From the NCBI RefSeq assembly GCF_023078335.1, contig NZ_CP095550.1, forward strand, positions 4,446,001 to 4,510,000: 64,000 nucleotides of DNA, given 5' to 3'. Shown here one piece after another: positions 1-64,000 of the stretch. The position numbers were made by a program, and so were the translations under genes. A model generated the notes under the pieces. That model saw only the letters and a list, made by a program, of their open reading frames with translations. It ran no database searches and was not told where the DNA came from. Within the stretch, counting starts at the first letter, position 1, and each line of letters starts with the position of its first letter. This stretch comes from Metabacillus endolithicus. GTDB taxonomy: Bacteria > Bacillota > Bacilli > Bacillales > Bacillaceae.

Positions 1-338
1 AGTTTCATTTAAACAAATGTTTTCACTAATCATTTTCACAGGATTTATCACAACAATTGGTCAATTATTGAATCAACTTATTATTTTCGCAATTGGTGGA
101 GATCCGTACGTTATGCTAACAAGTGTGAACAGTCTTATTGGAGCAGATGGAGTTTTAGGAGCAGTTTTAGGCGTATTTGAAGTGTTTCAAATTTGGTATT
201 ATGTTTTGCTGGCACTTGGACTTATGAAAGTTTCAGCTTTCCAAACCGGCAGCATATACAATTGCTATTATTTTCTTTATTTTAGGTCTTATTGTTGCAG
301 CAATTGGAGGAGTTTTTGAAGGGATAGCACAGTTCTAA
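1..338 (+). CDS. yknW: YknW-like Yip1-type membrane protein, C-terminal part, frameshifted
   Basis: Only the 3' end lies in the window; the frame is open from base 2. It encodes hydrophobic segments typical of the Yip1-type protein at the head of the B. subtilis yknWXYZ operon. The frame breaks near 238-240: upstream it reads LGLMKVSAF, and the continuation (AAYTIAIIFF, ending EGIAQF) is in another frame and stops at 336-338. Restoring two T's to the short T run would give an F-S-K-P-A-A-Y junction. The stop overlaps the ATG of the adaptor gene by one base, so the two are coupled. Identity rests mainly on context plus the membrane character. Confidence 0.7.
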
Positions 339-1456
339 TGAAGAAAAAAATTTGGATAGGTATAGGCGTTGCGTGCTTAATCATTATATTAGTTGGAATT
401 AATGTTTTTCGAACAGTAAATAAAGAAAACCTAACAGTTGATACAATAAAAGTTGAAGAACGTGAAATGACCGGGAATGTAATGGTTCCCGGTACACTTT
501 CGCTAAGAAATGAGAGTTTTGTTTACTTATCCCCTGAAAGCGGTAATGTTGCTGAGATTCTTGTAAAAGAAGGAGATAAGGTGGAAGAAGGAACACCTCT
601 ACTTCGGTATGAGAATGAACAGCTATTATTAGAAAAAGAACAAAATGCTTTATCTCTAGAGTCTTCCTACTTACGAATTAATCAGGTGGAAAAACAAATA
701 AATGATTTGGATGAAAAAGAGGAAGATTTGACGAAGCAAGTAGGCAAGGATGAAGCAAAAAAACAAGTTGATGCCGAAAGAGATCAATTAAAAACAGATT
801 TAAAATTAGCTAACCTCGAAGCTAGACAAGTGCTACTTCAAAAAGAAACAATTGAGAAAAAACTGGGAGAACTTGAAGTTGTAAGTGAAATTTCTGGTAC
901 GGTTCTTTCTATTAGTAAAGATGCATCAAAAGGAGTCACTCAAGGAGCTATTTTACACATTGCAAAACCTGATGAGCTTATTGTAAAGGGATCCATTTCT
1001 GAATATGATTCTTTAAAAATTAAGGAGAAGCAACCTGTAACATTGAGATCTGATGTTGTACCAGGAAAGGAATGGGTTGGTGCCGTTAGTAAGGTTAATC
1101 TTCTGCCGGAACAGAATGAAAATGCAATGGGTAATGAAGATAGTGCTGTTCAGTATCCAATTGAAGTTACAATTGATGATAAAGGTATTAAAGCAAAACC
1201 AGGCTTTAAATTAATAATGGATATCCAAACAGAAAAAAGAAAAGCTCTTGCTGTTCCTTTAGAAGCAGTGAAACAGGATGCTGAAGAATATTATGTATTT
1301 GTTGTTAAAGAAGGAAAGGCCATTCGTAAAATAGTAAAAACAGGTGCGGCAAGTGATGAGTATATGGAGATCAAAACAGGGTTAGAAACAGGAGAAAGAG
1401 TTATTGTTAGTCCTTCAAATGAGCTGCAAAATAACATGGAAGTGAATGAGAAATGA
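338..1456 (+). CDS. yknX: YknX-type membrane fusion (HlyD/RND-like) adaptor of an ABC efflux system
   Basis: A 372-residue adaptor protein. One N-terminal membrane segment (about residues 5-24) is followed by a beta-barrel/lipoyl half with an ES-GNVAEILVKEGDKV hairpin sequence, a long lysine- and glutamate-rich coiled coil (about 95-180), the second lipoyl half (SEISGTVLSI) and a C-terminal barrel. This is the usual layout of MacA/YknX adaptors, which bridge a MacB-type permease to its substrate. It starts one base into the yknW stop and overlaps the next ATPase gene by four bases, so it is one operon. In B. subtilis, YknWXYZ protects against the SDP toxin; the same role here is inferred from synteny. 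Confidence 0.9.
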   Translation: MKKKIWIGIGVACLIIILVGINVFRTVNKENLTVDTIKVEEREMTGNVMVPGTLSLRNESFVYLSPESGNVAEILVKEGDKVEEGTPLLRYENEQLLLEKEQNALSLESSYLRINQVEKQINDLDEKEEDLTKQVGKDEAKKQVDAERDQLKTDLKLANLEARQVLLQKETIEKKLGELEVVSEISGTVLSISKDASKGVTQGAILHIAKPDELIVKGSISEYDSLKIKEKQPVTLRSDVVPGKEWVGAVSKVNLLPEQNENAMGNEDSAVQYPIEVTIDDKGIKAKPGFKLIMDIQTEKRKALAVPLEAVKQDAEEYYVFVVKEGKAIRKIVKTGAASDEYMEIKTGLETGERVIVSPSNELQNNMEVNEK

Positions 1457-2139
1457 TTGAGTTAACTTCCATTACTAAGAGCTATAAAGTAGGACAGGAT
1501 ACATTAGATGTTCTTAAAGGAATTAGTCTAACAATTAACGAAGGTGAATTCGTTGCGATTATGGGTCCTTCTGGTTCCGGAAAATCGACACTAATGAACG
1601 TTATTGGATGTTTAGACAACCCTACCTCGGGCACATACTTACTCGGTGATGAGGACATTTCCACTTATAAGGATGAAATGTTAGCTAGGGTACGTAATTT
1701 ATCGATAGGCTTCGTTTTCCAACAATTTCAGCTTCTTCCCCGGCTCACGGCTCTAAAAAATGTAGAGCTTCCGATGGTTTACGCGGGTTATAAGAAAAAA
1801 GAGCGTGAGGAGAGAGCAAAGCAGGCTCTTGAAAAGGTTGGGCTAGCCGAGAGGGTGAATCACTTGCCCAATGAGTTATCTGGAGGACAAAAACAACGTG
1901 TTGCAATCGCGAGGTCAATTGTAAATAACCCTAAAATCATACTGGCGGACGAACCAACTGGTGCACTTGATAGTAAAACAAGCATTACAATAATGGAGCA
2001 ATTCACACAATTAAATTTGGAGGGTACAACAGTTATACTTGTTACCCACGAACAAGAGGTTGCTGATTATGCAAAAAGAATTATTACAGTTAGAGATGGG
2101 ATCATTCTCTCAGATGTAGAGCGGAGGAGAGAAGTATGA
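1453..2139 (+). CDS. yknY: YknY ABC transporter ATPase (MacB/LolD type)
   Basis: A 228-residue ABC ATPase. Walker A GPSGSGKST lies near residue 38, followed by a Q-loop (FVFQQFQLLPRL), signature LSGGQKQR near 140, Walker B ILADEPTGALD and the switch histidine in VTHEQEVA. The GALD D-loop and overall length match the LolD/MacB exporter class, which powers mechanotransmission-type permeases rather than import. It overlaps yknX by ATGA and yknZ by four bases, so the three proteins are translationally coupled and form one transporter. Confidence 0.93.
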   Translation: MIELTSITKSYKVGQDTLDVLKGISLTINEGEFVAIMGPSGSGKSTLMNVIGCLDNPTSGTYLLGDEDISTYKDEMLARVRNLSIGFVFQQFQLLPRLTALKNVELPMVYAGYKKKEREERAKQALEKVGLAERVNHLPNELSGGQKQRVAIARSIVNNPKIILADEPTGALDSKTSITIMEQFTQLNLEGTTVILVTHEQEVADYAKRIITVRDGIILSDVERRREV

Positions 2140-3329
2140 GCTTACTTGAAAATGTAAAGATGGCATTAAGTTCAGTATTAGCTCATAAATTGCGCTCCAT
2201 TTTAACGATGCTCGGAATTATTATAGGTGTGGCATCCGTTATTTTAGTTGTTGCCATCGGTCAAGGTGGAGAGCAATTACTAAAAACTTCAATAACTGGT
2301 CCTGGTAATACGATTGAAGTTTATTATGAACCAAGTGAAGAAGAATTAATGTCAAACCCAAATGCCTATATGAATGCTGCTTTTACTCAGGAAGATGTTA
2401 ATTCATTAAGCAATATACCAGAAGTGAAAAAAGTTGTTGCAGCTTCATCAGAATATTTTTCAACAAGATATCGGGAAGAAACAGCCGATACTAGTGTTAA
2501 TGGTATAAACCAAGCCTATATGGAAGTAAATAACTTGAAGGTTGAATCAGGAAGAAATCTGGTTGAAGCAGATTTTATTGGAGGCACACGTGTAGGGGTT
2601 ATTAGCTCAGAGTTGAAAAAGGAAATGTTTGATAAAATTGAGCCGTTAGGTGAAGTTGTTTGGATTAATGGTCAACCGATTGAAATTATAGGAGTATTAG
2701 AGAAGCCAGAAGGTTTATTCGCATTCGGAGCGATGGAAGTATATGTACCATGGAATACATTTCGGAATTCTTTTGGAAAGAATGAATATAATTCAATTAC
2801 GTTACAGGCTACAAATGCTGACGTAATGAAAGAGGTTGGAGAAAAGGCAACAACTCTTTTAAATACAACTCATAATACAGATAATTCTTATAAAGTGTTT
2901 AATATGGAAGAAATGGCAGAAGGAATTGGTCAAATCACAACCATTATGACGTTAATTATTGGATCAATTGCGGGTATCTCACTTGTAGTCGGGGGAATTG
3001 GCGTGATGAACATCATGCTTGTTTCCGTAACTGAACGAACAAAAGAAATCGGAATAAGAAAGGCGTTAGGCGCAACAAAGCGTCAAATTCTTACTCAATT
3101 TCTAATTGAATCGGTCACCCTTACACTTATAGGTGGAATTATCGGAATTTTACTAGGAGCAATAGCAGCAAATGTTGTATCAATCTTTGCTGGATGGCCA
3201 CCTCTCATTTCTTGGCAGGTTGTTTTAGGAGGGTTAATATTTTCAATGGTTATTGGAATTGTTTTTGGAATGTTACCTGCGAATAAAGCGGCCCGCTTAA
3301 GTCCGATTGAATCTTTAAGATATGAATAA
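2136..3329 (+). CDS. yknZ: YknZ MacB-type ABC permease
   Basis: A 397-residue permease. One transmembrane helix near the N-terminus (LRSILTMLGIIIGVASVILV) precedes a large extracytoplasmic MacB-PCD domain of about 200 residues. Three C-terminal helices follow in the FtsX fold, with the conserved stretch MNIMLVSVTERTKEIGIRKALGA. It is the last gene of the operon and is followed directly by a terminator. With YknY it would form the energised pump, and YknX is the adaptor. Confidence 0.92.
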   Translation: MSLLENVKMALSSVLAHKLRSILTMLGIIIGVASVILVVAIGQGGEQLLKTSITGPGNTIEVYYEPSEEELMSNPNAYMNAAFTQEDVNSLSNIPEVKKVVAASSEYFSTRYREETADTSVNGINQAYMEVNNLKVESGRNLVEADFIGGTRVGVISSELKKEMFDKIEPLGEVVWINGQPIEIIGVLEKPEGLFAFGAMEVYVPWNTFRNSFGKNEYNSITLQATNADVMKEVGEKATTLLNTTHNTDNSYKVFNMEEMAEGIGQITTIMTLIIGSIAGISLVVGGIGVMNIMLVSVTERTKEIGIRKALGATKRQILTQFLIESVTLTLIGGIIGILLGAIAANVVSIFAGWPPLISWQVVLGGLIFSMVIGIVFGMLPANKAARLSPIESLRYE

Positions 3330-3335
3330 CATTTT

Positions 3336-3370
3336 AACCTCCCATTAGTTGTTTATGGGAGGTTTTTTAT
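3336..3370 (+). terminator. Rho-independent terminator of the yknWXYZ operon
   Basis: The arms AACCTCCCA and TGGGAGGTT enclose an 11-base loop and are followed by a T-rich tract. It starts six bases after the yknZ stop. Confidence 0.9.
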
Positions 3371-3539
3371 TATGTTTTTCTCTTGAAATGCAGAGACTTA
3401 TTTAACTAATACAATCGAATTCTTTCGAAAAACAACCAATTTCATTCAAATGAAATGAATGTATCGGTTCTATCGGCTATTATTTTATTAAAATATCATT
3501 CAAAATATGAATGTTTTTGAAATAGTTATATGTTTTTAG

Positions 3540-3589
3540 TGATAAAAAGTGATAGTATTTGATAAAATATGATTGATTTTGGATGAAGA
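3540..3589 (+). promoter_or_regulatory. FruR operator: tandem 10-bp direct repeats
   Basis: TGAT occurs at 3540, 3550, 3560 and 3570, exactly 10 bp apart, with TGATA in the first three. A weaker TGGAT follows at 3580. The repeats cover the -35 element of the fru promoter. Four adjacent 10-bp direct repeats are the established binding requirement of the DeoR-family fructose repressor FruR in Lactococcus lactis, released by fructose 1-phosphate. Spacing, position and the adjacent fruR gene make this assignment strong. Confidence 0.85.
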
Positions 3590-3601
3590 TGAAAGTATAA
3601 T
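3573..3601 (+). promoter_or_regulatory. Sigma-A promoter of fruRKA
   Basis: TTGATT at 3573-3578, a 17-base spacer and a perfect TATAAT at 3596-3601. The -35 box lies inside the FruR repeat array and a cre box lies just downstream, so the promoter is placed for double repression. Confidence 0.85.
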
Positions 3602-3619
3602 GAAAAAGTAAGTAGATTA

Positions 3620-3633
3620 TGTATTCGCTTACA
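3620..3633 (+). promoter_or_regulatory. Probable cre box (CcpA site) upstream of fruR
   Basis: TGTATTCGCTTACA is a near-palindromic match to the catabolite response element, with central CG and flanking TG/CA. It lies about 12 bases past the expected transcription start, a position at which CcpA blocks elongation or clearance. It fits the known CcpA control of fru operons in low-GC Gram-positives. Confidence 0.8.
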
Positions 3634-3656
3634 AAAAATTAGGAGGTGTTGTTAGT

Positions 3657-4412
3657 TTGTTAACACCTGAACGTCATCGACTAATTCTTGATCTTTTAAA
3701 AGAAAGACATTCTGTGAAAATACATGAGCTTGTCGACTTAACTAACACATCAGAGTCCACAATTCGTCGTGACTTAACACAATTGGAAGAAGATAAGTAT
3801 TTAAAACGAATTCATGGCGGAGCGGCACTTTTACAAGGAAAGCTAAAGGAACCAAATGTTAGTGAGAAATCTGCCAAAAACCTTCAGCAAAAGAAAATGA
3901 TTGCATCTGAAGCAGCTGCTCTTATAGAAGAAGGAGATTGTATTTTTTTAGATGCAGGTACAACAACACTACAAATGGTTGAATATTTATCACCTGAAAA
4001 AGAAATTGTCGTTGTTACTAATGGACTAACTGTTATTGAACCGCTTTTAAGTAAAGGGATAAAAACATATTTAATTGGTGGATTCTTAAAGCCATCTACT
4101 GGTGCTATGATTGGACGCGGTGCTTTAACGGCATTAGAACAATACCGTTTTGATAAATGCTTTTTAGGAGTAAATGGAATACATGTTGAGTTAGGTTATA
4201 CAACACCTGACCCTGAAGAAGCAGCAATGAAAATGACAGCACTAAAGCTTTCAAGAGAGAAATATGTTTTAGCTGATTATTCCAAATTTGGAGAAATTGC
4301 ATTTTCAAGAATTGCTCAGCTTTCAGAAGCAAAGATTATAACAGATGAAGGAGAAGATGAAGTCCTTTATCCATATACAAAAAATACAGCAATAAAGGTA
4401 GTGAATACATGA
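3657..4412 (+). CDS. fruR: FruR, DeoR-family repressor of the fructose operon
   Basis: A 251-residue DeoR-family regulator. The N-terminal winged helix includes SESTIRRDLTQLE and the family RIHGGA turn near residues 48-60. The C-terminal sugar-phosphate sensor has DAGTTTLQMVEYL and VTNGL. The start is TTG at 3657, nine bases after AGGAGGTG; no better in-frame ATG exists. It overlaps fruK by four bases (ATGA). It is the first gene of fruRKA and would autoregulate through the repeat array just upstream, with fructose 1-phosphate as inducer. Confidence 0.95.
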   Translation: MLTPERHRLILDLLKERHSVKIHELVDLTNTSESTIRRDLTQLEEDKYLKRIHGGAALLQGKLKEPNVSEKSAKNLQQKKMIASEAAALIEEGDCIFLDAGTTTLQMVEYLSPEKEIVVVTNGLTVIEPLLSKGIKTYLIGGFLKPSTGAMIGRGALTALEQYRFDKCFLGVNGIHVELGYTTPDPEEAAMKMTALKLSREKYVLADYSKFGEIAFSRIAQLSEAKIITDEGEDEVLYPYTKNTAIKVVNT

Positions 4413-5320
4413 TTTATACCGTTACATTGAATCCATCAGTTGATTACATCGTAAGAGTTGAACAATTTGAGTTAGGATCGTTAAACCGTACATCGGAAGA
4501 TTCAAAATTTCCTGGTGGTAAAGGGATTAATGTATCACGTGTGTTGAAGCGATTAGGTGTTGAATCTAACGCATTAGGTTTTATAGGTGGTTTTACCGGT
4601 TCTTTCGTAGCAGATTTTCTATCTGGAGAGAATATTCAACACAACTTTATAAAAGTTTCTGGTGATACGAGAATAAACGTTAAGCTAAAAACTGACGTTG
4701 AGACAGAGATAAATGGAGTGGGACCTAGTGTGTCAGAAGAACAGCTAAATCAGTTTTTACAATTGTTTCAGCATATGAATCAAGACGATATTGTTCTTTT
4801 AGCAGGTAGTATTCCAGGGACATTACCAACATCTATCTATCAAAAAATCATGACTATTTGTAAAGAGAAAGAGATAAAAGTAGTGGCAGATGTTTCTGGT
4901 GATGCGCTAAAAGAGGTTTTATCTGAAAAACCATTCTTAATTAAACCAAACCATCATGAATTAGGGGAATTGTTTGAAACTAACATTCAATCTGTGGAAG
5001 ATGCACATAAATATGCAAAGCAACTTGTTAAACAAGGTGTAAAGCATGTGATTGTCTCAATGGCTGGTGAAGGGGCACTTCTAGTTACAGATGAATTCAG
5101 TTATGTAGCAAATGTACCAAAAGGAAAGGTGTTAAATTCTGTTGGTGCCGGTGATTCAGTTGTTGGTGGCTTTTTAAGTGCATTCTCCGATAATAAATCG
5201 TTGGAAGAAGCGTTTAAAATTGGTGTTGCTTCAGGCAGTGCAACAGCATTTTCACTTGAACTGTGCACCAAAAAAGAAGTAGAAGAGTTATTACCTCAAA
5301 TAGAAGTATTCAAAATATAG
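4409..5320 (+). CDS. fruK: FruK, 1-phosphofructokinase
   Basis: A 303-residue PfkB-family kinase that phosphorylates fructose 1-phosphate to fructose 1,6-bisphosphate. It shows the N-terminal TLNPSVDY motif of hexose-phosphate kinases, GGKGINVSRVLKRLG near residue 37, and the C-terminal PfkB signature SVGAGDSVVGGF with the catalytic Asp near residue 248. It lies between the regulator and the PTS transporter in the same operon, and its product removes the FruR inducer. Confidence 0.96.
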   Translation: MIYTVTLNPSVDYIVRVEQFELGSLNRTSEDSKFPGGKGINVSRVLKRLGVESNALGFIGGFTGSFVADFLSGENIQHNFIKVSGDTRINVKLKTDVETEINGVGPSVSEEQLNQFLQLFQHMNQDDIVLLAGSIPGTLPTSIYQKIMTICKEKEIKVVADVSGDALKEVLSEKPFLIKPNHHELGELFETNIQSVEDAHKYAKQLVKQGVKHVIVSMAGEGALLVTDEFSYVANVPKGKVLNSVGAGDSVVGGFLSAFSDNKSLEEAFKIGVASGSATAFSLELCTKKEVEELLPQIEVFKI

Positions 5321-5333
5321 AGGGGGAAAAAAG

Positions 5334-7199
5334 ATGAGGATAACAGAAGTATTAACAAAACGTACAATAAAATTAGAAATCCAATCAACATCAAAGAGCG
5401 ATGTTGTTAAAGAATTAGTTGATGTTTTAGATCGTGCTGGTAAGCTTTCAAACAAAGCGGCTTACGAGCAAGCAGTATTAAATCGTGAAAAACAAAGTAC
5501 AACAGGAATTGGTGATGGTATTGCCATTCCTCATGCTAAAACAAATGCAGTGAAAGAACCTGCTATTGTGTTTGGACGTTCAACAAATGGTGTGGATTAT
5601 GAATCATTAGATGGTCAACCAAGTTATTTGTTTTTCATGATTGCTGCTCCAGAGGGCGCAAACAATACCCACTTAGAAGCATTGTCAAAACTTTCAAGTA
5701 TATTAATGAAGCAAGAAGTAAGAGATCAGTTACTTCAAGCAAAAACAGAAGATGAAGTGTTGGCGATTATCGACCAATATGATGTTCAAGAAGATGAGAA
5801 TGAAGCTGTGTCAACTGAAGGGAAAACAGGTAAAATATTAGCTGTTACTGCATGTCCAACGGGTATTGCTCATACGTATATGGCAGCAGATGCATTAAAA
5901 GAAAAAGCAAAAGAGCTGAACTTATCGTTAAAAGTAGAAACGAATGGTTCCGGTGGAGCTAAAAATGTTTTAACTCCTGCAGAAATTGAAGAAGCTACAG
6001 CGATTATCGTAGCTGCAGATAAACAAGTAGAAATGGAACGTTTTAAAGGTAAGCATGTGATCATTGTTCCAGTTGCTGATGGTATTCGTAAAACAAAAGA
6101 ATTATTAGATCGTGCTGTGAATCAAGATGCTCCAATTTATCAAGGAAGTGGAGAATCGAAAAAAGAAGATCGCAGCGGTGAAAGAACTGGATTTTATAAG
6201 CACTTAATGAACGGTGTATCTAATATGTTACCGTTTGTTGTTGGTGGCGGTATCTTAATCGCCTTATCATTCATGTTTGGAATTCATGCATCAGACCCTA
6301 ATGACCCTTCACATAACGCCTTTGCAGAAGCATTGAGCACAATTGGTGGCGGAAATGCATTTGGATTAATGATTCCTGTATTAGCGGGATTCATTGCATT
6401 AAGTATTGCGGATCGTCCAGGTTTAGCACCAGGTATGGTTGGTGGATTTATGGCAGCTCAAGGTGGCGCAGGCTTCTTGGGTGGATTAATTGCTGGTTTC
6501 TTAGCTGGTTATATTGTTGTACTTTTAAAGAAACTTTTATCTGGTATGCCAGCTTCTTTAGAAGGAATTAAACCCGTTCTGTTATATCCGGTATTAAGTA
6601 TATTCACTGTTGGAATGATCATGTTCTTTGTAGTAAATCAACCTGTAAGTGCATTAAATGGTGTGATTAGTGACTTCTTAGGCAACTTAGGTACAGGAAA
6701 CTTAATACTTCTAGGCTTACTATTAGGTGGAATGATGGCAGTAGATATGGGTGGTCCAATTAATAAAGCTGCTTTCACATTTGGAATTGCAATGATTGAT
6801 GCTGGAAACTTTGCTCCGCATGCTGCAGTTATGGCTGGCGGTATGGTTCCTCCACTAGGAATTGCATTAGCAACTACTTTATTTAAAAATAAATTTACGA
6901 AACGTGAACGTGAAGCAGGGATTACTTGTTATATTATGGGTGCTTCATTTATTACAGAAGGTGCTATTCCTTTTGCAGCGGCCGATCCAGCTCGTGTTAT
7001 TCCTTCCATTATCACTGGTTCTGCAGTAGCTGGAGCCTTAGCAATGTTCTTTGGAAATGGATTACGCGCACCACACGGCGGTGCATTTGTTATTCCATTA
7101 GTTGAAGGTAACCCGGTTTTATATTTATTAGCTATTGTTATAGGTGCAGTAGTTACTGCTTTAATGTTAGGAATCTTAAAAAAGCGTGTTAATGAATAA
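5334..7199 (+). CDS. fruA: FruA, fructose-specific PTS enzyme IIABC
   Basis: A 621-residue three-domain PTS permease that imports fructose as fructose 1-phosphate. EIIA spans about residues 1-145 with the phosphorylated histidine in IPHAKT (His67). EIIB starts near 165 with the phospho-cysteine in TACPTGIAHT (Cys174). EIIC, from about 285 to the end, is a multi-span membrane domain with the conserved GGPINKAAF and GAIPFAAADP stretches. RBS AGAGGGGG precedes the ATG. It is the last gene of the operon. Confidence 0.97.
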   Translation: MRITEVLTKRTIKLEIQSTSKSDVVKELVDVLDRAGKLSNKAAYEQAVLNREKQSTTGIGDGIAIPHAKTNAVKEPAIVFGRSTNGVDYESLDGQPSYLFFMIAAPEGANNTHLEALSKLSSILMKQEVRDQLLQAKTEDEVLAIIDQYDVQEDENEAVSTEGKTGKILAVTACPTGIAHTYMAADALKEKAKELNLSLKVETNGSGGAKNVLTPAEIEEATAIIVAADKQVEMERFKGKHVIIVPVADGIRKTKELLDRAVNQDAPIYQGSGESKKEDRSGERTGFYKHLMNGVSNMLPFVVGGGILIALSFMFGIHASDPNDPSHNAFAEALSTIGGGNAFGLMIPVLAGFIALSIADRPGLAPGMVGGFMAAQGGAGFLGGLIAGFLAGYIVVLLKKLLSGMPASLEGIKPVLLYPVLSIFTVGMIMFFVVNQPVSALNGVISDFLGNLGTGNLILLGLLLGGMMAVDMGGPINKAAFTFGIAMIDAGNFAPHAAVMAGGMVPPLGIALATTLFKNKFTKREREAGITCYIMGASFITEGAIPFAAADPARVIPSIITGSAVAGALAMFFGNGLRAPHGGAFVIPLVEGNPVLYLLAIVIGAVVTALMLGILKKRVNE

Positions 7200-7208
7200 T
7201 AAGTTGTA

Positions 7209-7260
7209 AAAGAGCAGACTGGTTTTTAGTTTACTAGAAATCAGTCTGCTTTTCTTTTTT
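7209..7260 (+). terminator. Terminator of the fruRKA operon
   Basis: The arms AGCAGACTG and CAGTCTGCT have a 20-base loop and are followed by a long T-rich tract (TTTTCTTTTTT). Confidence 0.9.
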
Positions 7261-7354
7261 GAGAATTCTTTTACAACTGTAGTGATTAAAAGTAAAAAAA
7301 GTTGGGTAAATAAAAGTAGTAGAGAAAAAGATAGAATTGAAAGGTGGAATTAAC

Positions 7355-7777
7355 TTGTCAAAACCATTATTTACGTCAACAGTCACAGCAGTCGGTGGAA
7401 GAGATGGCAGAGTTGAGTCATCTGATGGTAATATCAATTTACAACTAGCAATGCCAGGTTCACCTAGAGCCAAGGAAATGCCTGAAGCAACAAATCCTGA
7501 GCAATTATTTGCGGCTGGTTATTCTGCATGCTTTGACGGTGCATTACAATTAATTGCAAAAAGAGAAAATGTGAGCTTTGAATCTGAAGTAACAGCAAAT
7601 GTTAGTCTTTTAAAGGACGAGTCTGATGATGGTTTTAAACTAGGTGTTACGTTACAAGTAAAAGGAACAGGAATTGAAAAGGACAAGCTTGAAGAATTGG
7701 TTGAAAAGGCACATGGATTTTGTCCATATTCAAAAGCAACAAGAGGAAATATTGAAGTTGAACTAGAGGTCGTATAA
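7355..7777 (+). CDS. ohr: Ohr/OsmC-family organic hydroperoxide reductase
   Basis: A 140-residue OsmC-fold thiol peroxidase that reduces organic hydroperoxides in the cytoplasm. The two redox cysteines are at Cys59 (YSACFDGAL) and Cys123 (GFCPYSKATRG), the Ohr spacing. The start is TTG at 7355, seven bases after AAGGTGG; this gives the standard SKPLFTSTV N-terminus. An earlier in-frame TTG at 7337 lacks an RBS. No OhrR gene is adjacent, so regulation cannot be read here. Assignment to ohrA or ohrB is open. Confidence 0.93.
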   Translation: MSKPLFTSTVTAVGGRDGRVESSDGNINLQLAMPGSPRAKEMPEATNPEQLFAAGYSACFDGALQLIAKRENVSFESEVTANVSLLKDESDDGFKLGVTLQVKGTGIEKDKLEELVEKAHGFCPYSKATRGNIEVELEVV

Positions 7778-7832
7778 GAATTTACCATTAATTAGAAGAA
7801 TTTCTTCAAGTAAATAATCGTAAAATTATTTC

Positions 7833-7877
7833 TAATCCCCGAATGATCTCTCTTCATTTGGGGATTAATTGTTTTTA
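7833..7877 (+). terminator. Terminator downstream of ohr
   Basis: The arms TAATCCCCGAATGA and TCATTTGGGGATTA, with one G-T pair, are followed by ATTGTTTTTAT. Confidence 0.85.
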
Positions 7878-7958
7878 TAGAAATAGGATATTTATTGGCA
7901 AAATATCCATATAACAAGGTATAATGATAAAAGAGCAATGTAATATAGGAGGATCTTC

Positions 7959-8519
7959 ATGTCGCAAACTGAAACAGAAACAACGAAGTCAAAGATGTGG
8001 GAATGGACAAAGGCCATTGTGCTAGCGGTTGGACTGGCTATGATTATTCGTATTTTTTTATTTGAACCATATCTTGTAGAAGGGTCTTCGATGGATCCAA
8101 CACTACATGATGGGGATCGTCTTTTTGTTAATAAAACGTTAAAATTTATTGGTGAGATTGATAAAGGTGATATTGTTATTATTGATGGCAAAGAAGAAAA
8201 CATTCGCTATGTAAAACGTGTAATAGGTGTCCCAGGAGATAAGGTCAGTGCGCAAGATGGAAAAGTGTATGTCAACGGAACGGTTATAAAGGAACCATAC
8301 CTTGATAGTAATGAAAAGGAAGCAGAGAGTATAGGAATTGACTTAACGGATGATTTTGAAGAGATAGAGGTACCGAACGGTAACTATTTTGTTATGGGAG
8401 ATAATCGACTAAATAGCATGGATAGTCGAAACGGTCTAGGTTTAATTGAAAAAGATCGTATCTTGGGTAAATCTGAATTTATCTTTTTCCCATTGGATCA
8501 TTTAAGTAAAACAGAATAG
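7959..8519 (+). CDS. sipT: Type I signal peptidase (SipS/SipT class)
   Basis: A 186-residue signal peptidase I. One N-terminal membrane anchor (about residues 17-36) is followed by the catalytic serine in EGSSMDPTL (Ser44) and the general base lysine in RYVKRVIGVPGD (Lys86). The box MGDNRLNSMDSR near residue 146 is also present. It cleaves signal peptides of secreted proteins outside the membrane; the InhA-like protease and other exported proteins here are plausible substrates. RBS AGGAGG lies seven bases upstream. SipT rather than SipS is suggested by its place in the B. subtilis gene order. Confidence 0.93.
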   Translation: MSQTETETTKSKMWEWTKAIVLAVGLAMIIRIFLFEPYLVEGSSMDPTLHDGDRLFVNKTLKFIGEIDKGDIVIIDGKEENIRYVKRVIGVPGDKVSAQDGKVYVNGTVIKEPYLDSNEKEAESIGIDLTDDFEEIEVPNGNYFVMGDNRLNSMDSRNGLGLIEKDRILGKSEFIFFPLDHLSKTE

Positions 8520-8530
8520 TTAATACAACG

Positions 8531-8562
8531 AAGATGACAAAGTTTTATTTGTCGTCTTTTTT
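8531..8562 (+). terminator. Terminator downstream of the signal peptidase gene
   Basis: The arms AAGATGACAAA and TTTGTCGTCTT are followed by a T run. Confidence 0.88.
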
Positions 8563-8582
8563 AAATTTATCTTCCATATTTT

Positions 8583-8608
8583 TGTAACATTTCATCCTTT
8601 TAAGCGAC
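8583..8608 (+). promoter_or_regulatory. Candidate ECF sigma factor promoter
   Basis: TGTAAC at 8583-8588, a 16-base spacer and CGAC at 8605-8608 match the B. subtilis ECF sigma pattern, closest to SigX (TGTAAC, CGAC). It lies about 40 bases before the DUF4349 lipoprotein gene and after a terminator, so it is well placed to drive that gene alone. The assignment to one ECF factor is inference. Confidence 0.6.
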
Positions 8609-8649
8609 TACATATATAAGTCAAACACAACAAAGGAAGTGTTAAAAAG

Positions 8650-9576
8650 ATGAAAAAGTGGAGGTTTCTTTTATGTTCATTCTTTCTTGTTATCCTTTTT
8701 ACTGGTTGTAGTAATAATTCAAGTGAGAGTGCAATTGATAATACGACGAGTCAATCCGCTGATCAAGCTGTTCCGGAACTGGAAAAGAAAGAACGATCAG
8801 AAGGAGATTCAGTAGAAAATACGGTTGAAAAGGAAAAAAAGGAAGATAACTTTAATAGTGACAGGAAGGTTATTTATACAGCTGATCTGTCTATAAAAGT
8901 ATCGAACTTTGATGAAACAGTGAAATTTGTTCAAGAGAAAATAGAAACTTTACATGGATATGTTGTACAATCTCATTCCTACTCTGTGGATGATGGAGAA
9001 ACGGTTGAAGGTACAATAACAGTGAGAATACCACAGGAATCTTTTCATTTATTTTTGGAGAGTGTTGAAAAGGGAAGTACAAAGGTTTTAGATCGTTCAA
9101 TTTCCGGCCAAGATGTAACAGAAGAATATGTTGATCTTGAATCACGTTTGAAATCTAAACAAGTTGTTGAAAAAAGATTACTTGAATTTATGGAGAAGGC
9201 TGAAAAAACAGAGGATTTATTAAAAATTTCAAGCGACTTAGCAGCTATACAAGAAGAAATTGAGACAATAAAGGGAAGAATGAATTACTTAGATAATCAA
9301 GTTAGTTTAGCTACTGTAACGCTTCAAGTTAGAGAAGATAAAGTAAGTGTTCCAGGTCTTGATAATGAGGGTTTGAATACTTGGGAGCGGACAAAGAAGC
9401 AGTTCATGGAAAGTGTTAATGTTGTTTTAAAATCAATGTCTAGTATTTTTATTTTCTTAGTTGGAAGTTTACCGATTTTAATTCTTATTGGTGGAATTCT
9501 TTTTATTGCGCTTTTTATTTTTAAAAGAAAAAGAAGGCATAATCAAGGAAAACCACCAACTAATTTAGGTGAATAA
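8650..9576 (+). CDS. DUF4349 domain lipoprotein
   Basis: A 308-residue exported lipoprotein with lipobox LFTGC (Cys20), then a charged Ser/Glu/Lys-rich linker of about 50 residues. The DUF4349 domain begins at KVIYTADLSIKV and contains VTEEYVDLESRLKSKQ, then a coiled coil with the conserved LLKISSDLAAIQEEIETIKGR region. One C-terminal membrane helix (about 266-290) is followed by a basic tail. The protein is therefore held at the membrane at both ends. The function is unknown; the upstream ECF-type promoter hints at envelope stress. Confidence 0.85.
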   Translation: MKKWRFLLCSFFLVILFTGCSNNSSESAIDNTTSQSADQAVPELEKKERSEGDSVENTVEKEKKEDNFNSDRKVIYTADLSIKVSNFDETVKFVQEKIETLHGYVVQSHSYSVDDGETVEGTITVRIPQESFHLFLESVEKGSTKVLDRSISGQDVTEEYVDLESRLKSKQVVEKRLLEFMEKAEKTEDLLKISSDLAAIQEEIETIKGRMNYLDNQVSLATVTLQVREDKVSVPGLDNEGLNTWERTKKQFMESVNVVLKSMSSIFIFLVGSLPILILIGGILFIALFIFKRKRRHNQGKPPTNLGE

Positions 9577-9587
9577 ATGAAATGCTT

Positions 9588-9848
9588 TTATGTAGCCAAG
9601 ATCGTTAAAATAAGCATCGTTATAAAGACAGAACCAATTACTAGTAGTACACTAACTAAAATAGACATTTTTTTATCCGCAAGGTGATAATGGGGAAGAA
9701 TTCGCTTTAATGAGAGCGAAATAATTATGTAAATGAATATAACCCCGATAATAAAGGTAACCCCACTAGACTCAAAACCTAGAAAGGCAAAGTAAATTCC
9801 AGAAAAAAAGATTAGCAAGCAGTATTCAATTAGAGTGTGTAATTTCAT
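9588..9848 (-). CDS. Small three-helix membrane protein, unknown function
   Basis: An 86-residue protein with three predicted membrane helices (about residues 5-24, 28-46 and 61-84) and a short HYHLADKK loop. A proper RBS (AAGGGAG) precedes the ATG by six bases. It faces the DUF4349 gene tail to tail. I do not recognise a family. Confidence 0.65.
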   Translation of the reverse strand: MKLHTLIEYCLLIFFSGIYFAFLGFESSGVTFIIGVIFIYIIISLSLKRILPHYHLADKKMSILVSVLLVIGSVFITMLILTILAT

Positions 9849-9942
9849 GTTAGTCTCCCTTAAACTTTTAGATAGCTTATTTTAACATAAATTAAATATG
9901 AGTTTAAGAAAGACAAGGACTAATAATTGAAATTATAAATAG

Positions 9943-9975
9943 AAAAGAAGCAGCTGGGAAAGCTGCTTCTTTTTT
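9943..9975. terminator. Bidirectional terminator next to the cstA relic
   Basis: GAAGCAGCT and AGCTGCTTC enclose five bases, with T-rich tracts on both strands. On the minus strand it follows the cstA relic. Confidence 0.75.
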
Positions 9976-10016
9976 GGAAAATGCTATGCTGCAATGTTTA
10001 TGTCATCATCAAGTTG

Positions 10017-10290
10017 TCATTTATTTTCTCTTGCCTTAATAGCAGCCTTATAGAAGAGACCAGTTATAAAACAGTGATGATGCTTGCGCCGATATATGAT
10101 GTTGTTAATAATAGGTCCGAAGATCGGTCCAACTCCAGCGATATTTAATAATTGAATTAGAGAATTACGTTTCTTACCCATAGGAAGGTAATCAACATCA
10201 TCTCTACGAGTAATGGGCAGGTGTTTTTCTTGCTTCCTTCACACCAAAAATCTCTTCTACAAATCGAACGTAAGAAAAGGAGTTAAATAT
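10017..10290 (-). pseudogene. cstA: Relic of a CstA-type carbon starvation/peptide transporter
   Basis: Reading the minus strand gives two CstA-like pieces in different frames: RFVEEIFGVKEARKTPAHYS, then DDVDYLPMGKK followed by LIQLLNIAGVGPIFGPI. These are the hallmark N-terminal region of CstA (KTPAHxxxDGVDYxP, LNIAGVGPxFGP). Directly after GPI the frame runs into an unrelated-looking tail (ITGLFYKAAIKARENK) and stops at 10017-10019. The start codon, first helix and about 400 or more central residues are missing. The large deletion plus frameshift make this a genuine pseudogene. Confidence 0.85.
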
Positions 10291-10369
10291 TTAAAAACAA
10301 TCCGTATTCATATATGATGTTAATATCTGTTAAAAAAGGAAACTCTTAAAAAATATGGAGGAAAAATAA

Positions 10370-10981
10370 GTGGAGGCAATATTGCATGGAATATTATTAG
10401 CATTTGGGTTGATTCTTCCTTTAGGTGCACAAAATGTGTTTGTTTTTAACCAAGGGGCACTACAACCCCGGTTTGTGCAGGCTCTTCCGGTTATTGTTAC
10501 AGCAGCACTTTGTGATACATTTTTAATTATTCTTTCTGTCCTAGGAGTGTCTGTTATTGTTTTTTCATTTGAATGGTTAAAAGTAACTATTTTTTTGATA
10601 GGCATTATGTTTTTGCTTTATATGGGCTGGTCTGTTTGGAGGTCAGATGAACAGGCAGATAAGGAGCATAATTCATCCTCGTTATCTCCTAAAAAACAAG
10701 TTATGTTTGCGATGAGTGTCTCCTTATTAAATCCACATGCAATTTTAGATACAATTGGTGTCATTGGGACAAGCTCACTTGCTTATAATGAAGGAGACAA
10801 GGTGTTATTTACACTAGCGTGTATTATAGTTTCGTGGATTTGGTTTGTTGGTCTCGCACTAACAGGAAGAAGTATAAAGAAAATTGATCAAAATGGAAAA
10901 CATTTGAGAAAGATAAATAAAGTTTCTGCTCTTATTATTTGGGCAGTAGCTGTTTATTTAATCTTTCAATTAATAAGTTAA
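10370..10981 (+). CDS. LysE/ArgO-family amino acid exporter
   Basis: A 203-residue membrane protein of the LysE superfamily, which exports basic or other amino acids. The N-terminal LAFGLILPLGAQNVFVFNQG is the family signature and about six helices can be counted. SLLNPHAILDT in the middle matches the conserved NPxxxLD motif. The start is GTG at 10370, eight bases after TGGAGG. The closest B. subtilis relative by type is YisU. The substrate cannot be told from sequence alone. Confidence 0.88.
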   Translation: MEAILHGILLAFGLILPLGAQNVFVFNQGALQPRFVQALPVIVTAALCDTFLIILSVLGVSVIVFSFEWLKVTIFLIGIMFLLYMGWSVWRSDEQADKEHNSSSLSPKKQVMFAMSVSLLNPHAILDTIGVIGTSSLAYNEGDKVLFTLACIIVSWIWFVGLALTGRSIKKIDQNGKHLRKINKVSALIIWAVAVYLIFQLIS

Positions 10982-10995
10982 AAGGAGATTTGTTA

Positions 10996-11882
10996 ATGAG
11001 GCAAAGTTTTATCAATATTGAAGAAGGTAAAAATACGCATAAGAGATATATTGGTTCTCTATTTGTTGTTTTAGCTTTTATGCTTATTTTAGGAACAGTT
11101 GCATATACAGTAGCACTTATATTAGGTGAGCTTATTCAACCTGGTTTGATAGATTTTGAAACAGGTTTGGTAACAGATCCTTTAGTAGATCTTTACCTAT
11201 TACACTTGCAAAGCATTTTTTAATTCTTGGTCTACTTATTGCAGTTAAAGCTATTTTAAAAAGAAGGTTCATCTCATTAATAACACCGTATAAAAACCTG
11301 AATTGGGGAAAAATATTTTATGGTTATGTAGTTTTATTTATATTATTAATTGTGTTTACACTAATTGATTATGCCTTTTTCCCAAATGATTATTATTTAA
11401 ATGATTTTGATGCTGACAGATTTATGTGGTTATTGGTTGCGGTTATTTTTCTGGTTCCAATTCAAACAACTTCTGAAGAACTTCTTTTCAGAGGGTTTCT
11501 TCTTCAGTGGGGAGCAAAATTTACGAAAAATCCGATATTGCTTGCTATTATAGTAGGCGGGATTTTTGGTAGTCTTCACTTTTTTAACCCGGAAATGGAG
11601 TATGGAGCGTTTTGGGTAGCGCTAGATTATTTAGCAATGGGGTTTATTTGGACGTATATTTCAATTAAAACAAATAGTTCAGAGTTTTCTATTGGTGCAC
11701 ATGCGGCAAATAATATGTTTCTCTGCTTATTTTTAACTATGGATGATACAGTATACGGAGACATCCCTTCCGTGTTTGTAACAACAAATGTCAATGCGAT
11801 GCTTTCAACACTTACTACGATTATTACGGGTGTACTATTTACAATCATTGTATTTCGGAAACAAAAGAAAGAAATAATGTAG
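10996..11882 (+). CDS. CPBP-family intramembrane metalloprotease, frameshifted
   Basis: A multi-span membrane protease of the CPBP/Abi family. The catalytic motifs are present: EELLFRGF (EExxxR), GSLHFF (FxxxH-type) and HAANN. The start is ATG at 10996 after AAAGGAG. The frame breaks at the T run 11192-11194: the upstream frame stops at 11223, while the continuation (LPITLAKHFLILGL) is in another frame. Adding one T restores a single product of about 295 residues, normal for the family. Artefactual breakage is the likely reading. Confidence 0.82.
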
Positions 11883-11898
11883 AGACTTTAATCATCTA

Positions 11899-11929
11899 TA
11901 GAGCGTGCTATTAAGCGCGCTCTTTTTTA
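11899..11929 (+). terminator. Terminator downstream of the CPBP protease gene
   Basis: GAGCGTGC and GCGCGCTC (one G-T pair) with a six-base loop, followed by TTTTTT. Confidence 0.85.
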
Positions 11930-11990
11930 GTGAACCAAAGTTGATTGTCGTTCCTTTAAAATATTTTCTATTAATGTTAGGTGTATTGTT

Positions 11991-12350
11991 TCAGGATTTT
12001 TCTCGAAAATGTAGGATAACACTTATAACTAGTATTGTTAGATAGATGGAAATAAAAATAACAAAAGGCATACTGCCGTTCTTAAATAAAAATTCTTGAA
12101 GTTGCTTTGAAAAAAGAAAAAGTAGCCAAGGACCAGCAGATACAAATACAGGAATCATTCCTGTTCCATTTTTTTCCTTTAAAATTCGATAATACATTTT
12201 CTCTAATGTTGAGGTATCGATAGTAAGATAGAAATGTTTAATTTGTTCTATTTCTTTTAGTTCTTTTAACTTATGAAGCGGTTGTCCATTCTCGACTGTT
12301 TTTTTGAATTTCAAATAAAGTTTATGTGCATCCCCGCGTGTTGAAATCAT
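11991..12350 (-). CDS. Membrane protein of unknown function (119 aa)
   Basis: A charged cytoplasmic N-terminal half (HKLYLKFKKTVENG, LKELKEIEQIKHFY, TLEKMYYRILKEK) is followed by two membrane helices (about residues 65-82 and 92-112) and a basic end. RBS GGAGGT stands eight bases before the ATG. I do not recognise the family. It is monocistronic, and its coding pattern looks real. Confidence 0.65.
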   Translation of the reverse strand: MISTRGDAHKLYLKFKKTVENGQPLHKLKELKEIEQIKHFYLTIDTSTLEKMYYRILKEKNGTGMIPVFVSAGPWLLFLFSKQLQEFLFKNGSMPFVIFISIYLTILVISVILHFREKS

Positions 12351-12644
12351 TTGGTGATTACCTCCGTTCCCTAAATTAAGTCGTTAACAAATGAAGCATA
12401 TTTTATACCTCCATTTTTAATATCTGTGGGTGAAAAAATCTTTATCTTTTAGGCTACACGTTGCCCTTAGTAATAAATTCCTTTATAATTAGCATAGCTT
12501 AATGTGTAATTTTCTATAAAATTGCTGTGGTTGAAGTCAATACTGACTTTTACGCATTGTTAAATGTGCATTATTTAACAGGCTTAAAGAGCTATTAAAA
12601 TAAGTATTAGGGTAATCAGATCCCTTGTTATTGGAGGATGTTTC

Positions 12645-14264
12645 ATGATTCAAGTTACGAATGTTAGCTTACGATTTGGAGATCGCAAGCTTTTTGAAGA
12701 TGTTAATATTAAATTTACTCCGGGTAACTGTTACGGTTTAATCGGGGCAAATGGAGCCGGGAAATCAACATTTATTAAAATTTTATCAGGTGAGATTGAA
12801 GCCCAATCTGGTGATGTTAGCATGGCACCTGGTGAACGTTTGGCTGTATTAAAACAAAATCATTTTGAATATGAAGAGCATGAAGTTTTGAAAACTGTCA
12901 TTATGGGCCATAAACGCCTTTATGAAGTAATGCAAGAAAAAGATGCTATCTATATGAAAGCTGATTTCACAGATGAAGATGGTATGAAGGCGGCTGAATT
13001 AGAAGGTGAGTTTGCTGAGCTTAATGGTTGGGAAGCCGAAAGTGAAGCTGCAATCCTTTTAAAAGGACTTGGTATCTCTGAGGACCTTCATACAAAGAAG
13101 ATGGCAGATTTAACAGGTGGAGATAAGGTTAAAGTACTCTTAGCTCAAGCACTTTTTGGTGAGCCGGATGTTCTTCTCTTAGACGAGCCAACCAACCATC
13201 TTGATATCCATGCGATTCAATGGCTAGAGGAATTCCTTATCAACTTTGAGAATACTGTTATTGTAGTATCCCATGACCGTCATTTCTTAAACAAGGTTTG
13301 TACACATATTGCTGATTTAGATTTCTCTAAAATCAAAATCTATGTTGGAAACTATGACTTTTGGTATGAGTCTAGTCAATTGGCACTTAAACTAGGTCAA
13401 GAAGCTAATAAGAAAAAAGAAGAAAAAATTAAAGAGCTTCAAAACTTTATTGCGAGATTTAGCGCTAATGCTTCGAAGTCAAAACAAGCAACATCACGTA
13501 AAAAATTACTAGATAAGATTTCCTTAGACGACATTCAGCCATCTTCTCGTCGTTATCCTTATGTAAACTTTACACCTGAGCGTGAGATAGGGAACGATGT
13601 TTTGCGTGTTGAAGGATTATCAAAAACAATCGATGGTGTAAAAGTTTTAGATAATATTAGTTTTACTTTGAACAAGGAAGATAAAATTGCATTAGTTGGT
13701 CGTGATGAAATTGCGATTACAACTCTTTTCAAAATTTTAGCTGGTGAAATGGAACCTGATAGTGGCTCATTTAAATGGGGGGTAACAACTTCTCAGGCAT
13801 ATTTCCCAAAAGATAATGGTGAGTATTTTAAAGGTGATGAGCCGAATTTAGTTGACTGGTTACGCCAATATTCTCCTAATGACCAAAGTGAAAGCTTTTT
13901 ACGTGGCTTCTTAGGTCGTATGCTTTTCTCTGGTGAAGAAGTTTTGAAAAAGCCAAGTGTATTATCTGGAGGAGAGAAAGTTCGTTGTATGCTATCGAAA
14001 ATGATGCTTAGTGGAGCTAATGTGCTCTTACTGGATGAACCAACGAACCACTTAGACCTTGAATCAATTACCGCTTTAAATAATGGTCTAACAGCATATA
14101 AAGGCGCAATGATCTTTACTTCACATGACCATCAGTTTGTTCAAACAATTGCTAATCGCATTATTGAAATAACTGCGAATGGCTTAGTTGATAAACAAAT
14201 GACTTACGATGAATTCTTAGAAGATGATAATGTTCAAAAACAAGTAAAGCAATTATATGCTTAA
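12645..14264 (+). CDS. ykpA: YkpA-like ABC-F family ATP-binding protein
   Basis: A 539-residue soluble protein with two ABC ATPase domains and no membrane part: the ABC-F class, whose members act on ribosomes. The first domain has Walker A GANGAGKST (about residue 33), signature LTGGD, Walker B LLLDEPTNHLD and VSHDRHFL. A lysine-rich linker (about 245-290) joins the halves. The second has LSGGEKVR, LLLDEPTNHLD and TSHDHQF. Its P-loop reads GRDEIAITT, without the usual lysine. Followed by ykpB as in B. subtilis. RBS TTGGAGG precedes the ATG. Confidence 0.92.
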   Translation: MIQVTNVSLRFGDRKLFEDVNIKFTPGNCYGLIGANGAGKSTFIKILSGEIEAQSGDVSMAPGERLAVLKQNHFEYEEHEVLKTVIMGHKRLYEVMQEKDAIYMKADFTDEDGMKAAELEGEFAELNGWEAESEAAILLKGLGISEDLHTKKMADLTGGDKVKVLLAQALFGEPDVLLLDEPTNHLDIHAIQWLEEFLINFENTVIVVSHDRHFLNKVCTHIADLDFSKIKIYVGNYDFWYESSQLALKLGQEANKKKEEKIKELQNFIARFSANASKSKQATSRKKLLDKISLDDIQPSSRRYPYVNFTPEREIGNDVLRVEGLSKTIDGVKVLDNISFTLNKEDKIALVGRDEIAITTLFKILAGEMEPDSGSFKWGVTTSQAYFPKDNGEYFKGDEPNLVDWLRQYSPNDQSESFLRGFLGRMLFSGEEVLKKPSVLSGGEKVRCMLSKMMLSGANVLLLDEPTNHLDLESITALNNGLTAYKGAMIFTSHDHQFVQTIANRIIEITANGLVDKQMTYDEFLEDDNVQKQVKQLYA

Positions 14265-14266
14265 AT

Positions 14267-14310
14267 AAAACGAGTTGGTATGAAAGTCTTTCATACTGGC
14301 TCGTTTTTTT
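14267..14310 (+). terminator. Terminator downstream of ykpA
   Basis: A long hairpin: AAACGAG and GGTATGAAAG pair with CTTTCATAC and CTCGTTT, followed by a run of T. Confidence 0.88.
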
Positions 14311-14511
14311 GTAAACAAAGCTCATACAGTATGAAGTGCGTAAAAATCTTTTCACAATAGATTATATTTCCAGACGATCTCGTAATGTTTTTACAATTAC
14401 GACTAACAGAAGGGATAGGGGTGTATAACATGACAAATTGATAATGCTTACTTATACTTTAGTTAGAAAATACTTTTATAGCAAAATACAATTACAGAGG
14501 AGAGACAAATA

Positions 14512-15426
14512 TTGAAAGTTTTAGTAGTTGGTGCAGGTGCAGTAGGAGGTTATTTTGGAGGGAGACTTCATGAAAAAGGTGTAGATGTTACGTTTTTAGT
14601 AAGAGAAGGGCGTCAAAAGCAATTAAAAGAAAAGGGCTTAAAAATAGAAAGCATTCATGGGAACTATACATTTCAACCGAAAACGGTTTTAACTACGGAA
14701 TCTGATATTGAAGTATATGATGTTATTTTGATTGGTACGAAATCGTATCATTTTAATCAGGCTATACAAGACATTAAACCATTTGTTGGAACTCAGACGA
14801 CAATCATACCAATGTTAAATGGAATTAAACATCTTTATGAACTTCAAACTATGTTTGCAATAGAACAAATAATAGGTGGCCTTTGCTTTGTAGAATCTAC
14901 TGTTAATGAAGAAGGCACCATCATCCAAACAAGCCCAAGTCATGAATTAGTATATGGAGAACTTTCTGGAGAAGAAACCGAAAGAATTATGAAAATAGAA
15001 GAAGTATTTTCACATACTAAAGCTTCAATTAGAAGAAGTAATACAATTTTACAGGATATGTGGCATAAATATATGTTTATAACTGGATTATCAGGTGTTA
15101 CCTCGTTATTTCGATCAAGCATCGGACCAATTCTTAAAACAGAACATGGCTTAGAAATAATTGAAGGATTATTTGCTGAAATTGGTTTTATTATGCGTAA
15201 AATGAATGCACCGATAGTAGATGGTATTGAAGAGGTTCAGGTAAATAGAGTAAAAGAAATGGATTATACGATGAAGTCATCTATGCAAAGAGATATGGAA
15301 AAAGGCTTTCAAGTTGAAGCGAATCATTTACAAGGCTATCTACTTTCTGAAGCAGAAAAACACAAAGTGAATACTCCTTATCTGAAAATTGTCTATGCAA
15401 ACCTTGAAACCTATGGGAAACAATAA
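14512..15426 (+). CDS. ykpB: YkpB-like ketopantoate reductase-family protein
   Basis: A 304-residue member of the 2-dehydropantoate 2-reductase family, which in pantothenate synthesis reduces ketopantoate with NADPH. The N-terminal Rossmann loop is GAGAVGGYFGGRL. NGIKH near residue 104, the conserved helix of the C-terminal domain (DMWHKYMF) and SSMQRDMEKGF match the family. TTG start at 14512 after GAGGAGAG. Many Bacillus carry this gene in addition to panE, so true ketopantoate activity is uncertain. Confidence 0.88.
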   Translation: MKVLVVGAGAVGGYFGGRLHEKGVDVTFLVREGRQKQLKEKGLKIESIHGNYTFQPKTVLTTESDIEVYDVILIGTKSYHFNQAIQDIKPFVGTQTTIIPMLNGIKHLYELQTMFAIEQIIGGLCFVESTVNEEGTIIQTSPSHELVYGELSGEETERIMKIEEVFSHTKASIRRSNTILQDMWHKYMFITGLSGVTSLFRSSIGPILKTEHGLEIIEGLFAEIGFIMRKMNAPIVDGIEEVQVNRVKEMDYTMKSSMQRDMEKGFQVEANHLQGYLLSEAEKHKVNTPYLKIVYANLETYGKQ

Positions 15427-15442
15427 GGGATGTTGATAGAAC

Positions 15443-15478
15443 AAAGGCAAGCATACAAAATAAAATGCTTGCCTTTTT
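15443..15478. terminator. Bidirectional terminator between ykpB and the cobW-type gene
   Basis: AAAGGCAAGCAT and ATGCTTGCCTTT form a 12-bp stem with T runs in both directions; the genes on either side converge. Confidence 0.9.
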
Positions 15479-15480
15479 AG

Positions 15481-16404
15481 TTAATTAGAGACAATTTCAA
15501 CTGCAGCGAGCTGTTGTTTAAGCGTTTCATGATCTAGATTTTCCCCGATAAAAACAAGAGTTTGTTTTCTTTTGATTTGCTCTTTCATATATAACGGCAT
15601 GCCATAAGAGTATTGAAATAGAAAGGACTCTGTAGAATGAGAAAAGGTTATATATCCTTTAATTCGGTAAATAGTATCGGGCATCTCCCTTAGAAATTTC
15701 TCAAATTGGTCTAAATCAATCGGATTTGTAAAGGTATGAACATAACTTCGTAAGTGCAGGTTCTTAGAAACATGTGATTGTTCATGATGTTTTTTTTCGC
15801 CTAATTGTTTTGGTTGAATAAAAGAGAGTGGTATCTTCGCATGCTCAGTCATGTATAATTTTCCGTTTGGATTTAACCCTTGAATTTCTGCCACTAATTT
15901 TGCTTTTTCATTTTCAGATAGTGAATCTGTTTTATTTAAAAGAACGATATCAGCGTGAGTTACTTGTTCTATTAACAATTTACGCAATTGAATGCTTAGC
16001 TTTTCTTGGTCCTGCCATCTTTTTGCATCTACTAAAGTGATAATGCCCTTAACATCCAGCTTTTCAGCAAAAAGAGGAGATAAACATGCATCAAGTACCT
16101 CGATTGGATGGGCAACCCCAGTAGTTTCAATATAGATTGCGTCCAGCTCATATTCATGAAGCATTTGATTTAGTTGAACCTCAAGCTGACCTTGGATTGT
16201 GCAACAAACACAACCGTTTAGCAACTCTTTTAAGGGTGTATCCTTAGAAACAGCATCAGAATCAATCGATGTTTCTCCTAATTCATTCATAATAACGGCT
16301 ATTTTTCTATTTTTCTGATGTTCCTGGGTAAGAATGTTTTGAAGAAGTGTCGTTTTTCCTGCTCCAAGGAAACCAGATAATATGTATACGTCAACCTTTT
16401 TCAT
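15481..16404 (-). CDS. CobW/COG0523-family GTPase, probable metal chaperone
   Basis: A 307-residue G3E GTPase. The P-loop SGFLGAGKTTLL is near residue 10, the metal-binding CxCC motif is in NGCVCCTIQG (about residue 66), ETTG is the Walker B-like element and NKTD the guanine-specificity motif. The C-terminal domain is short. The family delivers metals such as zinc, cobalt or iron. No Zur-type operator is visible upstream, so zinc control cannot be claimed. RBS AAGGAG precedes the ATG. Confidence 0.88.
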   Translation of the reverse strand: MKKVDVYILSGFLGAGKTTLLQNILTQEHQKNRKIAVIMNELGETSIDSDAVSKDTPLKELLNGCVCCTIQGQLEVQLNQMLHEYELDAIYIETTGVAHPIEVLDACLSPLFAEKLDVKGIITLVDAKRWQDQEKLSIQLRKLLIEQVTHADIVLLNKTDSLSENEKAKLVAEIQGLNPNGKLYMTEHAKIPLSFIQPKQLGEKKHHEQSHVSKNLHLRSYVHTFTNPIDLDQFEKFLREMPDTIYRIKGYITFSHSTESFLFQYSYGMPLYMKEQIKRKQTLVFIGENLDHETLKQQLAAVEIVSN

Positions 16405-16493
16405 GTTAAACTCCTTATCATGCTTTATATATATATTTCCTTTATTAATGGTTTATAAAATTGATACAAGTTTTAGCATATCATATCATAATT

Positions 16494-16525
16494 AAAAGGT
16501 CTGACATATTTAGTCAGACCTTTTT
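16494..16525 (-). terminator. Terminator of ampS
   Basis: AAAGGTCTGAC and GTCAGACCTTT form an 11-bp stem downstream of ampS on the minus strand. Confidence 0.85.
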
Positions 16526-16538
16526 GCATATTTGAAAA

Positions 16539-17771
16539 TTAGAAAGCCCAAGTACCATTGCGGAAGATTGGTTCAGATGTTCCGTCTTCCTTAATACCAT
16601 CAATGTCCATGTTAGCTGCACCAATCATGAAATCAACATGGGTAAGACTGGAGTTTACACCTACTTTTTCAAGCTCCTCGCGAGACATTTTCTTTCCGCC
16701 CTCAACACAAAATGCATAACCGTTTCCAATTGCTAAATGGTTAGATGCGTTTTCGTCAAAAAGAGTGTTATAGAAAAGAATACCTGATTGTGAAATAGGT
16801 GAATCATGAGCAACTAAAGCAATTTCGCCTAAATAATGTGAACCTTCATCAGTTTCAACAAGTTGCTTTAAGACTGCTTCACCTTTTTCTGCTTTTACTG
16901 AAACAATTCTTCCATCTTCAAAAGTTAGTGAGAAATTGTCAATTAAATTACCACTATAGCTTAGAGGCTTCGTGCTTTGAACAACACCATTTACGCCATT
17001 ACGTAATGGCACAGTAAAAACTTCTTCTGTAGGCATATTAGCCATAAAGAAATTTCCTTTTTCGTTCTCACTACCAGCACCAACCCAAGTATGAGTAGGG
17101 TGTAACTCAATAGTTAAATCTGTACCGTCTGCTTTATAGTGAAGTTTTTTGTATCTTTTATTATTTAAGTATTCTACTTTTGTATGTAATGAATCATTAT
17201 GTTGTTTCCATGCTTCAACCGGATCGGCTTGATCAATACGAGTTGTTCTAAAAATGGCTTCCCAAAGCTTTTCAACTTGTTTATCTTCACTTTCGTTAGG
17301 GAATACCTTTGCTGCCCATTCCTTAGAAGGTGCTGCAATTACTGTCCAACTAGCCTTATCTGCTTGTAAATAATTTCGGTATTTTGTCAGTGCCATTCCA
17401 GCAGCTTTTGTAGAAGCGGCGATTCGCTTTGGATCTATCCCACTTAAAAGATCAGGATCTGAAGAAATGATTGACATAAAAGCTCCGTCATTTTCAGCCA
17501 ATGTTTCTAAGCCTTTTGCTTTCCATTCAGGATAATCACTCAATGCTTCTTCAGATGCAAGTTCAAAACGAGTTCTTGTAATAACATCGTCATGCCATTC
17601 AACATATACATTACGCGCACCAGCTTCATAGGCTTTTTTGACAACAAGACGAACAAATTCAAGAACCTCGGTTGATGCGTTAATTGTTAAGTTTTGGTTT
17701 GGTTGAATATTAACCCCTACACGAACTGCGAGTTCAGCATATTTTTCTAAGTTTTGATTGAAATTACTCAA
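16539..17771 (-). CDS. ampS: AmpS, M29-family aminopeptidase
   Basis: A 410-residue cytoplasmic metallo-aminopeptidase of family M29, which removes N-terminal residues from peptides using two metal ions. Conserved stretches carrying the metal ligands are present: NMPTEEVFT, EGSHYLGEIALV, NHLAIGNGYAF and LTHVDFMIG. The length is standard. TTG start at 17771, seven bases after AGGAGGT. In B. subtilis ampS lies next to ykpC and mreBH; here an acyl-CoA dehydrogenase gene has been inserted between them. Confidence 0.94.
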   Translation of the reverse strand: MSNFNQNLEKYAELAVRVGVNIQPNQNLTINASTEVLEFVRLVVKKAYEAGARNVYVEWHDDVITRTRFELASEEALSDYPEWKAKGLETLAENDGAFMSIISSDPDLLSGIDPKRIAASTKAAGMALTKYRNYLQADKASWTVIAAPSKEWAAKVFPNESEDKQVEKLWEAIFRTTRIDQADPVEAWKQHNDSLHTKVEYLNNKRYKKLHYKADGTDLTIELHPTHTWVGAGSENEKGNFFMANMPTEEVFTVPLRNGVNGVVQSTKPLSYSGNLIDNFSLTFEDGRIVSVKAEKGEAVLKQLVETDEGSHYLGEIALVAHDSPISQSGILFYNTLFDENASNHLAIGNGYAFCVEGGKKMSREELEKVGVNSSLTHVDFMIGAANMDIDGIKEDGTSEPIFRNGTWAF

Positions 17772-17944
17772 GAAAAAACCTCCTTCATCCTAGGATGAAT
17801 ATGTAATTAATGGAGCTCCTAAAGAAGTTCCTCTTTCATTTTATCAAAACAAATAGAAGAATGAAAAGGTTAACATAATTGATAAGCTAAATTACTTTCA
17901 GTTAACAAGTAAAATGACTACAATATGGATAACGAGGTGATAAC

Positions 17945-19111
17945 GTGAATTATATAGATGAACAATTTATAAAAAATGAAAATCAAAAGCAAATACTTTT
18001 AAAAACAGATAAGCTGGCAAGAGAATTTGAAACACGTGCAGACCGCTATGATAAAGAAGGTTTATTTCCTTTTGAGAATTTTGATCGTTTAAAAGAAAAT
18101 GGATATTTACACCTCACCATTCCGAATCACTTGGGAGGGTCAGGGGCAACCTTGTACGAATTTTTATTAGTTCAAGAAAAAATCGCTCAAGGTGATGCAG
18201 CAACTGCATTATCATTAGGGTGGCATTTGGGTTTAATTATGCATTTAAGAGAAACGGAAAAATGGGAAGAAAATACTTATAATAGAATCTGTGAAGAAAT
18301 AATTTCTTCAAAAAAACTAATTAACAGTGCTGCAACCGAGCCAAACTCTGGAAGTCCAGCAAGGGGCGGTAAACCTGAAACAATCGCTATTCGAAAAGAA
18401 GGACATTGGATCATTAATGGTAAAAAAATCTTTACTTCACTAGCTCCGGCACTTGATTATTTTATTGTACCCGCAACAATTGAAGAAACAGGGGAAATTG
18501 GTGACTTTTTAATTCCGAGAGAAGCAAAGGGTGTGGAAATTGAGGAAACTTGGGATACATTAGGTATGCGTGGGACTAGAAGTGACGATCTTATACTAAA
18601 TGCAGTCAAGGTTCCATTAGAAGCTTTAGTTGAAAGAAAACAGAAGAAAGAAAGACCTACTGCACAAGGCTGGCTTCTTCATATTCCAGCCTGTTATATA
18701 GGCATTGCCATATCTGCAAGAAATAAAGCAATAGAATTTGCAAAAACATATCAACCAACAAGCTTAACTCATCCAATTAAAGATGTGCCTGAAGTGCGAA
18801 GAAAGGTTGCTGAAATCGATGTGAAGTTAACCACGGCACGAACACTCATGTATTCAACAGCTGAGAAATGGGATTTTGCAAGTAAGAATGAGCGTGATTC
18901 TTTAGCGTATGATTTGGCAGTTACAAAAACTGTCGTGACAAATACAGCTGTTGAAGTTGTTGATTTAGCTATGAGGATAGTAGGGGGGCAAAGTCTCTTT
19001 AGCTCTAATGCGTTGCAAAGGCATTACCGCGATGTTCGTGCAGGCTTACACAACCCACCTTCTGATGATATAACCTATAAAATATTAGGTGACCGCGCAT
19101 TTAGAGAGTAA
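17945..19111 (+). CDS. Acyl-CoA dehydrogenase family protein
   Basis: A 388-residue flavoenzyme of the acyl-CoA dehydrogenase fold. The helical N-terminal domain contains PNHLGGSGATLYEF; the beta domain has TEPNSGSPARGG and IINGKKIFTS; the C-terminal helical domain has VGGQSLFSSNALQRHYRDVRAG. GTG start at 17945 after GAGGTGA. The C-terminal RHYRDVRAG resembles the dibenzothiophene or acyl-CoA monooxygenase-like subgroup, so the substrate is open. No beta-oxidation genes adjoin it. Confidence 0.85.
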   Translation: MNYIDEQFIKNENQKQILLKTDKLAREFETRADRYDKEGLFPFENFDRLKENGYLHLTIPNHLGGSGATLYEFLLVQEKIAQGDAATALSLGWHLGLIMHLRETEKWEENTYNRICEEIISSKKLINSAATEPNSGSPARGGKPETIAIRKEGHWIINGKKIFTSLAPALDYFIVPATIEETGEIGDFLIPREAKGVEIEETWDTLGMRGTRSDDLILNAVKVPLEALVERKQKKERPTAQGWLLHIPACYIGIAISARNKAIEFAKTYQPTSLTHPIKDVPEVRRKVAEIDVKLTTARTLMYSTAEKWDFASKNERDSLAYDLAVTKTVVTNTAVEVVDLAMRIVGGQSLFSSNALQRHYRDVRAGLHNPPSDDITYKILGDRAFRE

Positions 19112-19181
19112 TTGTCTAATGATAAAAAAAGGCATTCAAGAAATGATTTTTCTTGAATGCTTATGTATTATTTGGGTACAT

Positions 19182-19448
19182 CTATACACCTGAGGCTATA
19201 GCCATTATATAAAGCAAAGCTCCTCCGAATATTAATATGCCGGTAACATAGAGATTAATAATTGATCCAACTAATGCCCTTTTTGTTAGCATGGAAACGA
19301 AGGAATAGGCAAAACCAAAAAGTAAAACGATGACAAAGATAGGGATCGTATAAGTACCTAATAAACCGCTTAGGAGTAGTAGTAGAGCAAAAGTCGGGAA
19401 TACAAATGGAATAATTTGTTGGAATTTAGATATGTCATTATTTTTCAT
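19182..19448 (-). CDS. Small membrane protein of unknown function (88 aa)
   Basis: Two or three hydrophobic segments (IIPFVFPTFALLLLLSGLLG, IPIFVIVLLFGFAY, YVTGILIFGGALLYIM). The start chosen is ATG at 19448, after AGAGAGG with a rather long gap; the longer reading from 19544 overlaps ykpC and has no RBS. It lies 25 bases after ykpC on the same strand, so it is probably co-transcribed. I do not recognise the family. Confidence 0.6.
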   Translation of the reverse strand: MKNNDISKFQQIIPFVFPTFALLLLLSGLLGTYTIPIFVIVLLFGFAYSFVSMLTKRALVGSIINLYVTGILIFGGALLYIMAIASGV

Positions 19449-19473
19449 CTTTTTAGTTAACCTCTCTTTTTGA

Positions 19474-19611
19474 TTACTCACCTTGAACTGAAACGATTTC
19501 GTTATTTTGGGATGGGCTACCAGGCATATTTGCCATAGAAACACTCATTCCTCCCATAATGATGACAGCTAATGTTAAACTAATAATGATACGTCTGCTC
19601 AGGTCTTTCAC
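19474..19611 (-). CDS. ykpC: YkpC-like small protein
   Basis: A 45-residue peptide with a GTG start at 19611, six bases after AAGGGAGGT. It has a basic N-terminus (KDLSRRI), a single hydrophobic segment and the conserved stretch GGMSVSMANMPGSP, which recalls B. subtilis YkpC, the small gene next to mreBH. It looks like an exported or membrane-anchored peptide. Function unknown. Confidence 0.7.
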   Translation of the reverse strand: MKDLSRRIIISLTLAVIIMGGMSVSMANMPGSPSQNNEIVSVQGE

Positions 19612-19821
19612 ACATGTACCTCCCTTACGATTCGATAATTAGACGGATGGAGTTTGATTAAAGTTTCAGGTAACTGCTAAAATATACAAAGTTATTACTG
19701 TATTACTATTAAACCAGATATAATTTATTCAAGAATAAGAGAAATGATGCTGAAAAATATGTTAATTTTGTGTAAATATAAAATTTTGATAAAAGGGTTT
19801 AATAATAAAGCTTTATATATA

Positions 19822-19857
19822 GACAAAAAGGAAACCTAATTTGGTTTCCTTTTTGTC
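19822..19857 (-). terminator. Terminator of mreBH
   Basis: A perfect 15-bp stem, GACAAAAAGGAAACC with GGTTTCCTTTTTGTC, and a six-base loop directly after the mreBH stop. The arms carry A and T tracts, so it may work both ways. Confidence 0.88.
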
Positions 19858-20865
19858 TTATTTTGCTACTTTAACTAATCTATTAATAACTGCGAGTGAT
19901 CTACCGGTGCCAATTGCCACTGACTCTAACGGATTTGGAGCAATGTGAACAGGTACAATCATTTCGTTACTTATCCATTCCTGTATCCCTTTCATTAGTG
20001 AACCACCACCTGTTAGAATAACTCCTCGGTCAACAATATCACCACTTAACTCAGGAGGACAGTCTTCAAGTGTAGCTCTTATTGCTTCTAAAATATGAAG
20101 TAATGATTCTTTCATTGCATCCTGCATTTCATTTGACGAAACACTAATTGTTTTAGGTAAACCTGTTACGAGATCTCTGCCTCGTATTTCCATTGTTTCT
20201 TTTTCGTGCTTTATTAGTGCATAGCCGATTTCCATTTTCATTTGTTCAGCAGTTCTCTCACCGATTAGGAGATTATAATTTTTTCTAACATATTGAATTA
20301 TATCTTCATCAAGTTGATCTCCGCCAATTCTGATTGAGTGACATGTTACGATTCCGCCGAACGAGATTATGGCTACTTCTGTTGTTCCCCCTCCAATATC
20401 TACTATGACATTTGCAATTGGTTCGTCTACAGGAAGATCCGCTCCGATTGCTGCTGCTACAGGCTCCTCAATTAAATGAACTTGCTTTGCTCCTGAACTA
20501 CGAATAGCATCTTGAATTGCTCTTCTTTCAACTGATGTAGCACCTGATGGAGTACAAACAACAACAGTTGGTTTTCTCATAGACATACCAAGCTTACCTG
20601 ACGCCTTTTTCATGACATGTCTTAACATGTCCGTTGTGATGTCATAATCTGCTATAACTCCATCCTTTAGAGGTCTTACTGCAATGATTTGTCCAGGTGT
20701 TTTTCCAATCATACTTTTTGCTTCTGTTCCAACTGCTAATACTTTTTTAGTACTTGTATCTATTGCTACCACAGAAGGCTCATTTAAAATGATACCTTTA
20801 TTTTTTGTGTAAACTAAGATGTTTGCTGTTCCTAAATCTATTCCAATTTCAGTAGTAGAAAACAT
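19858..20865 (-). CDS. mreBH: MreBH, actin-like cell shape protein
   Basis: A 335-residue MreB-family actin homologue that forms membrane-associated filaments and steers lateral wall synthesis. Actin-fold phosphate loops are visible: [12 protein letters not shown] (about residue 8), [12 protein letters not shown] (about 160) and [13 protein letters not shown] (about 285). The length and position next to ykpC point to the MreBH paralogue, which in B. subtilis works with the LytE autolysin. RBS AAAGGAAAGAGG is upstream. Confidence 0.93.
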
Positions 20866-21361
20866 AACCTAAAAAACCTCTTTCCTTTATTAACGTTATT
20901 TATAGAATTTGTTGAATATTGTTGGTTTTTGAAATTTGTTATCAATATGAAAAGAGATCGTCACCTTTTTGTCATATAAGTGTTTAGATGATTTTTAAAT
21001 ATAATATCTTTATTGAATAAAAGCTTTAAAGTGAAAATGAATAAATCTAAGGTTGAAAATTTGCTAATTTGGATGTGTGTTTGATGAGTGGACATTTTTT
21101 TTGGTAGAAAATCTTACAAAAACCTTTATTTATAAGGGGTTTTGCTCTGTGTGCAGTAGGGGTAAAAATGCCTATTTTCATTTTATGTATTGGGAAAATG
21201 GACTTATTTTAATTTTCAGAAAATAGAATTTTCGGACTATTTATTATATTCATATAAAGATTATAATAGTTATGTAGTTATAATAATTTTTAGTAGAAAA
21301 GTATTTTGAAGTTACGAAGTTCCATCTTTCAATGCTTTCTATTAAAAGAAGGGGGATTAAA
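20866..21361. other. Intergenic region between divergent mreBH and the inhA-like gene
   Basis: About 500 A+T-rich bases that must hold both promoters. I see no open frame with an RBS, no clear operator and only a weak hairpin near 21120-21142. A long leader for the secreted protease is possible. Confidence 0.5.
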
Positions 21362-23769
21362 GTGAGAAAGTTAAGAAGAGGAATTGAAGCTCGAAATAAG
21401 CAGTTGAAAAAGGCGCTAAAGGTTACTGCTAGTTCGGTAATTATGGGAGGACTATTGTTCAGTACATACTTGCCGGTAGCGTCAAATGTTCAAGCTGCTA
21501 GTCCTGTACTAGAGTCAGCACCAATTGATTACAATATTGTTCCTGAAGAGAGATTAGCAAAAGCATTGAAAGATCAAGGGGTTATTTCTAAAAATGCTTC
21601 TGCTGCAGAAGTAAAGAAAAAGGTTAAAGAATATATTGAGAAAAAAGAGGGCGAAAAAGCCGGTAAAGTGTCTCATAAAACTTCTCATGAAGAAGTGATG
21701 GATAAAAAAACGAAAGACTTCCTTACAAAACAAAAGGACAAGCTAGCAAAACAACTAAATAAAGGTCATGGAAACTTCAAAAAAGGTAAACCTAATGGTG
21801 CAGTGAAAGTGGATGCTGCTAAACAAGCACCATATAACGGAGAAGTTCGCTCAGATAAGGTCTTGGTATTATTAACAGAATTTGCAGATTTCAAGCATAA
21901 CAATGTTGTTCAAGAAGATGGTTACATGTATGCGGATGACTTTAATAAAGAGCATTATGAAAAGTTAATGTTTGGTGATGAAGACTTTACCTTGTTTAAT
22001 GGAGAGAAAGTTAAAACCTTTAAACAATATTATGAAGAGCAATCAGGTGGTAGTTACACAGTTGATGGAACAGTTTCAGAATGGTTAACTGTACCAGGTA
22101 CTGCAAAAGAATATGGTGATGACAATCCTGAAGGTGGGCATGATAACCTTAATCCTAAAGGACCTAGAGATCTTGTTAAGGATGCCTTAAATGCAGCAGT
22201 TGCTTCTGGTCTTGATTTAGCCGAATACGATGAATTTGATTTATATGATCTAGATGGTGATGGAAATCAAAATGAGCCAGATGGACTAGTAGATCACTTG
22301 ATGATTATTCACGCAGGTACTGGTCAGGAAGCTGGTGGTGGTACTTTAGGTGATGATGCGATCTGGTCACATAGATGGACGTTAAACGGAGTGTACCCGG
22401 TTGCGGGAACACAGGCTGAAGTTGGTTATTGGGGTGGTCAAATGGCAGCATTCGACTACACAATCCAACCTGAAGACGGTGCAGTTGGTGTATTTGCACA
22501 TGAATTCGGACATGATTTAGGTCTTCCAGATGAATACGACACTCAATACACTGGTCAAGGTGAGCCGGTTGCTTCTTGGTCAATTATGAGTGGGGAAGTT
22601 GGAATGGAAACATCGCCGGAACTGCTCCAACAAGCTTCTCACCTCAAAATAAGGAATTCTTCCAAAATGTTATGGGAGGAAACTGGGCGAAGATTATGGA
22701 GGTTGATTATGCAGATATTACAAAGAACGGCATTGCGACTTTCCTAGATCAAAGTGTAACGAAATCAAATAACCCTGGTATTGTAAAAGTGAACTTACCA
22801 GCTAAAAATGTAAAAGGGTTTTTACCAGCTGAGAATGGTGGGGAAAACTATTACTACAGCCAAAAAGGCGATGATCTTCATACAGCATTAGAAACACCAC
22901 TATTTGATTTAACAGGTGCAACTTCAGCAGAATTTAATGCATTGCAATGGTTTGAAGTTGAATTTGACTATGATTATGTATATGTAAAGGCTGTAACAGA
23001 GGATGGCACAGAAGTTGAGCTAGATGTTATTGGTGATGACAATACTGCTGATGGTATGGAAACAACAAATGGTCAATGGGTTGAAAAAACGTATGACTTA
23101 AGCGATTATGCTGGTAAAAAAGTAAAACTAGTATTTGAATATGTAACCGATGGCGGTTTAGCGCCGAATGGGTTTGCGATTGATAATATTTCAGTAACAG
23201 CTGACGGTAACGAAATCTTTACAGATAATGCTGAAGGTGAAGCAAAAGTTTCATTAGATGGTTTCATTGTTTCTAATGGCTATTCTCAAGCTAATAATCA
23301 TTACTACTTAGAGTGGAGAAACTATGCTGGTTCTGATAAAGCATTAGCATACTCTCGTGGTGCTAAGTATAATACTGGTTTAGTTGTTTGGTATGCAGAT
23401 GAAAGCTATACGGATAACTGGGTTGGAGTACATCCGGGAGAAGGATTCCTTGGAGTAGTTGATTCACATCCAGAGGCTGTATTTGGTTTATTAAATGGCC
23501 AAAAAACGGTTACTCAAAGTACTCGCTACCAAGTTGCGGATGCGGCATTCTCTTTAGATAAAACACCAGGATTCTTCGTTGATTCTCCTACACGTGGAGC
23601 ATATGAGTTCCTAAGCTTTAAAGGAAATACTAAGTTTGATGATTCAGAAACATATTACAATACTGCGATTAAAGATGCAGGTCGAATTGTTCCTAACCAT
23701 GGCTTAAAATTTGAGGTTATTGGTGAAGCAAAAGATAATTCTGCCGGTGCAGTTTGGATTCATAAGTAA
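21362..23769 (+). CDS. InhA-like secreted M6 metalloprotease, frameshifted
   Basis: A large exported zinc protease related to immune inhibitor A of the B. cereus group. GTG start at 21362, seven bases after AGAAGGGGG. A long signal peptide ends near VQAAS (about residue 38), followed by a Lys/Glu-rich propeptide. The zinc motif [14 protein letters not shown] starts at His380, and SWSIMSGGSW follows. The C-terminal half has beta-rich and MAM-like repeats ([18 protein letters not shown]). The frame breaks in the G run 22592-22595; one extra G restores MSGGSWNG and a product of about 802 residues. In the B. cereus group InhA proteases degrade host and own proteins; the role here is unknown. Confidence 0.88.
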
Positions 23770-23774
23770 AAAGC

Positions 23775-23818
23775 AAATAACTCCTTCCTTTCTTTGAAAG
23801 AGAGGGGTTATTTTTTTT
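23775..23818 (+). terminator. Terminator of the inhA-like gene
   Basis: AAATAACTCC pairs with GGGGTTATT and is followed by a long T run; the loop is long. Confidence 0.8.
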
Positions 23819-23989
23819 GCCTTAAGGGTTAAATTGTATTATATGGTTTAATAGGCATTAGAATTTTAAATTTTCGCTTTAGTAAAACTTCATAATAACC
23901 TTTGAAAAATAAAATCTACTAAAAAAAGATAAAGCTTAGACGTGTTATACTAGTATAAACAGAAGTAAAATAAAAGCAAAGGTGATTAC

Positions 23990-26128
23990 ATGCTGCAAAA
24001 AGCTGAAAAGTTGTTAAAAGATTATTTCGGTTATTCATCGTTTCGAAAAGGCCAAGTGGATATTATTCGTAATATATTAGACGGACATGACACGCTAGCC
24101 ATTATGCCAACAGGTGGTGGGAAATCCATCTGTTATCAAGTGCCTGCTTTATTGATGGATGGTATTACTGTTGTCATATCTCCACTAATTTCTTTAATGA
24201 AAGATCAAGTAGATGCTTTAACAAGTGTTGGAATACCATCAACTTATATAAATAGCAGTCTTTCCATTCCAGACATAAATGAACGAATCGCAGAGCTAAG
24301 AGATGGCTCTTATAAAATTGTTTATATTGCACCTGAGAGGTTAGAAACGAATTCGTTTCGAGATCTCTTATTAACGTTAAATATTTCTATGGTAGCAGTA
24401 GATGAGGCACACTGTATATCTCAATGGGGGCATGATTTTCGCCCTAGTTACAGGTCGATAAATAAGATGATAATGGACCTTTCTGCTAAACCAATTGTCG
24501 TTGCCCTTACAGCAACAGCAACAAAAGAAGTAATAGCTGATATTTGTCATTTGTTAGATTTATCAGAGGAGGATTCGTTTGTTACCGGTTTTTCCCGAGA
24601 AAACCTAACATTTAATGTAGTTAAAGGTGAAAATAAGCGCGACTATATTAAAAAATATATTAAAGCAAATAAAAATGAAGCTGGCATTATTTATGCTGCT
24701 ACTCGAAAAGAAGTAGATGAATTATCTCAATTTCTTAAAAAAAGCGGCTTCAAGGCAGGGAAATATCATGCTGGTATGTCAGAACAAGAGCGAGCACAAC
24801 AGCAGGATCAATTTTTATATGACGAGTTTGATGTTATGGTTGCAACAAACGCTTTTGGTATGGGAATAAACAAATCCAATATTCGGTATGTCATTCATCA
24901 TAATTTACCTAAAAATATAGAGGCTTACTACCAGGAAGCAGGCCGTGCCGGGCGGGATGGGGAGCCTAGTGAATGTACGATTCTGTTTGCTGGACAAGAC
25001 ATACAGCTACAAAAATTCTTAATAGAACAAACATCTCTAAGTTATGAAAAGAAGGTTCATGAATATCAAAAATTACAGCAAATGGTAGATCTCTGTCATA
25101 CAGAAAAATGTTTACAATCTTATATTGTTGAATATTTTGGTGAAGAGAATGCGGAAGCAGATTGTGGCAATTGCATGAATTGTAAGGATACACGAGAAAA
25201 AATTGAGGTAACAACTGAAGCTTTAATGGTTTTTTCTTGTGTGAAAAGAATGAACGAAAAATTTGGGAAAACTCTTGTAGCACAAGTGCTAAAGGGTTCT
25301 AATAATAAGCGGATTTCTCAGATGGGATTTCAAAAATTATCAACCTATGGGTTAATGAAGAACAAGACAGAAAAACAAATTGTAGAATTTATTGATTTTT
25401 TAATTGCTGAAGGTTATTTATCTCTAACAAATGCTCAATACCCTGTCATTGAACTTAGTAAAAAGGGGTTACTTGTATTAGTTGATAAAACGCCAGTATT
25501 TAAGAAGGAAAAACTAGTGATTTCATCAATTGAAAGCGATGATGAACTATTTGAAGTACTAAAGAATATAAGAAGAGAACTTGCTTCTGAACATAGAGTA
25601 CCGCCTTATATTATATTTTCTGATAGTAGTCTAAAAGACATGAGTAATAAATGTCCGATTAATGAGTCTGAGTTTTTAGAAGTAAAAGGTGTTGCTCAAA
25701 CAAAGCTTGAACGTTATGGACAACCATTTATTAAGGCAATTTGTGACTATATGAAAGTTGAACAAGAGCCACTTAATCAAATAGTGATACAAAAATCACA
25801 TTCACAAATATCGGTTGATAAGACACCTAGTCATCTTGTTACCTATCAATTATATATGGATGGGTTAAAGATGAATGAGATTAGTATACAACGGGGAATT
25901 ACTGAAATCACTGTACAAAACCATATCATTCGAGCGGTGGAAGAAGGACAACCGATTGAATGGAGAAGCATATTTACCGAAGAACAAGAGAACTTAATCA
26001 TAGAGAAAATTAAGGAAATGAATACTGAATTGCTAAAGCCCTTAAAAGAAGTGTTACCTGCTAGCATTAATTATTTTCAAATAAAAGCGGCAATTTGTAA
26101 GATGAATCTAGAAGTGATCAGTTCGTGA
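23990..26128 (+). CDS. recQ: RecQ ATP-dependent DNA helicase
   Basis: A 712-residue 3'-5' superfamily 2 helicase for DNA repair and restart of stalled forks. Motif I is [12 protein letters not shown] (about residue 42), motif [18 protein letters not shown], and motif [14 protein letters not shown]. The zinc-binding RecQ-C cysteines follow (CHTEKC and DCGNCMNC, about 365-400). A winged helix, an HRDC domain (about 520-590) and a C-terminal helix-turn-helix complete it. This is the long RecQ form. RBS AAAGGTG precedes the ATG. Confidence 0.94.
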
Positions 26129-26177
26129 AAAAAGCTCACATCCCTGGGAATGATACGGAGGAATGTGAGCTTTTTTT
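26129..26177 (+). terminator. Terminator of recQ
   Basis: AAAGCTCACAT and ATGTGAGCTTT with an inner TCC/GGA pairing, followed by TTTTTTT. Confidence 0.88.
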
Positions 26178-26200
26178 CATAACTGTTTAATATTAATCTT

Positions 26201-26223
26201 ATAGTAAAGACAGTCTTTACTAT
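26201..26223. repeat. 23-bp perfect dyad
   Basis: ATAGTAAAGAC and GTCTTTACTAT flank a single A. It lies between the recQ terminator and the end of the convergent AbrB-family gene. It could act as a terminator for that gene or as a protein site; neither is proven. Confidence 0.6.
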
Positions 26224-26232
26224 GATTTTCTT

Positions 26233-27294
26233 TTAATTTAAACTTTTTGATGGAAGTTTGTTCATGCTAAATTTTAAAAGACTTGGGACCACACTTATAA
26301 TAAATAGTAGACGGATAAATTGTAAGGAACTAACTACCGCTGGATCAGCACCAATAGACGACGCCGTTAAAACCATCTCAACTAGTCCGCCAGGTGCAAG
26401 AGAAAGCATGGCTGTTGCTAAGTTTAGGTCTGTTAAAAGGCTGAAAACATAACCGAAGCCAAAGCTTGCTACAATAAGAATCATTGTTGTAATAAAATAC
26501 AAGCCACAGTATTTTCCACCCTTTTTAAGATCATTAAATGTGATCATAAGTCCAAATCCAACACCGATTGATATTTGAGCAAAAATCATAAATAAATCAT
26601 GAAAAAGGGGTAATTCTATACCTATAATCTTCAATGAGGCAGTCGTTAAAAGAGGACCAATTACATATGATGCTGGTAAGAATTTTCTAAGCCCCCAACC
26701 TACAAATCCTGCAAGGAAATACCAGCTATATGAAAATATTGATATATCACTTTGTGCTAAAAGTGTTGTTGTTTGTGAGTAAGACGGAGGTTCAAACATA
26801 TGTAGTATTGTAAATGGGACCAAAAAGACAACTGTTAATAATCTTACAGTTTGAAAGATGGTAACTAATGAAGGGTTTGCATGAACAGCCTCACTAGCGG
26901 CAACCATTTCTGTTAATCCACCGGGAATAGAAGCAAAAATGCTCGTGTTTCGATCGATGTTAACAAGTTTACTAATGATTAAACCGTTACACACGCTAAG
27001 AAAAATTAATAAAACTGTTGTAAGTAAAAAGGGAATCACGTATGGACCTACAAGAACAAAGGTTTCTTTTGTGAATGAAAGTCCAAATGATATTCCTAAA
27101 ATGATAAATGAACCGTTTTTCAAAAAATTCGGTTGTATAAATGTACTTATCTTTTTAAAAAGTGATCGCCATATTATTAGAAAAGTCATAGGACCTAAAA
27201 TCCAAGCTAGAGGGAGATGAGCAAGATAAAATAGAAACCCTCCAAATGTTCCGATTATGTAGGGAAATATGACATTGGGTAGTTTTGTACTCAT
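26233..27294 (-). CDS. AbrB-family (ammonia monooxygenase-like) membrane protein
   Basis: A 353-residue integral membrane protein made of two similar halves, each with a Gly/Pro signature: SIPGGLTEMVAASEA near residue 125 and LAPGGLVEMVLTASSIGADPA near 300. About ten helices are predicted. This is Pfam AbrB (unrelated to the AbrB transition-state regulator), a putative transporter often mislabelled as a regulator. Function is not known. It stands alone and converges with recQ. Confidence 0.85.
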   Translation of the reverse strand: MSTKLPNVIFPYIIGTFGGFLFYLAHLPLAWILGPMTFLIIWRSLFKKISTFIQPNFLKNGSFIILGISFGLSFTKETFVLVGPYVIPFLLTTVLLIFLSVCNGLIISKLVNIDRNTSIFASIPGGLTEMVAASEAVHANPSLVTIFQTVRLLTVVFLVPFTILHMFEPPSYSQTTTLLAQSDISIFSYSWYFLAGFVGWGLRKFLPASYVIGPLLTTASLKIIGIELPLFHDLFMIFAQISIGVGFGLMITFNDLKKGGKYCGLYFITTMILIVASFGFGYVFSLLTDLNLATAMLSLAPGGLVEMVLTASSIGADPAVVSSLQFIRLLFIISVVPSLLKFSMNKLPSKSLN

Positions 27295-27627
27295 TCTATT
27301 CCTCCCACATTACTTGTTTACTAATTTTCTGTTAAAATATGTTTTAATTTTTACACTGTTTGTTGTTCACTGACTTTCGTCATGCGTTTTTTTATTGTTA
27401 CTACACCAGTCTTTCTATTTTATCATAAAGTCCGTGAAATTTATTAAGGTCATCAGGCTTATCTTTGTACAAATTTTGGTTTATAAAAACAAAAAGATAA
27501 TCATGAGTTGTCCTGTAAAAAAAAGTTGAAATGTGATAACATTTTTAATAGTAGTAGCTTATAAAAAGGATCTTGGTTTCTTAAAGCGTTTTCTAATAAT
27601 TTATTGTGATATTGCGGAGGATTTTAG
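27295..27627. other. Intergenic region between the divergent AbrB-family gene and ktrC
   Basis: About 330 A+T-rich bases. I see no gene and no recognisable riboswitch fold. A TTGAAA element near 27525 is a possible part of a ktrC promoter. Confidence 0.4.
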
Positions 27628-28290
27628 ATGAAAAAAGAATTTGCGGTAATTGGACTTGGGCGTTTCGGAGGCAGTATTTGTCGGGCTCTAAGTGAAGAGG
27701 GTATGGAAGTAATGGCAATTGATACAGATGAAGACAAAGTAAATGAGTTTGCAAACGTTGCTTCACATGCTGTTGTTGGAGATTCCACAGATGAAACAGT
27801 GTTAAAAAGTCTTGGTATCCGTAACTTTGATCATGTTATTGTTGCGATAGGAGATAATATTCAAGCGAGTATCTTAACCACATTGATTCTTAAAGAATTA
27901 GGAGTTAAGCATATTACTGTTAAAGCACAAAATGATTATCATGAAAAAGTACTATCAAAAATTGGAGCTGATCGTATTGTTCATCCAGAACGTGATATGG
28001 GGAGAAGAATTGCTCATAAAATTATTTCAAACAACGTTCTTGACTATTTAGAACTTTCTGATGAGCATAGCATCGTTGAGATTGTTGCAAATGACAGGCT
28101 AAATGGAAACTCCATCATTGATTTAGATATTCGTGCTAAATATGGAATCAACATTGTTGCTGTAAAAAGAGGAAAAGATATTATTGTTTCTCCGCAAGCA
28201 AATGAAATTATTCAAAAAAACGATATATTAATCGTTATTGGTGCGGATACGGATATTAACCGTTTCGAAAAACGTTTATTAGGTGACTAA
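27628..28290 (+). CDS. ktrC: KtrC, potassium channel regulatory (RCK) subunit
   Basis: A 220-residue cytoplasmic RCK protein that gates a KtrB/KtrD-type potassium transporter. The N-terminal Rossmann motif GLGRFGGSIC binds nucleotide (ATP/ADP), with the acidic IDTDEDKV turn at the end of strand two. The C-terminal RCK_C domain (about 135-218) is where c-di-AMP binds in Ktr proteins. RBS GGAGG lies eight bases before the ATG. It is next to rnjA as in B. subtilis, but adeC is absent from the neighbourhood. Confidence 0.94.
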   Translation: MKKEFAVIGLGRFGGSICRALSEEGMEVMAIDTDEDKVNEFANVASHAVVGDSTDETVLKSLGIRNFDHVIVAIGDNIQASILTTLILKELGVKHITVKAQNDYHEKVLSKIGADRIVHPERDMGRRIAHKIISNNVLDYLELSDEHSIVEIVANDRLNGNSIIDLDIRAKYGINIVAVKRGKDIIVSPQANEIIQKNDILIVIGADTDINRFEKRLLGD

Positions 28291-28331
28291 AAAAGCAGTA
28301 CCCGATTTTCCAATCGGTGTACTGCTTTTTA
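28289..28331. terminator. Bidirectional terminator between ktrC and rnjA
   Basis: AAAAGCAGTAC with CCGAT pairs with ATCGG and GTACTGCTTTT. A and T tracts on both sides serve two converging genes. Confidence 0.9.
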
Positions 28332-28332
28332 A

Positions 28333-29999
28333 TTAAACTTCCATAATAATTGGTAAAATCATTGGGCGACGCTTTGTTTTTTCGTATAAGAATGGAGCGA
28401 GTGTGTCAGTGATTTCATTTTTAATTTCGGACCATTGACTTGTACGACGTTCCATAATTTTGTTCAGATGCTTGGAGATTAGTGATTGAGCATCATTAAT
28501 TAAATCACCAGATTCACGCATGTAGACAAAACCTCTAGAGATAATATCTGGACCTGCTGCGATTTTGAAGTCTTTCATGTTGATGCTTACAACGACTATA
28601 ACAAGACCTTCTTCTGAAAGAATTCGGCGGTCACGGAGGACAATGTTACCGATATCGCCAATACCACTTCCATCAATATAAACATTACCTGAAGGGATTT
28701 TCCCAGCAATTCCAACTTCTTTATCTCCTATTGCTAGAACCTCTCCATTATCCATGATAAAACAGTTCTCTTCCTCAACACCACAGTCTACTGCATGTCT
28801 AGCATGCATCTTCTGCATACGGAATTCACCATGTATTGGCATAAAGTATTTTGGCTTCATTAATCTAAGCATAAGTTTTTGTTCTTCTTGACCACCGTGA
28901 CCTGAAGTATGAATGTCGTTAAGTGGTCCGTGGATTACCTCTGCTCCTGCACGGAACAGTTGATTAATCGTTTTGCTAACGCTAAGTGTATTTCCTGGTA
29001 TTGGAGAAGATGAGAAGACAACATTGTCCCCTGGTATAATTTGAATTTGTCTATGAGTGCCGTTTGCGATACGCGATAGAGCTGCCATTGGTTCACCTTG
29101 AGATCCTGTACAAAGAATTGTCACACGATGAGCTGGCATACGATTAATTTCATGTGCATCTACAAAAGTATCTTTAGGACAACTAATATATCCTAAATCT
29201 TGTCCAATTTGTATGGCTGTTCCATACTTCGCCCAAACACAGCAACTTTACGTCCGTGTGCAACCGCAGCTTCAACTACTTGTTGGAGGCGGTGTATATT
29301 TGATGCAAATGTTGCAAAGATAATGCGACCATCTACCTTACGGAAAATTTCGTGTATACTGTCACCGACACGTCTCTCTGACATCGTAAAGGTAGGAATC
29401 TCACTGTTTGTACTGTCAGAAAGTAAACACAGAACTCCATACCGACCAATCTCGGCCATCTTTGTTAAGTTTGCAGGTTCACCTACAGGTGTAAAATCGA
29501 ATTTAAAGTCACCAGTATGTACGATGTTTCCAGGTGGTGTTTTAACGACAATACCATATGAATCAGGAATACTATGAGTTGTTCTGAAAAATGTCACAGA
29601 CGTTTTTCTGAACTTAATAATATCATCTTCCTGAATTTCGATTAATTTAGTTTGTCGAAGAAGTCCGTGCTCTTCAAGTTTGTTTCTGAGTAAACCTAAA
29701 GCAAGCTTACCCCCATAAATAGGAATGTTTACTTGACGAAGTAAATATGGAATTCCACCAATGTGGTCTTCATGTCCGTGCGTAATAAATAATCCCTTTA
29801 TTTTATCTTCGTTTTTGGATAAATAAGTGTAGTCAGGAATGACATAATCAATTCCAAGTAACTCATCCTCTGGAAATTTTATTCCAGCATCAATCAGGAT
29901 AATTTCATCTTGAAATTGTACTCCGTACGTGTTTTTTCCGATTTCACCAAGTCCGCCTAATGCAAAGACAGCAACTTGATCATTTTTTACAAATTTCAT
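28333..29999 (-). CDS. rnjA: RnjA, ribonuclease J1, frameshifted
   Basis: A metallo-beta-lactamase/beta-CASP exo- and endoribonuclease, central to mRNA decay and RNA maturation in Bacillus. The catalytic motif HGHEDH is at residues 74-79 and the beta-CASP part begins near [10 protein letters not shown]. The N-terminal frame stops after [11 protein letters not shown]; the continuation ([15 protein letters not shown]) is in another frame. One extra A in the coding strand (T run 29220-29221 on +) restores [16 protein letters not shown] and a product of 555 residues, the B. subtilis length. Such a core gene is unlikely to be truly broken. rpoY lies five bases upstream. Confidence 0.93.
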
Positions 30000-30004
30000 A
30001 ACAA

Positions 30005-30214
30005 TCAGATCTCCAATACTTTATAATTTTCGCTTTGCTTTTCATATTCTAAATATGCCCCATCAACTGCAGTGACAAATTCAATATTATAGCCGCGTTC
30101 TTTAAGTTTAAATCTCACATTTGCTTCAGTTGTTGCTTCAATATAAAGAGTGTTTGTTCGTTCGCGAACAGGAACCTCTGTAATTTTATCTTGAAAATAA
30201 ACTTTAAAAATCAT
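30005..30214 (-). CDS. rpoY: RpoY, RNA polymerase epsilon subunit
   Basis: A 69-residue protein matching the small epsilon subunit (YkzG) of Firmicute RNA polymerase: MIFKVYFQD, then [20 protein letters not shown] and AYLEYE. It binds the polymerase core and is structurally similar to the phage Gp2 fold. It stands immediately upstream of rnjA, as in B. subtilis, so polymerase and RNase genes are co-transcribed. Confidence 0.93.
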
Positions 30215-30381
30215 TTACCAAATCTCTCCTTAACTTCCGAATGTTAGACTAACTTTTTCTATTATATGCGATATTTCTATTCAAGCCAAGCCTATAGGGC
30301 AAGAGCGAGTCTACTTTTGGTAAATAAGTCTAAAACTCACAGTTAAAAATAAAATTTAGCCACCAGTTGGAATAGGCTTTA

Positions 30382-30453
30382 TTATGCGATTGTTTTTCTC
30401 TTTACTAAGTGTTTCCACTGTCTTCTAAGAGATTTCTTTAATTTTTTTAACAT
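30382..30453 (-). CDS. Possible 23-residue basic peptide
   Basis: An ATG at 30453 is preceded by AGGAGG at a seven-base gap. It opens MLKKLKKSLRRQWKHLVKRK and ends TIA. Eleven of 23 residues are Lys or Arg. A TATACT element lies about 55 bases upstream on the same strand, but the -35 is poor. I do not recognise the peptide; the strong RBS is the main support. Confidence 0.4.
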   Translation of the reverse strand: MLKKLKKSLRRQWKHLVKRKTIA

Positions 30454-30621
30454 AGAAAATCCTCCTACCTAATTTTTATTTACCGACCTCATGTTATCGG
30501 TTTTAGTATATGTCATTTTTTGTGATATTTTCATGGGAATTAATGTGAAAGAAATTGACAATTTCTTCATTTTCACTTAGTTTGAGAACATGCTTTTTAC
30601 ACATCAGGAGGATAAACTGAA

Positions 30622-31545
30622 ATGAAAAAATTATATAGTTCATTATTTATTTTAAGTATGATTTGGGGGATGTCATTTCTATTTATAAAGGTCCTTGTAG
30701 AAGATTTAGGGCCATGGGGTGTTGTGTTTTGGCGGTGTTTATTTGGCACAATCACACTATTCATTATTCTTTTTGTTTTTAAAAAACAAGAGTTGAGAAG
30801 AGTAAGGTTTAAAAGTCTACCGTGGCTGAAGCTTTTTCTTGTAGCACTTTTTAATAATGCACTTCCTTTTGCATTCATAGCTATGAGTGAAATGAAGATT
30901 TCCAGTAGTCTTGCCTCTGTTATAAATGCAACTACTCCATTATGGACAATTGTCATTGGGGCACTCTTTTTCTTTATTCCTGTTAAGGGGAGACAATGGG
31001 TTGGAGTTTCAATTGGGTTTTTTGGTATTTTAATTTTGTTGAATCTTGATTTTAAAAGCTTAATAAATGAAAACTTTATTGGGGCAGGAACGATGCTTTT
31101 TGCTACATTTTGTTATGGGTTAGGCGCTCAAATGGCAAAAAGATATTTACAGGAATTATCTATTATAATTGTATCAATTGTTACTTTGTTTTTTTCAACA
31201 ATGATCAGCTTAGTATTTATTTTATTATTAAATGAATCTGTTCATCCACCATCAGTTTTTTCGGCTCATACTTTTATATCGTTAATTGGATTAGGTGTGT
31301 TTGGTTCTGGATTTGCTTATCTTTTTTACTATTATATGGTTAAAGAAGGTAGTGCAGAATTTGCTTCGCTGGTAACTTATATCGTTCCAATTACGGCAAT
31401 GTTATGGGGGTATTTATTACTTGGGGAAGGTATTTCTCCACATATGATTTTAGGTTTATTGTTTGTTTTTGCTGGAGTTTATTTAAGCTCAGCTAAATTG
31501 GCGAAAAAAAGCAGTATTAATACTTCAATAGAGAGTAAACATTAA
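30622..31545 (+). CDS. EamA/DMT-family transporter
   Basis: A 307-residue protein with ten membrane helices in two EamA repeats (about residues 5-135 and 150-290). Signatures are SMIWGMSFLFIKV at the start, ALFNNALPFAFIAM, and the second-repeat ending YIVPITAMLWGYLLLGE. The family exports or imports metabolites such as amino acids; the substrate is not predictable. RBS AGGAGG precedes the ATG. Confidence 0.88.
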   Translation: MKKLYSSLFILSMIWGMSFLFIKVLVEDLGPWGVVFWRCLFGTITLFIILFVFKKQELRRVRFKSLPWLKLFLVALFNNALPFAFIAMSEMKISSSLASVINATTPLWTIVIGALFFFIPVKGRQWVGVSIGFFGILILLNLDFKSLINENFIGAGTMLFATFCYGLGAQMAKRYLQELSIIIVSIVTLFFSTMISLVFILLLNESVHPPSVFSAHTFISLIGLGVFGSGFAYLFYYYMVKEGSAEFASLVTYIVPITAMLWGYLLLGEGISPHMILGLLFVFAGVYLSSAKLAKKSSINTSIESKH

Positions 31546-31573
31546 AGTGAAGAAAAAACACTCATAGACAAAC

Positions 31574-31600
31574 TAAAGAAGGGAGTATATCCCTTCTTTA
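31574..31600. terminator. Hairpin between the EamA gene and def
   Basis: AAAGAAGGGA and TCCCTTCTTT form a 10-bp stem with a five-base loop overlapping the def stop codon. The T tracts are weak. Confidence 0.5.
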
Positions 31601-32152
31601 ACGTTCAACTGGAACTGCATTTTCAGGTTCTTGAAACGGGTGATCCTCATTAATATGATCATAAAACATAACACCATTTAAATGATCAATCTCATGCTGG
31701 AAAACAATGGACAATAGACCCCTTAGTCTAATATCAATAATCTTTCCTTCAAGGCTTGTAGCTTTAACGCGAATTCGGGCATAACGAGGAACAAAGCCTG
31801 GAATTGCTCGATCAACCGAAAGGCAGCCTTCGCCGCTAGTTAAATAGCTTTTCTCGATAGAATGGCTAACAATCTTTGGATTAAACAGAGCATAACTGTG
31901 CTGGTTTCCTTTTTCATCAACAACATGAATAGCAATCATTCTTTTTGATACATTAATTTGAGGAGCTGCAAGTCCTATACCTGGGCGTAATCCGTACTTC
32001 TCAGAAATTTCCGGATCTTGACTATTTTTTACGTATTGGATCATTTGAGATAAAGTTTCTTTATCCTCATCTGAAGGAGGTAATGTAACTTCCTTCGCCA
32101 CTTCTCTTAAAGTTGGATGACCTTCTCTTATAATATCTTCCATTGTTATCAT
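31598..32152 (-). CDS. def: Peptide deformylase (DefB type)
   Basis: A 184-residue iron/zinc enzyme that removes the N-formyl group from new proteins. All three motifs are present: GIGLAAPQ, EGCLSV and QHEIDHLNG. The insertions are those of the Gram-positive type II enzyme. The start chosen is ATG at 32152 (ITMEDIIREGHP), eight bases after AAGGAGTG; an in-frame ATG seven codons earlier lacks an RBS. It corresponds to ykrB of B. subtilis. Confidence 0.95.
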   Translation of the reverse strand: MITMEDIIREGHPTLREVAKEVTLPPSDEDKETLSQMIQYVKNSQDPEISEKYGLRPGIGLAAPQINVSKRMIAIHVVDEKGNQHSYALFNPKIVSHSIEKSYLTSGEGCLSVDRAIPGFVPRYARIRVKATSLEGKIIDIRLRGLLSIVFQHEIDHLNGVMFYDHINEDHPFQEPENAVPVER

Positions 32153-32337
32153 GGTAAACACTCCTTTGAACATAAAGCAAAAGTATTTAATAAGTGTATG
32201 ACTAAGGCAGACAAACTAAGTTATTACAACCTCAAAATCATTATGTATATATAAACTAGATATAATTTCATTGTATTATACTATAAGATTATATAGGAAA
32301 TAGCAGAAATCGAAAAAAATTTGGGATTACATAATAA

Positions 32338-32374
32338 TCGAAGGGCTAACAGTGGAAAATTGTTAGCCCTTGAC
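32338..32374 (-). terminator. Hairpin downstream of the YjcZ-type gene
   Basis: AAGGGCTAAC and GTTAGCCCTT form a 10-bp stem, with only a weak T tract on the minus strand. Confidence 0.6.
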
Positions 32375-32393
32375 ATATTTCTTACCTTTATTT

Positions 32394-32540
32394 TTAATAG
32401 CCGATGTAAGCTGCACCTACAATAATTAGTAAAATAAACAATACAACGATTAACGCAAAGCCGTTTCCATATCCAGCTGTTGGTGCAACATATCCGTAAC
32501 CATAATTTCCACACCCGTAATTGCAATCATAATAATGCAT
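32394..32540 (-). CDS. YjcZ-family small membrane peptide
   Basis: A 48-residue peptide. The N-terminal part is rich in Gly, Tyr and Cys ([13 protein letters not shown]), followed by one hydrophobic helix, [19 protein letters not shown]. This is the mark of the YjcZ/YczN-type peptides found across Bacillus and often expressed in sporulation. RBS GAGGAGGT precedes the ATG. It sits between def and ykyA. Confidence 0.85.
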
Positions 32541-32915
32541 TTTAACGACCTCCTCATGATGATTACGCCCTTTGTTTTGGCGTATAGTACACTGTATGAA
32601 AGTAGTTCAAAAGTGTATAGACATTAGCCTAGATATGATTAAATTGACTCTAAGATGTTATTAGATACTTAACCCCCTTTGTATATATAACCCTATGATT
32701 GGTTTTGAGAAATGCTCTCTGAAAAACCACAAGAAATAATGGTCTAAAAACTAAGACAGGCTCATATGAATGGAAATAATAAAGACAAAAATTGGAAAGG
32801 TGCCATTATCCAAATAATTCCAAATAATTCCAAATATATATTGAAAACCCATTGAGAAAATATGTTAGACCAATTATAGTAGAAATGTCTGTAAGATAGG
32901 AGGATATACATTCTG
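32541..32915. other. Intergenic region between the YjcZ-type gene and ykyA
   Basis: About 375 bases with no gene. It holds 2.6 copies of a 10-bp tandem repeat (CCAAATAATT, 32810-32835) and a hairpin (GGTTTT with AAAACC, about 32700-32727) without a T run. Confidence 0.5.
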
Positions 32916-33572
32916 ATGCTGAAAAAAATGAATTACGTTTTATTTATAATATTATTATGTTTACTTTCTGGCTGCTTCGGTCCTGCACCAGAAGAAAAGA
33001 TTTATACGATTTTGGAGGAAGCTGTTACATTAGAAGATTCATTTAAAGAACAACAACAGCCATTACTCGAACTCGAAAAGAAGGAAGCGGACCTCTATAA
33101 TAAGATTATGGATTTGGGAATGAAAGAATTTGAACAAGTTGTTTCCTTATCTAAACAAGCTTTAACTTCAGTAGAGGAACGAGAATCTAAAATACAAATG
33201 GAATATGACAGTATTATGTCTTCGAAAGATAAATTCAATGAAATTAATGAAGAAATCGAAAAAATTAAGGATGAAACACTTTTGCAATCTGCACAAGAGC
33301 TTAAGTCTACAATGGAAGGTCGATATAAATCATACGAAAAACTTTATGAAAACTATAAAAAATCAATTTCTTTAGACAAAGAACTGTATTCAATGCTTCA
33401 AAAGGAAGATTTGGAGATGGAGCAGTTGGAAACACAAATAGATAAAATTAATAAGTCATATCAATCTGTTATGGAACAAAATAATGAATTTAACAAACTA
33501 ACTGAACAATATAATGATTTAAAAATAAAGTTCTATGAAGAAGCCAATTTAAATGTTGAAAAAAGTGAATAA
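32916..33572 (+). CDS. ykyA: YkyA-like lipoprotein
   Basis: A 218-residue exported lipoprotein with lipobox LLSGC near residue 20. The rest is almost entirely charged coiled coil (KKEADLYNKIMDLGMKEF, then repeated Glu/Lys heptads), as in the YkyA family annotated as cell-wall binding. It precedes pdhA as in B. subtilis. RBS GGAGG is 12 bases before the ATG, slightly far. Confidence 0.85.
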   Translation: MLKKMNYVLFIILLCLLSGCFGPAPEEKIYTILEEAVTLEDSFKEQQQPLLELEKKEADLYNKIMDLGMKEFEQVVSLSKQALTSVEERESKIQMEYDSIMSSKDKFNEINEEIEKIKDETLLQSAQELKSTMEGRYKSYEKLYENYKKSISLDKELYSMLQKEDLEMEQLETQIDKINKSYQSVMEQNNEFNKLTEQYNDLKIKFYEEANLNVEKSE

Positions 33573-33585
33573 TGCTATGCTTATG

Positions 33586-33616
33586 AAGAACCTTCCTCTT
33601 GGGAGGTTCTTTTTTG
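33586..33616 (+). terminator. Terminator of ykyA
   Basis: AAGAACCTTCC and GGGAGGTTCTT with a four-base loop, followed by TTTT. Confidence 0.88.
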
Positions 33617-33749
33617 TGCACTGTTGTTTCTCTTATTCCTTAATGGTATTCATTTAAAGCTAAATAAATTATTAGCTAAAATATGAAAACGCAGTGTTTG
33701 AGAAGGTGAAAAGTGTCGAGTATATATAATAAATACAAGTTGTTATATA

Positions 33750-33801
33750 AAACTGTATTACAAACAATGTTACAGTGTTTGCATTTGTGATAATACAGTT
33801 T
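33750..33801. repeat. Inverted repeat upstream of pdhA
   Basis: AAACTGTATTA at 33750-33760 is exactly inverted at 33791-33801 (TAATACAGTTT). A smaller CAAACA/TGTTTG pair lies inside. It is too far apart for a simple terminator and lacks a T run; it may be an operator pair. Confidence 0.6.
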
Positions 33802-33867
33802 GAAGAAACAAGTAAAATGATTAAGGATAAAATTTATTATTCTTTAACTATTATAGATATAAACTGA

Positions 33868-33949
33868 TTGACGGGCGTGAAAACATTGGTGTAAACTTGT
33901 AAATGAATTGTTAATGTGTATCAGTTTATTTTAAATTTAAACTAATACA
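33868..33949 (+). promoter_or_regulatory. Candidate pdh operon promoter and operator-like dyad
   Basis: TTGACG (33868-33873), an 18-base spacer and TAAACT (33892-33897) form a plausible sigma-A promoter. Just downstream, TGTATCAGTTTA (33917) and TAAACTAATACA (33938) form a 12-bp dyad with one mismatch and a nine-base centre. The half-sites resemble those of the inverted repeat further upstream. This leaves a leader of about 270 bases before pdhA. Confidence 0.5.
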
Positions 33950-34138
33950 GAGTGGGCTAAACAGACCACCAAACCATACATAGAGAACGTTTTTATACAT
34001 CTCGTGAGTGGTATAAAGGTAAGAAAAGTCGAATTCAAAAAAATTGTGTCATCCATAAGATTTTAGGGTAACCTATTGCTGTGAATATTGGAATTCTCTT
34101 ACTAATACTTTTGAAGTTCAATTCTCAATAGGGATTGA

Positions 34139-35290
<1,152 letters not shown>

Positions 35291-35293
35291 TCC

Positions 35294-36271
35294 ATGGCAC
35301 AAATGACAATGATTCAAGCCATCACTGATGCATTACGCACCGAATTAAAAAATGATGAAAACGTCCTTGTATATGGTGAAGACGTTGGTGTGAACGGTGG
35401 GGTATTCCGTGCGACGGAAGGACTTCAAAAAGAGTTTGGAGAAGACCGTGTATTCGATACACCACTTGCTGAGTCTGGTATTGGTGGACTAACAGTTGGT
35501 TTCGGTTTAACTGGATTCCGTCCAGTTATGGAAATTCAATTCTTTGGTTTCGTTTATGAAGTAATGGATTCATTAAATGGTCAATTAGCTCGTATGCGTT
35601 ATCGTTCAGGTGGACATTGGACTGCTCCAGTAACAATTCGTTCCCCATTTGGTGGATTCGTACATACACCAGAGCTTCACGCTGATAGCTTGGAAGGTCT
35701 GGTTGCACAACAGCCTGGACTTAAAGTTGTTATTCCTTCAACACCTTATGATGCAAAAGGACTTTTAATCTCTGCTATTCGTGATAATGACCCAGTTGTA
35801 TTCTTGGAGCACATGAAATTATATCGCTCATTCCGTCAGGAAGTTCCTGAAGAAGAATATACTATCGAAATTGGTAAAGCTGATGTAAAACGTGAAGGTA
35901 CAGATCTTTCAATTATTACTTACGGAGCAATGGTTCATGAATCATTAAAGGCTGCGGATGAATTAGAAAAAGAAGGTATTTCTGTTGAGGTTGTTGACTT
36001 ACGTACAATCAGCCCGTTAGATATTGAAACAATTATTGCATCTGTTGAAAAAACAGGTCGTGTAATTGTCGTTCAAGAAGCACAAAAACAAGCAGGTATT
36101 GCGGCTAATGTAGTGGCTGAAATTACTGAAAGAGCAATTTTAAGCTTAGAAGCACCAGTATTGCGTGTTGCTGCTCCTGATACTGTATACGCATTTACTG
36201 AAGCGGAAAATATTTGGTTGCCAATTTATAAAGATATTTTAGAAACTGCTAGAAAAGTTCTTGAATTTTAA
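35294..36271 (+). CDS. pdhB: PdhB, pyruvate dehydrogenase E1 beta subunit
   Basis: A 325-residue partner of PdhA; the two form the heterotetrameric E1. Typical stretches are [16 protein letters not shown] near the N-terminus, [16 protein letters not shown], and [15 protein letters not shown] at the start of the C-terminal transketolase domain. It begins three bases after the pdhA stop, with its RBS in the pdhA end. Confidence 0.97.
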
Positions 36272-36320
36272 TTAATACTTCAAAACGAATTTTTAACATA
36301 ATTATAGGAGGTTGAATGAT

Positions 36321-37631
36321 TTGGCATTTGAATTTAAACTGCCTGATATTGGTGAAGGTATCCACGAAGGTGAAATTGTAAAGTGGTTCGTTAAACCAGG
36401 CGACAAGGTTGAAGAAGATGATGTCCTTGCTGAAGTTCAAAATGATAAAGCGGTTGTTGAAATCCCATCACCAGTTAAAGGTACAGTTACAGAAGTAAAT
36501 GTAGAAGAGGGAACAGTTGCAACTGTTGGTCAAACAATTATTACTTTTGATGCACCTGGTTACGAAAACCTAAAATTCAAAGGTGATCATGGTGATGATG
36601 AGCCTAAGAAGGAAGAAAAAGCTGAACCTGCACCAGCTGCAGAAGAGAAAACAGAAGCACCTGCTGCTGCACCTGCAGAAGTAGAGGTAGATCCTTCTAA
36701 GCGTGTTATTGCTATGCCTTCTGTACGTAAATATGCTCGTGAAAAAGATGTGGATATTCGTCAAGTTTCAGGTAGCGGTAAAAATGGTCGTGTATTAAAA
36801 GAGGATGTTGATTCATTCTTACAAGGTGGAGGAGTTACTGCTCAACCAGCTACTACAGAAGAAACACCAGCTGCAAAAGAAGAGAAACAAGCTCAACCAG
36901 CTGCAGCTCAAGCAATTCCAGAGGGTGAATTCCCAGAGACTCGTGAAAAAATGAGTCCAATCCGTAAAGCTATTGCTAAAGCAATGGTTAACTCAAAACA
37001 TACTGCTCCACACGTAACTTTAATGGATGAAGTGGATGTAACAAATTTAGTTTCTCATAGAAAACAATTTAAAAATGTTGCAGCAGAGCAGGGTATTAAG
37101 TTAACATATTTACCGTACGTAGTGAAAGCTCTTACTTCAGCACTTAAAAAGTATCCTGTACTTAATACTTCACTTGATGACAAAACAGAAGAAGTTGTTC
37201 AAAAGCATTATTACAACATTGGTATTGCTGCTGACACTGAAAAAGGTCTTCTAGTACCAGTTGTGAAAAATGCAGAGCGCAAATCTGTGTTTGAAATTTC
37301 TGATGAAATTAACGGACTTGCTACAAAAGCGCGTGAAGGTAAGCTTGCACCAAATGAAATGAAAGGTGCTTCTTGCACAATCACTAACATTGGTTCTGCA
37401 GGTGGTCAATGGTTCACTCCAGTAATTAACCACCCAGAGGTTGCTATTTTAGGTATTGGACGAATTGCAGAAAAACCTGTTGTTCGTGATGGAGAGATTG
37501 TTGTAGCTCCGGTTCTTGCTTTATCATTAAGCTTTGACCACAGAATGATCGATGGTGCTACAGCTCAAAATGCTCTTAACCACATCAAGCGTTTACTTAA
37601 CGATCCACAATTAATTTTAATGGAGGCGTAA
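36321..37631 (+). CDS. pdhC: PdhC, dihydrolipoamide acetyltransferase E2
   Basis: The core subunit of the complex, 436 residues with a TTG start at 36321, eight bases after AGGAGG (an upstream TTG at 36312 overlaps the RBS). The lipoyl domain carries the modified lysine in QNDKAVVEI near residue 42. An Ala/Pro/Glu linker follows, then the E1/E3-binding domain ([15 protein letters not shown], about 130-160) and a second linker. The catalytic domain ends with [12 protein letters not shown]. One lipoyl domain, as in other Bacillus. Confidence 0.96.
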
Positions 37632-37634
37632 TCG

Positions 37635-39047
37635 ATGGTAGTAGGAGATTTCCCAATTGAAACAGATACTCTTGTCATAGGAGCAGGTCCAGGCGGATAC
37701 GTTGCAGCAATCCGCGCTGCACAACTAGGACAAAAAGTAACAGTAGTTGAAAAAGCAACACTTGGAGGGGTTTGTTTAAACGTTGGTTGTATTCCTTCAA
37801 AAGCGCTAATCGCTGCTGGACACCGTTATGAAGAAGCTAGACACTCTGAAGATATGGGTATCAAAGCTGAAAACGTAACTGTTGACTTTTCAAAAGTCCA
37901 AGAATTTAAACAAGGTGTTGTGAAAAAACTAACTGGCGGTGTAGCTGGATTACTTAAGGGTAATAAAGTTGATGTAGTTAGTGGTGAAGCATACTTTGTT
38001 GATAACGAAACTGTAAAAGTTATGGACGAAACGTCTTCACAAACTTACAAATTTAAAAATGTAATTATCGCAACTGGTTCACGTCCAATTGAAATCCCTG
38101 CTTTCAAATACTCTAAGCGTGTATTAGACTCTACAGGTGCATTAAACCTTCAGGAAATTCCTAATAAGCTTGTTGTAATCGGTGGCGGATATATCGGAAC
38201 TGAGCTTGGTACAGCGTATGCTAATTTTGGTACTGAAGTAACGTTTATCGAAGCTGCTGACGAAATTCTTGCTGGTTTTGAAAAACAAATGAGTGCGATT
38301 GTTAAACGTAACCTAAAGAAAAAAGGAAATGTTGAAATTCACACAAAAGCAATGGCAAAAGGTGTGGAAGAAACAGACAACGGTGTTAAAGTAACATTTG
38401 AAGTAAACGGTGAAGAAAAAACTGTTGAAGCTGATTACTTATTAGTTACGGTAGGACGCCGTCCAAACACTGATGAACTTGGTTTAGAGCAAGTTGGTGT
38501 TGAAATGACGGATAGAGGTGTTATCAAAATTGATAAACAATGCCGTACAAACATTCCAAACATCTATGCAATCGGTGATATCGTTGAGGGGCCACCTTTA
38601 GCTCATAAAGCTTCTTATGAAGGTAAAATTGCTGCAGAAGCAATTGCTGGAGAAAAAGCAGAGATTGATTACTTAGCTATTCCTGCTGTTGTATTCTCTG
38701 AGCCAGAATTAGCTTCTGTAGGTTACACAGAAGCTCAAGCAAAAGAAGAAGGCATTGAAGTGAATGCTTCTAAATTCCCATTTGCTGCAAATGGTCGTGC
38801 GTTATCACTTAACAATACTGATGGTTTCTTAAAACTTGTAACTCGTAAGGAAGATGGATTAGTAATTGGTGCACAAATCGCTGGACCAAGTGCTTCAGAC
38901 ATGATTTCAGAGTTAGGATTAGCAATTGAAGCTGGTATGACAGCAGAAGATATTGCAATGACAATTCATGCTCACCCAACATTAGGTGAGATCACAATGG
39001 AAGCTGCTGAAGTTGCAATTGGTAGTCCAATCCATATCGTAAAATAA
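37635..39047 (+). CDS. pdhD: PdhD, dihydrolipoamide dehydrogenase E3
   Basis: A 470-residue FAD enzyme that reoxidises lipoyl groups with NAD+. The FAD-binding [10 protein letters not shown] is at the N-terminus, the redox disulphide in [14 protein letters not shown] (about 42-55), the NAD-binding [10 protein letters not shown] near 185, and the active-site HAHPTLGE near the C-terminus. RBS GGAGGCG lies in the pdhC end. Probably shared with 2-oxoglutarate dehydrogenase. Confidence 0.97.
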
Positions 39048-39052
39048 TAAAG

Positions 39053-39082
39053 TAAAGGCTGACTATTATAGTCAGCCTTTTT
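39053..39082 (+). terminator. Terminator of the pdhABCD operon
   Basis: AAAGGCTGACTA and TAGTCAGCCTTT form a 12-bp stem with a three-base loop and a T run. Confidence 0.92.
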
Positions 39083-39096
39083 GCATGTATTTATTT

Positions 39097-39471
39097 CTAT
39101 TTCGATAGAGCGCTTGAAACAGGCTCTAATATATCTTCTTTTGATACAACGGTTCCTTCGATTTGTACTAAAACTTGTTTCTTATCAATAACAAGAAGCG
39201 ATGGGAAAGTTTCGATTTCGAATTGATTATGATCTGTTTTCTCTGAGATTATTTTCATATTCTCAAATTCCTCTGGAAAATTCTTTTTAATGTCCAATAA
39301 GGCATCATAATAGACTGCTTCACGTTGAATATTTTCATCATCGGAAAAAAACACTAGTTGTTTGTCTTGTGGAATATCTTCATTTAAGGGACCTTCTGAA
39401 AACAGCAAATTTTCACATGAAGAAAGAACAATGACTGGTATGATGAAGGCAATAAGTATTGATCTTTTCAT
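39097..39471 (-). CDS. slp: Slp-like small lipoprotein with a thioredoxin-like C-terminal part
   Basis: A 124-residue lipoprotein with lipobox VLSSC at about residue 19. The mature part (LVFFSDDENIQREAVYYDALLDI, then FEIETFPSLLVIDKKQVLVQIEG) has the spacing of a thioredoxin-like fold without a CxxC. Length and place after pdhD match B. subtilis slp, a small peptidoglycan-associated lipoprotein. RBS AAGAGGTGG. Function unknown. Confidence 0.78.
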   Translation of the reverse strand: MKRSILIAFIIPVIVLSSCENLLFSEGPLNEDIPQDKQLVFFSDDENIQREAVYYDALLDIKKNFPEEFENMKIISEKTDHNQFEIETFPSLLVIDKKQVLVQIEGTVVSKEDILEPVSSALSK

Positions 39472-39730
39472 CCATGTCCACCTCTTTTTAATAGAATAAA
39501 ATAGAACGAAATAATTATTTATGTCAGAATTTCACTTATAAAATTCAAAAATATGTATCTAAATTAAACACATTTTATCATAATAATTCAATTTTCTTCC
39601 TGTTGTCATCTATTTGTTACATAAATGAAAAATATAATGAAGTTTCTATACAAAAAATTAAGATTAAGTTTCAAAATCCCTGAAAGAATCTTATGTTTTT
39701 GCATAAGAATTGATAAAGGGGGAGGATGAA

Positions 39731-39979
39731 ATGAAAAAAACATGGAGCTTGCTTTCTGTTACTCATCTCCTTTTGTGGAGTAGCTATAGCGTAATAGAAT
39801 GGCTTTCAAAAAAAGATAGCTTTTTAGCAAAAATTATCTTATTGGTCATGTTTTTCTATCTTTCATATTTAATTGCTTATACTTTAATAAAGGCGAGGAA
39901 AAATGCGATATACTTTTCTCTTTTTTCTCTCCTGCTATTTGCTATTGCAAATCAAATTATTTTGTTTATTTCGGATTGA
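39731..39979 (+). CDS. Small membrane protein of unknown function (82 aa)
   Basis: Three hydrophobic helices (about residues 5-22, 28-52 and 57-80) with basic loops (KARKNAIYF). ATG at 39731 after GGGGGAGG; an in-frame start 21 bases earlier has no RBS. Monocistronic. I do not recognise the family. Confidence 0.65.
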   Translation: MKKTWSLLSVTHLLLWSSYSVIEWLSKKDSFLAKIILLVMFFYLSYLIAYTLIKARKNAIYFSLFSLLLFAIANQIILFISD

Positions 39980-39983
39980 AAAA

Positions 39984-40020
39984 ATGAGTACCATATTGGT
40001 ACCCATTTTACTTTTTAACA
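39984..40020. terminator. Hairpin between the small membrane protein gene and the BCCT relic
   Basis: ATGAGTACC and GGTACCCAT enclose five bases and are followed by TTTTACTTTTT. Confidence 0.6.
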
Positions 40021-40345
40021 ATATTTTCTTGTTGCAATGATTTTAATAATGAGAAAACCATCAGGATCATATTCACTGCAAAGGAAAGTGATCTAATACT
40101 GCAAACGGAGCTCCAATACTACGTTTAAGTTACTTAAATATTTAATTCCTTTAAATAAATAAGAAACACCTCCGCTTATTTGAGCAGTGCCCCAAAAGCC
40201 TAAAGAAGTGGCTACCCCAAAAACAGTCGCAAATACAGCAATAAAATTAATTAGAATCCCAGTTTTGCCATCAACTTTATCATATTACTCATTATTCCAT
40301 TTTGTTCTTTTCTAAATCGCAAGCCTATACGAAAATCATGATGGA
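40008..40345 (-). pseudogene. Relic of a BCCT-family betaine/choline/carnitine transporter
   Basis: The minus strand reads, in one frame, [18 protein letters not shown] followed by [11 protein letters not shown], the most conserved region of BCCT carriers (OpuD/BetT type). After a short gap another frame gives FAVNMILMVFSLLKSLQQEN and IVKK before a stop at 40008-40010, a typical BCCT C-terminal helix. The N-terminal half and the helices between are missing and the frame is broken several times. This is genuine decay of an osmoprotectant transporter gene. Confidence 0.8.
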
Positions 40346-40529
40346 TAAAGGAAATTTCAATGATATCCAATAACGTCTAGTAAGCCTTGAATATCTCTTT
40401 ATTTACTTTGCTAAAAATATAGACTATTTCATAGTTTTTCTATATTTCTGACACTTGTTTCTGTTTTAAATCATAGATTATCACTGTATTTTTAAAATAC
40501 GAATGTTGATTGGAGGTTTGATATGTTCC

Positions 40530-42255
40530 ATGAATTCTTATGAAAATTTAGAGGAATATTGGGAGGAACAGTTTGATAAAGGTGTAGAGTGTTATTACAA
40601 GGCAATTAAGGGAGATAAAAAAGCAGGTATTGAAGCACATCGTCTTTTTGAGGAACTTTTAAGAGAAGATCCCAATAATACGGAATTAATGGCTTATTTT
40701 GGATCAGTAAAGGCTTTGCGAGCAAGAGACACATTTGATCTGAGAGAGAAAGGTAAATACGCAAATGAAGGTCTAAAGTTGCTTGATGTAGCCGTATTAA
40801 AAGATCCTTCTAATGCATTAATTCGAACATTACGAGGAAATGTTGCCAATAACTTGCCTGAAAGTCGATTTCATAGAACGGAAACAGCAATTGAGGATTT
40901 TGAACGTATTATAAACATGTATGAACGCAATTCTTATGGAATTCCACAAACACTATGTATTGAAACAATGAAGAGTTTAATTACTGCGTATGAACGTTTA
41001 GGTAAGATAGAAGAAGCCACGGAGGTAGCAAATAAATTATTAGATATAGATTCTTCATATCAAATACCTAAGTTTAATAGCAAATTAACATCTTTACCAG
41101 TAGCTAATATAAATGACCCTATTAATGATGAAATTCATTCTTTATATACTATGGCAATTTGTAGTGATGAGGTCTCTTTACTTAAGGTGATGAAAAAAGT
41201 CTCACGATTAATGGATAAAGATTCTAATAATCCAATTTTACAAGCTTACAATGTTCATTTGAACTCAATTAAAAATAGTCATAGTTTTGCCGGTATGGTT
41301 GAACTATTCACAAATGCTTATAAGACTGCAAATCTATTAGATAAGCTTGTAAGTGAATATCCTACAACTTATAAAATACGATATGTGAGGGCGATGCAAA
41401 GTTATCGATTGCCAGAGTTTTTCTTTTTTCGATCTTCAACTGCTGCACGTGATTTTCAATATTTATCAGCTCAGTATGAAAAAGATCCTACTATTTTTTC
41501 TTTGGCTATCTATGAAGATATCCTACTTAGGCTTGGAGAATGCTTTGTTCGATTAGATATGGTAGAGGAAGCAGTAAAACAATGGCATAAACTTGTTGAA
41601 TTTTCATCAAATAAAGAGATTGTTACCAAAGCCAACGAATTAATTAACGTCTTTTCATTTGAAGAGCTAATACTTGATGAAATAATGAAAAAACCAAAGG
41701 AACAATTATATGAATCTGCATTAAAACTTCATGATATTGGTGTGAACGGTAATGAAAAGGCAGCAAAACAATCACTGGCACTATGGGAATTCATTCAAAA
41801 AGAATATAGCAGCTGCCCGGTAGCAAAGTTTTATTATTCCGCGTCGTTAACCTTACTGGGTCGATTCTTCTCGGATCCTTATGAGGTCTTTAGCCAATCT
41901 ATAAAAGGAATTTTTAAAGAAACTAAATACATCTATTCCGATCAATGATCCAAGGTATATTCAACTTCTTTTACATCGAGCCTATATACAATTTAGCCTG
42001 CCAGATACTTTCTTTCGTTGTAGTGATCAGATAATTAAGGATTTTGAAGCAGTTATTAAAATGTATCAAAGTAGCACAGATATTGATATAACCCAAAGTC
42101 AATATTTAAAGGTATTAGCTGATCTTGGAACTGTTTATGAGAAAAAACATTTTGTTCATAAAGCCAAAGAAATTTGGTCTGAACTTGCTAAGGAAGATGA
42201 AAGTTTATTTTATTCGGAGTTTTTGACTGAAAAAGGAATACGTATTGAGGATTAA
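40530..42255 (+). CDS. Protein of three TPR-like modules, frameshifted
   Basis: A soluble, helical, charged protein of about 575 residues after repair. It is built of three copies of a roughly 165-residue module with a signature LPExFFxR, then TAxxDF. Examples are NLPESRFHRTETAIEDF in module 1, RLPEFFFFRSSTAARDF in module 2, and SLPDTFFRCSDQIIKDF in module 3. Each module ends with a TPR-like pair (LITAYERLGKIEEA). The frame breaks at the T run 41911-41915 and resumes in the next frame; two more T's repair it. The ATG at 40530 has GGAGG 14 bases away. Likely a scaffold or binding protein; partner unknown. Confidence 0.72.
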
Positions 42256-42291
42256 TCTTTGTTCGTACAACATAAAAAATAGGAGGCTATT

Positions 42292-42759
42292 ATGGCTAAT
42301 AATACAGAATGGAATCTTCGTTTTAATGAGGCTGTTGAGCTTTATCATAAAGGTGTAAAGGGAAATAAAAAAGCTGCACAGCAGGCATATCATTTATTTG
42401 AAACGTTAGCAAGTGAAAAACCAAATCACATAGAATCATTAGGATATTACGGAAGTGCTACAGCACTTTTAGCGAGAGATACCCCAATCCCTAAAGATAA
42501 GAAAAAATATGCATTAGAAGGTTTGAAAATGCTGGATCAAGCTGTTTCGAAAGAACCAAAAAATTATACAATACGTATTCTGCGAGGTAATGTATGTGCA
42601 AAAATGCCTGAATCAGTTTTTCATCGTACTTCAACTGCGATTGAAGACTTTGAGATGTTAGTGGATGCTTATAAAAATGACTCAACAGTACTATCGGAAA
42701 ACACTTATCAATCTATATTAAATGAATTGGAAAAGGCAAAAAAAAGAATAAAATATTAG
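42292..42759 (+). CDS. Single-module TPR-like paralogue
   Basis: A 155-residue protein equal to one module of the preceding gene and closest to its first module: YHKGVKGNKKAA, YYGSATALLARDT, GLKMLDQAVSKEP and ILRGNVCAKMPES with FHRTSTAIEDFE. It starts 36 bases after that gene with RBS AGGAGG, so both are in one operon and arose by duplication. It lacks the last helix pair of a full module. Function unknown. Confidence 0.75.
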   Translation: MANNTEWNLRFNEAVELYHKGVKGNKKAAQQAYHLFETLASEKPNHIESLGYYGSATALLARDTPIPKDKKKYALEGLKMLDQAVSKEPKNYTIRILRGNVCAKMPESVFHRTSTAIEDFEMLVDAYKNDSTVLSENTYQSILNELEKAKKRIKY

Positions 42760-42778
42760 GTAATAAACGTTAGATTGT

Positions 42779-42814
42779 GTCACTCTATTCCTTGAAAAAG
42801 AGTGACCTTTTTTT
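42779..42814 (+). terminator. Terminator of the TPR-module gene pair
   Basis: GTCACTCT and AGAGTGAC with a 12-base loop, followed by a run of eight T. Confidence 0.88.
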
Positions 42815-42940
42815 ATCTAAAGCTTAGTGAATAAAAATTGTTACTTAAGAATGTAATAATCACTTTATCCAGATTATATTCTGCTCTAACTAAAAAGATA
42901 CATCCTAATTAACAAATACTTAAAGTAATCAATAAACAAA

Positions 42941-42983
42941 TGTGTTATACAATTAACTATTGACTATTTAAATGTGACATATT
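42941..42983. promoter_or_regulatory. Two CcpN operator sites
   Basis: TGTGTTATACA (42941-42951) and TGTGACATATT (42973-42983) both fit the CcpN consensus TRTGHYATAYW at every position. They are 32 bp apart, about three helical turns, and the second fills the spacer of the SR1 promoter. CcpN represses sr1, gapB and pckA under glycolytic growth in B. subtilis. Confidence 0.85.
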
Positions 42984-42988
42984 ATTAT
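42960..42988 (+). promoter_or_regulatory. Sigma-A promoter of the SR1 gene
   Basis: TTGACT (42960-42965), exactly 17 bases, then TATTAT (42983-42988). A CcpN site overlaps the spacer and the first base of the -10. Confidence 0.85.
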
Positions 42989-43070
42989 GGGTATAACGAG
43001 TTAATTAAACGCTTTCAGAGATTAGGAGAATTAAAGAGTTTTATTATCTAGAGTGAAAAGGGGTATGGAG

Positions 43071-43211
43071 ATGGGAACAATCGTATGTCAGCACTGCAGC
43101 TCTACAATCGGTCATGTAGAAGGAGAAAAAGTGACAACTTTATATGGTAAATGTAGTCATAATGATTGTTGTAGCCAAAACCAGCAACGAAGCTCAGTAA
43201 AGGTCAAATAA
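43071..43211 (+). CDS. sr1P: SR1P, GapA-binding peptide encoded by SR1
   Basis: A 46-residue peptide starting MGTIVCQHC and containing EKVTTLYGKC, the two blocks that define B. subtilis SR1P (39 residues). Cysteines in a CxxC...C...CC pattern suggest metal binding. RBS AAGGGG or GGAG lies just before the ATG. In B. subtilis SR1P binds glyceraldehyde-3-phosphate dehydrogenase A and promotes its interaction with RNase J1. The Gln/Ser/Lys tail here is longer than the known one. Confidence 0.88.
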   Translation: MGTIVCQHCSSTIGHVEGEKVTTLYGKCSHNDCCSQNQQRSSVKVK

Positions 43212-43284
43212 AAGGGGTTATATATAAAAGGGAAGATTGACTATGAATTCTAATTCAGTACTGGAAAATTGTACTGAAAAAATT

Positions 43285-43322
43285 AGCTCAAGTACTTGTA
43301 AAGGTACTTGAGCTTTGTTTTG
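43285..43322 (+). terminator. Terminator of SR1
   Basis: AGCTCAAGTAC and GTACTTGAGCT form a perfect 11-bp stem with an eight-base loop, then TTGTTTTG. A smaller hairpin (TCAGTAC/GTACTGA) lies just upstream at 43256-43278. Confidence 0.88.
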
Positions 43323-43448
43323 TACTACCAGAAAGTTAAGAATTTATGGATGAAGGATAAGAAAAGCTAAGCTAAGGCTAACACTTGGGCGACCAGCTAA
43401 GCTCTTCCAATCTAAAATACGTTTAGAATTCCCAAAAAGGGAGGGGTT

Positions 43449-44924
43449 TTATCTAATTGCTCTATGTTCTTTAATCACTCGTATTTTGTTAAGCGTAGGA
43501 TCCTCAGGACCTTGAACTGGTAAACCTACTTCTAAGTTTTTCTTAATATATGTTAAATTTTCTTCAGTAATGATTTCCCCTGGAATGAAAATTGGTATGC
43601 CTGGAGGGTAAACCATGATAAACTCAGCAATAATTCTACCTGCGGATTCTTCAAAGGACACAATTTCAGTTTCCGAATAAAATGCATCTCTCGGTGTAAG
43701 CGCAAGTACTGGAATATCAGGTAATAAAATGCGTTCTTTTACATCATCGTGCTCTTTCATTGCATTAAATTCTGAAGATAGCTCATTTAATGCTTTAATC
43801 AATGTATCAACATCATTTTTCGTATCCCCAGGTGTAATAATACAAAGGATATTGTACAAATCAGATAATTCTACTTCAATTAGGTATTTTTCTCGAAGCC
43901 ATTTTTCAACATCATAGCCTGTAATACCAAGTTCATAAACTGGAATAATCAATTTTGTTGGGTCATAATCAAATGTTGCTTTAGTACCTAATATTTCTTT
44001 ACCTATACAAGATATGTTAGGAATTTCGTTTATTTTATCTCTTGTATAATTAGCCAACTCAATCGTTTTCTGAATAAGTTCATGCCCTTCGGTTGCCAAT
44101 CGTTTTCTTGCAACATCAAGTGAAGCAAGAAGCAAGTACGAAGTTGAGGTGGTTGTCATCATACTTAAAATGGATTGAACACGTTGTGGTGATACAAGTC
44201 CTTCTCTTACATTTAATACAGAGCTTTGAGTCATTGAACCACCTAGTTTATGGACACTAGTTGCGGCCATATCGGCACCTGCTTGCATTGCACTTAAAGG
44301 TAAATCTTCATGAAAATGTATATGCACACCATGTGCCTCATCGACTAAAACTGGAACTGAGTATGAATGAGCAATTTCAACGATTTTCTTTAAATCAGCA
44401 GAAATCCCAAAATAGGTAGGATTTATTACAAGTACACCTTTTGCGTCAGGGTGTTGTTCTAGTGCTTTTTCAACAGCATCCGTTGTTATGCCGTGAGAAA
44501 TACCGAGGTTTTTATCAATTTCAGGATGTATGAAAATAGGTGTTGCGCCTGAAAAGACAATGGCAGACATAACGGATTTATGAACATTCCTAGGAACGAT
44601 AATCTTATCTCCAGGCCCACAAACAGTCATAACCATTGTCATAATGGCACCACTCGTTCCTTGAACGGAGAAAAATGTATGATCAGCACCAAATGCTTCC
44701 GCTGCTAAGTCTTGAGCTCTTTTTATCATTCCTTTAGGGGCATGGAGGTCATCTAAAGGTCCGATATTAATTAAATCGATTGATAAGGCGTTATCACCAA
44801 TAAATTGTCTAAATTCAGGATCAATCCCTGCTCCTTTTTTATGTCCCGGAATATGAAACTGAATAGGGTCTTTTTTTGCATGTTCAATTAAACCAGTGAA
44901 CAATGGTGTTTCTTTTTGTGACAA
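43449..44924 (-). CDS. speA: SpeA, arginine decarboxylase (PLP-dependent)
   Basis: A 491-residue fold-type I Orn/Lys/Arg decarboxylase that makes agmatine for polyamine synthesis. Landmarks are HIPGHKKGAG near residue 24, TFFSVQGTSGA, DEAHGVHIHF, the PLP lysine in ATSVHKLGGSMTQ (about 225), and PPGIPIFIPGE near the C-terminus. I chose TTG at 44924 (SQKETPLFTG), six bases after AAGGTGGG; a GTG four codons earlier overlaps the RBS. Downstream of SR1, as in B. subtilis. Confidence 0.93.
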   Translation of the reverse strand: MSQKETPLFTGLIEHAKKDPIQFHIPGHKKGAGIDPEFRQFIGDNALSIDLINIGPLDDLHAPKGMIKRAQDLAAEAFGADHTFFSVQGTSGAIMTMVMTVCGPGDKIIVPRNVHKSVMSAIVFSGATPIFIHPEIDKNLGISHGITTDAVEKALEQHPDAKGVLVINPTYFGISADLKKIVEIAHSYSVPVLVDEAHGVHIHFHEDLPLSAMQAGADMAATSVHKLGGSMTQSSVLNVREGLVSPQRVQSILSMMTTTSTSYLLLASLDVARKRLATEGHELIQKTIELANYTRDKINEIPNISCIGKEILGTKATFDYDPTKLIIPVYELGITGYDVEKWLREKYLIEVELSDLYNILCIITPGDTKNDVDTLIKALNELSSEFNAMKEHDDVKERILLPDIPVLALTPRDAFYSETEIVSFEESAGRIIAEFIMVYPPGIPIFIPGEIITEENLTYIKKNLEVGLPVQGPEDPTLNKIRVIKEHRAIR

Positions 44925-45199
44925 AGTTGTTCCCACCTTCTTTTTTGAAAGATATTATTGTGTTTTTATGACATCAAAAGCAACGGATGATGTTTAGCGT
45001 CTATTATGTATGAGATCCGATACTTTTAAGTTTTACATGTATTACATAAGTTTATGTCGAAATCTGCGTTATTATTAGACATAAAACAAATGAATTATAT
45101 CGCTATCAATAAAGTCAGTCAACAGAAAAGATTAAATAAAAAGATAGAAGGGAGAAATTAGCCAGTCTAGAATAGTTATTTAATAAAGGAGGGGAAGAA

Positions 45200-46155
45200 A
45201 TGAATTGGAGAACAAGAGTAACTGATGTTTTGGGGATTCAATATCCTATTATCCAGGGGGGTTAGCGTACTTAGCCTATTCAGATTTAGCTGCAGCTGTT
45301 TCAAATGCTGGTGGGTTAGGGCAAATTACAGCTATGTCACTTGGAACAACTGATGCACTCCGTAATGAAATTAAAAAGATACGTAATAAAACATCAAAAC
45401 CGTTTGGCGTGAATTTTGCAATCGGCCAACACGGAAAAGGGTATGAAGAGCTAGTACAAGTAGCGATTGAGGAAGATGTTCCAGTGATCTCTATGACAGG
45501 TGGAAATCCCAGTCCTATTTTTGATTTACTTAAAGGCACGGAAATAAAAAAACTGGTTTTAGTAGCAGCAAAACGGCAGGCAATCAAAGCAGAAGAGTTG
45601 GGTGCAGATGCTGTAATGGTAGTAGGACAAGAAGGCGGGGGACATCTTGGAAGAACAGATGTAGGTACTATGGTGTTAGTTCCTCAAGTAGTCGACGCTG
45701 TCAAAATACCTGTTATTGCTTCAGGTGGGATTGCTGATGGTAGAGGTTTAATGGCTGCTTTAAGCTTAGGAGCTGAAGGAATTGAAATGGGCACTAGATT
45801 TATTGCTACGAAAGAATGCATTCATGCACACCCTGTTTATAAGAAAGCATTAATTGATGGAGATGAAAACAGTACAGTTGTTATTAAAAAGTCACTTGGA
45901 GCACCTGCTCGGGCAATTGCTAATGAATGGACGGACAGAATCTTAGAAATTGAAAAGAATTCTGGTGGGTATGAAGAATTAAGAACTTATATTAGTGGGG
46001 GAGCTAACAAAAGATACATATATGATGGTAAGATAAATGATGGGTTTGCATGGGCAGGGCAAGTAATGGGGTTAATATCAGACATACCTTCTGTACAAGA
46101 GCTGGTTAGTCGAATTATTAAAGAGGCGGAAACAATCCGTAAAGAATGGACATAA
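45200..46155 (+). CDS. Nitronate monooxygenase-family FMN enzyme, frameshifted
   Basis: A TIM-barrel flavoprotein of the nitronate monooxygenase/enoyl reductase FabK-like family, about 318 residues. It starts [20 protein letters not shown]. Then the frame breaks in the G run 45256-45261; one extra G restores [23 protein letters not shown]. Later landmarks are [40 protein letters not shown] and [11 protein letters not shown], the FMN phosphate site. RBS AAAGGAGGGG. The substrate is uncertain. Confidence 0.85.
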
Positions 46156-46189
46156 TGTTCATAGACACAGTGGAAGTGAGGCATTATAC

Positions 46190-46459
46190 ATGGAATATCA
46201 ATATCCTATTTCTCTAGACTGGAACACAGAGGAAACAGTTGATGTGATTCATTTTTTTGAATGTATTGAGAAAGCATATGAAAATGGAATCGATCGGACA
46301 GTACTAATGACAGCATATCGAAGATTTAAAGAGATTGTGCCAAGTAAGGCGGAAGAAAAGACAATATGCAATGAGTTTGAAGAAGTGAGCGGTTATTCAT
46401 CCTATCGCGTGATCAAAAAAGCAAAAGATGCTGAAGAAGTTCATTTATTGAAAATGTAA
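46190..46459 (+). CDS. yktA: YktA, UPF0223 family
   Basis: An 89-residue protein, clearly the conserved UPF0223 family of Firmicutes: [35 protein letters not shown] and [13 protein letters not shown]. It is cytoplasmic with no known activity. Position before the convergent yktB is as in B. subtilis. Confidence 0.92.
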
Positions 46460-46464
46460 GAATC

Positions 46465-46503
46465 AAAACGTCCAAAGTAGTAAAAGTACTTTGGACGTTT
46501 TGT
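46465..46503. terminator. Bidirectional terminator between yktA and yktB
   Basis: A perfect 15-bp stem, AAAACGTCCAAAGTA with TACTTTGGACGTTTT, and a seven-base loop. Confidence 0.92.
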
Positions 46504-46524
46504 TATCACAAACGATTTGTTTTT

Positions 46525-47145
46525 TTATTTATCGAACGACAGCTTATAAAGAGGAAGTAATGTCTCATATGTTTCACGAATAACTTCATATAACTTATCT
46601 CCGTCTCCTACAATTGGGTCTTCCGCTCGGAAATGACGACCAATAAGAAATTCCGCTTTTTTTACATCTCTAAATCTTTCTAAAGCTTTTTTTAAATCAG
46701 TTTCCTGAAGTGGCTTAGCATCTTTCTTTGTATGATCTAAAGAAACATAGTATTCTTCTGGTGTAATATCTACAACTTTATCAAGATGTTCTAAGAAATT
46801 TTTTGCAATATTTTCCTTGTTTGGTAATTCATAAATAAATGCCAACCAAATAAAAAGATGGTCATCAAATAATCCAACCTGAAAGTGAGGGTGCTGTTTA
46901 TATCCACGTTTATTATCCGCAATAGCCAACCATGTATCTTTAGGTGGATTTACCGTTCTTCTTGCATGCTTTGCTATATGTAAAAACATTTCCTTTTGCA
47001 GCAAAGAAGCAAGATCATCTGTTAAAGCTTGTCCTAACTCATGGAATTTTGGTTGAATACGTCCTCGTATTGCTTCCATCCGTTCATCCAGACCATCTAT
47101 TGTAAATGTTTCAAAATCTTCATTTGTGAACCCTTTAAACTTCAT
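46525..47145 (-). CDS. yktB: YktB, UPF0637 family (DUF1054)
   Basis: A 206-residue soluble protein matching the DUF1054/YktB family: FKGFTNEDFETFTIDGLDERM at the start, HIAKHARRTVNPPKDTWLAI, and KAEFLIGRHF near 165. A structure is known for this family but the role is not. RBS TAGGAGG. Confidence 0.9.
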   Translation of the reverse strand: MKFKGFTNEDFETFTIDGLDERMEAIRGRIQPKFHELGQALTDDLASLLQKEMFLHIAKHARRTVNPPKDTWLAIADNKRGYKQHPHFQVGLFDDHLFIWLAFIYELPNKENIAKNFLEHLDKVVDITPEEYYVSLDHTKKDAKPLQETDLKKALERFRDVKKAEFLIGRHFRAEDPIVGDGDKLYEVIRETYETLLPLYKLSFDK

Positions 47146-47492
47146 TGATCAAAGTTCCTCCTAGTTTATATCTAATTTTAATTTATAATTATTATAAACA
47201 ATTTCCATCCTCTTTCCCAGTTATATGTCTTCCTTAAGTTTACCTTAAAAACGATTGATTATTTACTAGTTAAAACTACCCGAACGTACATTCCTGATAT
47301 TCTCTTTTTAAAGTTTTAAAAAATAATTTGGTGGTATAGATTAGGTAAATACACAATTTTGTCTAATTGGTTCCAACTTTTTTTACGATCACATATTATA
47401 TAAAAAAACTATTAAATCATTAAATGATTCTTTGAAATCGCTTTGTTGGTTACCTTGTTATAAAAAAGATGAAATGAAAGGGGCGGTAAAAA
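47146..47492. other. Intergenic region between divergent yktB and the ykzI-like gene
   Basis: About 345 very A+T-rich bases. I see nothing beyond the space needed for two promoters; no RBS-linked open frame, repeat or hairpin stands out. Confidence 0.4.
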
Positions 47493-47681
47493 ATGAAACA
47501 AATAGTTAAAACGAGTGGTCAGAAAATGATTAACAATCGTATTGGGGTGTTAAGACTCGAACTCGATTACGAATTAGCCTCCCTTTACGAAGCTATGCAG
47601 AATAAAGATCAAAAGAAAAAAATAGAGTGTAAGCAAAAACTAGAAAAGTTAAGAAAAGAGTGGATGAAACTTCAAGCTTAG
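47493..47681 (+). CDS. ykzI: YkzI-like small helical protein
   Basis: A 62-residue, strongly charged protein, almost all predicted helix (LRLELDYELASLYEAMQ, then a KKKIECKQKLEKLRKEW coiled coil). RBS AAAGGGG. Size and location between yktB and yktC match B. subtilis ykzI. Function unknown. Confidence 0.75.
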   Translation: MKQIVKTSGQKMINNRIGVLRLELDYELASLYEAMQNKDQKKKIECKQKLEKLRKEWMKLQA

Positions 47682-47697
47682 TAGAGAAGAATATCTA

Positions 47698-47727
47698 CAA
47701 ACGAACCTTAGGTTAGGTTCGTTTTTA
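47698..47727 (+). terminator. Terminator of the ykzI-like gene
   Basis: AACGAACCT and AGGTTCGTT with a short loop, then TTTT. Confidence 0.85.
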
Positions 47728-47824
47728 CTGCGCGACAAAGTGTCAGATACTTGATTTCCGTTAATTCCATACAGTATGCTTAATATAGAAATGGTGATTT
47801 ATTACATAGAAATGAGGTTACTTA

Positions 47825-48616
47825 ATGACGAACTGGAAGGAATTAGATCAAAAGGCAAAACAGTGGGTGGAAGAAGCCGGTGAATTAATAAGAAACTCTT
47901 TTGATTCTGCCCTTTCTATACAGTACAAGTCAAACCCAAATGATTTGGTTACAAATATGGATAAAGAAGTAGAACAATATTTAATCAGTAAAATTCAAGA
48001 AACCTACCCTGATCACAAAATCCTTGGTGAAGAGGGATATGGTGATAAGGTGGAAAGTTTAGACGGAGTCGTGTGGATTATTGATCCAATTGATGGCACG
48101 ATGAATTTTGTCCATCAGCAAAGAAACTTTGCTATATCTGTAGGAGTATATGGAGATGGTGTTGGTTACATAGGGTTAATCTATGATGTTGTACATAAAG
48201 AGCTTTATCATGCTTTTAGAGGAGAGGGTGCTTATATGAATGAGTTACCTTTGCCTAAACGTGATGAAGTGAAAATCGAGCAAGCTATATTAAGTGTAAG
48301 TCCGATGTGGGTAACAGAGAATAAACGGTTCGATCACCAATTAATTACCCCTATTGTTAAAAGGGTACGTGGTACAAGGTCTTATGGATCAGCAGCGCTT
48401 GAATGTGCATATGTTGCAGCGGGACGTTTAGATGCTTATATGACGATGAGATTGGCACCTTGGGACTTTGCGGCGGGTTTGGTTCTCCTAGAGGAAGTTG
48501 GTGCAAATGCATCAACATTATCAGGAGAAAAACTTGATCTATTAAATAAGAATAGCTTTTTTATTGGTGAACAATCATTACATCAATATATCCTTAAAGA
48601 ATTTTTGGTAAAATGA
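47825..48616 (+). CDS. suhB: Inositol-1-monophosphatase family (YktC/SuhB)
   Basis: A 263-residue Mg/Li-sensitive sugar phosphatase. Motifs are GEEGYG (about residue 73), WIIDPIDGTMNFVH (about 88-101) and WDFAAGLVLLEEVG near 218, which supply the metal-binding acids. It corresponds to B. subtilis YktC. RBS TGAGGT. It overlaps the next GNAT gene by four bases, so the two are coupled. Confidence 0.93.
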   Translation: MTNWKELDQKAKQWVEEAGELIRNSFDSALSIQYKSNPNDLVTNMDKEVEQYLISKIQETYPDHKILGEEGYGDKVESLDGVVWIIDPIDGTMNFVHQQRNFAISVGVYGDGVGYIGLIYDVVHKELYHAFRGEGAYMNELPLPKRDEVKIEQAILSVSPMWVTENKRFDHQLITPIVKRVRGTRSYGSAALECAYVAAGRLDAYMTMRLAPWDFAAGLVLLEEVGANASTLSGEKLDLLNKNSFFIGEQSLHQYILKEFLVK

Positions 48617-49077
48617 CAAAATTAACATCTCGTAAACTTGAGACTAGTGATTATCCGTTTTTCATGGATGTAGTTAGCACAAGTCTAGAATGGCAAGAGG
48701 AAGAATGTAAAGTTGAAGACCTTACTGAATACCTATCATCATACAAAATGTACAACGGTGAATGGAGGGTATGGTTGGATGGAAATCACCTTATAGGTAT
48801 ATCATATGTTTTGGAATGGTCTCCAGCTAACGAGAAGCCTTGGATTGGTACGATTATTGTTCATGAAAACTTTAGAGGAAAAGGATATGGAAAAGCCATA
48901 CTAAATGAGATCGGAATGGTTTTAAGTGATAATGGACATAAAGCAATATTTGCGGGGTGTCCTATTCAGAGAGATTCTTGGCTTCTATTTCTTGGGAAAT
49001 GTGGATTTGAGCAATTTAAGGTTGAAGAGGATGATACAACGCATAAAAAATTTATGATCTCTGTTAAGCCATTATAA
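48613..49077 (+). CDS. GNAT-family N-acetyltransferase
   Basis: A 154-residue acetyl-CoA-dependent acetyltransferase fold. The CoA-binding motif is HENFRGKGYGKAILNE near residue 90, preceded by the IGTIIV strand. ATG overlaps the suhB stop. Acceptor unknown. No counterpart is present at this place in B. subtilis. Confidence 0.85.
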   Translation: MTKLTSRKLETSDYPFFMDVVSTSLEWQEEECKVEDLTEYLSSYKMYNGEWRVWLDGNHLIGISYVLEWSPANEKPWIGTIIVHENFRGKGYGKAILNEIGMVLSDNGHKAIFAGCPIQRDSWLLFLGKCGFEQFKVEEDDTTHKKFMISVKPL

Positions 49078-49078
49078 A

Positions 49079-49112
49079 GAAAACTCGCCGAAGATGGCGA
49101 GTTTTCTTTAAT
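49079..49112. terminator. Terminator between the GNAT gene and ylaF
   Basis: GAAAACTCGCC and GGCGAGTTTTC form an 11-bp stem with T tracts on both strands. Confidence 0.9.
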
Positions 49113-49134
49113 TTCTAGAGAAAAGGAGAGGATC

Positions 49135-49322
49135 TTATATTAAGCCTTTTTCTCTCATTCTTTTTTTCATAATAAAACCAGTAGCCATTACAGCATTTAG
49201 ACCAATGATGGCCAAAATAATTCCTAGGATGCTTCGTTCACCAACGGCCACTCCAATTCCAATCATAAAAGAGTAATTGCTAATACAGCTAATACAAGAA
49301 AAATCCATTTACCTTGTTTCAT
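49135..49322 (-). CDS. ylaF: YlaF-like small membrane protein, frameshifted
   Basis: Two membrane helices with a basic end (FIMKKRMREKGLI). From ATG at 49322 the frame (KQGKWIFLVLAVLA) breaks; the continuation YSFMIGIGVAVGERSI, LGIILAII is one frame over. One extra A (T pair 49277-49278 on +) restores 62 residues, the length of B. subtilis YlaF, which also has an ERSI motif and a KKKMRE end. It is divergent from typA. Confidence 0.72.
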
Positions 49323-49543
49323 TAAAAATGACAGCTCCCAACCATGGCTTTGCCTAATTTTTGATTACTTCTTATAGTTTACTTAAAATCATTCGGCTTT
49401 TCTAGATTGTTTATGGTATAATATCGAAGGTGATTTTGAAATAATGAAAGTATTAACTCAGAATACTACAGGAATGAGCATTTTAAAACCATTTAGATAG
49501 CCTCTCATTCTTTGGTTATTATATATTTTTAGGAGATGAAATT

Positions 49544-51385
49544 GTGAAACTTCGAAATGATATTCGCAACATTGCTATTATTGCCCACGTTGACCACGGT
49601 AAAACTACTTTGGTTGACCAACTTTTACATCAGTCTGGAACATTCCGTACGAACGAGCAAGTTGCTGAACGTGCAATGGATTCAAACGACCTTGAGCGTG
49701 AGCGTGGAATTACAATCCTTGCAAAAAACACAGCAATAAACTATAAAGACAAACGTATTAACATTATGGATACGCCAGGACATGCTGACTTCGGTGGAGA
49801 AGTTGAACGTATTATGAAAATGGTTGACGGTGTATTACTTGTTGTTGATGCTTATGAAGGGTGTATGCCACAAACACGCTTCGTATTAAAGAAAGCATTA
49901 GAGCAAAACTTAACACCGATTGTTGTCGTAAACAAGATCGACCGTGATTTTGCACGTCCATCAGAAGTAGTTGATGAAGTATTAGATTTATTCATCGAGC
50001 TTGATGCAAATGAAGATCAATTAGAATTCCCGGTAGTGTTTGCTTCTGCTATTAATGGTACAGCAAGTACAAGTCCTAACCCGGCTGAGCAAGAAGAAAA
50101 CATGGCTTCATTATTTGATGCTATTGTAGATCATATTCCTGCACCAGTTGATAACAAAGAAGAGCCTCTTCAATTCCAAGTAGCTTTGTTAGATTACAAT
50201 GACTACGTAGGTCGTATCGGGATTGGACGTGTATTCCGTGGAACAATGAAGGTTGGACAACAAGTTTCTCTAATGAAAGTTGATGGTTCAATTAAAAACT
50301 TCCGTGTATCAAAGATTTTTGGTTTCCAAGGATTAAAACGTGTTGAAGTAGAACAAGCTGTCGCAGGGGACCTTGTTGCAGTATCAGGTATGGAAGATAT
50401 CAATGTTGGTGAGACAGTATGTCCAGCTGAACATCAGGAAGCTCTTCCTATTCTACGTATAGATGAGCCTACATTACAAATGACATTTGCTGTAAATAAC
50501 AGTCCGTTTGCTGGTCGTGAAGGTAAATTTGTTACAGCACGTAAAATTGAAGAGCGTTTATTAGCTCAATTACAAACAGATGTAAGTTTACGTGTTGATC
50601 CAACAGATTCACCAGATGCATGGGTTGTTTCTGGTCGTGGGGAGCTTCATTTATCAATCTTAATTGAAAACATGCGTCGTGAAGGATATGAATTACAAGT
50701 ATCTAAACCAGAGGTTATTGTTAAGGAAATTGATGGAGTAAGATGTGAACCAGTAGAACGTGTACAAATTGATGTTCCTGAAGAGCACACTGGTTCTGTT
50801 ATGGAATCTATCGGAGCTCGTAAAGGTGAAATGCTTGATATGATAAATAACGGTAATGGTCAAGTACGCTTAATATTTAATGTACCTGCTCGAGGGTTAA
50901 TTGGATATTCAACTGAGTTCATGTCTTTAACTCGTGGATTTGGTATCATTAACCACACATTCGACAGCTACCAGCCAATGCAACCTGGTAAAGTAGGAGG
51001 ACGTCGCCAAGGTGTTCTTGTTTCAATGGAGAATGGCAAGTCTACTACTTACGGTATTCAAGGTGTTGAGGACCGTGGAGTGATCTTCGTTGAAGCTGGT
51101 GTTGATGTATATGAAGGTATGATTGTTGGAGAACACACTCGTGAAAATGACCTTGTTGTTAATATTTGTAAGATGAAACAACAAACAAATATTCGTTCTG
51201 CTACTAAAGATCAAACGAGTACAATGAAAAAACCTCGTATTATGTCATTAGAAGAAGCCCTTGAGTATCTAAATGACGATGAATATTGTGAGTTAACTCC
51301 TGAATCGATTCGATTGAGAAAGAAAATTCTCGATAAAAATGAACGTGAAAAAGCAGCTAAAAAGAAAAAACTAGCTGGCATGTAA
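49544..51385 (+). CDS. typA: TypA/BipA ribosome-associated GTPase
   Basis: A 613-residue translational GTPase of the EF-G class that helps 50S assembly and growth in the cold or under stress. G1 is [10 protein letters not shown], the switch I region ERERGITI, G3 DTPGHADFG, and G4 NKIDRD. The C-terminal BipA domain is complete ([26 protein letters not shown]). GTG start at 49544 after AGGAG. Corresponds to ylaG of B. subtilis. Confidence 0.96.
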
Positions 51386-51400
51386 TTGGAAAGCTAATTT

Positions 51401-51437
51401 GAAAGGCTGATTCTATTGTGTAGAATCAGCCTTTCAC
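51401..51437 (+). terminator. Terminator of typA
   Basis: A perfect 15-bp stem, GAAAGGCTGATTCTA with TAGAATCAGCCTTTC, and a five-base loop. Confidence 0.88.
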
Positions 51438-51591
51438 TTAAAGTAATGTTCATAGTTCAATTTGTGGATGGATGGTAACCTAACATAAGTAGACTCCAAT
51501 TTACTAAAATGATGTAACAATTTATGTGTTAGTATATAATTAGAGTTTTTATACAGTTAGTAACTAGCAAGTAAACTTGTGAGGAGGGGAC

Positions 51592-51912
51592 ATGATGGAT
51601 GTTTCAGAAAGACTTTCGTTTTTTCCTAGCCTGTACCAAGTTGTCGATAACCCGAAGCTTGGGATGTGGATGTTATATTTAACAATCTTATTTTTATCGA
51701 TTCTTGTTTACAAACTTGGGTTTGCTAAAAAACTTCCAATTTTAAAATCGGCTGTTATATATACCTTTTTAGCCTTTGGTTGTACGGTATTAACATTTTT
51801 AGGGATCTTTTTACCAGTTGCAGAAGGTCTAGTAGTTGCAGCACTTATTTTAATTATTTATAAGATCAGGCTATATCAGTCAAAAAAACAAGAAGCAGAA
51901 GAAGTAAAATAA
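51592..51912 (+). CDS. ylaH: YlaH-like membrane protein
   Basis: A 106-residue protein with three membrane helices (about residues 24-43, 52-72 and 74-92) and a charged C-terminus. It matches the YlaH family ([25 protein letters not shown]). RBS GAGGAGGGG. Follows typA as in B. subtilis. Function unknown. Confidence 0.85.
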
Positions 51913-51945
51913 AGGTTCTGACAAAAGTCAGAACCTTTATTTTAT
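51910..51945. terminator. Bidirectional terminator between ylaH and the minus-strand ylaI pair
   Basis: AAAGGTTCTGAC and GTCAGAACCTTT form a 12-bp stem with a four-base loop. Confidence 0.9.
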
Positions 51946-52373
51946 AGTTGATTTAGAAAAAAATCGTAGCGGAATTGGTAGGATTAAGGCGTATAGTAAG
52001 TGTCCAAGTGTCCACCAAAGTATAGCTGTAAAGTCAAGTAACTCAGGTGTTTCTTTTATGGAAACTATTGTTAAAGGAAAATATAAAAAAACAGTTGGTA
52101 CAGTTAAAAAACATGAGAGAAGAACTTGCTGCTTCACCTTTACTAGCTTAAGAAAATGAGTTAAAAAAACAAAGATTATACCGATCATAACAGATACTGC
52201 TAGATGAACAATAAATTCTAAGATTTCAGGAATATAACCAATATAAATAAAATCAATATTTAGCAATAGTGTGTAAACCTTAAGATTTGTTATTGTTTCG
52301 ACTAATTTTAAAAACAAGTTCCCAATACTGTTCCGCTTATAAGTCCGGTAACGATCCCTTGAAAAATTCTCAC
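51937..52373 (-). CDS. Membrane protein coupled to ylaI, unknown function, frameshifted
   Basis: A GTG at 52373 overlaps the ylaI stop by four bases (GTGA) and reads RIFQGIVTGLISGTVLG. The frame is then lost; the next frame gives LFLKLVETITNLKVYTLLL and three more membrane helices. One extra A (T pair 52319-52320 on +) restores about 145 residues with four helices. The apparent longer frame running up into ylaI is an artefact. The family is not recognised. Confidence 0.65.
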
Positions 52374-52570
52374 CAGGTGTCTTCAGTCTTTTTATCTTGA
52401 TAAAGCCGAAACTTACCGGTTGCAATTCGCTCATTTGTTTTTTCTGTAATTCTGTTTTGACAAGGATTACACATATATGTATGAATTGGACGGTTTCTAA
52501 GTCGTTTTGCAACTAATGTTTCATCGTCAATGTTTTCCACTGTATCACAAATAACACACTTAACTCTCAT
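52370..52570 (-). CDS. ylaI: YlaI-like zinc-ribbon protein (DUF2197)
   Basis: A 66-residue protein with two CxxC pairs (CVICDT near the N-terminus and CNPCQNRI near residue 34), a typical small zinc ribbon, followed by a basic helix. RBS AAGAGGTG. It matches YlaI in size and location; function unknown. Confidence 0.88.
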   Translation of the reverse strand: MRVKCVICDTVENIDDETLVAKRLRNRPIHTYMCNPCQNRITEKTNERIATGKFRLYQDKKTEDTW

Positions 52571-52726
52571 TTGGCACCTCTTTATTATATTAATATCTTT
52601 TACTAATTCTATTGGTCATATTATAACATAAAGCCTTTAAAAGGATTGAGAAGGAATGTTTTTAGTTGGAACCTTTTAGAAAAAAAGGTATGATATTTGT
52701 ATATAAAATGGAAAGGGAGGATTCAG

Positions 52727-53185
52727 ATGGCAAATAAAGTTGAACCAGTGTTAATTGTTCCCTTATTTAATGCTTTGCAACAAGAGCGGTATGTAACTTT
52801 GGCAACAATTGATAATGAAACGGGTTCTCCAAACATAAGTGCCATTTCTTGGGTTTTTGCTCCGGAAACTAATCGAATATTATTAGCAGTAGATGAACGC
52901 TCACGAATCATCGATAATATAAAGAAACATCCTGCAGTTGTTTTAAATGTAATCGCTAACGAATCTACATACTCCATTAACGGAAATGCACATGTTAAAG
53001 GGGAAAGGTTGGAAGAAGTTCCGCTAAAACTTGCTTTAATTGAACTATCTATAATCGAAGTTCGTGATGTTATGTTCTATGGTTCAAAAATTTCAGCTGA
53101 ACCAAAATATGAAAAAACATATGATGAAAAAGCGGCATCTAAGTTAGATAAACAAGTATTAGATGCGTTAAAAAAACATCATTGA
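52727..53185 (+). CDS. Pyridoxamine 5'-phosphate oxidase-like flavin-binding protein
   Basis: A 152-residue split-barrel protein of the PNPOx-like superfamily: ERYVTLATIDNETGSPNIS, SWVFAPETNRILLAVD, and NIKKHPAVVLNVI, the usual FMN-binding strand order. ATG at 52727 follows GGGAGGA; an earlier in-frame start at 52697 lies before the RBS. Substrate not predictable. Confidence 0.82.
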   Translation: MANKVEPVLIVPLFNALQQERYVTLATIDNETGSPNISAISWVFAPETNRILLAVDERSRIIDNIKKHPAVVLNVIANESTYSINGNAHVKGERLEEVPLKLALIELSIIEVRDVMFYGSKISAEPKYEKTYDEKAASKLDKQVLDALKKHH

Positions 53186-53215
53186 AAAGTGAATATATTA
53201 TAGTCGTATTAGAAA

Positions 53216-53297
53216 AAAGACTGCTTGAAACAAGATGACCCTAACATCGCTAAATCGTATTAGGTATTCATAAATTGTTCCAGGCAGTCTTGTTTTA
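53216..53297. terminator. Long hairpin between the PNPOx-like gene and ylaJ
   Basis: AAGACTGC with TTGAAACAA pairs with TTGTTCCAG and GCAGTCTT, and an inner CCTAA/TTAGG pair extends it. TTTT follows; converging genes lie on both sides. Confidence 0.75.
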
Positions 53298-53315
53298 ATT
53301 AAAAAAGTAATTGAT

Positions 53316-53921
53316 TTACTTATCGTTTAAATGACCATTCGATTGATCTTGCTGTACTTTTTCTAACGACTTTTCTTCTTGATCATTTAGTTGATTTTTA
53401 CTTTGCTCTGTTGGTTGTTTTTGCTGGTTATCTAAGATTTCAGACGGTACTTCTGGTACGACACGTCCTACAATGGCTGCTAACTCGTCTAAGATACCAA
53501 CAACTGGTCTTCCTTCCTGAATTTCGTTGGCCATTTCACGCAGTCTAACGTTTGTATCTGCATCAGCAATGACGATTGCTCTTGCTCCATATGGATCATG
53601 CATTAAGCTTTCTGCAACTGTATATTTTATTGTTTCTACTTTATTACGATCAAGCTTTGAATTAACATCAATACCAATAACTGCAAATTGTCCAAGCACA
53701 ACAGCTGTTGCATCGTTAACTTCAGGTATTTGAGTTGCAAGCTCCACAAGATGCTTTGAGATTTCTTGTCCTGTTTTACGATCAACATGCTCTTCTACGC
53801 TGTTTTTAACATTTATTGGTGTTTCGTTTCCGTCATTTTTTTGCGTATCATTGGCACCTTGGTCTTGATTGCAACCGGTTATGATGAGGAACGATAACAA
53901 AAGAATTGTAATGAATTTCAT
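53316..53921 (-). CDS. ylaJ: YlaJ, YhcN/YlaJ-family sporulation lipoprotein
   Basis: A 201-residue lipoprotein with lipobox IITGC near residue 17. The YhcN/YlaJ domain (HLVELATQIPEVNDATAVVLGQFAVIGIDV) is followed by DPYGARAIVIADADTNVRLREMA, then a Gln-rich hydrophilic tail. This family belongs to the forespore inner membrane and coat proteins of Bacillus and affects germination. RBS AAGGAGTG. Confidence 0.9.
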   Translation of the reverse strand: MKFITILLLSFLIITGCNQDQGANDTQKNDGNETPINVKNSVEEHVDRKTGQEISKHLVELATQIPEVNDATAVVLGQFAVIGIDVNSKLDRNKVETIKYTVAESLMHDPYGARAIVIADADTNVRLREMANEIQEGRPVVGILDELAAIVGRVVPEVPSEILDNQQKQPTEQSKNQLNDQEEKSLEKVQQDQSNGHLNDK

Positions 53922-54165
53922 GAGATCACTCCTTAAGATTTTTTAGAAATAGTGTTATTCATTGAAGTTAATTGTTCATTTGACATCAGAATTTCAGTTG
54001 AAAAGAAGTTTTTTTACTGCTTTTTAATTTTATTGTCTAATAAACCTTCTATCTTTATTCATTCTTTCATATATTTTAGCAACGCTTCATTCACAGCTTG
54101 ACTTTTTTTCACCACCTAATTGTTAAACTCCATAAAAAAATAGGAACGGAGTAGGAGGCGGAGGT

Positions 54166-55494
54166 TTGAGGAAGATTTATGTTTTAGACACAAATGTATT
54201 ATTGCAAGATCCGAATTCAATATTTTCTTTTGAAGAAAATGAAGTAGTAATTCCAGCAGTGGTTTTAGAAGAGGTTGATTCAAAGAAGCGGTATATGGAT
54301 GAAATAGGTAGAAATGCAAGACAAGTTTCAAAATTGATTGACCAGCTTAGAGAAACAGGCAAACTTCATGAGAAAATTCCTTTACCCAATGGTGGGTCAT
54401 TAAGGATAGAATTAAATCATCGGTCTTTTCACCAATTACAAGAAATTTTTGTTGAAAAAACAAATGATAACCGAATACTTGCAGTTGCAAAGAATTTATC
54501 TTTAGAGGAACAGACGAAAGAAAATGGCCGAGCAGTTATTTTAGTAAGTAAGGACACGCTCGTTCGAGTAAAGGCTGATGCGATTGGTTTAATAGCTGAG
54601 GATTTTTTAAGTGATCGAGTAGTAGAAATTGATCACATCTATTCAGGCTTTCTCGACTTGTATATTAGCAATGAAAATTTAAATCGTTTTTATGAGAAAA
54701 ATGAGTTAATATTATCAGAAATAACGAATCATCCTTTTTATCCAAATCAATTTGTGATCATGAAAGATGCACTTGGAGGTTCATCATCTGCGATTGGTAA
54801 GGTGGATCAATCAGGTAAAAAAATCCAAAGACTTGTATTTGATCATGACCACATTTGGGGAATTAAACCTAGAAATGTTCAGCAAACGATGGCTATGGAG
54901 CTTTTACTTAGAACGGACTTGCCTTTAGTTACATTAATTGGAAAAGCTGGGACTGGAAAAACATTACTTGCTTTAGCGGCAGGTCTTATGCAAACTGAAG
55001 ATCTTGGTTCTTACAAAAAGTTACTTGTGGCAAGACCGATCGTACCTGTTGGAAAAGATTTAGGATTTTTACCTGGTGAGAAAGAAGAAAAGCTTAGACC
55101 GTGGATGCAGCCAATATTTGATAACCTTGAATATCTCTTTAATACTAAAAAGCCAGGTGAGCTTGATGCAATATTAGCTGGTATGGGGTCAATTGAAGTG
55201 GAAGCTTTAACGTATATTCGTGGGAGAAGTATACCTGAGCAAATTATTATTATTGATGAAGCTCAAAATTTAACAAAACATGAAGTGAAAACAATTCTTA
55301 CGCGTGTTGGAGAGAGAAGTAAAATTGTTCTAATGGGAGATCCAGAACAAATAGATCATCCTTATTTAGATGAATATAATAATGGACTAACCTATGTTGT
55401 GGAAAAGTTTAAAGATCAGCCAATAGCCGGTCATGTAAGGCTGGTAAAAGGAGAAAGATCTGGGTTAGCTCAGCTTGCAGCTGACTTACTATAG
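54166..55494 (+). CDS. ylaK: YlaK, PIN domain-PhoH family ATPase
   Basis: A 442-residue fusion of an N-terminal PIN nuclease-like domain (YVLDTNVLLQDP; acidic residues in EEVDSKK and DNRILAVA) with a C-terminal PhoH ATPase. The PhoH part has Walker A LIGKAGTGKTLLALA near 262, IIIDEAQNLTKHEVKTILTR and MGDPEQIDHPYLD. Proteins of this type are RNA helicase/RNase candidates (PhoH2). TTG start at 54166 after GGAGGCGGAGG. Confidence 0.92.
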   Translation: MRKIYVLDTNVLLQDPNSIFSFEENEVVIPAVVLEEVDSKKRYMDEIGRNARQVSKLIDQLRETGKLHEKIPLPNGGSLRIELNHRSFHQLQEIFVEKTNDNRILAVAKNLSLEEQTKENGRAVILVSKDTLVRVKADAIGLIAEDFLSDRVVEIDHIYSGFLDLYISNENLNRFYEKNELILSEITNHPFYPNQFVIMKDALGGSSSAIGKVDQSGKKIQRLVFDHDHIWGIKPRNVQQTMAMELLLRTDLPLVTLIGKAGTGKTLLALAAGLMQTEDLGSYKKLLVARPIVPVGKDLGFLPGEKEEKLRPWMQPIFDNLEYLFNTKKPGELDAILAGMGSIEVEALTYIRGRSIPEQIIIIDEAQNLTKHEVKTILTRVGERSKIVLMGDPEQIDHPYLDEYNNGLTYVVEKFKDQPIAGHVRLVKGERSGLAQLAADLL

Positions 55495-55512
55495 TGTTCT
55501 ACAATTACTCAA

Positions 55513-55545
55513 AAAGAAAAGGGCTTTGATCAGCCCTTTTCTTAA
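55513..55545. terminator. Bidirectional terminator between ylaK and ylaL
   Basis: AAGAAAAGGGCT and AGCCCTTTTCTT form a 12-bp stem with a six-base loop. Confidence 0.9.
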
Positions 55546-55549
55546 CGAA

Positions 55550-56047
55550 TTAAGAAACAATAATTTCCTTTACATGCTTTATTGGTGAATCAATATTTGA
55601 TCCATCACCATAATAAACGTGAATAGGACCATCTTCTTTAAGAGGTTTTCCTTTCTTGCTAAACCCTAAGATCATCTCTGAGGCATCTCCGAGTGAAACG
55701 ATGTATTTCTGATCTTTTGTAATAAATTGAACCTCTTTTGCATCATCTTGGAACTCTGCATTTTGAAGGAAGGGTTTAAAAGGAATTCCAAAGGTTCCGT
55801 TCAAAATTTTTTCTTTTTCATATGTACGTTCTGTCTTAAGTGTTGGAGGGTAAATAGCTCCTTCACGAATTTCACGTTCCCAGTGTTTAGATACCGCTTT
55901 CGTATACTCTTCTAACTCATCTTTTGATTCCTGTTCCGTATGAAAATAAGTTGTCAAATCAACTTTTCTATCATCGAAAATCCAAACTCCTGGATCTAAG
56001 GTAATTTGATAATTTACCTTTCCTTTTATAATAATAATTGAATTCAT
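55550..56047 (-). CDS. ylaL: YlaL-like peptidyl-prolyl isomerase-type protein of unknown role
   Basis: A 165-residue soluble protein with no signal or membrane part: ITLDPGVWIFDDRKVDL, KHWEREIREGAIYPPT, and a C-terminal VYYGDGSNIDSPIKHVKEIIV. Length and position between ylaK and ylaN match YlaL. ATG at 56047 follows AAAGGGG by eight bases; an upstream GTG overlaps that RBS. No catalytic motif is visible, so the isomerase-type label sometimes used is only a possibility; treat function as unknown. Confidence 0.78.
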   Translation of the reverse strand: MNSIIIIKGKVNYQITLDPGVWIFDDRKVDLTTYFHTEQESKDELEEYTKAVSKHWEREIREGAIYPPTLKTERTYEKEKILNGTFGIPFKPFLQNAEFQDDAKEVQFITKDQKYIVSLGDASEMILGFSKKGKPLKEDGPIHVYYGDGSNIDSPIKHVKEIIVS

Positions 56048-56355
56048 TATGAACACCCCTTTACAACGCTAGTATAAGCTTTTATGGAAAATTTGTCACA
56101 TGTTAAGAAAGCAATCCTTTTCAATGGGCTTTAGAATTAATTCCATTGTGAAAGTAAGCATCATTTGTGTAAAAATACATTAGCTTTATCCTATAAAAAT
56201 CTAATTCCATTATAATAATATTTAAGAATTAACAAATAGGCTTAAATTTTAGAGGATTATTTAATCTTTAGTCTGTTTGTCCTTGCTTTTTTCCTTCAAT
56301 GGATTTAATATTAATACATAGAATAGGGTAATCGCTCGGAAACGGAGGGATTAAA

Positions 56356-56637
56356 TTGGCGTCTGAGATTGCTGTTAATCATCGAGAAAAGGCACTTGCG
56401 GTACTTAAGGCAGATGCTGATAAAATCATGAAATTAATCAAGGTTCAAATGGATAATTTAACGATGCCTCAATGTCCACTTTATGAAGAGGTTTTAGATA
56501 CACAAATGTTTGGTTTATCTAGAGAAATAGACTTCGCTGTAAGGCTTGGTTTAGTTGAGGAACGTGAAGGAAAAGAACTTCTTGATTCGCTTGAAAGAGA
56601 GTTGTCTGCATTACACGATGCATTTACAACAAAATAG
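56356..56637 (+). CDS. ylaN: YlaN, UPF0358 family, iron homeostasis protein
   Basis: A 93-residue helical protein with the family landmarks [44 protein letters not shown] and [17 protein letters not shown] start at 56356, seven bases after GGAGGGA. In B. subtilis and Staphylococcus the protein is linked to iron supply and to relief of Fur repression. Position before ftsW is as in B. subtilis. Confidence 0.93.
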
Positions 56638-56645
56638 TTGACTGA

Positions 56646-56681
56646 AAACTCAAACTCACATGTAATAGTTTGAGTTTTTTT
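56646..56681 (+). terminator. Terminator of ylaN
   Basis: AACTCAAACT and AGTTTGAGTT with a 10-base loop, followed by TTTT. Confidence 0.88.
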
Positions 56682-56799
56682 AGTTTATTGATAAAAATAT
56701 GATGATTTTAAAGGAATTTCCTCTATAAAAAGCGAAGATATAGTAAAATAAAGGTACAACTAGATTTACTTCATGTTTTAAAGTAAGGAAGAGATAATT

Positions 56800-58017
56800 A
56801 TGATGAAAAAAATAATAAAATCATATGATTATTCATTAATATTAGCTGTTATCCTGTTATGTTCATTTGGACTTGTTATGGTTTATAGTTCTAGTATGAT
56901 CACTGCAGTTGCACGATATGGCTTTGAGCCAGATCATTTTTTTCAAAGGCAAAAAATGGCTCTTATTGGAGGCGGTCTTGCATTTATTGTAATGATGATT
57001 TTTCCTTACAGAGCATTTTTAAATAGTAAAATTTTGAAATTTATTGTCTTTGGATCTATTGGACTCTTAGTCTCTTTATTTTTCATCGGGCATGTAGCCG
57101 GTAACGCTCAAAGTTGGATCAAGTTAGGTGGTTTCAGCCTTCAGCCTGGTGAGTTTGTGAAGCTAAGTGTAATCATTTATCTTGCAGCTGTTTATGATAA
57201 GAAACAGTCTTATATAGATGAATTTGGACGAGGTGTTCTTCCTCCGCTTATTTTCACAGGACTTATTTGCTTTTTTGTTGTCATTCAACCTGATTTTGGA
57301 ACTGCTTTTATAATTGGGATGATTGCTATTTGTATGATTGTCTGCTCAGGTATGGCGATAAAAAGTATGTTGAAGCTAATATCTCTTTTCGGGCTGTTTT
57401 GTTTATTGATGCTGCCGTATATCATTCTTAAAGGATTTTTTAGCGATGAACAGATGAGTCGTTTTACTGGTGTGCTAGATCCTTTCGGAAACGAAGGGGG
57501 AGCTGGATATCAACTAGTAAATTCTCTTTATGCAATTGGTTCCGGTGGCTTGACAGGATTAGGTTTGGGACAAAGCGTTCAAAAGTATGGATACTTACCT
57601 GAATCACATACTGATTTTATTATGTCTATCATTGCTGAGGAATTAGGAATTTTAGGAGTCCTATTTGTATTGATTCTACTATCATTTATTGTAATAAAAG
57701 GATTCTATATTGCCAGGAAATGTCAAGATCCTTTTGGTACCTTGCTTGCCGTTGGTATTTCAAGTATGATTGCCATTCAATCTATGATTAATTTAGGCGG
57801 GTTAACGGGATTGCTGCCGATTACAGGCGTTCCATTACCGTTTATAAGCTATGGAGGTTCTTCTATTCTTTTGCTCCTTATTTCTATGGGACTACTTATA
57901 AATGTTTCAATGTTTACAACATACCGTGATACGTATAAGAAGCCTGTTATAGTGGATAATCAACCATTACAAGAAATCAAGCCTGTTCAAACAACAAAGA
58001 ATACTTCAATAAGATAA
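56800..58017 (+). CDS. ftsW: FtsW, SEDS-family septal peptidoglycan polymerase
   Basis: A 405-residue SEDS protein with about ten membrane helices that polymerises lipid II at the division septum with a partner PBP. Signatures are MVYSSSMITA, WIKLGGFSLQPGEFVKL, IQPDFGTAFII with the catalytic Asp, GYQLVNSLYAIGSGGLTGLGLGQS, PESHTDFIMSIIAEELG, and the C-terminal PFISYGGSS. The location before pycA matches FtsW rather than RodA. Confidence 0.94.
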   Translation: MMKKIIKSYDYSLILAVILLCSFGLVMVYSSSMITAVARYGFEPDHFFQRQKMALIGGGLAFIVMMIFPYRAFLNSKILKFIVFGSIGLLVSLFFIGHVAGNAQSWIKLGGFSLQPGEFVKLSVIIYLAAVYDKKQSYIDEFGRGVLPPLIFTGLICFFVVIQPDFGTAFIIGMIAICMIVCSGMAIKSMLKLISLFGLFCLLMLPYIILKGFFSDEQMSRFTGVLDPFGNEGGAGYQLVNSLYAIGSGGLTGLGLGQSVQKYGYLPESHTDFIMSIIAEELGILGVLFVLILLSFIVIKGFYIARKCQDPFGTLLAVGISSMIAIQSMINLGGLTGLLPITGVPLPFISYGGSSILLLLISMGLLINVSMFTTYRDTYKKPVIVDNQPLQEIKPVQTTKNTSIR

Positions 58018-58025
58018 AATTCACT

Positions 58026-58071
58026 TAAATACCCATCAGTCACAAATGTCTGTCTGACGGGTATTTTCTTT
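58026..58071 (+). terminator. Terminator of ftsW
   Basis: AAATACCCATCAG and CTGACGGGTATTT with one mismatch, followed by TCTTT. Confidence 0.85.
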
Positions 58072-58204
58072 ATACTCTGAAGATAATTACCTACTGTGTT
58101 AGTCTAAAAGGTCAAATAGTCAGTGATTTTCTGTATAACATTTTTCTTTAATGTGTTATACTAATTGCAAACTAATTGTTTGTTTTAGGAGGGGAAATGA
58201 TTTA

Positions 58205-61200
58205 ATGGGTAAAGTGAATAAGCTTTTAGTTGCAAACAGAGGGGAAATAGCAATTCGGGTTTTCCGGGCATGTACAGAGTTGAATATTAGGACAGTAGCG
58301 ATTTATTCGAAAGAAGATACAGGATCATATCATCGCTATAAAGCTGATGAAGCTTATTTAGTAGGAGAAGGAAAGAAACCAATTGATGCCTATCTTGATA
58401 TCGAAGGAATCATTGAGATCGCAAAAAATAATCAGGTTGATGCAATACATCCAGGTTATGGTTTTTTATCTGAGAATATTCATTTTGCTAGAAGATGCGA
58501 GGAAGAAGGAATCATTTTTGTTGGTCCTAAATCTGAGCATTTAGATATGTTTGGAGATAAGGTAAAGGCAAGAAAACAAGCAGAACTAGCCAATATACCT
58601 GTTATACCGGGGAGTGATGGTCCTGTAGCAAACCTTGATGAAGTGATTGAATTTGGAGATACATACGATTATCCTTTTATGATTAAGGCCTCACTTGGAG
58701 GCGGTGGAAGAGGTATGAGAATTGTAAGAAGTAAAGAAAGCTTACAAGAATCATATGAACGAGCAAAATCTGAAGCGAAAGCAGCTTTTGGGAACGATGA
58801 GGTTTATGTAGAAAAATTTATTGAAAATCCTAAGCATATTGAAGTTCAAATATTTGGAGATCATGACGGGAAAACTGTTCACCTTTATGAAAGAGATTGT
58901 TCTGTCCAGAGACGTCATCAAAAGGTTGTTGAGGTAGCACCTAGTGTTTCCTTATCAGAGGACCTTCGTAGTAGAATTTGCGATGATGCTGTAAAGCTTA
59001 TGGATAATGTGAAATACTTAAATGCAGGAACAGTTGAATTTTTAGTTTCAGGAGATCACTATTATTTCATTGAAGTAAATCCACGTGTTCAGGTTGAACA
59101 TACGATAACCGAAATGATAACAGGAATTGATATTGTTCAAACTCAAATTCTAATAGCTCAGGGTCATAATCTGGCGAGTAAAGAGATTGGCATTCAATCT
59201 CAAGATCAAATTAAAGTAAATGGCTATGCAATTCAATCAAGGGTAACGACAGAAGATCCTTTAAATAACTTTATGCCTGATACCGGTAAAATTATGGCAT
59301 ACCGATCTGGTGGCGGCTTTGGTGTTCGTTTAGATGCAGGTAATGGGTTTCAAGGGGCTGTTATTACTCCTCACTATGATTCATTACTAGTAAAGCTTTC
59401 GACTTGGGCTTTAACATTTGAACAAGCTGCATCTAAAATGGTCAGAAATTTAAGGGAATTTAGAATAAGAGGAATTAAAACAAATATTCCTTTTTTAGAA
59501 AATGTAGTAAAGCATGAGGATTTCTTAAGTGGAAAATATAATACATCCTTTATCGACTCATCACCGGAGTTATTTGTTTTTCCAAAAAGGAAAGACAGGG
59601 GAACAAAAATGCTTTCATACATTGGAACTGTTACTGTAAATGGATTCCCTGGAATAGATAAACAAAAGAAGCCTGTGTTTGAGAAACCTGTTGTTCCAAA
59701 AGTAAAGTACTCTGAACAAAAATTAAATGGAACGAAACAAATTTTAGACAAACATGGAACTTCAGGACTTATTAAGTGGATAAAGGATCAAAATCAAGTG
59801 CTGTTAACAGATACAACATTTAGAGATGGACACCAATCCTTACTTGCAACACGAGTGAGAACAAATGACTTAAAGAATATAGCTGAACCAACTTCGCAAT
59901 TGTTACCTCATTTATTTTCTTTGGAAATGTGGGGCGGGGCAACTTTTGATGTTTCTTACCGCTTTTTAAAAGAAGATCCTTGGGATCGTTTATTAACAAT
60001 TCGTGATAAGGTGCCAAATGTATTATTACAGATGCTACTGCGAGCATCAAATGCAGTTGGGTATAAAAATTATCCTGATAATGTCATAAAGGAATTTGTT
60101 GAAAAATCAGCATATGCGGGTATTGACGTTTTTAGAATTTTTGACAGTTTGAACTGGGTTAAAGGAATGACATTGGCAATTGATGAGGTAGGTAAATCTG
60201 GGAAGATTGCAGAAGCTGCTATTTGCTATACAGGAGATATATTGGATTCAAGCAGACCTAAATATAATCTGGAATATTATAAAAATATGGCAAAAGAGCT
60301 TGAGCAAGCTGGTGCGCATATTCTAGCGATTAAGGATATGGCAGGTTTACTTAAACCTAGAGCAGCTTATGAACTCATATCTACCCTTAAAGATGCAGTT
60401 GATCTGCCAATCCACCTTCATACCCATGATACAAGTGGTAATGGAATTTTTACCTATTCAAAAGCAATTGAGGCTGGGGTAGATATAGTTGATGTAGCGG
60501 TAAGTTCAATGGCAGGCTTACCTCACAACCGAGTGCGAATTCCCTTTATTATGCTTTAGAAGGATATGAGCGACAACCAAATATAGATATACAGTCATTA
60601 GAACAACTTTCACAATATTGGGAGAACGTTAGGAAATATTATGTTAACTTTGAGAGTGGTATGAACGCACCACATTCAGAAATTTATATGCATGAAATGC
60701 CAGGAGGTCAATATAGTAATCTTCAGCAGCAAGCAAAGGCTGTTGGACTAGGTGATGAATGGGATAAAGTAAAAGGGATGTACCGCAGAGTAAATGATCT
60801 ATTCGGTGACATAGTCAAAGTTACCCCTTCGTCTAAGGTTGTTGGCGACATGGCACTATTTATGGTTCAAAATAAACTAAATGAAGATGATATTTTTGAA
60901 AAGGGAGAAACTCTGGATTTTCCAGATTCAGTTATTGAATTGTTTGAGGGGTATTTAGGGCAACCGCATGGAGGGTTTCCTAAAGAATTACAACGAATCA
61001 TTTTAAAAGGTCGCACACCTATAACCGAGCGACCTGGTGAAAAACTTGAACCAGTAAATTTTCAAGCTATGAAAGAAGAGTTATTTCATAGTTTGGGAAG
61101 ACCTGTAACTAATTTTGAACTAATTGCTAATGCTCTTTACCCTAAAGTCTTTTCTGAATATATTAAAACATGTGATATGTATGGTGATATTTCTGTCCTT

Positions 61201-61641
61201 GATACTCCAACTTTTTTATATGGAATGAGATTAGGTGAGGAGATAGAGGTTGAGATTGAACAAGGTAAAACATTAATAGTGAAACTTGTTTCAATTGGTG
61301 AACCTCAAGCTGATGGACATAGAGTTGTTTATTTTGAATTAAATGGTCCCCGTGAAGTGCTGATTAAAGATGAAAACATACAATCTACGGTAGTATCAAA
61401 GCTTAAGGCTGATAAAAACAATGGAGATCATATTGGTGCGACTATGCCGGGCACAGTTATTAAGGTGTTAGTTGAAAAAGGTGAAAAAGTGAACAAAGGA
61501 GATCATTTAATCATTACAGAAGCTATGAAAATGGAAACTACAGTTCAAGCTCCCTTTACAGGAGTTGTTAAAGATATTCATGTTACTAATGGTGAGGGAA
61601 TTCAATCTGGTGATTTGTTAATAGAAATTTCTAAAGGGTAA
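58205..61641 (+). CDS. pycA: PycA, pyruvate carboxylase, frameshifted
   Basis: A biotin enzyme of about 1145 residues that makes oxaloacetate from pyruvate and bicarbonate. Domains in order: biotin carboxylase (LLVANRGEIAIRVFRAC, the ATP-grasp loop KASLGGGGRGMRIV, EVNPRVQVEHT); carboxyltransferase from about residue 530 (LTDTTFRDGHQSLLATR, IKDMAGLLKP, HLHTHDTSGNG); biotinyl domain with the modified lysine in EAMKMETTV. The frame breaks after VAVSSMAGL at 60520; one extra A restores LTSQPSANSLYYALEG. The start chosen is ATG at 58205; upstream codons precede the RBS AGGAGGGG. Break most likely artefactual. Confidence 0.94.
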
Positions 61642-61663
61642 TCTACCAATACTTTAGAGAAAA

Positions 61664-61692
61664 TAAAAAAGAGGCGAAGGCCTCTTTTTTTA
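61664..61692. terminator. Bidirectional terminator between pycA and ctaA
   Basis: AAAAAAGAGGC and GCCTCTTTTTT with a four-base loop. Confidence 0.9.
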
Positions 61693-62634
61693 TTTGGAAA
61701 ATGAATGTTCAGTTGTTGAACTAACCTCAGTATTTAAATTACTACGACTAACTAATAAAAGGAAATAGCTGAATAGTCCAAACAAACATGAAATTATAAG
61801 TGCATGAGCTAACGATACAAAAAGATTTAACCCAGATAAAACAACAAATGCTCCGGATGTTACCTGCATACATACTAAAATAAAGGCAATCATCCAACCT
61901 TTATAAATAATTTTTTGATGTTTGTGATACTTAAATGCACGCCATGCGGTATATGTTATCCAAATAAAAATAATGCCCGCAGCCATTCGATGTCCCATTT
62001 GAATCCATTCATGCAGTGTAGTCGGCAGTCCACCTGCTCGTCCGCTGCACATCGGCCATTCTGGACAGGCTAGACTTGCACCTTTATGTCTAACATATGC
62101 GCCAGTGTAAACGACAACATATGAATAGACGATAATGCCAACCATATGAAATTTCATAGTCTTATCAATTATTAATGTCTTTGAGTCGAATTTCTTATCA
62201 ACTTCAAATATTAATAGTGTTAATAACAATACAGATGCAAAGGAAATAAGCGATATACCGAAATGAAGAGCAAGAACGGCATCTGATTGGCCCCACATAA
62301 CAGCAGCAGCTCCAATTAAGGCCTGCAATACTAGAAAAAACATTGATAGTATAGCTAAAAACTTTGTTTCTCTTACATGACCTATTTGTTTCCAGGACCA
62401 TATTGAGAGAATTAACACAGCTATACCAGCAAGTCCACTAACCAAACGATGACTAAGTTCTATAACGAGTTCAAACGTGATTTCACTCGGTACAAGCTCG
62501 CCGTGACATAGCGGCCAAGAATCTCCACATCCTGCACCTGACTCAGTTTTCGTAACAAGAGCTCCGCCAATTAAAACACACAACATAATCACTGTTGTCA
62601 AAACGGCGAACCATTTAAGAGCACGTTGCAACAT
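61690..62634 (-). CDS. ctaA: CtaA, heme A synthase
   Basis: A 314-residue protein with eight membrane helices that oxidises heme O to heme A for cytochrome oxidase. The four heme-ligating histidines are visible in [25 protein letters not shown] and SLAHALII. Two periplasmic cysteine pairs ([13 protein letters not shown] and [12 protein letters not shown]) are typical of Bacillus CtaA. I chose ATG at 62634 (LQRALKW); a GTG six bases earlier is the alternative. Divergent from ctaB. Confidence 0.94.
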
Positions 62635-63231
62635 GTTCACCTACTTAAGTATAGTCAATTGAGATAAATATTAGAAAAAAATACTCCACCGTATCGTACA
62701 CAATGTACAAGAAAAAGACAATAAATAACGTAAAATGTTCACAAAGTTCTTAAGTTTGATGAAAAGGGTGTCACATATAGTCATCATAATTTATTGTTCC
62801 GTTAAAGGGGTTGAATATGTATTAGGAGTTTACTAGAAATAGAAGGTACCATTATTTTTATTACAATAACTATTTTTTCCTAAGAATTGAAATGGAAATT
62901 ATGATAAAATAGGAAGGCTTGGTATAGTAGTATAGTTCAAGGGAGATGTATCGCTTCACAATTTCGACAAAAATACTTCATAAATTATTCACAATTTAAG
63001 AAAGAATTATGTTTTAATATCAAGTAGACCGTTTTTAAATGTTTATTTTTTTAGTATGATAAGATATAGAAAATTAGCAGGTTGCAACCGCCTTCATCTT
63101 ACTTCTCTTAACTATGTTATCATATGTAATAGAAGAGAATGTTTATTTCAAAAGCAAGTATTTTAAAGACAGGTGAAGGAAATTGAAATAGCCTAAATAC
63201 ATTAGGTTATATTGGGTAAGGAGGTAATGAA
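62635..63231. promoter_or_regulatory. ctaA-ctaB divergent control region
   Basis: About 600 A+T-rich bases with no gene. Three TTCACAA copies stand at 62738, 62955 and 62988, the last two 33 bp apart. TTTGTGAA/TTCACAA-like elements are the type bound by ResD, which activates cta genes in B. subtilis. A perfect 10-bp palindrome GGTTGCAACC lies at 63080-63089, a TTCTCTT/AAGAGAA hairpin at about 63103-63140, and an ATAGCCTAA/TTAGGTTAT hairpin just before the ctaB RBS. Confidence 0.5.
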
Positions 63232-64000
63232 TTGGCAGATACAAAAGTTTTGGATGAGGCTGCAATTAAGCATCATTCAAATGATATACGTGAGACGACA
63301 CTCTGGAAGGATTTCCTTTCATTAATTAAAGTAGGGATTGTTAACTCAAATGCAATAACTACCTTTACTGGTATTTGGCTTGCTCTCTACTTTAGTGGTA
63401 AAGGATTCCTAGCTAATATTGATGTCGTACTATTTACATTACTTGGTTCTTCGTTAGTAATCGCTGGATCCTGTGCAATTAATAATTATTATGACAGGGA
63501 TATTGATCATTTAATGGAAAGAACAAAGGAACGTCCAACTGTTACTGGAAAAATGAATCCAATGCATGCATTGTGGATTGGAATCTTTCTGTTAACTGTA
63601 GGATTTGCATTAATGCTTATGACAACGATCACTGCGACAATTATTTCGTTGGTAGGGGTTGTTACTTATATCTTTTTGTATACAATGTGGTCTAAGCGTT
63701 TATATACCATTAATACTGTTATTGGAAGTGTTTCAGGTGCTGTCCCGCCTTTAATTGGATGGGCGGCAATTGACTCTAACTTAAGTGTTATGGCATGGGT
63801 ACTATTTTTAATTATGTTCATTTGGCAACCACCACATTTTTTAGCCTTAGCAATGAGAAGAACAGAAGAGTATCGAGCTGCTAATATTCCGATGCTTCCT
63901 GTTGTTCATGGGTTTGATGTTACGAAACGTCAAATTATGGTATGGGTTGCATGCTTAATACCATTGCCATTTTACTTATATGAGCTTGGTGTAGGATTTC
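63232..64000 (+). CDS. ctaB: CtaB, protoheme IX farnesyltransferase (heme O synthase), partial
   Basis: The 5' part, 256 codons, of a polytopic UbiA-family prenyltransferase that converts heme B to heme O. Both prenyl-diphosphate motifs are seen: [19 protein letters not shown] (about residue 82) and the second loop region with [16 protein letters not shown] and [15 protein letters not shown] with [12 protein letters not shown] are hallmark CtaB stretches. TTG start at 63232, seven bases after GGAGGT. The gene runs off the window end. Confidence 0.95.

What the first reader, a model, noticed from the sequence alone, without database searches (positions are those of the whole stretch)
238..60521. 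Nine conserved genes broken at homopolymers, all consistent with base undercalling
yknW (238-240), the CPBP protease (11192-11194), inhA-like (22592-22595), rnjA (29220-29221), the TPR-module gene (41911-41915), the nitronate monooxygenase-like gene (45256-45261), ylaF (49277-49278), the ylaI partner (52319-52320) and pycA (60520) each switch frame at a short run of one base. Adding one base (seven cases) or two (two cases) restores the family sequence, and rnjA and ylaF then reach the B. subtilis lengths exactly. All nine repairs go in the same direction and core genes are hit, so a sequencing artefact is far likelier than decay. Any annotation of this window should treat them as intact.
Basis: partly seen in the sequence, partly recalled or inferred. 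Interest (0 to 1): 0.75.

Follow-up and report, generated by a model that had tools for sequence, protein, structure and literature searches.

The report
Broken genes from modified-base misreads
The broken genes in this stretch are sequencing errors rather than real gene decay, and most of them seem to come not from dropped letters in repeats but from misreading one five-letter DNA word (AGCCC), probably because the bacterium chemically marks it.

Summary
All nine breaks are in the deposited sequence; a tenth was missed. A 97.8%-identical genome (G002) shows these genes uninterrupted. The artefact verdict holds: rpoC, polC and ileS, found once each, are broken too.

The proposed mechanism mostly fails. 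Against G002, 6 of 9 breaks are net losses and 3 of 9 net gains; "all in the same direction" came from reading frames modulo 3. Only 2 of 9 lie in runs of 6 or more; 5 of 9, and the tenth, sit on AGCCC/GGGCT.

Over 400 kb, 58 of 291 AGCCC sites carry an indel (19.9%), against 0-2.4% for all 15 one-mismatch neighbours. Of 79 breaks on this genome's side, 44 are at the motif (25 gains, 19 losses), 9 in long runs (all losses), 26 neither. rRNA copies within the genome disagree at the same motif.

Best reading: systematic miscalling, as known from nanopore data, at a modified AGCCC. The likely writer is a tandem LlaJI-type cytosine-5 methyltransferase pair, found in 1 of 21 genus genomes searched, this one. 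That link is inferred.

The parts
2..319 (+). YknW-family membrane protein, cut by the window edge; frame switch near its 3' end, on AGCCC in G002
   Evidence: NF052650 match; switch against three outgroups; motif in G002 and not in the window
10939..11882 (+). CPBP (Rce1-like) protease in two frames; switch in a 7-base run of G002
   Evidence: PF02517; G002 ORF of 314 aa splits; four outgroups; run length
11930..12350 (-). Tenth altered gene, not in the finding; 3' end out of frame, on AGCCC in G002
   Evidence: G002 ORF of 141 aa splits; alignment; motif; no NCBIfam name
21332..23769 (+). M6-family metalloprotease (the finding's inhA-like gene) in two frames; neither the motif nor a long run at the switch; not read through
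   Evidence: Pieces searched apart: TIGR03296 and choice_anch_J; G002 ORF of 812 aa splits; four outgroups
28333..29999 (-). rnjA (RNase J1) in two frames; neither the motif nor a long run at the switch
   Evidence: NF047419 on both pieces; 20 of 20 relatives have an open frame of 556-571 aa there; twin 555 aa
40503..42255 (+). TPR-repeat gene in two frames; net gain against G002, on GGGCT
   Evidence: Pfam TPR matches; G002 ORF of 582 aa splits; one outgroup, G004; motif and length
45200..46155 (+). Nitronate monooxygenase / FabK-like gene in two frames; switch in a 7-base run of G002
   Evidence: PF03060; G002 ORF of 318 aa splits; three outgroups; run length
49138..49325 (-).
   Evidence: Two outgroups; twin ORF of 61 aa; motif and length
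52256..52512 (-).
   Evidence: G002 ORF of 85 aa splits; alignments; motif and length
58151..61641 (+). pycA (pyruvate carboxylase) in two frames, on GGGCT
   Evidence: TIGR01235 on the twin; G002 ORF of 1164 aa splits; one outgroup, G008; motif

Best explanation
The breaks are sequencing and consensus errors in the deposited assembly. The largest identified cause is systematic miscalling of the pentamer 5'-AGCCC-3' / 5'-GGGCT-3', which the sequencer appears to have met as modified DNA: recurrent wrong strings are written there, often of changed length, as gains about as often as losses. A smaller cause is shortening of long single-base runs. Shown here: the motif and its exactness, the two-way indels, broken single-copy essential genes, and rRNA copies that disagree at the motif. 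Inferred: that the platform was nanopore, that the mark is cytosine-5 methylation on both strands, and that the writer is the tandem LlaJI-type methyltransferase pair at G000:C1:1835-4131.
For: AGCCC is the top pentamer of 512 for indels: 58 of 291 sites, 1.6 expected. All 15 one-mismatch neighbours have indel rates of 0-2.4%. 32 net losses and 35 net gains around altered motifs, with recurrent strings: AGCC 20 times, AGTCC 7, AGTACC 5, AGTTTC 4. 44 of 79 breaks on the G000 side at the motif, against 76 of 9113 sampled coding positions near it. rpoC, ileS and polC found once each and broken. rRNA: 13 motif events in 90 site-copies in G000, 0 in 72 in G002. Substitutions are highest at C3, G2 and C4 of the motif, a span that holds cytosines of both strands. 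m5C methyltransferase pair in G000, none in G002, 1 of 21 in the genus search. Precedent: pentamer-specific nanopore errors in Listeria tied to a methyltransferase system (PMC10687267, passages).
Against: 26 of 79 breaks, the rnjA and M6 ones among that kind, are at neither the motif nor a run of 6 or more. The share of altered sites differs by region: 16 of 34, 24 of 72, 67 of 112, and 10 of 73 in rRNA, unexplained. Platform and methylation state were not observed. In the Listeria precedent errors were mainly mismatches and indels were not the source, unlike here. The pair's specificity is unmeasured, one of its two genes is itself split in this sequence, and other methylases are present.
Confidence: 0.85

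Rival explanations
1. Plain homopolymer undercalling: the basecaller drops bases from single-base runs, and this alone breaks the genes.
For: G/C runs of 7: 7 in G002 and 0 in G000; G/C runs of 6: 4 of 19 shorter, none longer; A/T runs of 8: 6 of 37 shorter, none longer. All 9 breaks in runs of 6 or more are losses, and 20 of the 26 unclassified breaks are losses.
Against: 3 of 9 window breaks are net gains, and only 2 of 9 lie in runs of 6 or more. 25 of the 44 motif breaks are gains. A/T runs up to 7 vary in both directions. AGCCC outranks every run among pentamers.
Confidence: 0.08
2. Real mutations: true gene decay, a mutator strain, or mutation at a methylated site.
For: Some real loss exists: the window lacks about 1.1 kb of a CstA-type gene that G002 keeps. 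Deamination of a methylated cytosine would give C-to-T changes, and AGTCC is the second commonest string.
Against: rpoC, polC and ileS are found once each and broken. The same odd multi-base strings recur at unrelated sites. rRNA copies within one genome differ at the motif.
Confidence: 0.03
3. The motif errors are miscalls at a modified AGCCC, but the writer is another enzyme or another chemistry (for example m4C or phosphorothioate), not the LlaJI-type pair.
For: No methylation data. A type I system and another N6-methylase match over its cut-off are present. Phosphorothioation genes were not searched.
Against: PF01555 (N4/N6, type III class) gave only sub-cut-off matches in both genomes. 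Type I systems recognise split sequences (established knowledge), while flanks matter little here. Of the four families searched, PF00145 is the one present in G000 and absent from G002.
Confidence: 0.35

Closest known systems
Modification-mediated nanopore errors (Listeria; Chiou et al. 2023, PMC10687267, passages seen)
   Same: Excess errors at one pentamer (GCAGC or GCTGG there), tied to a strain's methyltransferase system and absent from sister strains.
   Different: Motif is AGCCC here. There mismatches dominated and indels were not the source; here 58 of 117 altered sites carry an indel.
Methylation-induced nanopore errors (Klebsiella and other species; PMC11610573, passages seen)
   Same: Strain-specific motif; systematic errors in the consensus.
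   Different: There two-base ambiguity (A/G or C/T) at RACG/CGTY; here longer wrong strings with length change.
Nanopore homopolymer errors (Homopolish, PMC8011154; listing and start of abstract only)
   Same: Shortening of long runs, the minor component here.
   Different: Does not explain gains or the AGCCC sites.
LlaJI restriction-modification (PMC1459862, passages seen)
   Same: Two tandem m5C methyltransferases; relatives of the pair lie beside LlaJI-type endonuclease genes in 3 of 4 genomes; asymmetric pentamer.
   Different: LlaJI reads GACGC/GCGTC. Here no LlaJI endonuclease is found in the genome, and the specificity is inferred from errors only.

Membership tests
Modification-mediated systematic basecalling error | Errors concentrate on one exact short motif | tested here: met
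   58 of 291 AGCCC sites with indel; 15 of 15 one-mismatch neighbours at 0-2.4%
Modification-mediated systematic basecalling error | Errors hit genes and RNAs that must be intact | tested here: met
   rpoC, ileS, polC; 16S and 23S copies
Modification-mediated systematic basecalling error | The motif carries a modified base | not testable with these tools
   No raw signal or methylation data
Modification-mediated systematic basecalling error | Errors vanish when DNA is amplified before sequencing | not testable with these tools
   Needs the strain
Homopolymer undercalling | Breaks lie in long single-base runs | tested here: not met
   2 of 9 window breaks; 9 of 79 over 400 kb
Homopolymer undercalling | Changes are losses | tested here: not met
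   3 of 9 are gains; 31 of 79 are gains
LlaJI-type restriction-modification | Two adjacent m5C methyltransferase genes | tested here: met
   PF00145 on M1 and on both pieces of M2; tandem in the 4 other genomes
LlaJI-type restriction-modification | McrB-like and LlaJI endonuclease genes | tested here: not met
   PF09563 has no match in G000; R proteins of relatives find nothing convincing in the 32 kb examined; an IS1182 transposase gene stands beside the pair
LlaJI-type restriction-modification | Methylates an asymmetric pentamer on both strands | tested here: inconclusive
   The error motif is an asymmetric pentamer and the errors span cytosines of both strands; methylation not measured

The most novel reading that the evidence does not exclude
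The error map is an accidental methylome: this strain carries an orphaned LlaJI-type methyltransferase pair, its restriction genes lost, with a specificity AG(m5C)CC / GGG(m5C)T that I did not find in print in the searches made, and its footprint can be read from a finished assembly without raw signal.
Probability: 0.5. Interest if true: 0.5.

Novelty: new member of a known kind. Interest (0 to 1): 0.42.

Why it matters
This assembly stands for its species in a reference set and is listed as 99.7% complete, yet 62 of 283 sampled twin ORFs of 150 aa or more show a frame-changing difference (6 of 42, 13 of 87, 43 of 154). Gene counts, pseudogene claims and even 16S comparisons from it would be affected. 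Polishing aimed at homopolymers would leave most of it, because the largest class follows a motif and over half of that class are insertions. More usefully, comparing a finished assembly with a near twin, k-mer by k-mer, exposes such a motif and points to a methyltransferase to test.

Tried and rejected
PF01555 methylases as the writer: only sub-cut-off matches, in both genomes. PF02384 and PF07669 matches: present in both genomes. A longer motif: flanks differ little. A second motif: with AGCCC masked, single-base runs and their edges are what stands out. G002 at fault: outgroups side with G002 in the window, except for one gene, intact in the window at 52697-53185, where four outgroups show G002 broken. 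Reverse counts: G000 ORFs of 150 aa or more with a frame-changing difference number 7 of 47, 7 of 87 and 25 of 165, but these include fragments of G000's own broken genes, so assigns sides instead. I first took two odd remnants in the window for transposases; a check showed CstA and BCCT transporter families, and the report was changed. AGCCC in print: two searches gave 2 papers and 14 papers of which 10 were listed; I opened four and saw primers or adapters, and one passage on GRGCYC, which includes GAGCCC. REBASE was not available. Searches (type IIS with two methyltransferases; indel errors) were listings; one paper was opened at passages.
Full report
WHAT WAS COMPARED. The window is G000:C1:4446001-4510000 of a 5.30-Mb, two-contig genome listed as 99.71% complete with 4.48% contamination. 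Of the 34 named loci, the nearest in DNA are an uncultured Metabacillus (78.0% over 14.5 kb) and Bacillus sp. SA1-12 (77.6%); the next is Priestia koreensis at 72.6%. The unnamed same-genus genomes G003, G004, G005 and G008 stand at about 77%, so the genus is probably Metabacillus (inference). A near twin, G002, is 97.8% identical over the window, which makes the test sharp.

THE NINE BREAKS. G002 ORFs split across two frames in the window for the CPBP protease, the M6 protease, rnjA, the TPR gene, the NMO gene, the ylaI partner and pycA. Outgroup ORFs see switches at yknW, CPBP, M6, rnjA, TPR, NMO, ylaF and pycA, TPR and pycA by one outgroup each. For rnjA, 20 of 20 relatives have an open frame of 556-571 aa over the N-terminal piece, against 275 in the window. 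With support from at least two genomes the neighbourhood has 7 switches in the window, 2 in G002, 1 in G003 and 0 in G004, G005 and G008; with one-genome support only, 5, 2, 5, 0, 4 and 3. One of the window's 7 and one of G002's 2 lie in a shared remnant of a BCCT-type transporter gene. A tenth gene (about 11,930-12,350, minus strand) is out of frame at its 3' end.

DIRECTION. Against G002 the net length change is a loss at six of the nine and a gain at three: TPR, ylaF and the ylaI partner. The outgroup alignments printed for eight of the nine genes agree in net length, with one exception: the ylaI partner against G008, which differs by one base within the printed stretch. A gain of two and a loss of one restore the same frame, so frames alone could not tell them apart.

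THE MOTIF. Five of the nine breaks, and the tenth, have AGCCC or GGGCT in G002 at the break and not in the window: yknW, TPR, ylaF, ylaI partner, pycA. CPBP and NMO lie in runs of 7. rnjA and M6 have neither. In the window alone 8 of 34 motif sites carry an indel, against about 0.2 expected from the mean rate. Two further blocks, about 139 kb around the rRNA and ribosomal-protein region and about 197 kb downstream of the window, bring the aligned total to 400 kb. There AGCCC is the top pentamer of 512, with 58 indels against 1.6 expected (log10 p about -70) and 117 of 291 sites altered: 16 of 34 in the window, 34 of 145 and 67 of 112 in the other two blocks. All 15 one-mismatch neighbours have indel rates of 0 to 2.4%. 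Flanking bases change the altered share only moderately, most values lying between 0.3 and 0.5. In reverse, AGCCC of G000 is altered at 23 of 198 sites in G002, 8 with a gap; some of these may mirror the same events.

THE ERROR STRINGS. Around altered motifs there were 32 net losses and 35 net gains, with 67 of 134 neighbourhoods unchanged in length (flanking substitutions included). The same wrong strings recur at unrelated places: AGCC 20 times, AGTCC 7, AGTACC 5, AGTTTC 4, AAATTTC 2. Some altered sites must be ordinary divergence: the neighbours are altered at 10-20%. Substitution rates are highest at C3 (0.162), G2 (0.113) and C4 (0.100), then C5 (0.058), and deletions at C3 (0.055) and C5 (0.031); in the controls AGCCT and TGCCC no position of the pentamer exceeds 0.043. 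G2 pairs with the only cytosine of GGGCT, so the affected span includes cytosines of both strands. Gap placement within CCC is arbitrary, so the deletion peak is soft.

HOW MUCH EACH PROCESS EXPLAINS. Frame-changing differences in ORFs of 100 aa or more were assigned to the genome with the shorter ORF. G000 side: 79, of which 44 at the motif (25 gains, 19 losses), 9 in runs of 6 or more (all losses) and 26 neither (20 losses, 6 gains). G002 side: 14, of which 2, 2 and 10. Six more were unclear (3, 2, 1) and are left out. Of sampled coding positions 76 of 9113 (0.8%) lie near the motif. With the motif masked, single-base runs and their edges are what remains enriched in G000. G/C runs of 7: 7 in G002, 0 in G000; A/T runs of 8: 6 of 37 shorter and none longer; A/T runs up to 7 vary both ways. 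If the three blocks are typical, the genome holds about a thousand such breaks (extrapolation from 79 in 400 kb).

ARTEFACT, NOT DECAY. G002 ORFs of 150 aa or more with a frame-changing difference number 6 of 42, 13 of 87 and 43 of 154 in the three blocks. I identified 8 of these 62, picked by size and place: rpoC, polC (its first 610 aa), ileS, topA, smc, proS, priA and guaB. At the thresholds used, rpoC, ileS and the polC piece each match one place in the genome, and there they are split or carry internal stops. A cell is not known to live without these (established knowledge). Independently of G002's divergence, the five rRNA operons of the sampled block disagree with one another at the motif: 10 events in 75 23S site-copies (partial 23S) and 3 in 15 16S site-copies, against 0 in 60 and 0 in 12 in G002. 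Away from the motif many differences are shared between copies, as real variation would be, though some occur in one copy only, one of them a two-base gap in a G000 16S copy. Real loss does occur too: the window lacks about 1.1 kb of a CstA-type gene kept by G002.

THE LIKELY WRITER. G000 has cytosine-5 methyltransferase genes at C1:1835-4131, one intact (350 aa) and one itself split; G002 has none. A close relative of M1 occurs in 1 of 21 genus genomes, this one, and in 5 of 397 sampled genomes of the order, own genome included. In all four others two methyltransferases stand in tandem. In three of the four an MTaX1/AAA protein and a LlaJI endonuclease follow, in one of them after an Mrr-like gene; in the fourth the next large ORF is a transposase. 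LlaJI is described as two 5mC methyltransferases plus two restriction subunits recognising asymmetric GACGC/GCGTC (PMC1459862, passages), and the HgaI-type MhoVI system likewise has two 5mC enzymes, one per strand (PMC12376442, passages). In G000 an IS1182 transposase gene stands beside the pair, and no LlaJI endonuclease is found anywhere in the genome, though a broken gene could score low. The fit is good (asymmetric pentamer, cytosines in both strands, pair present where the errors are), but the specificity was not measured and a single genome cannot show correlation.

PLACE AMONG KNOWN THINGS. Pentamer-specific errors from native nanopore reads, tied to a strain's methyltransferase system, were reported in Listeria (PMC10687267, passages), and methylation-induced errors in Klebsiella and other species (PMC11610573, passages). 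The present case is another motif with a high share of indels. Two literature searches for AGCCC and four papers opened from the second showed no such recognition site; ten papers of 14 were listed and REBASE was not available.

VERDICT. The nine genes should not be called pseudogenes. The largest identified reason is misread AGCCC; long-run shortening is second, and about a third of the breaks (26 of 79) have no assigned cause beyond a bias to loss. Polishing aimed at homopolymers alone would leave most of these errors in place.

Noticed in passing
L120 1835-4131 and 434-1663 (G000:C1): Tandem m5C methyltransferases without their restriction genes, beside an IS1182 transposase gene; relatives in 3 of 4 other genomes have LlaJI-type endonuclease genes there.
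   Followed up: partly
L120 5723-10924: 1733-aa helicase with an MTES_1575 nuclease domain, distantly like anti-phage ProA/Hhe and far under their cut-offs, divergent from the methyltransferases.
   Followed up: no
L120 12540-14666: 708-aa protein matching type IV methyl-directed restriction models, some 8 kb from the methyltransferases: such an enzyme beside an m5C writer would need a different target.
   Followed up: no
L122 1177-7208: Type I restriction-modification genes; the hsdR-like part lies in two ORFs, perhaps another sequencing break.
   Followed up: no
window 52697-53185: Gene intact in the window but broken in G002 according to four outgroups: the twin has errors or decay of its own.
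   Followed up: partly
window about 10038-10290: Remnant of a CstA-type gene; G002 keeps a 480-aa ORF and the window lacks about 1.1 kb of it, so this looks like real loss.
   Followed up: partly
window about 40084-40367: Remnant of a BCCT-type transporter gene, degraded in both the window and G002.
   Followed up: partly
G000:C1:4256406-4257176: An RNase J paralogue with an open frame of 402 aa against 584 in G002, possibly a further break.
   Followed up: no
L061-L070 against L081-L090 and the window: The share of altered AGCCC sites varies: 10 of 73 in rRNA, 24 of 72 elsewhere in that block, 16 of 34 in the window, 67 of 112 downstream. Read depth near the origin could explain it; not tested.
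   Followed up: no
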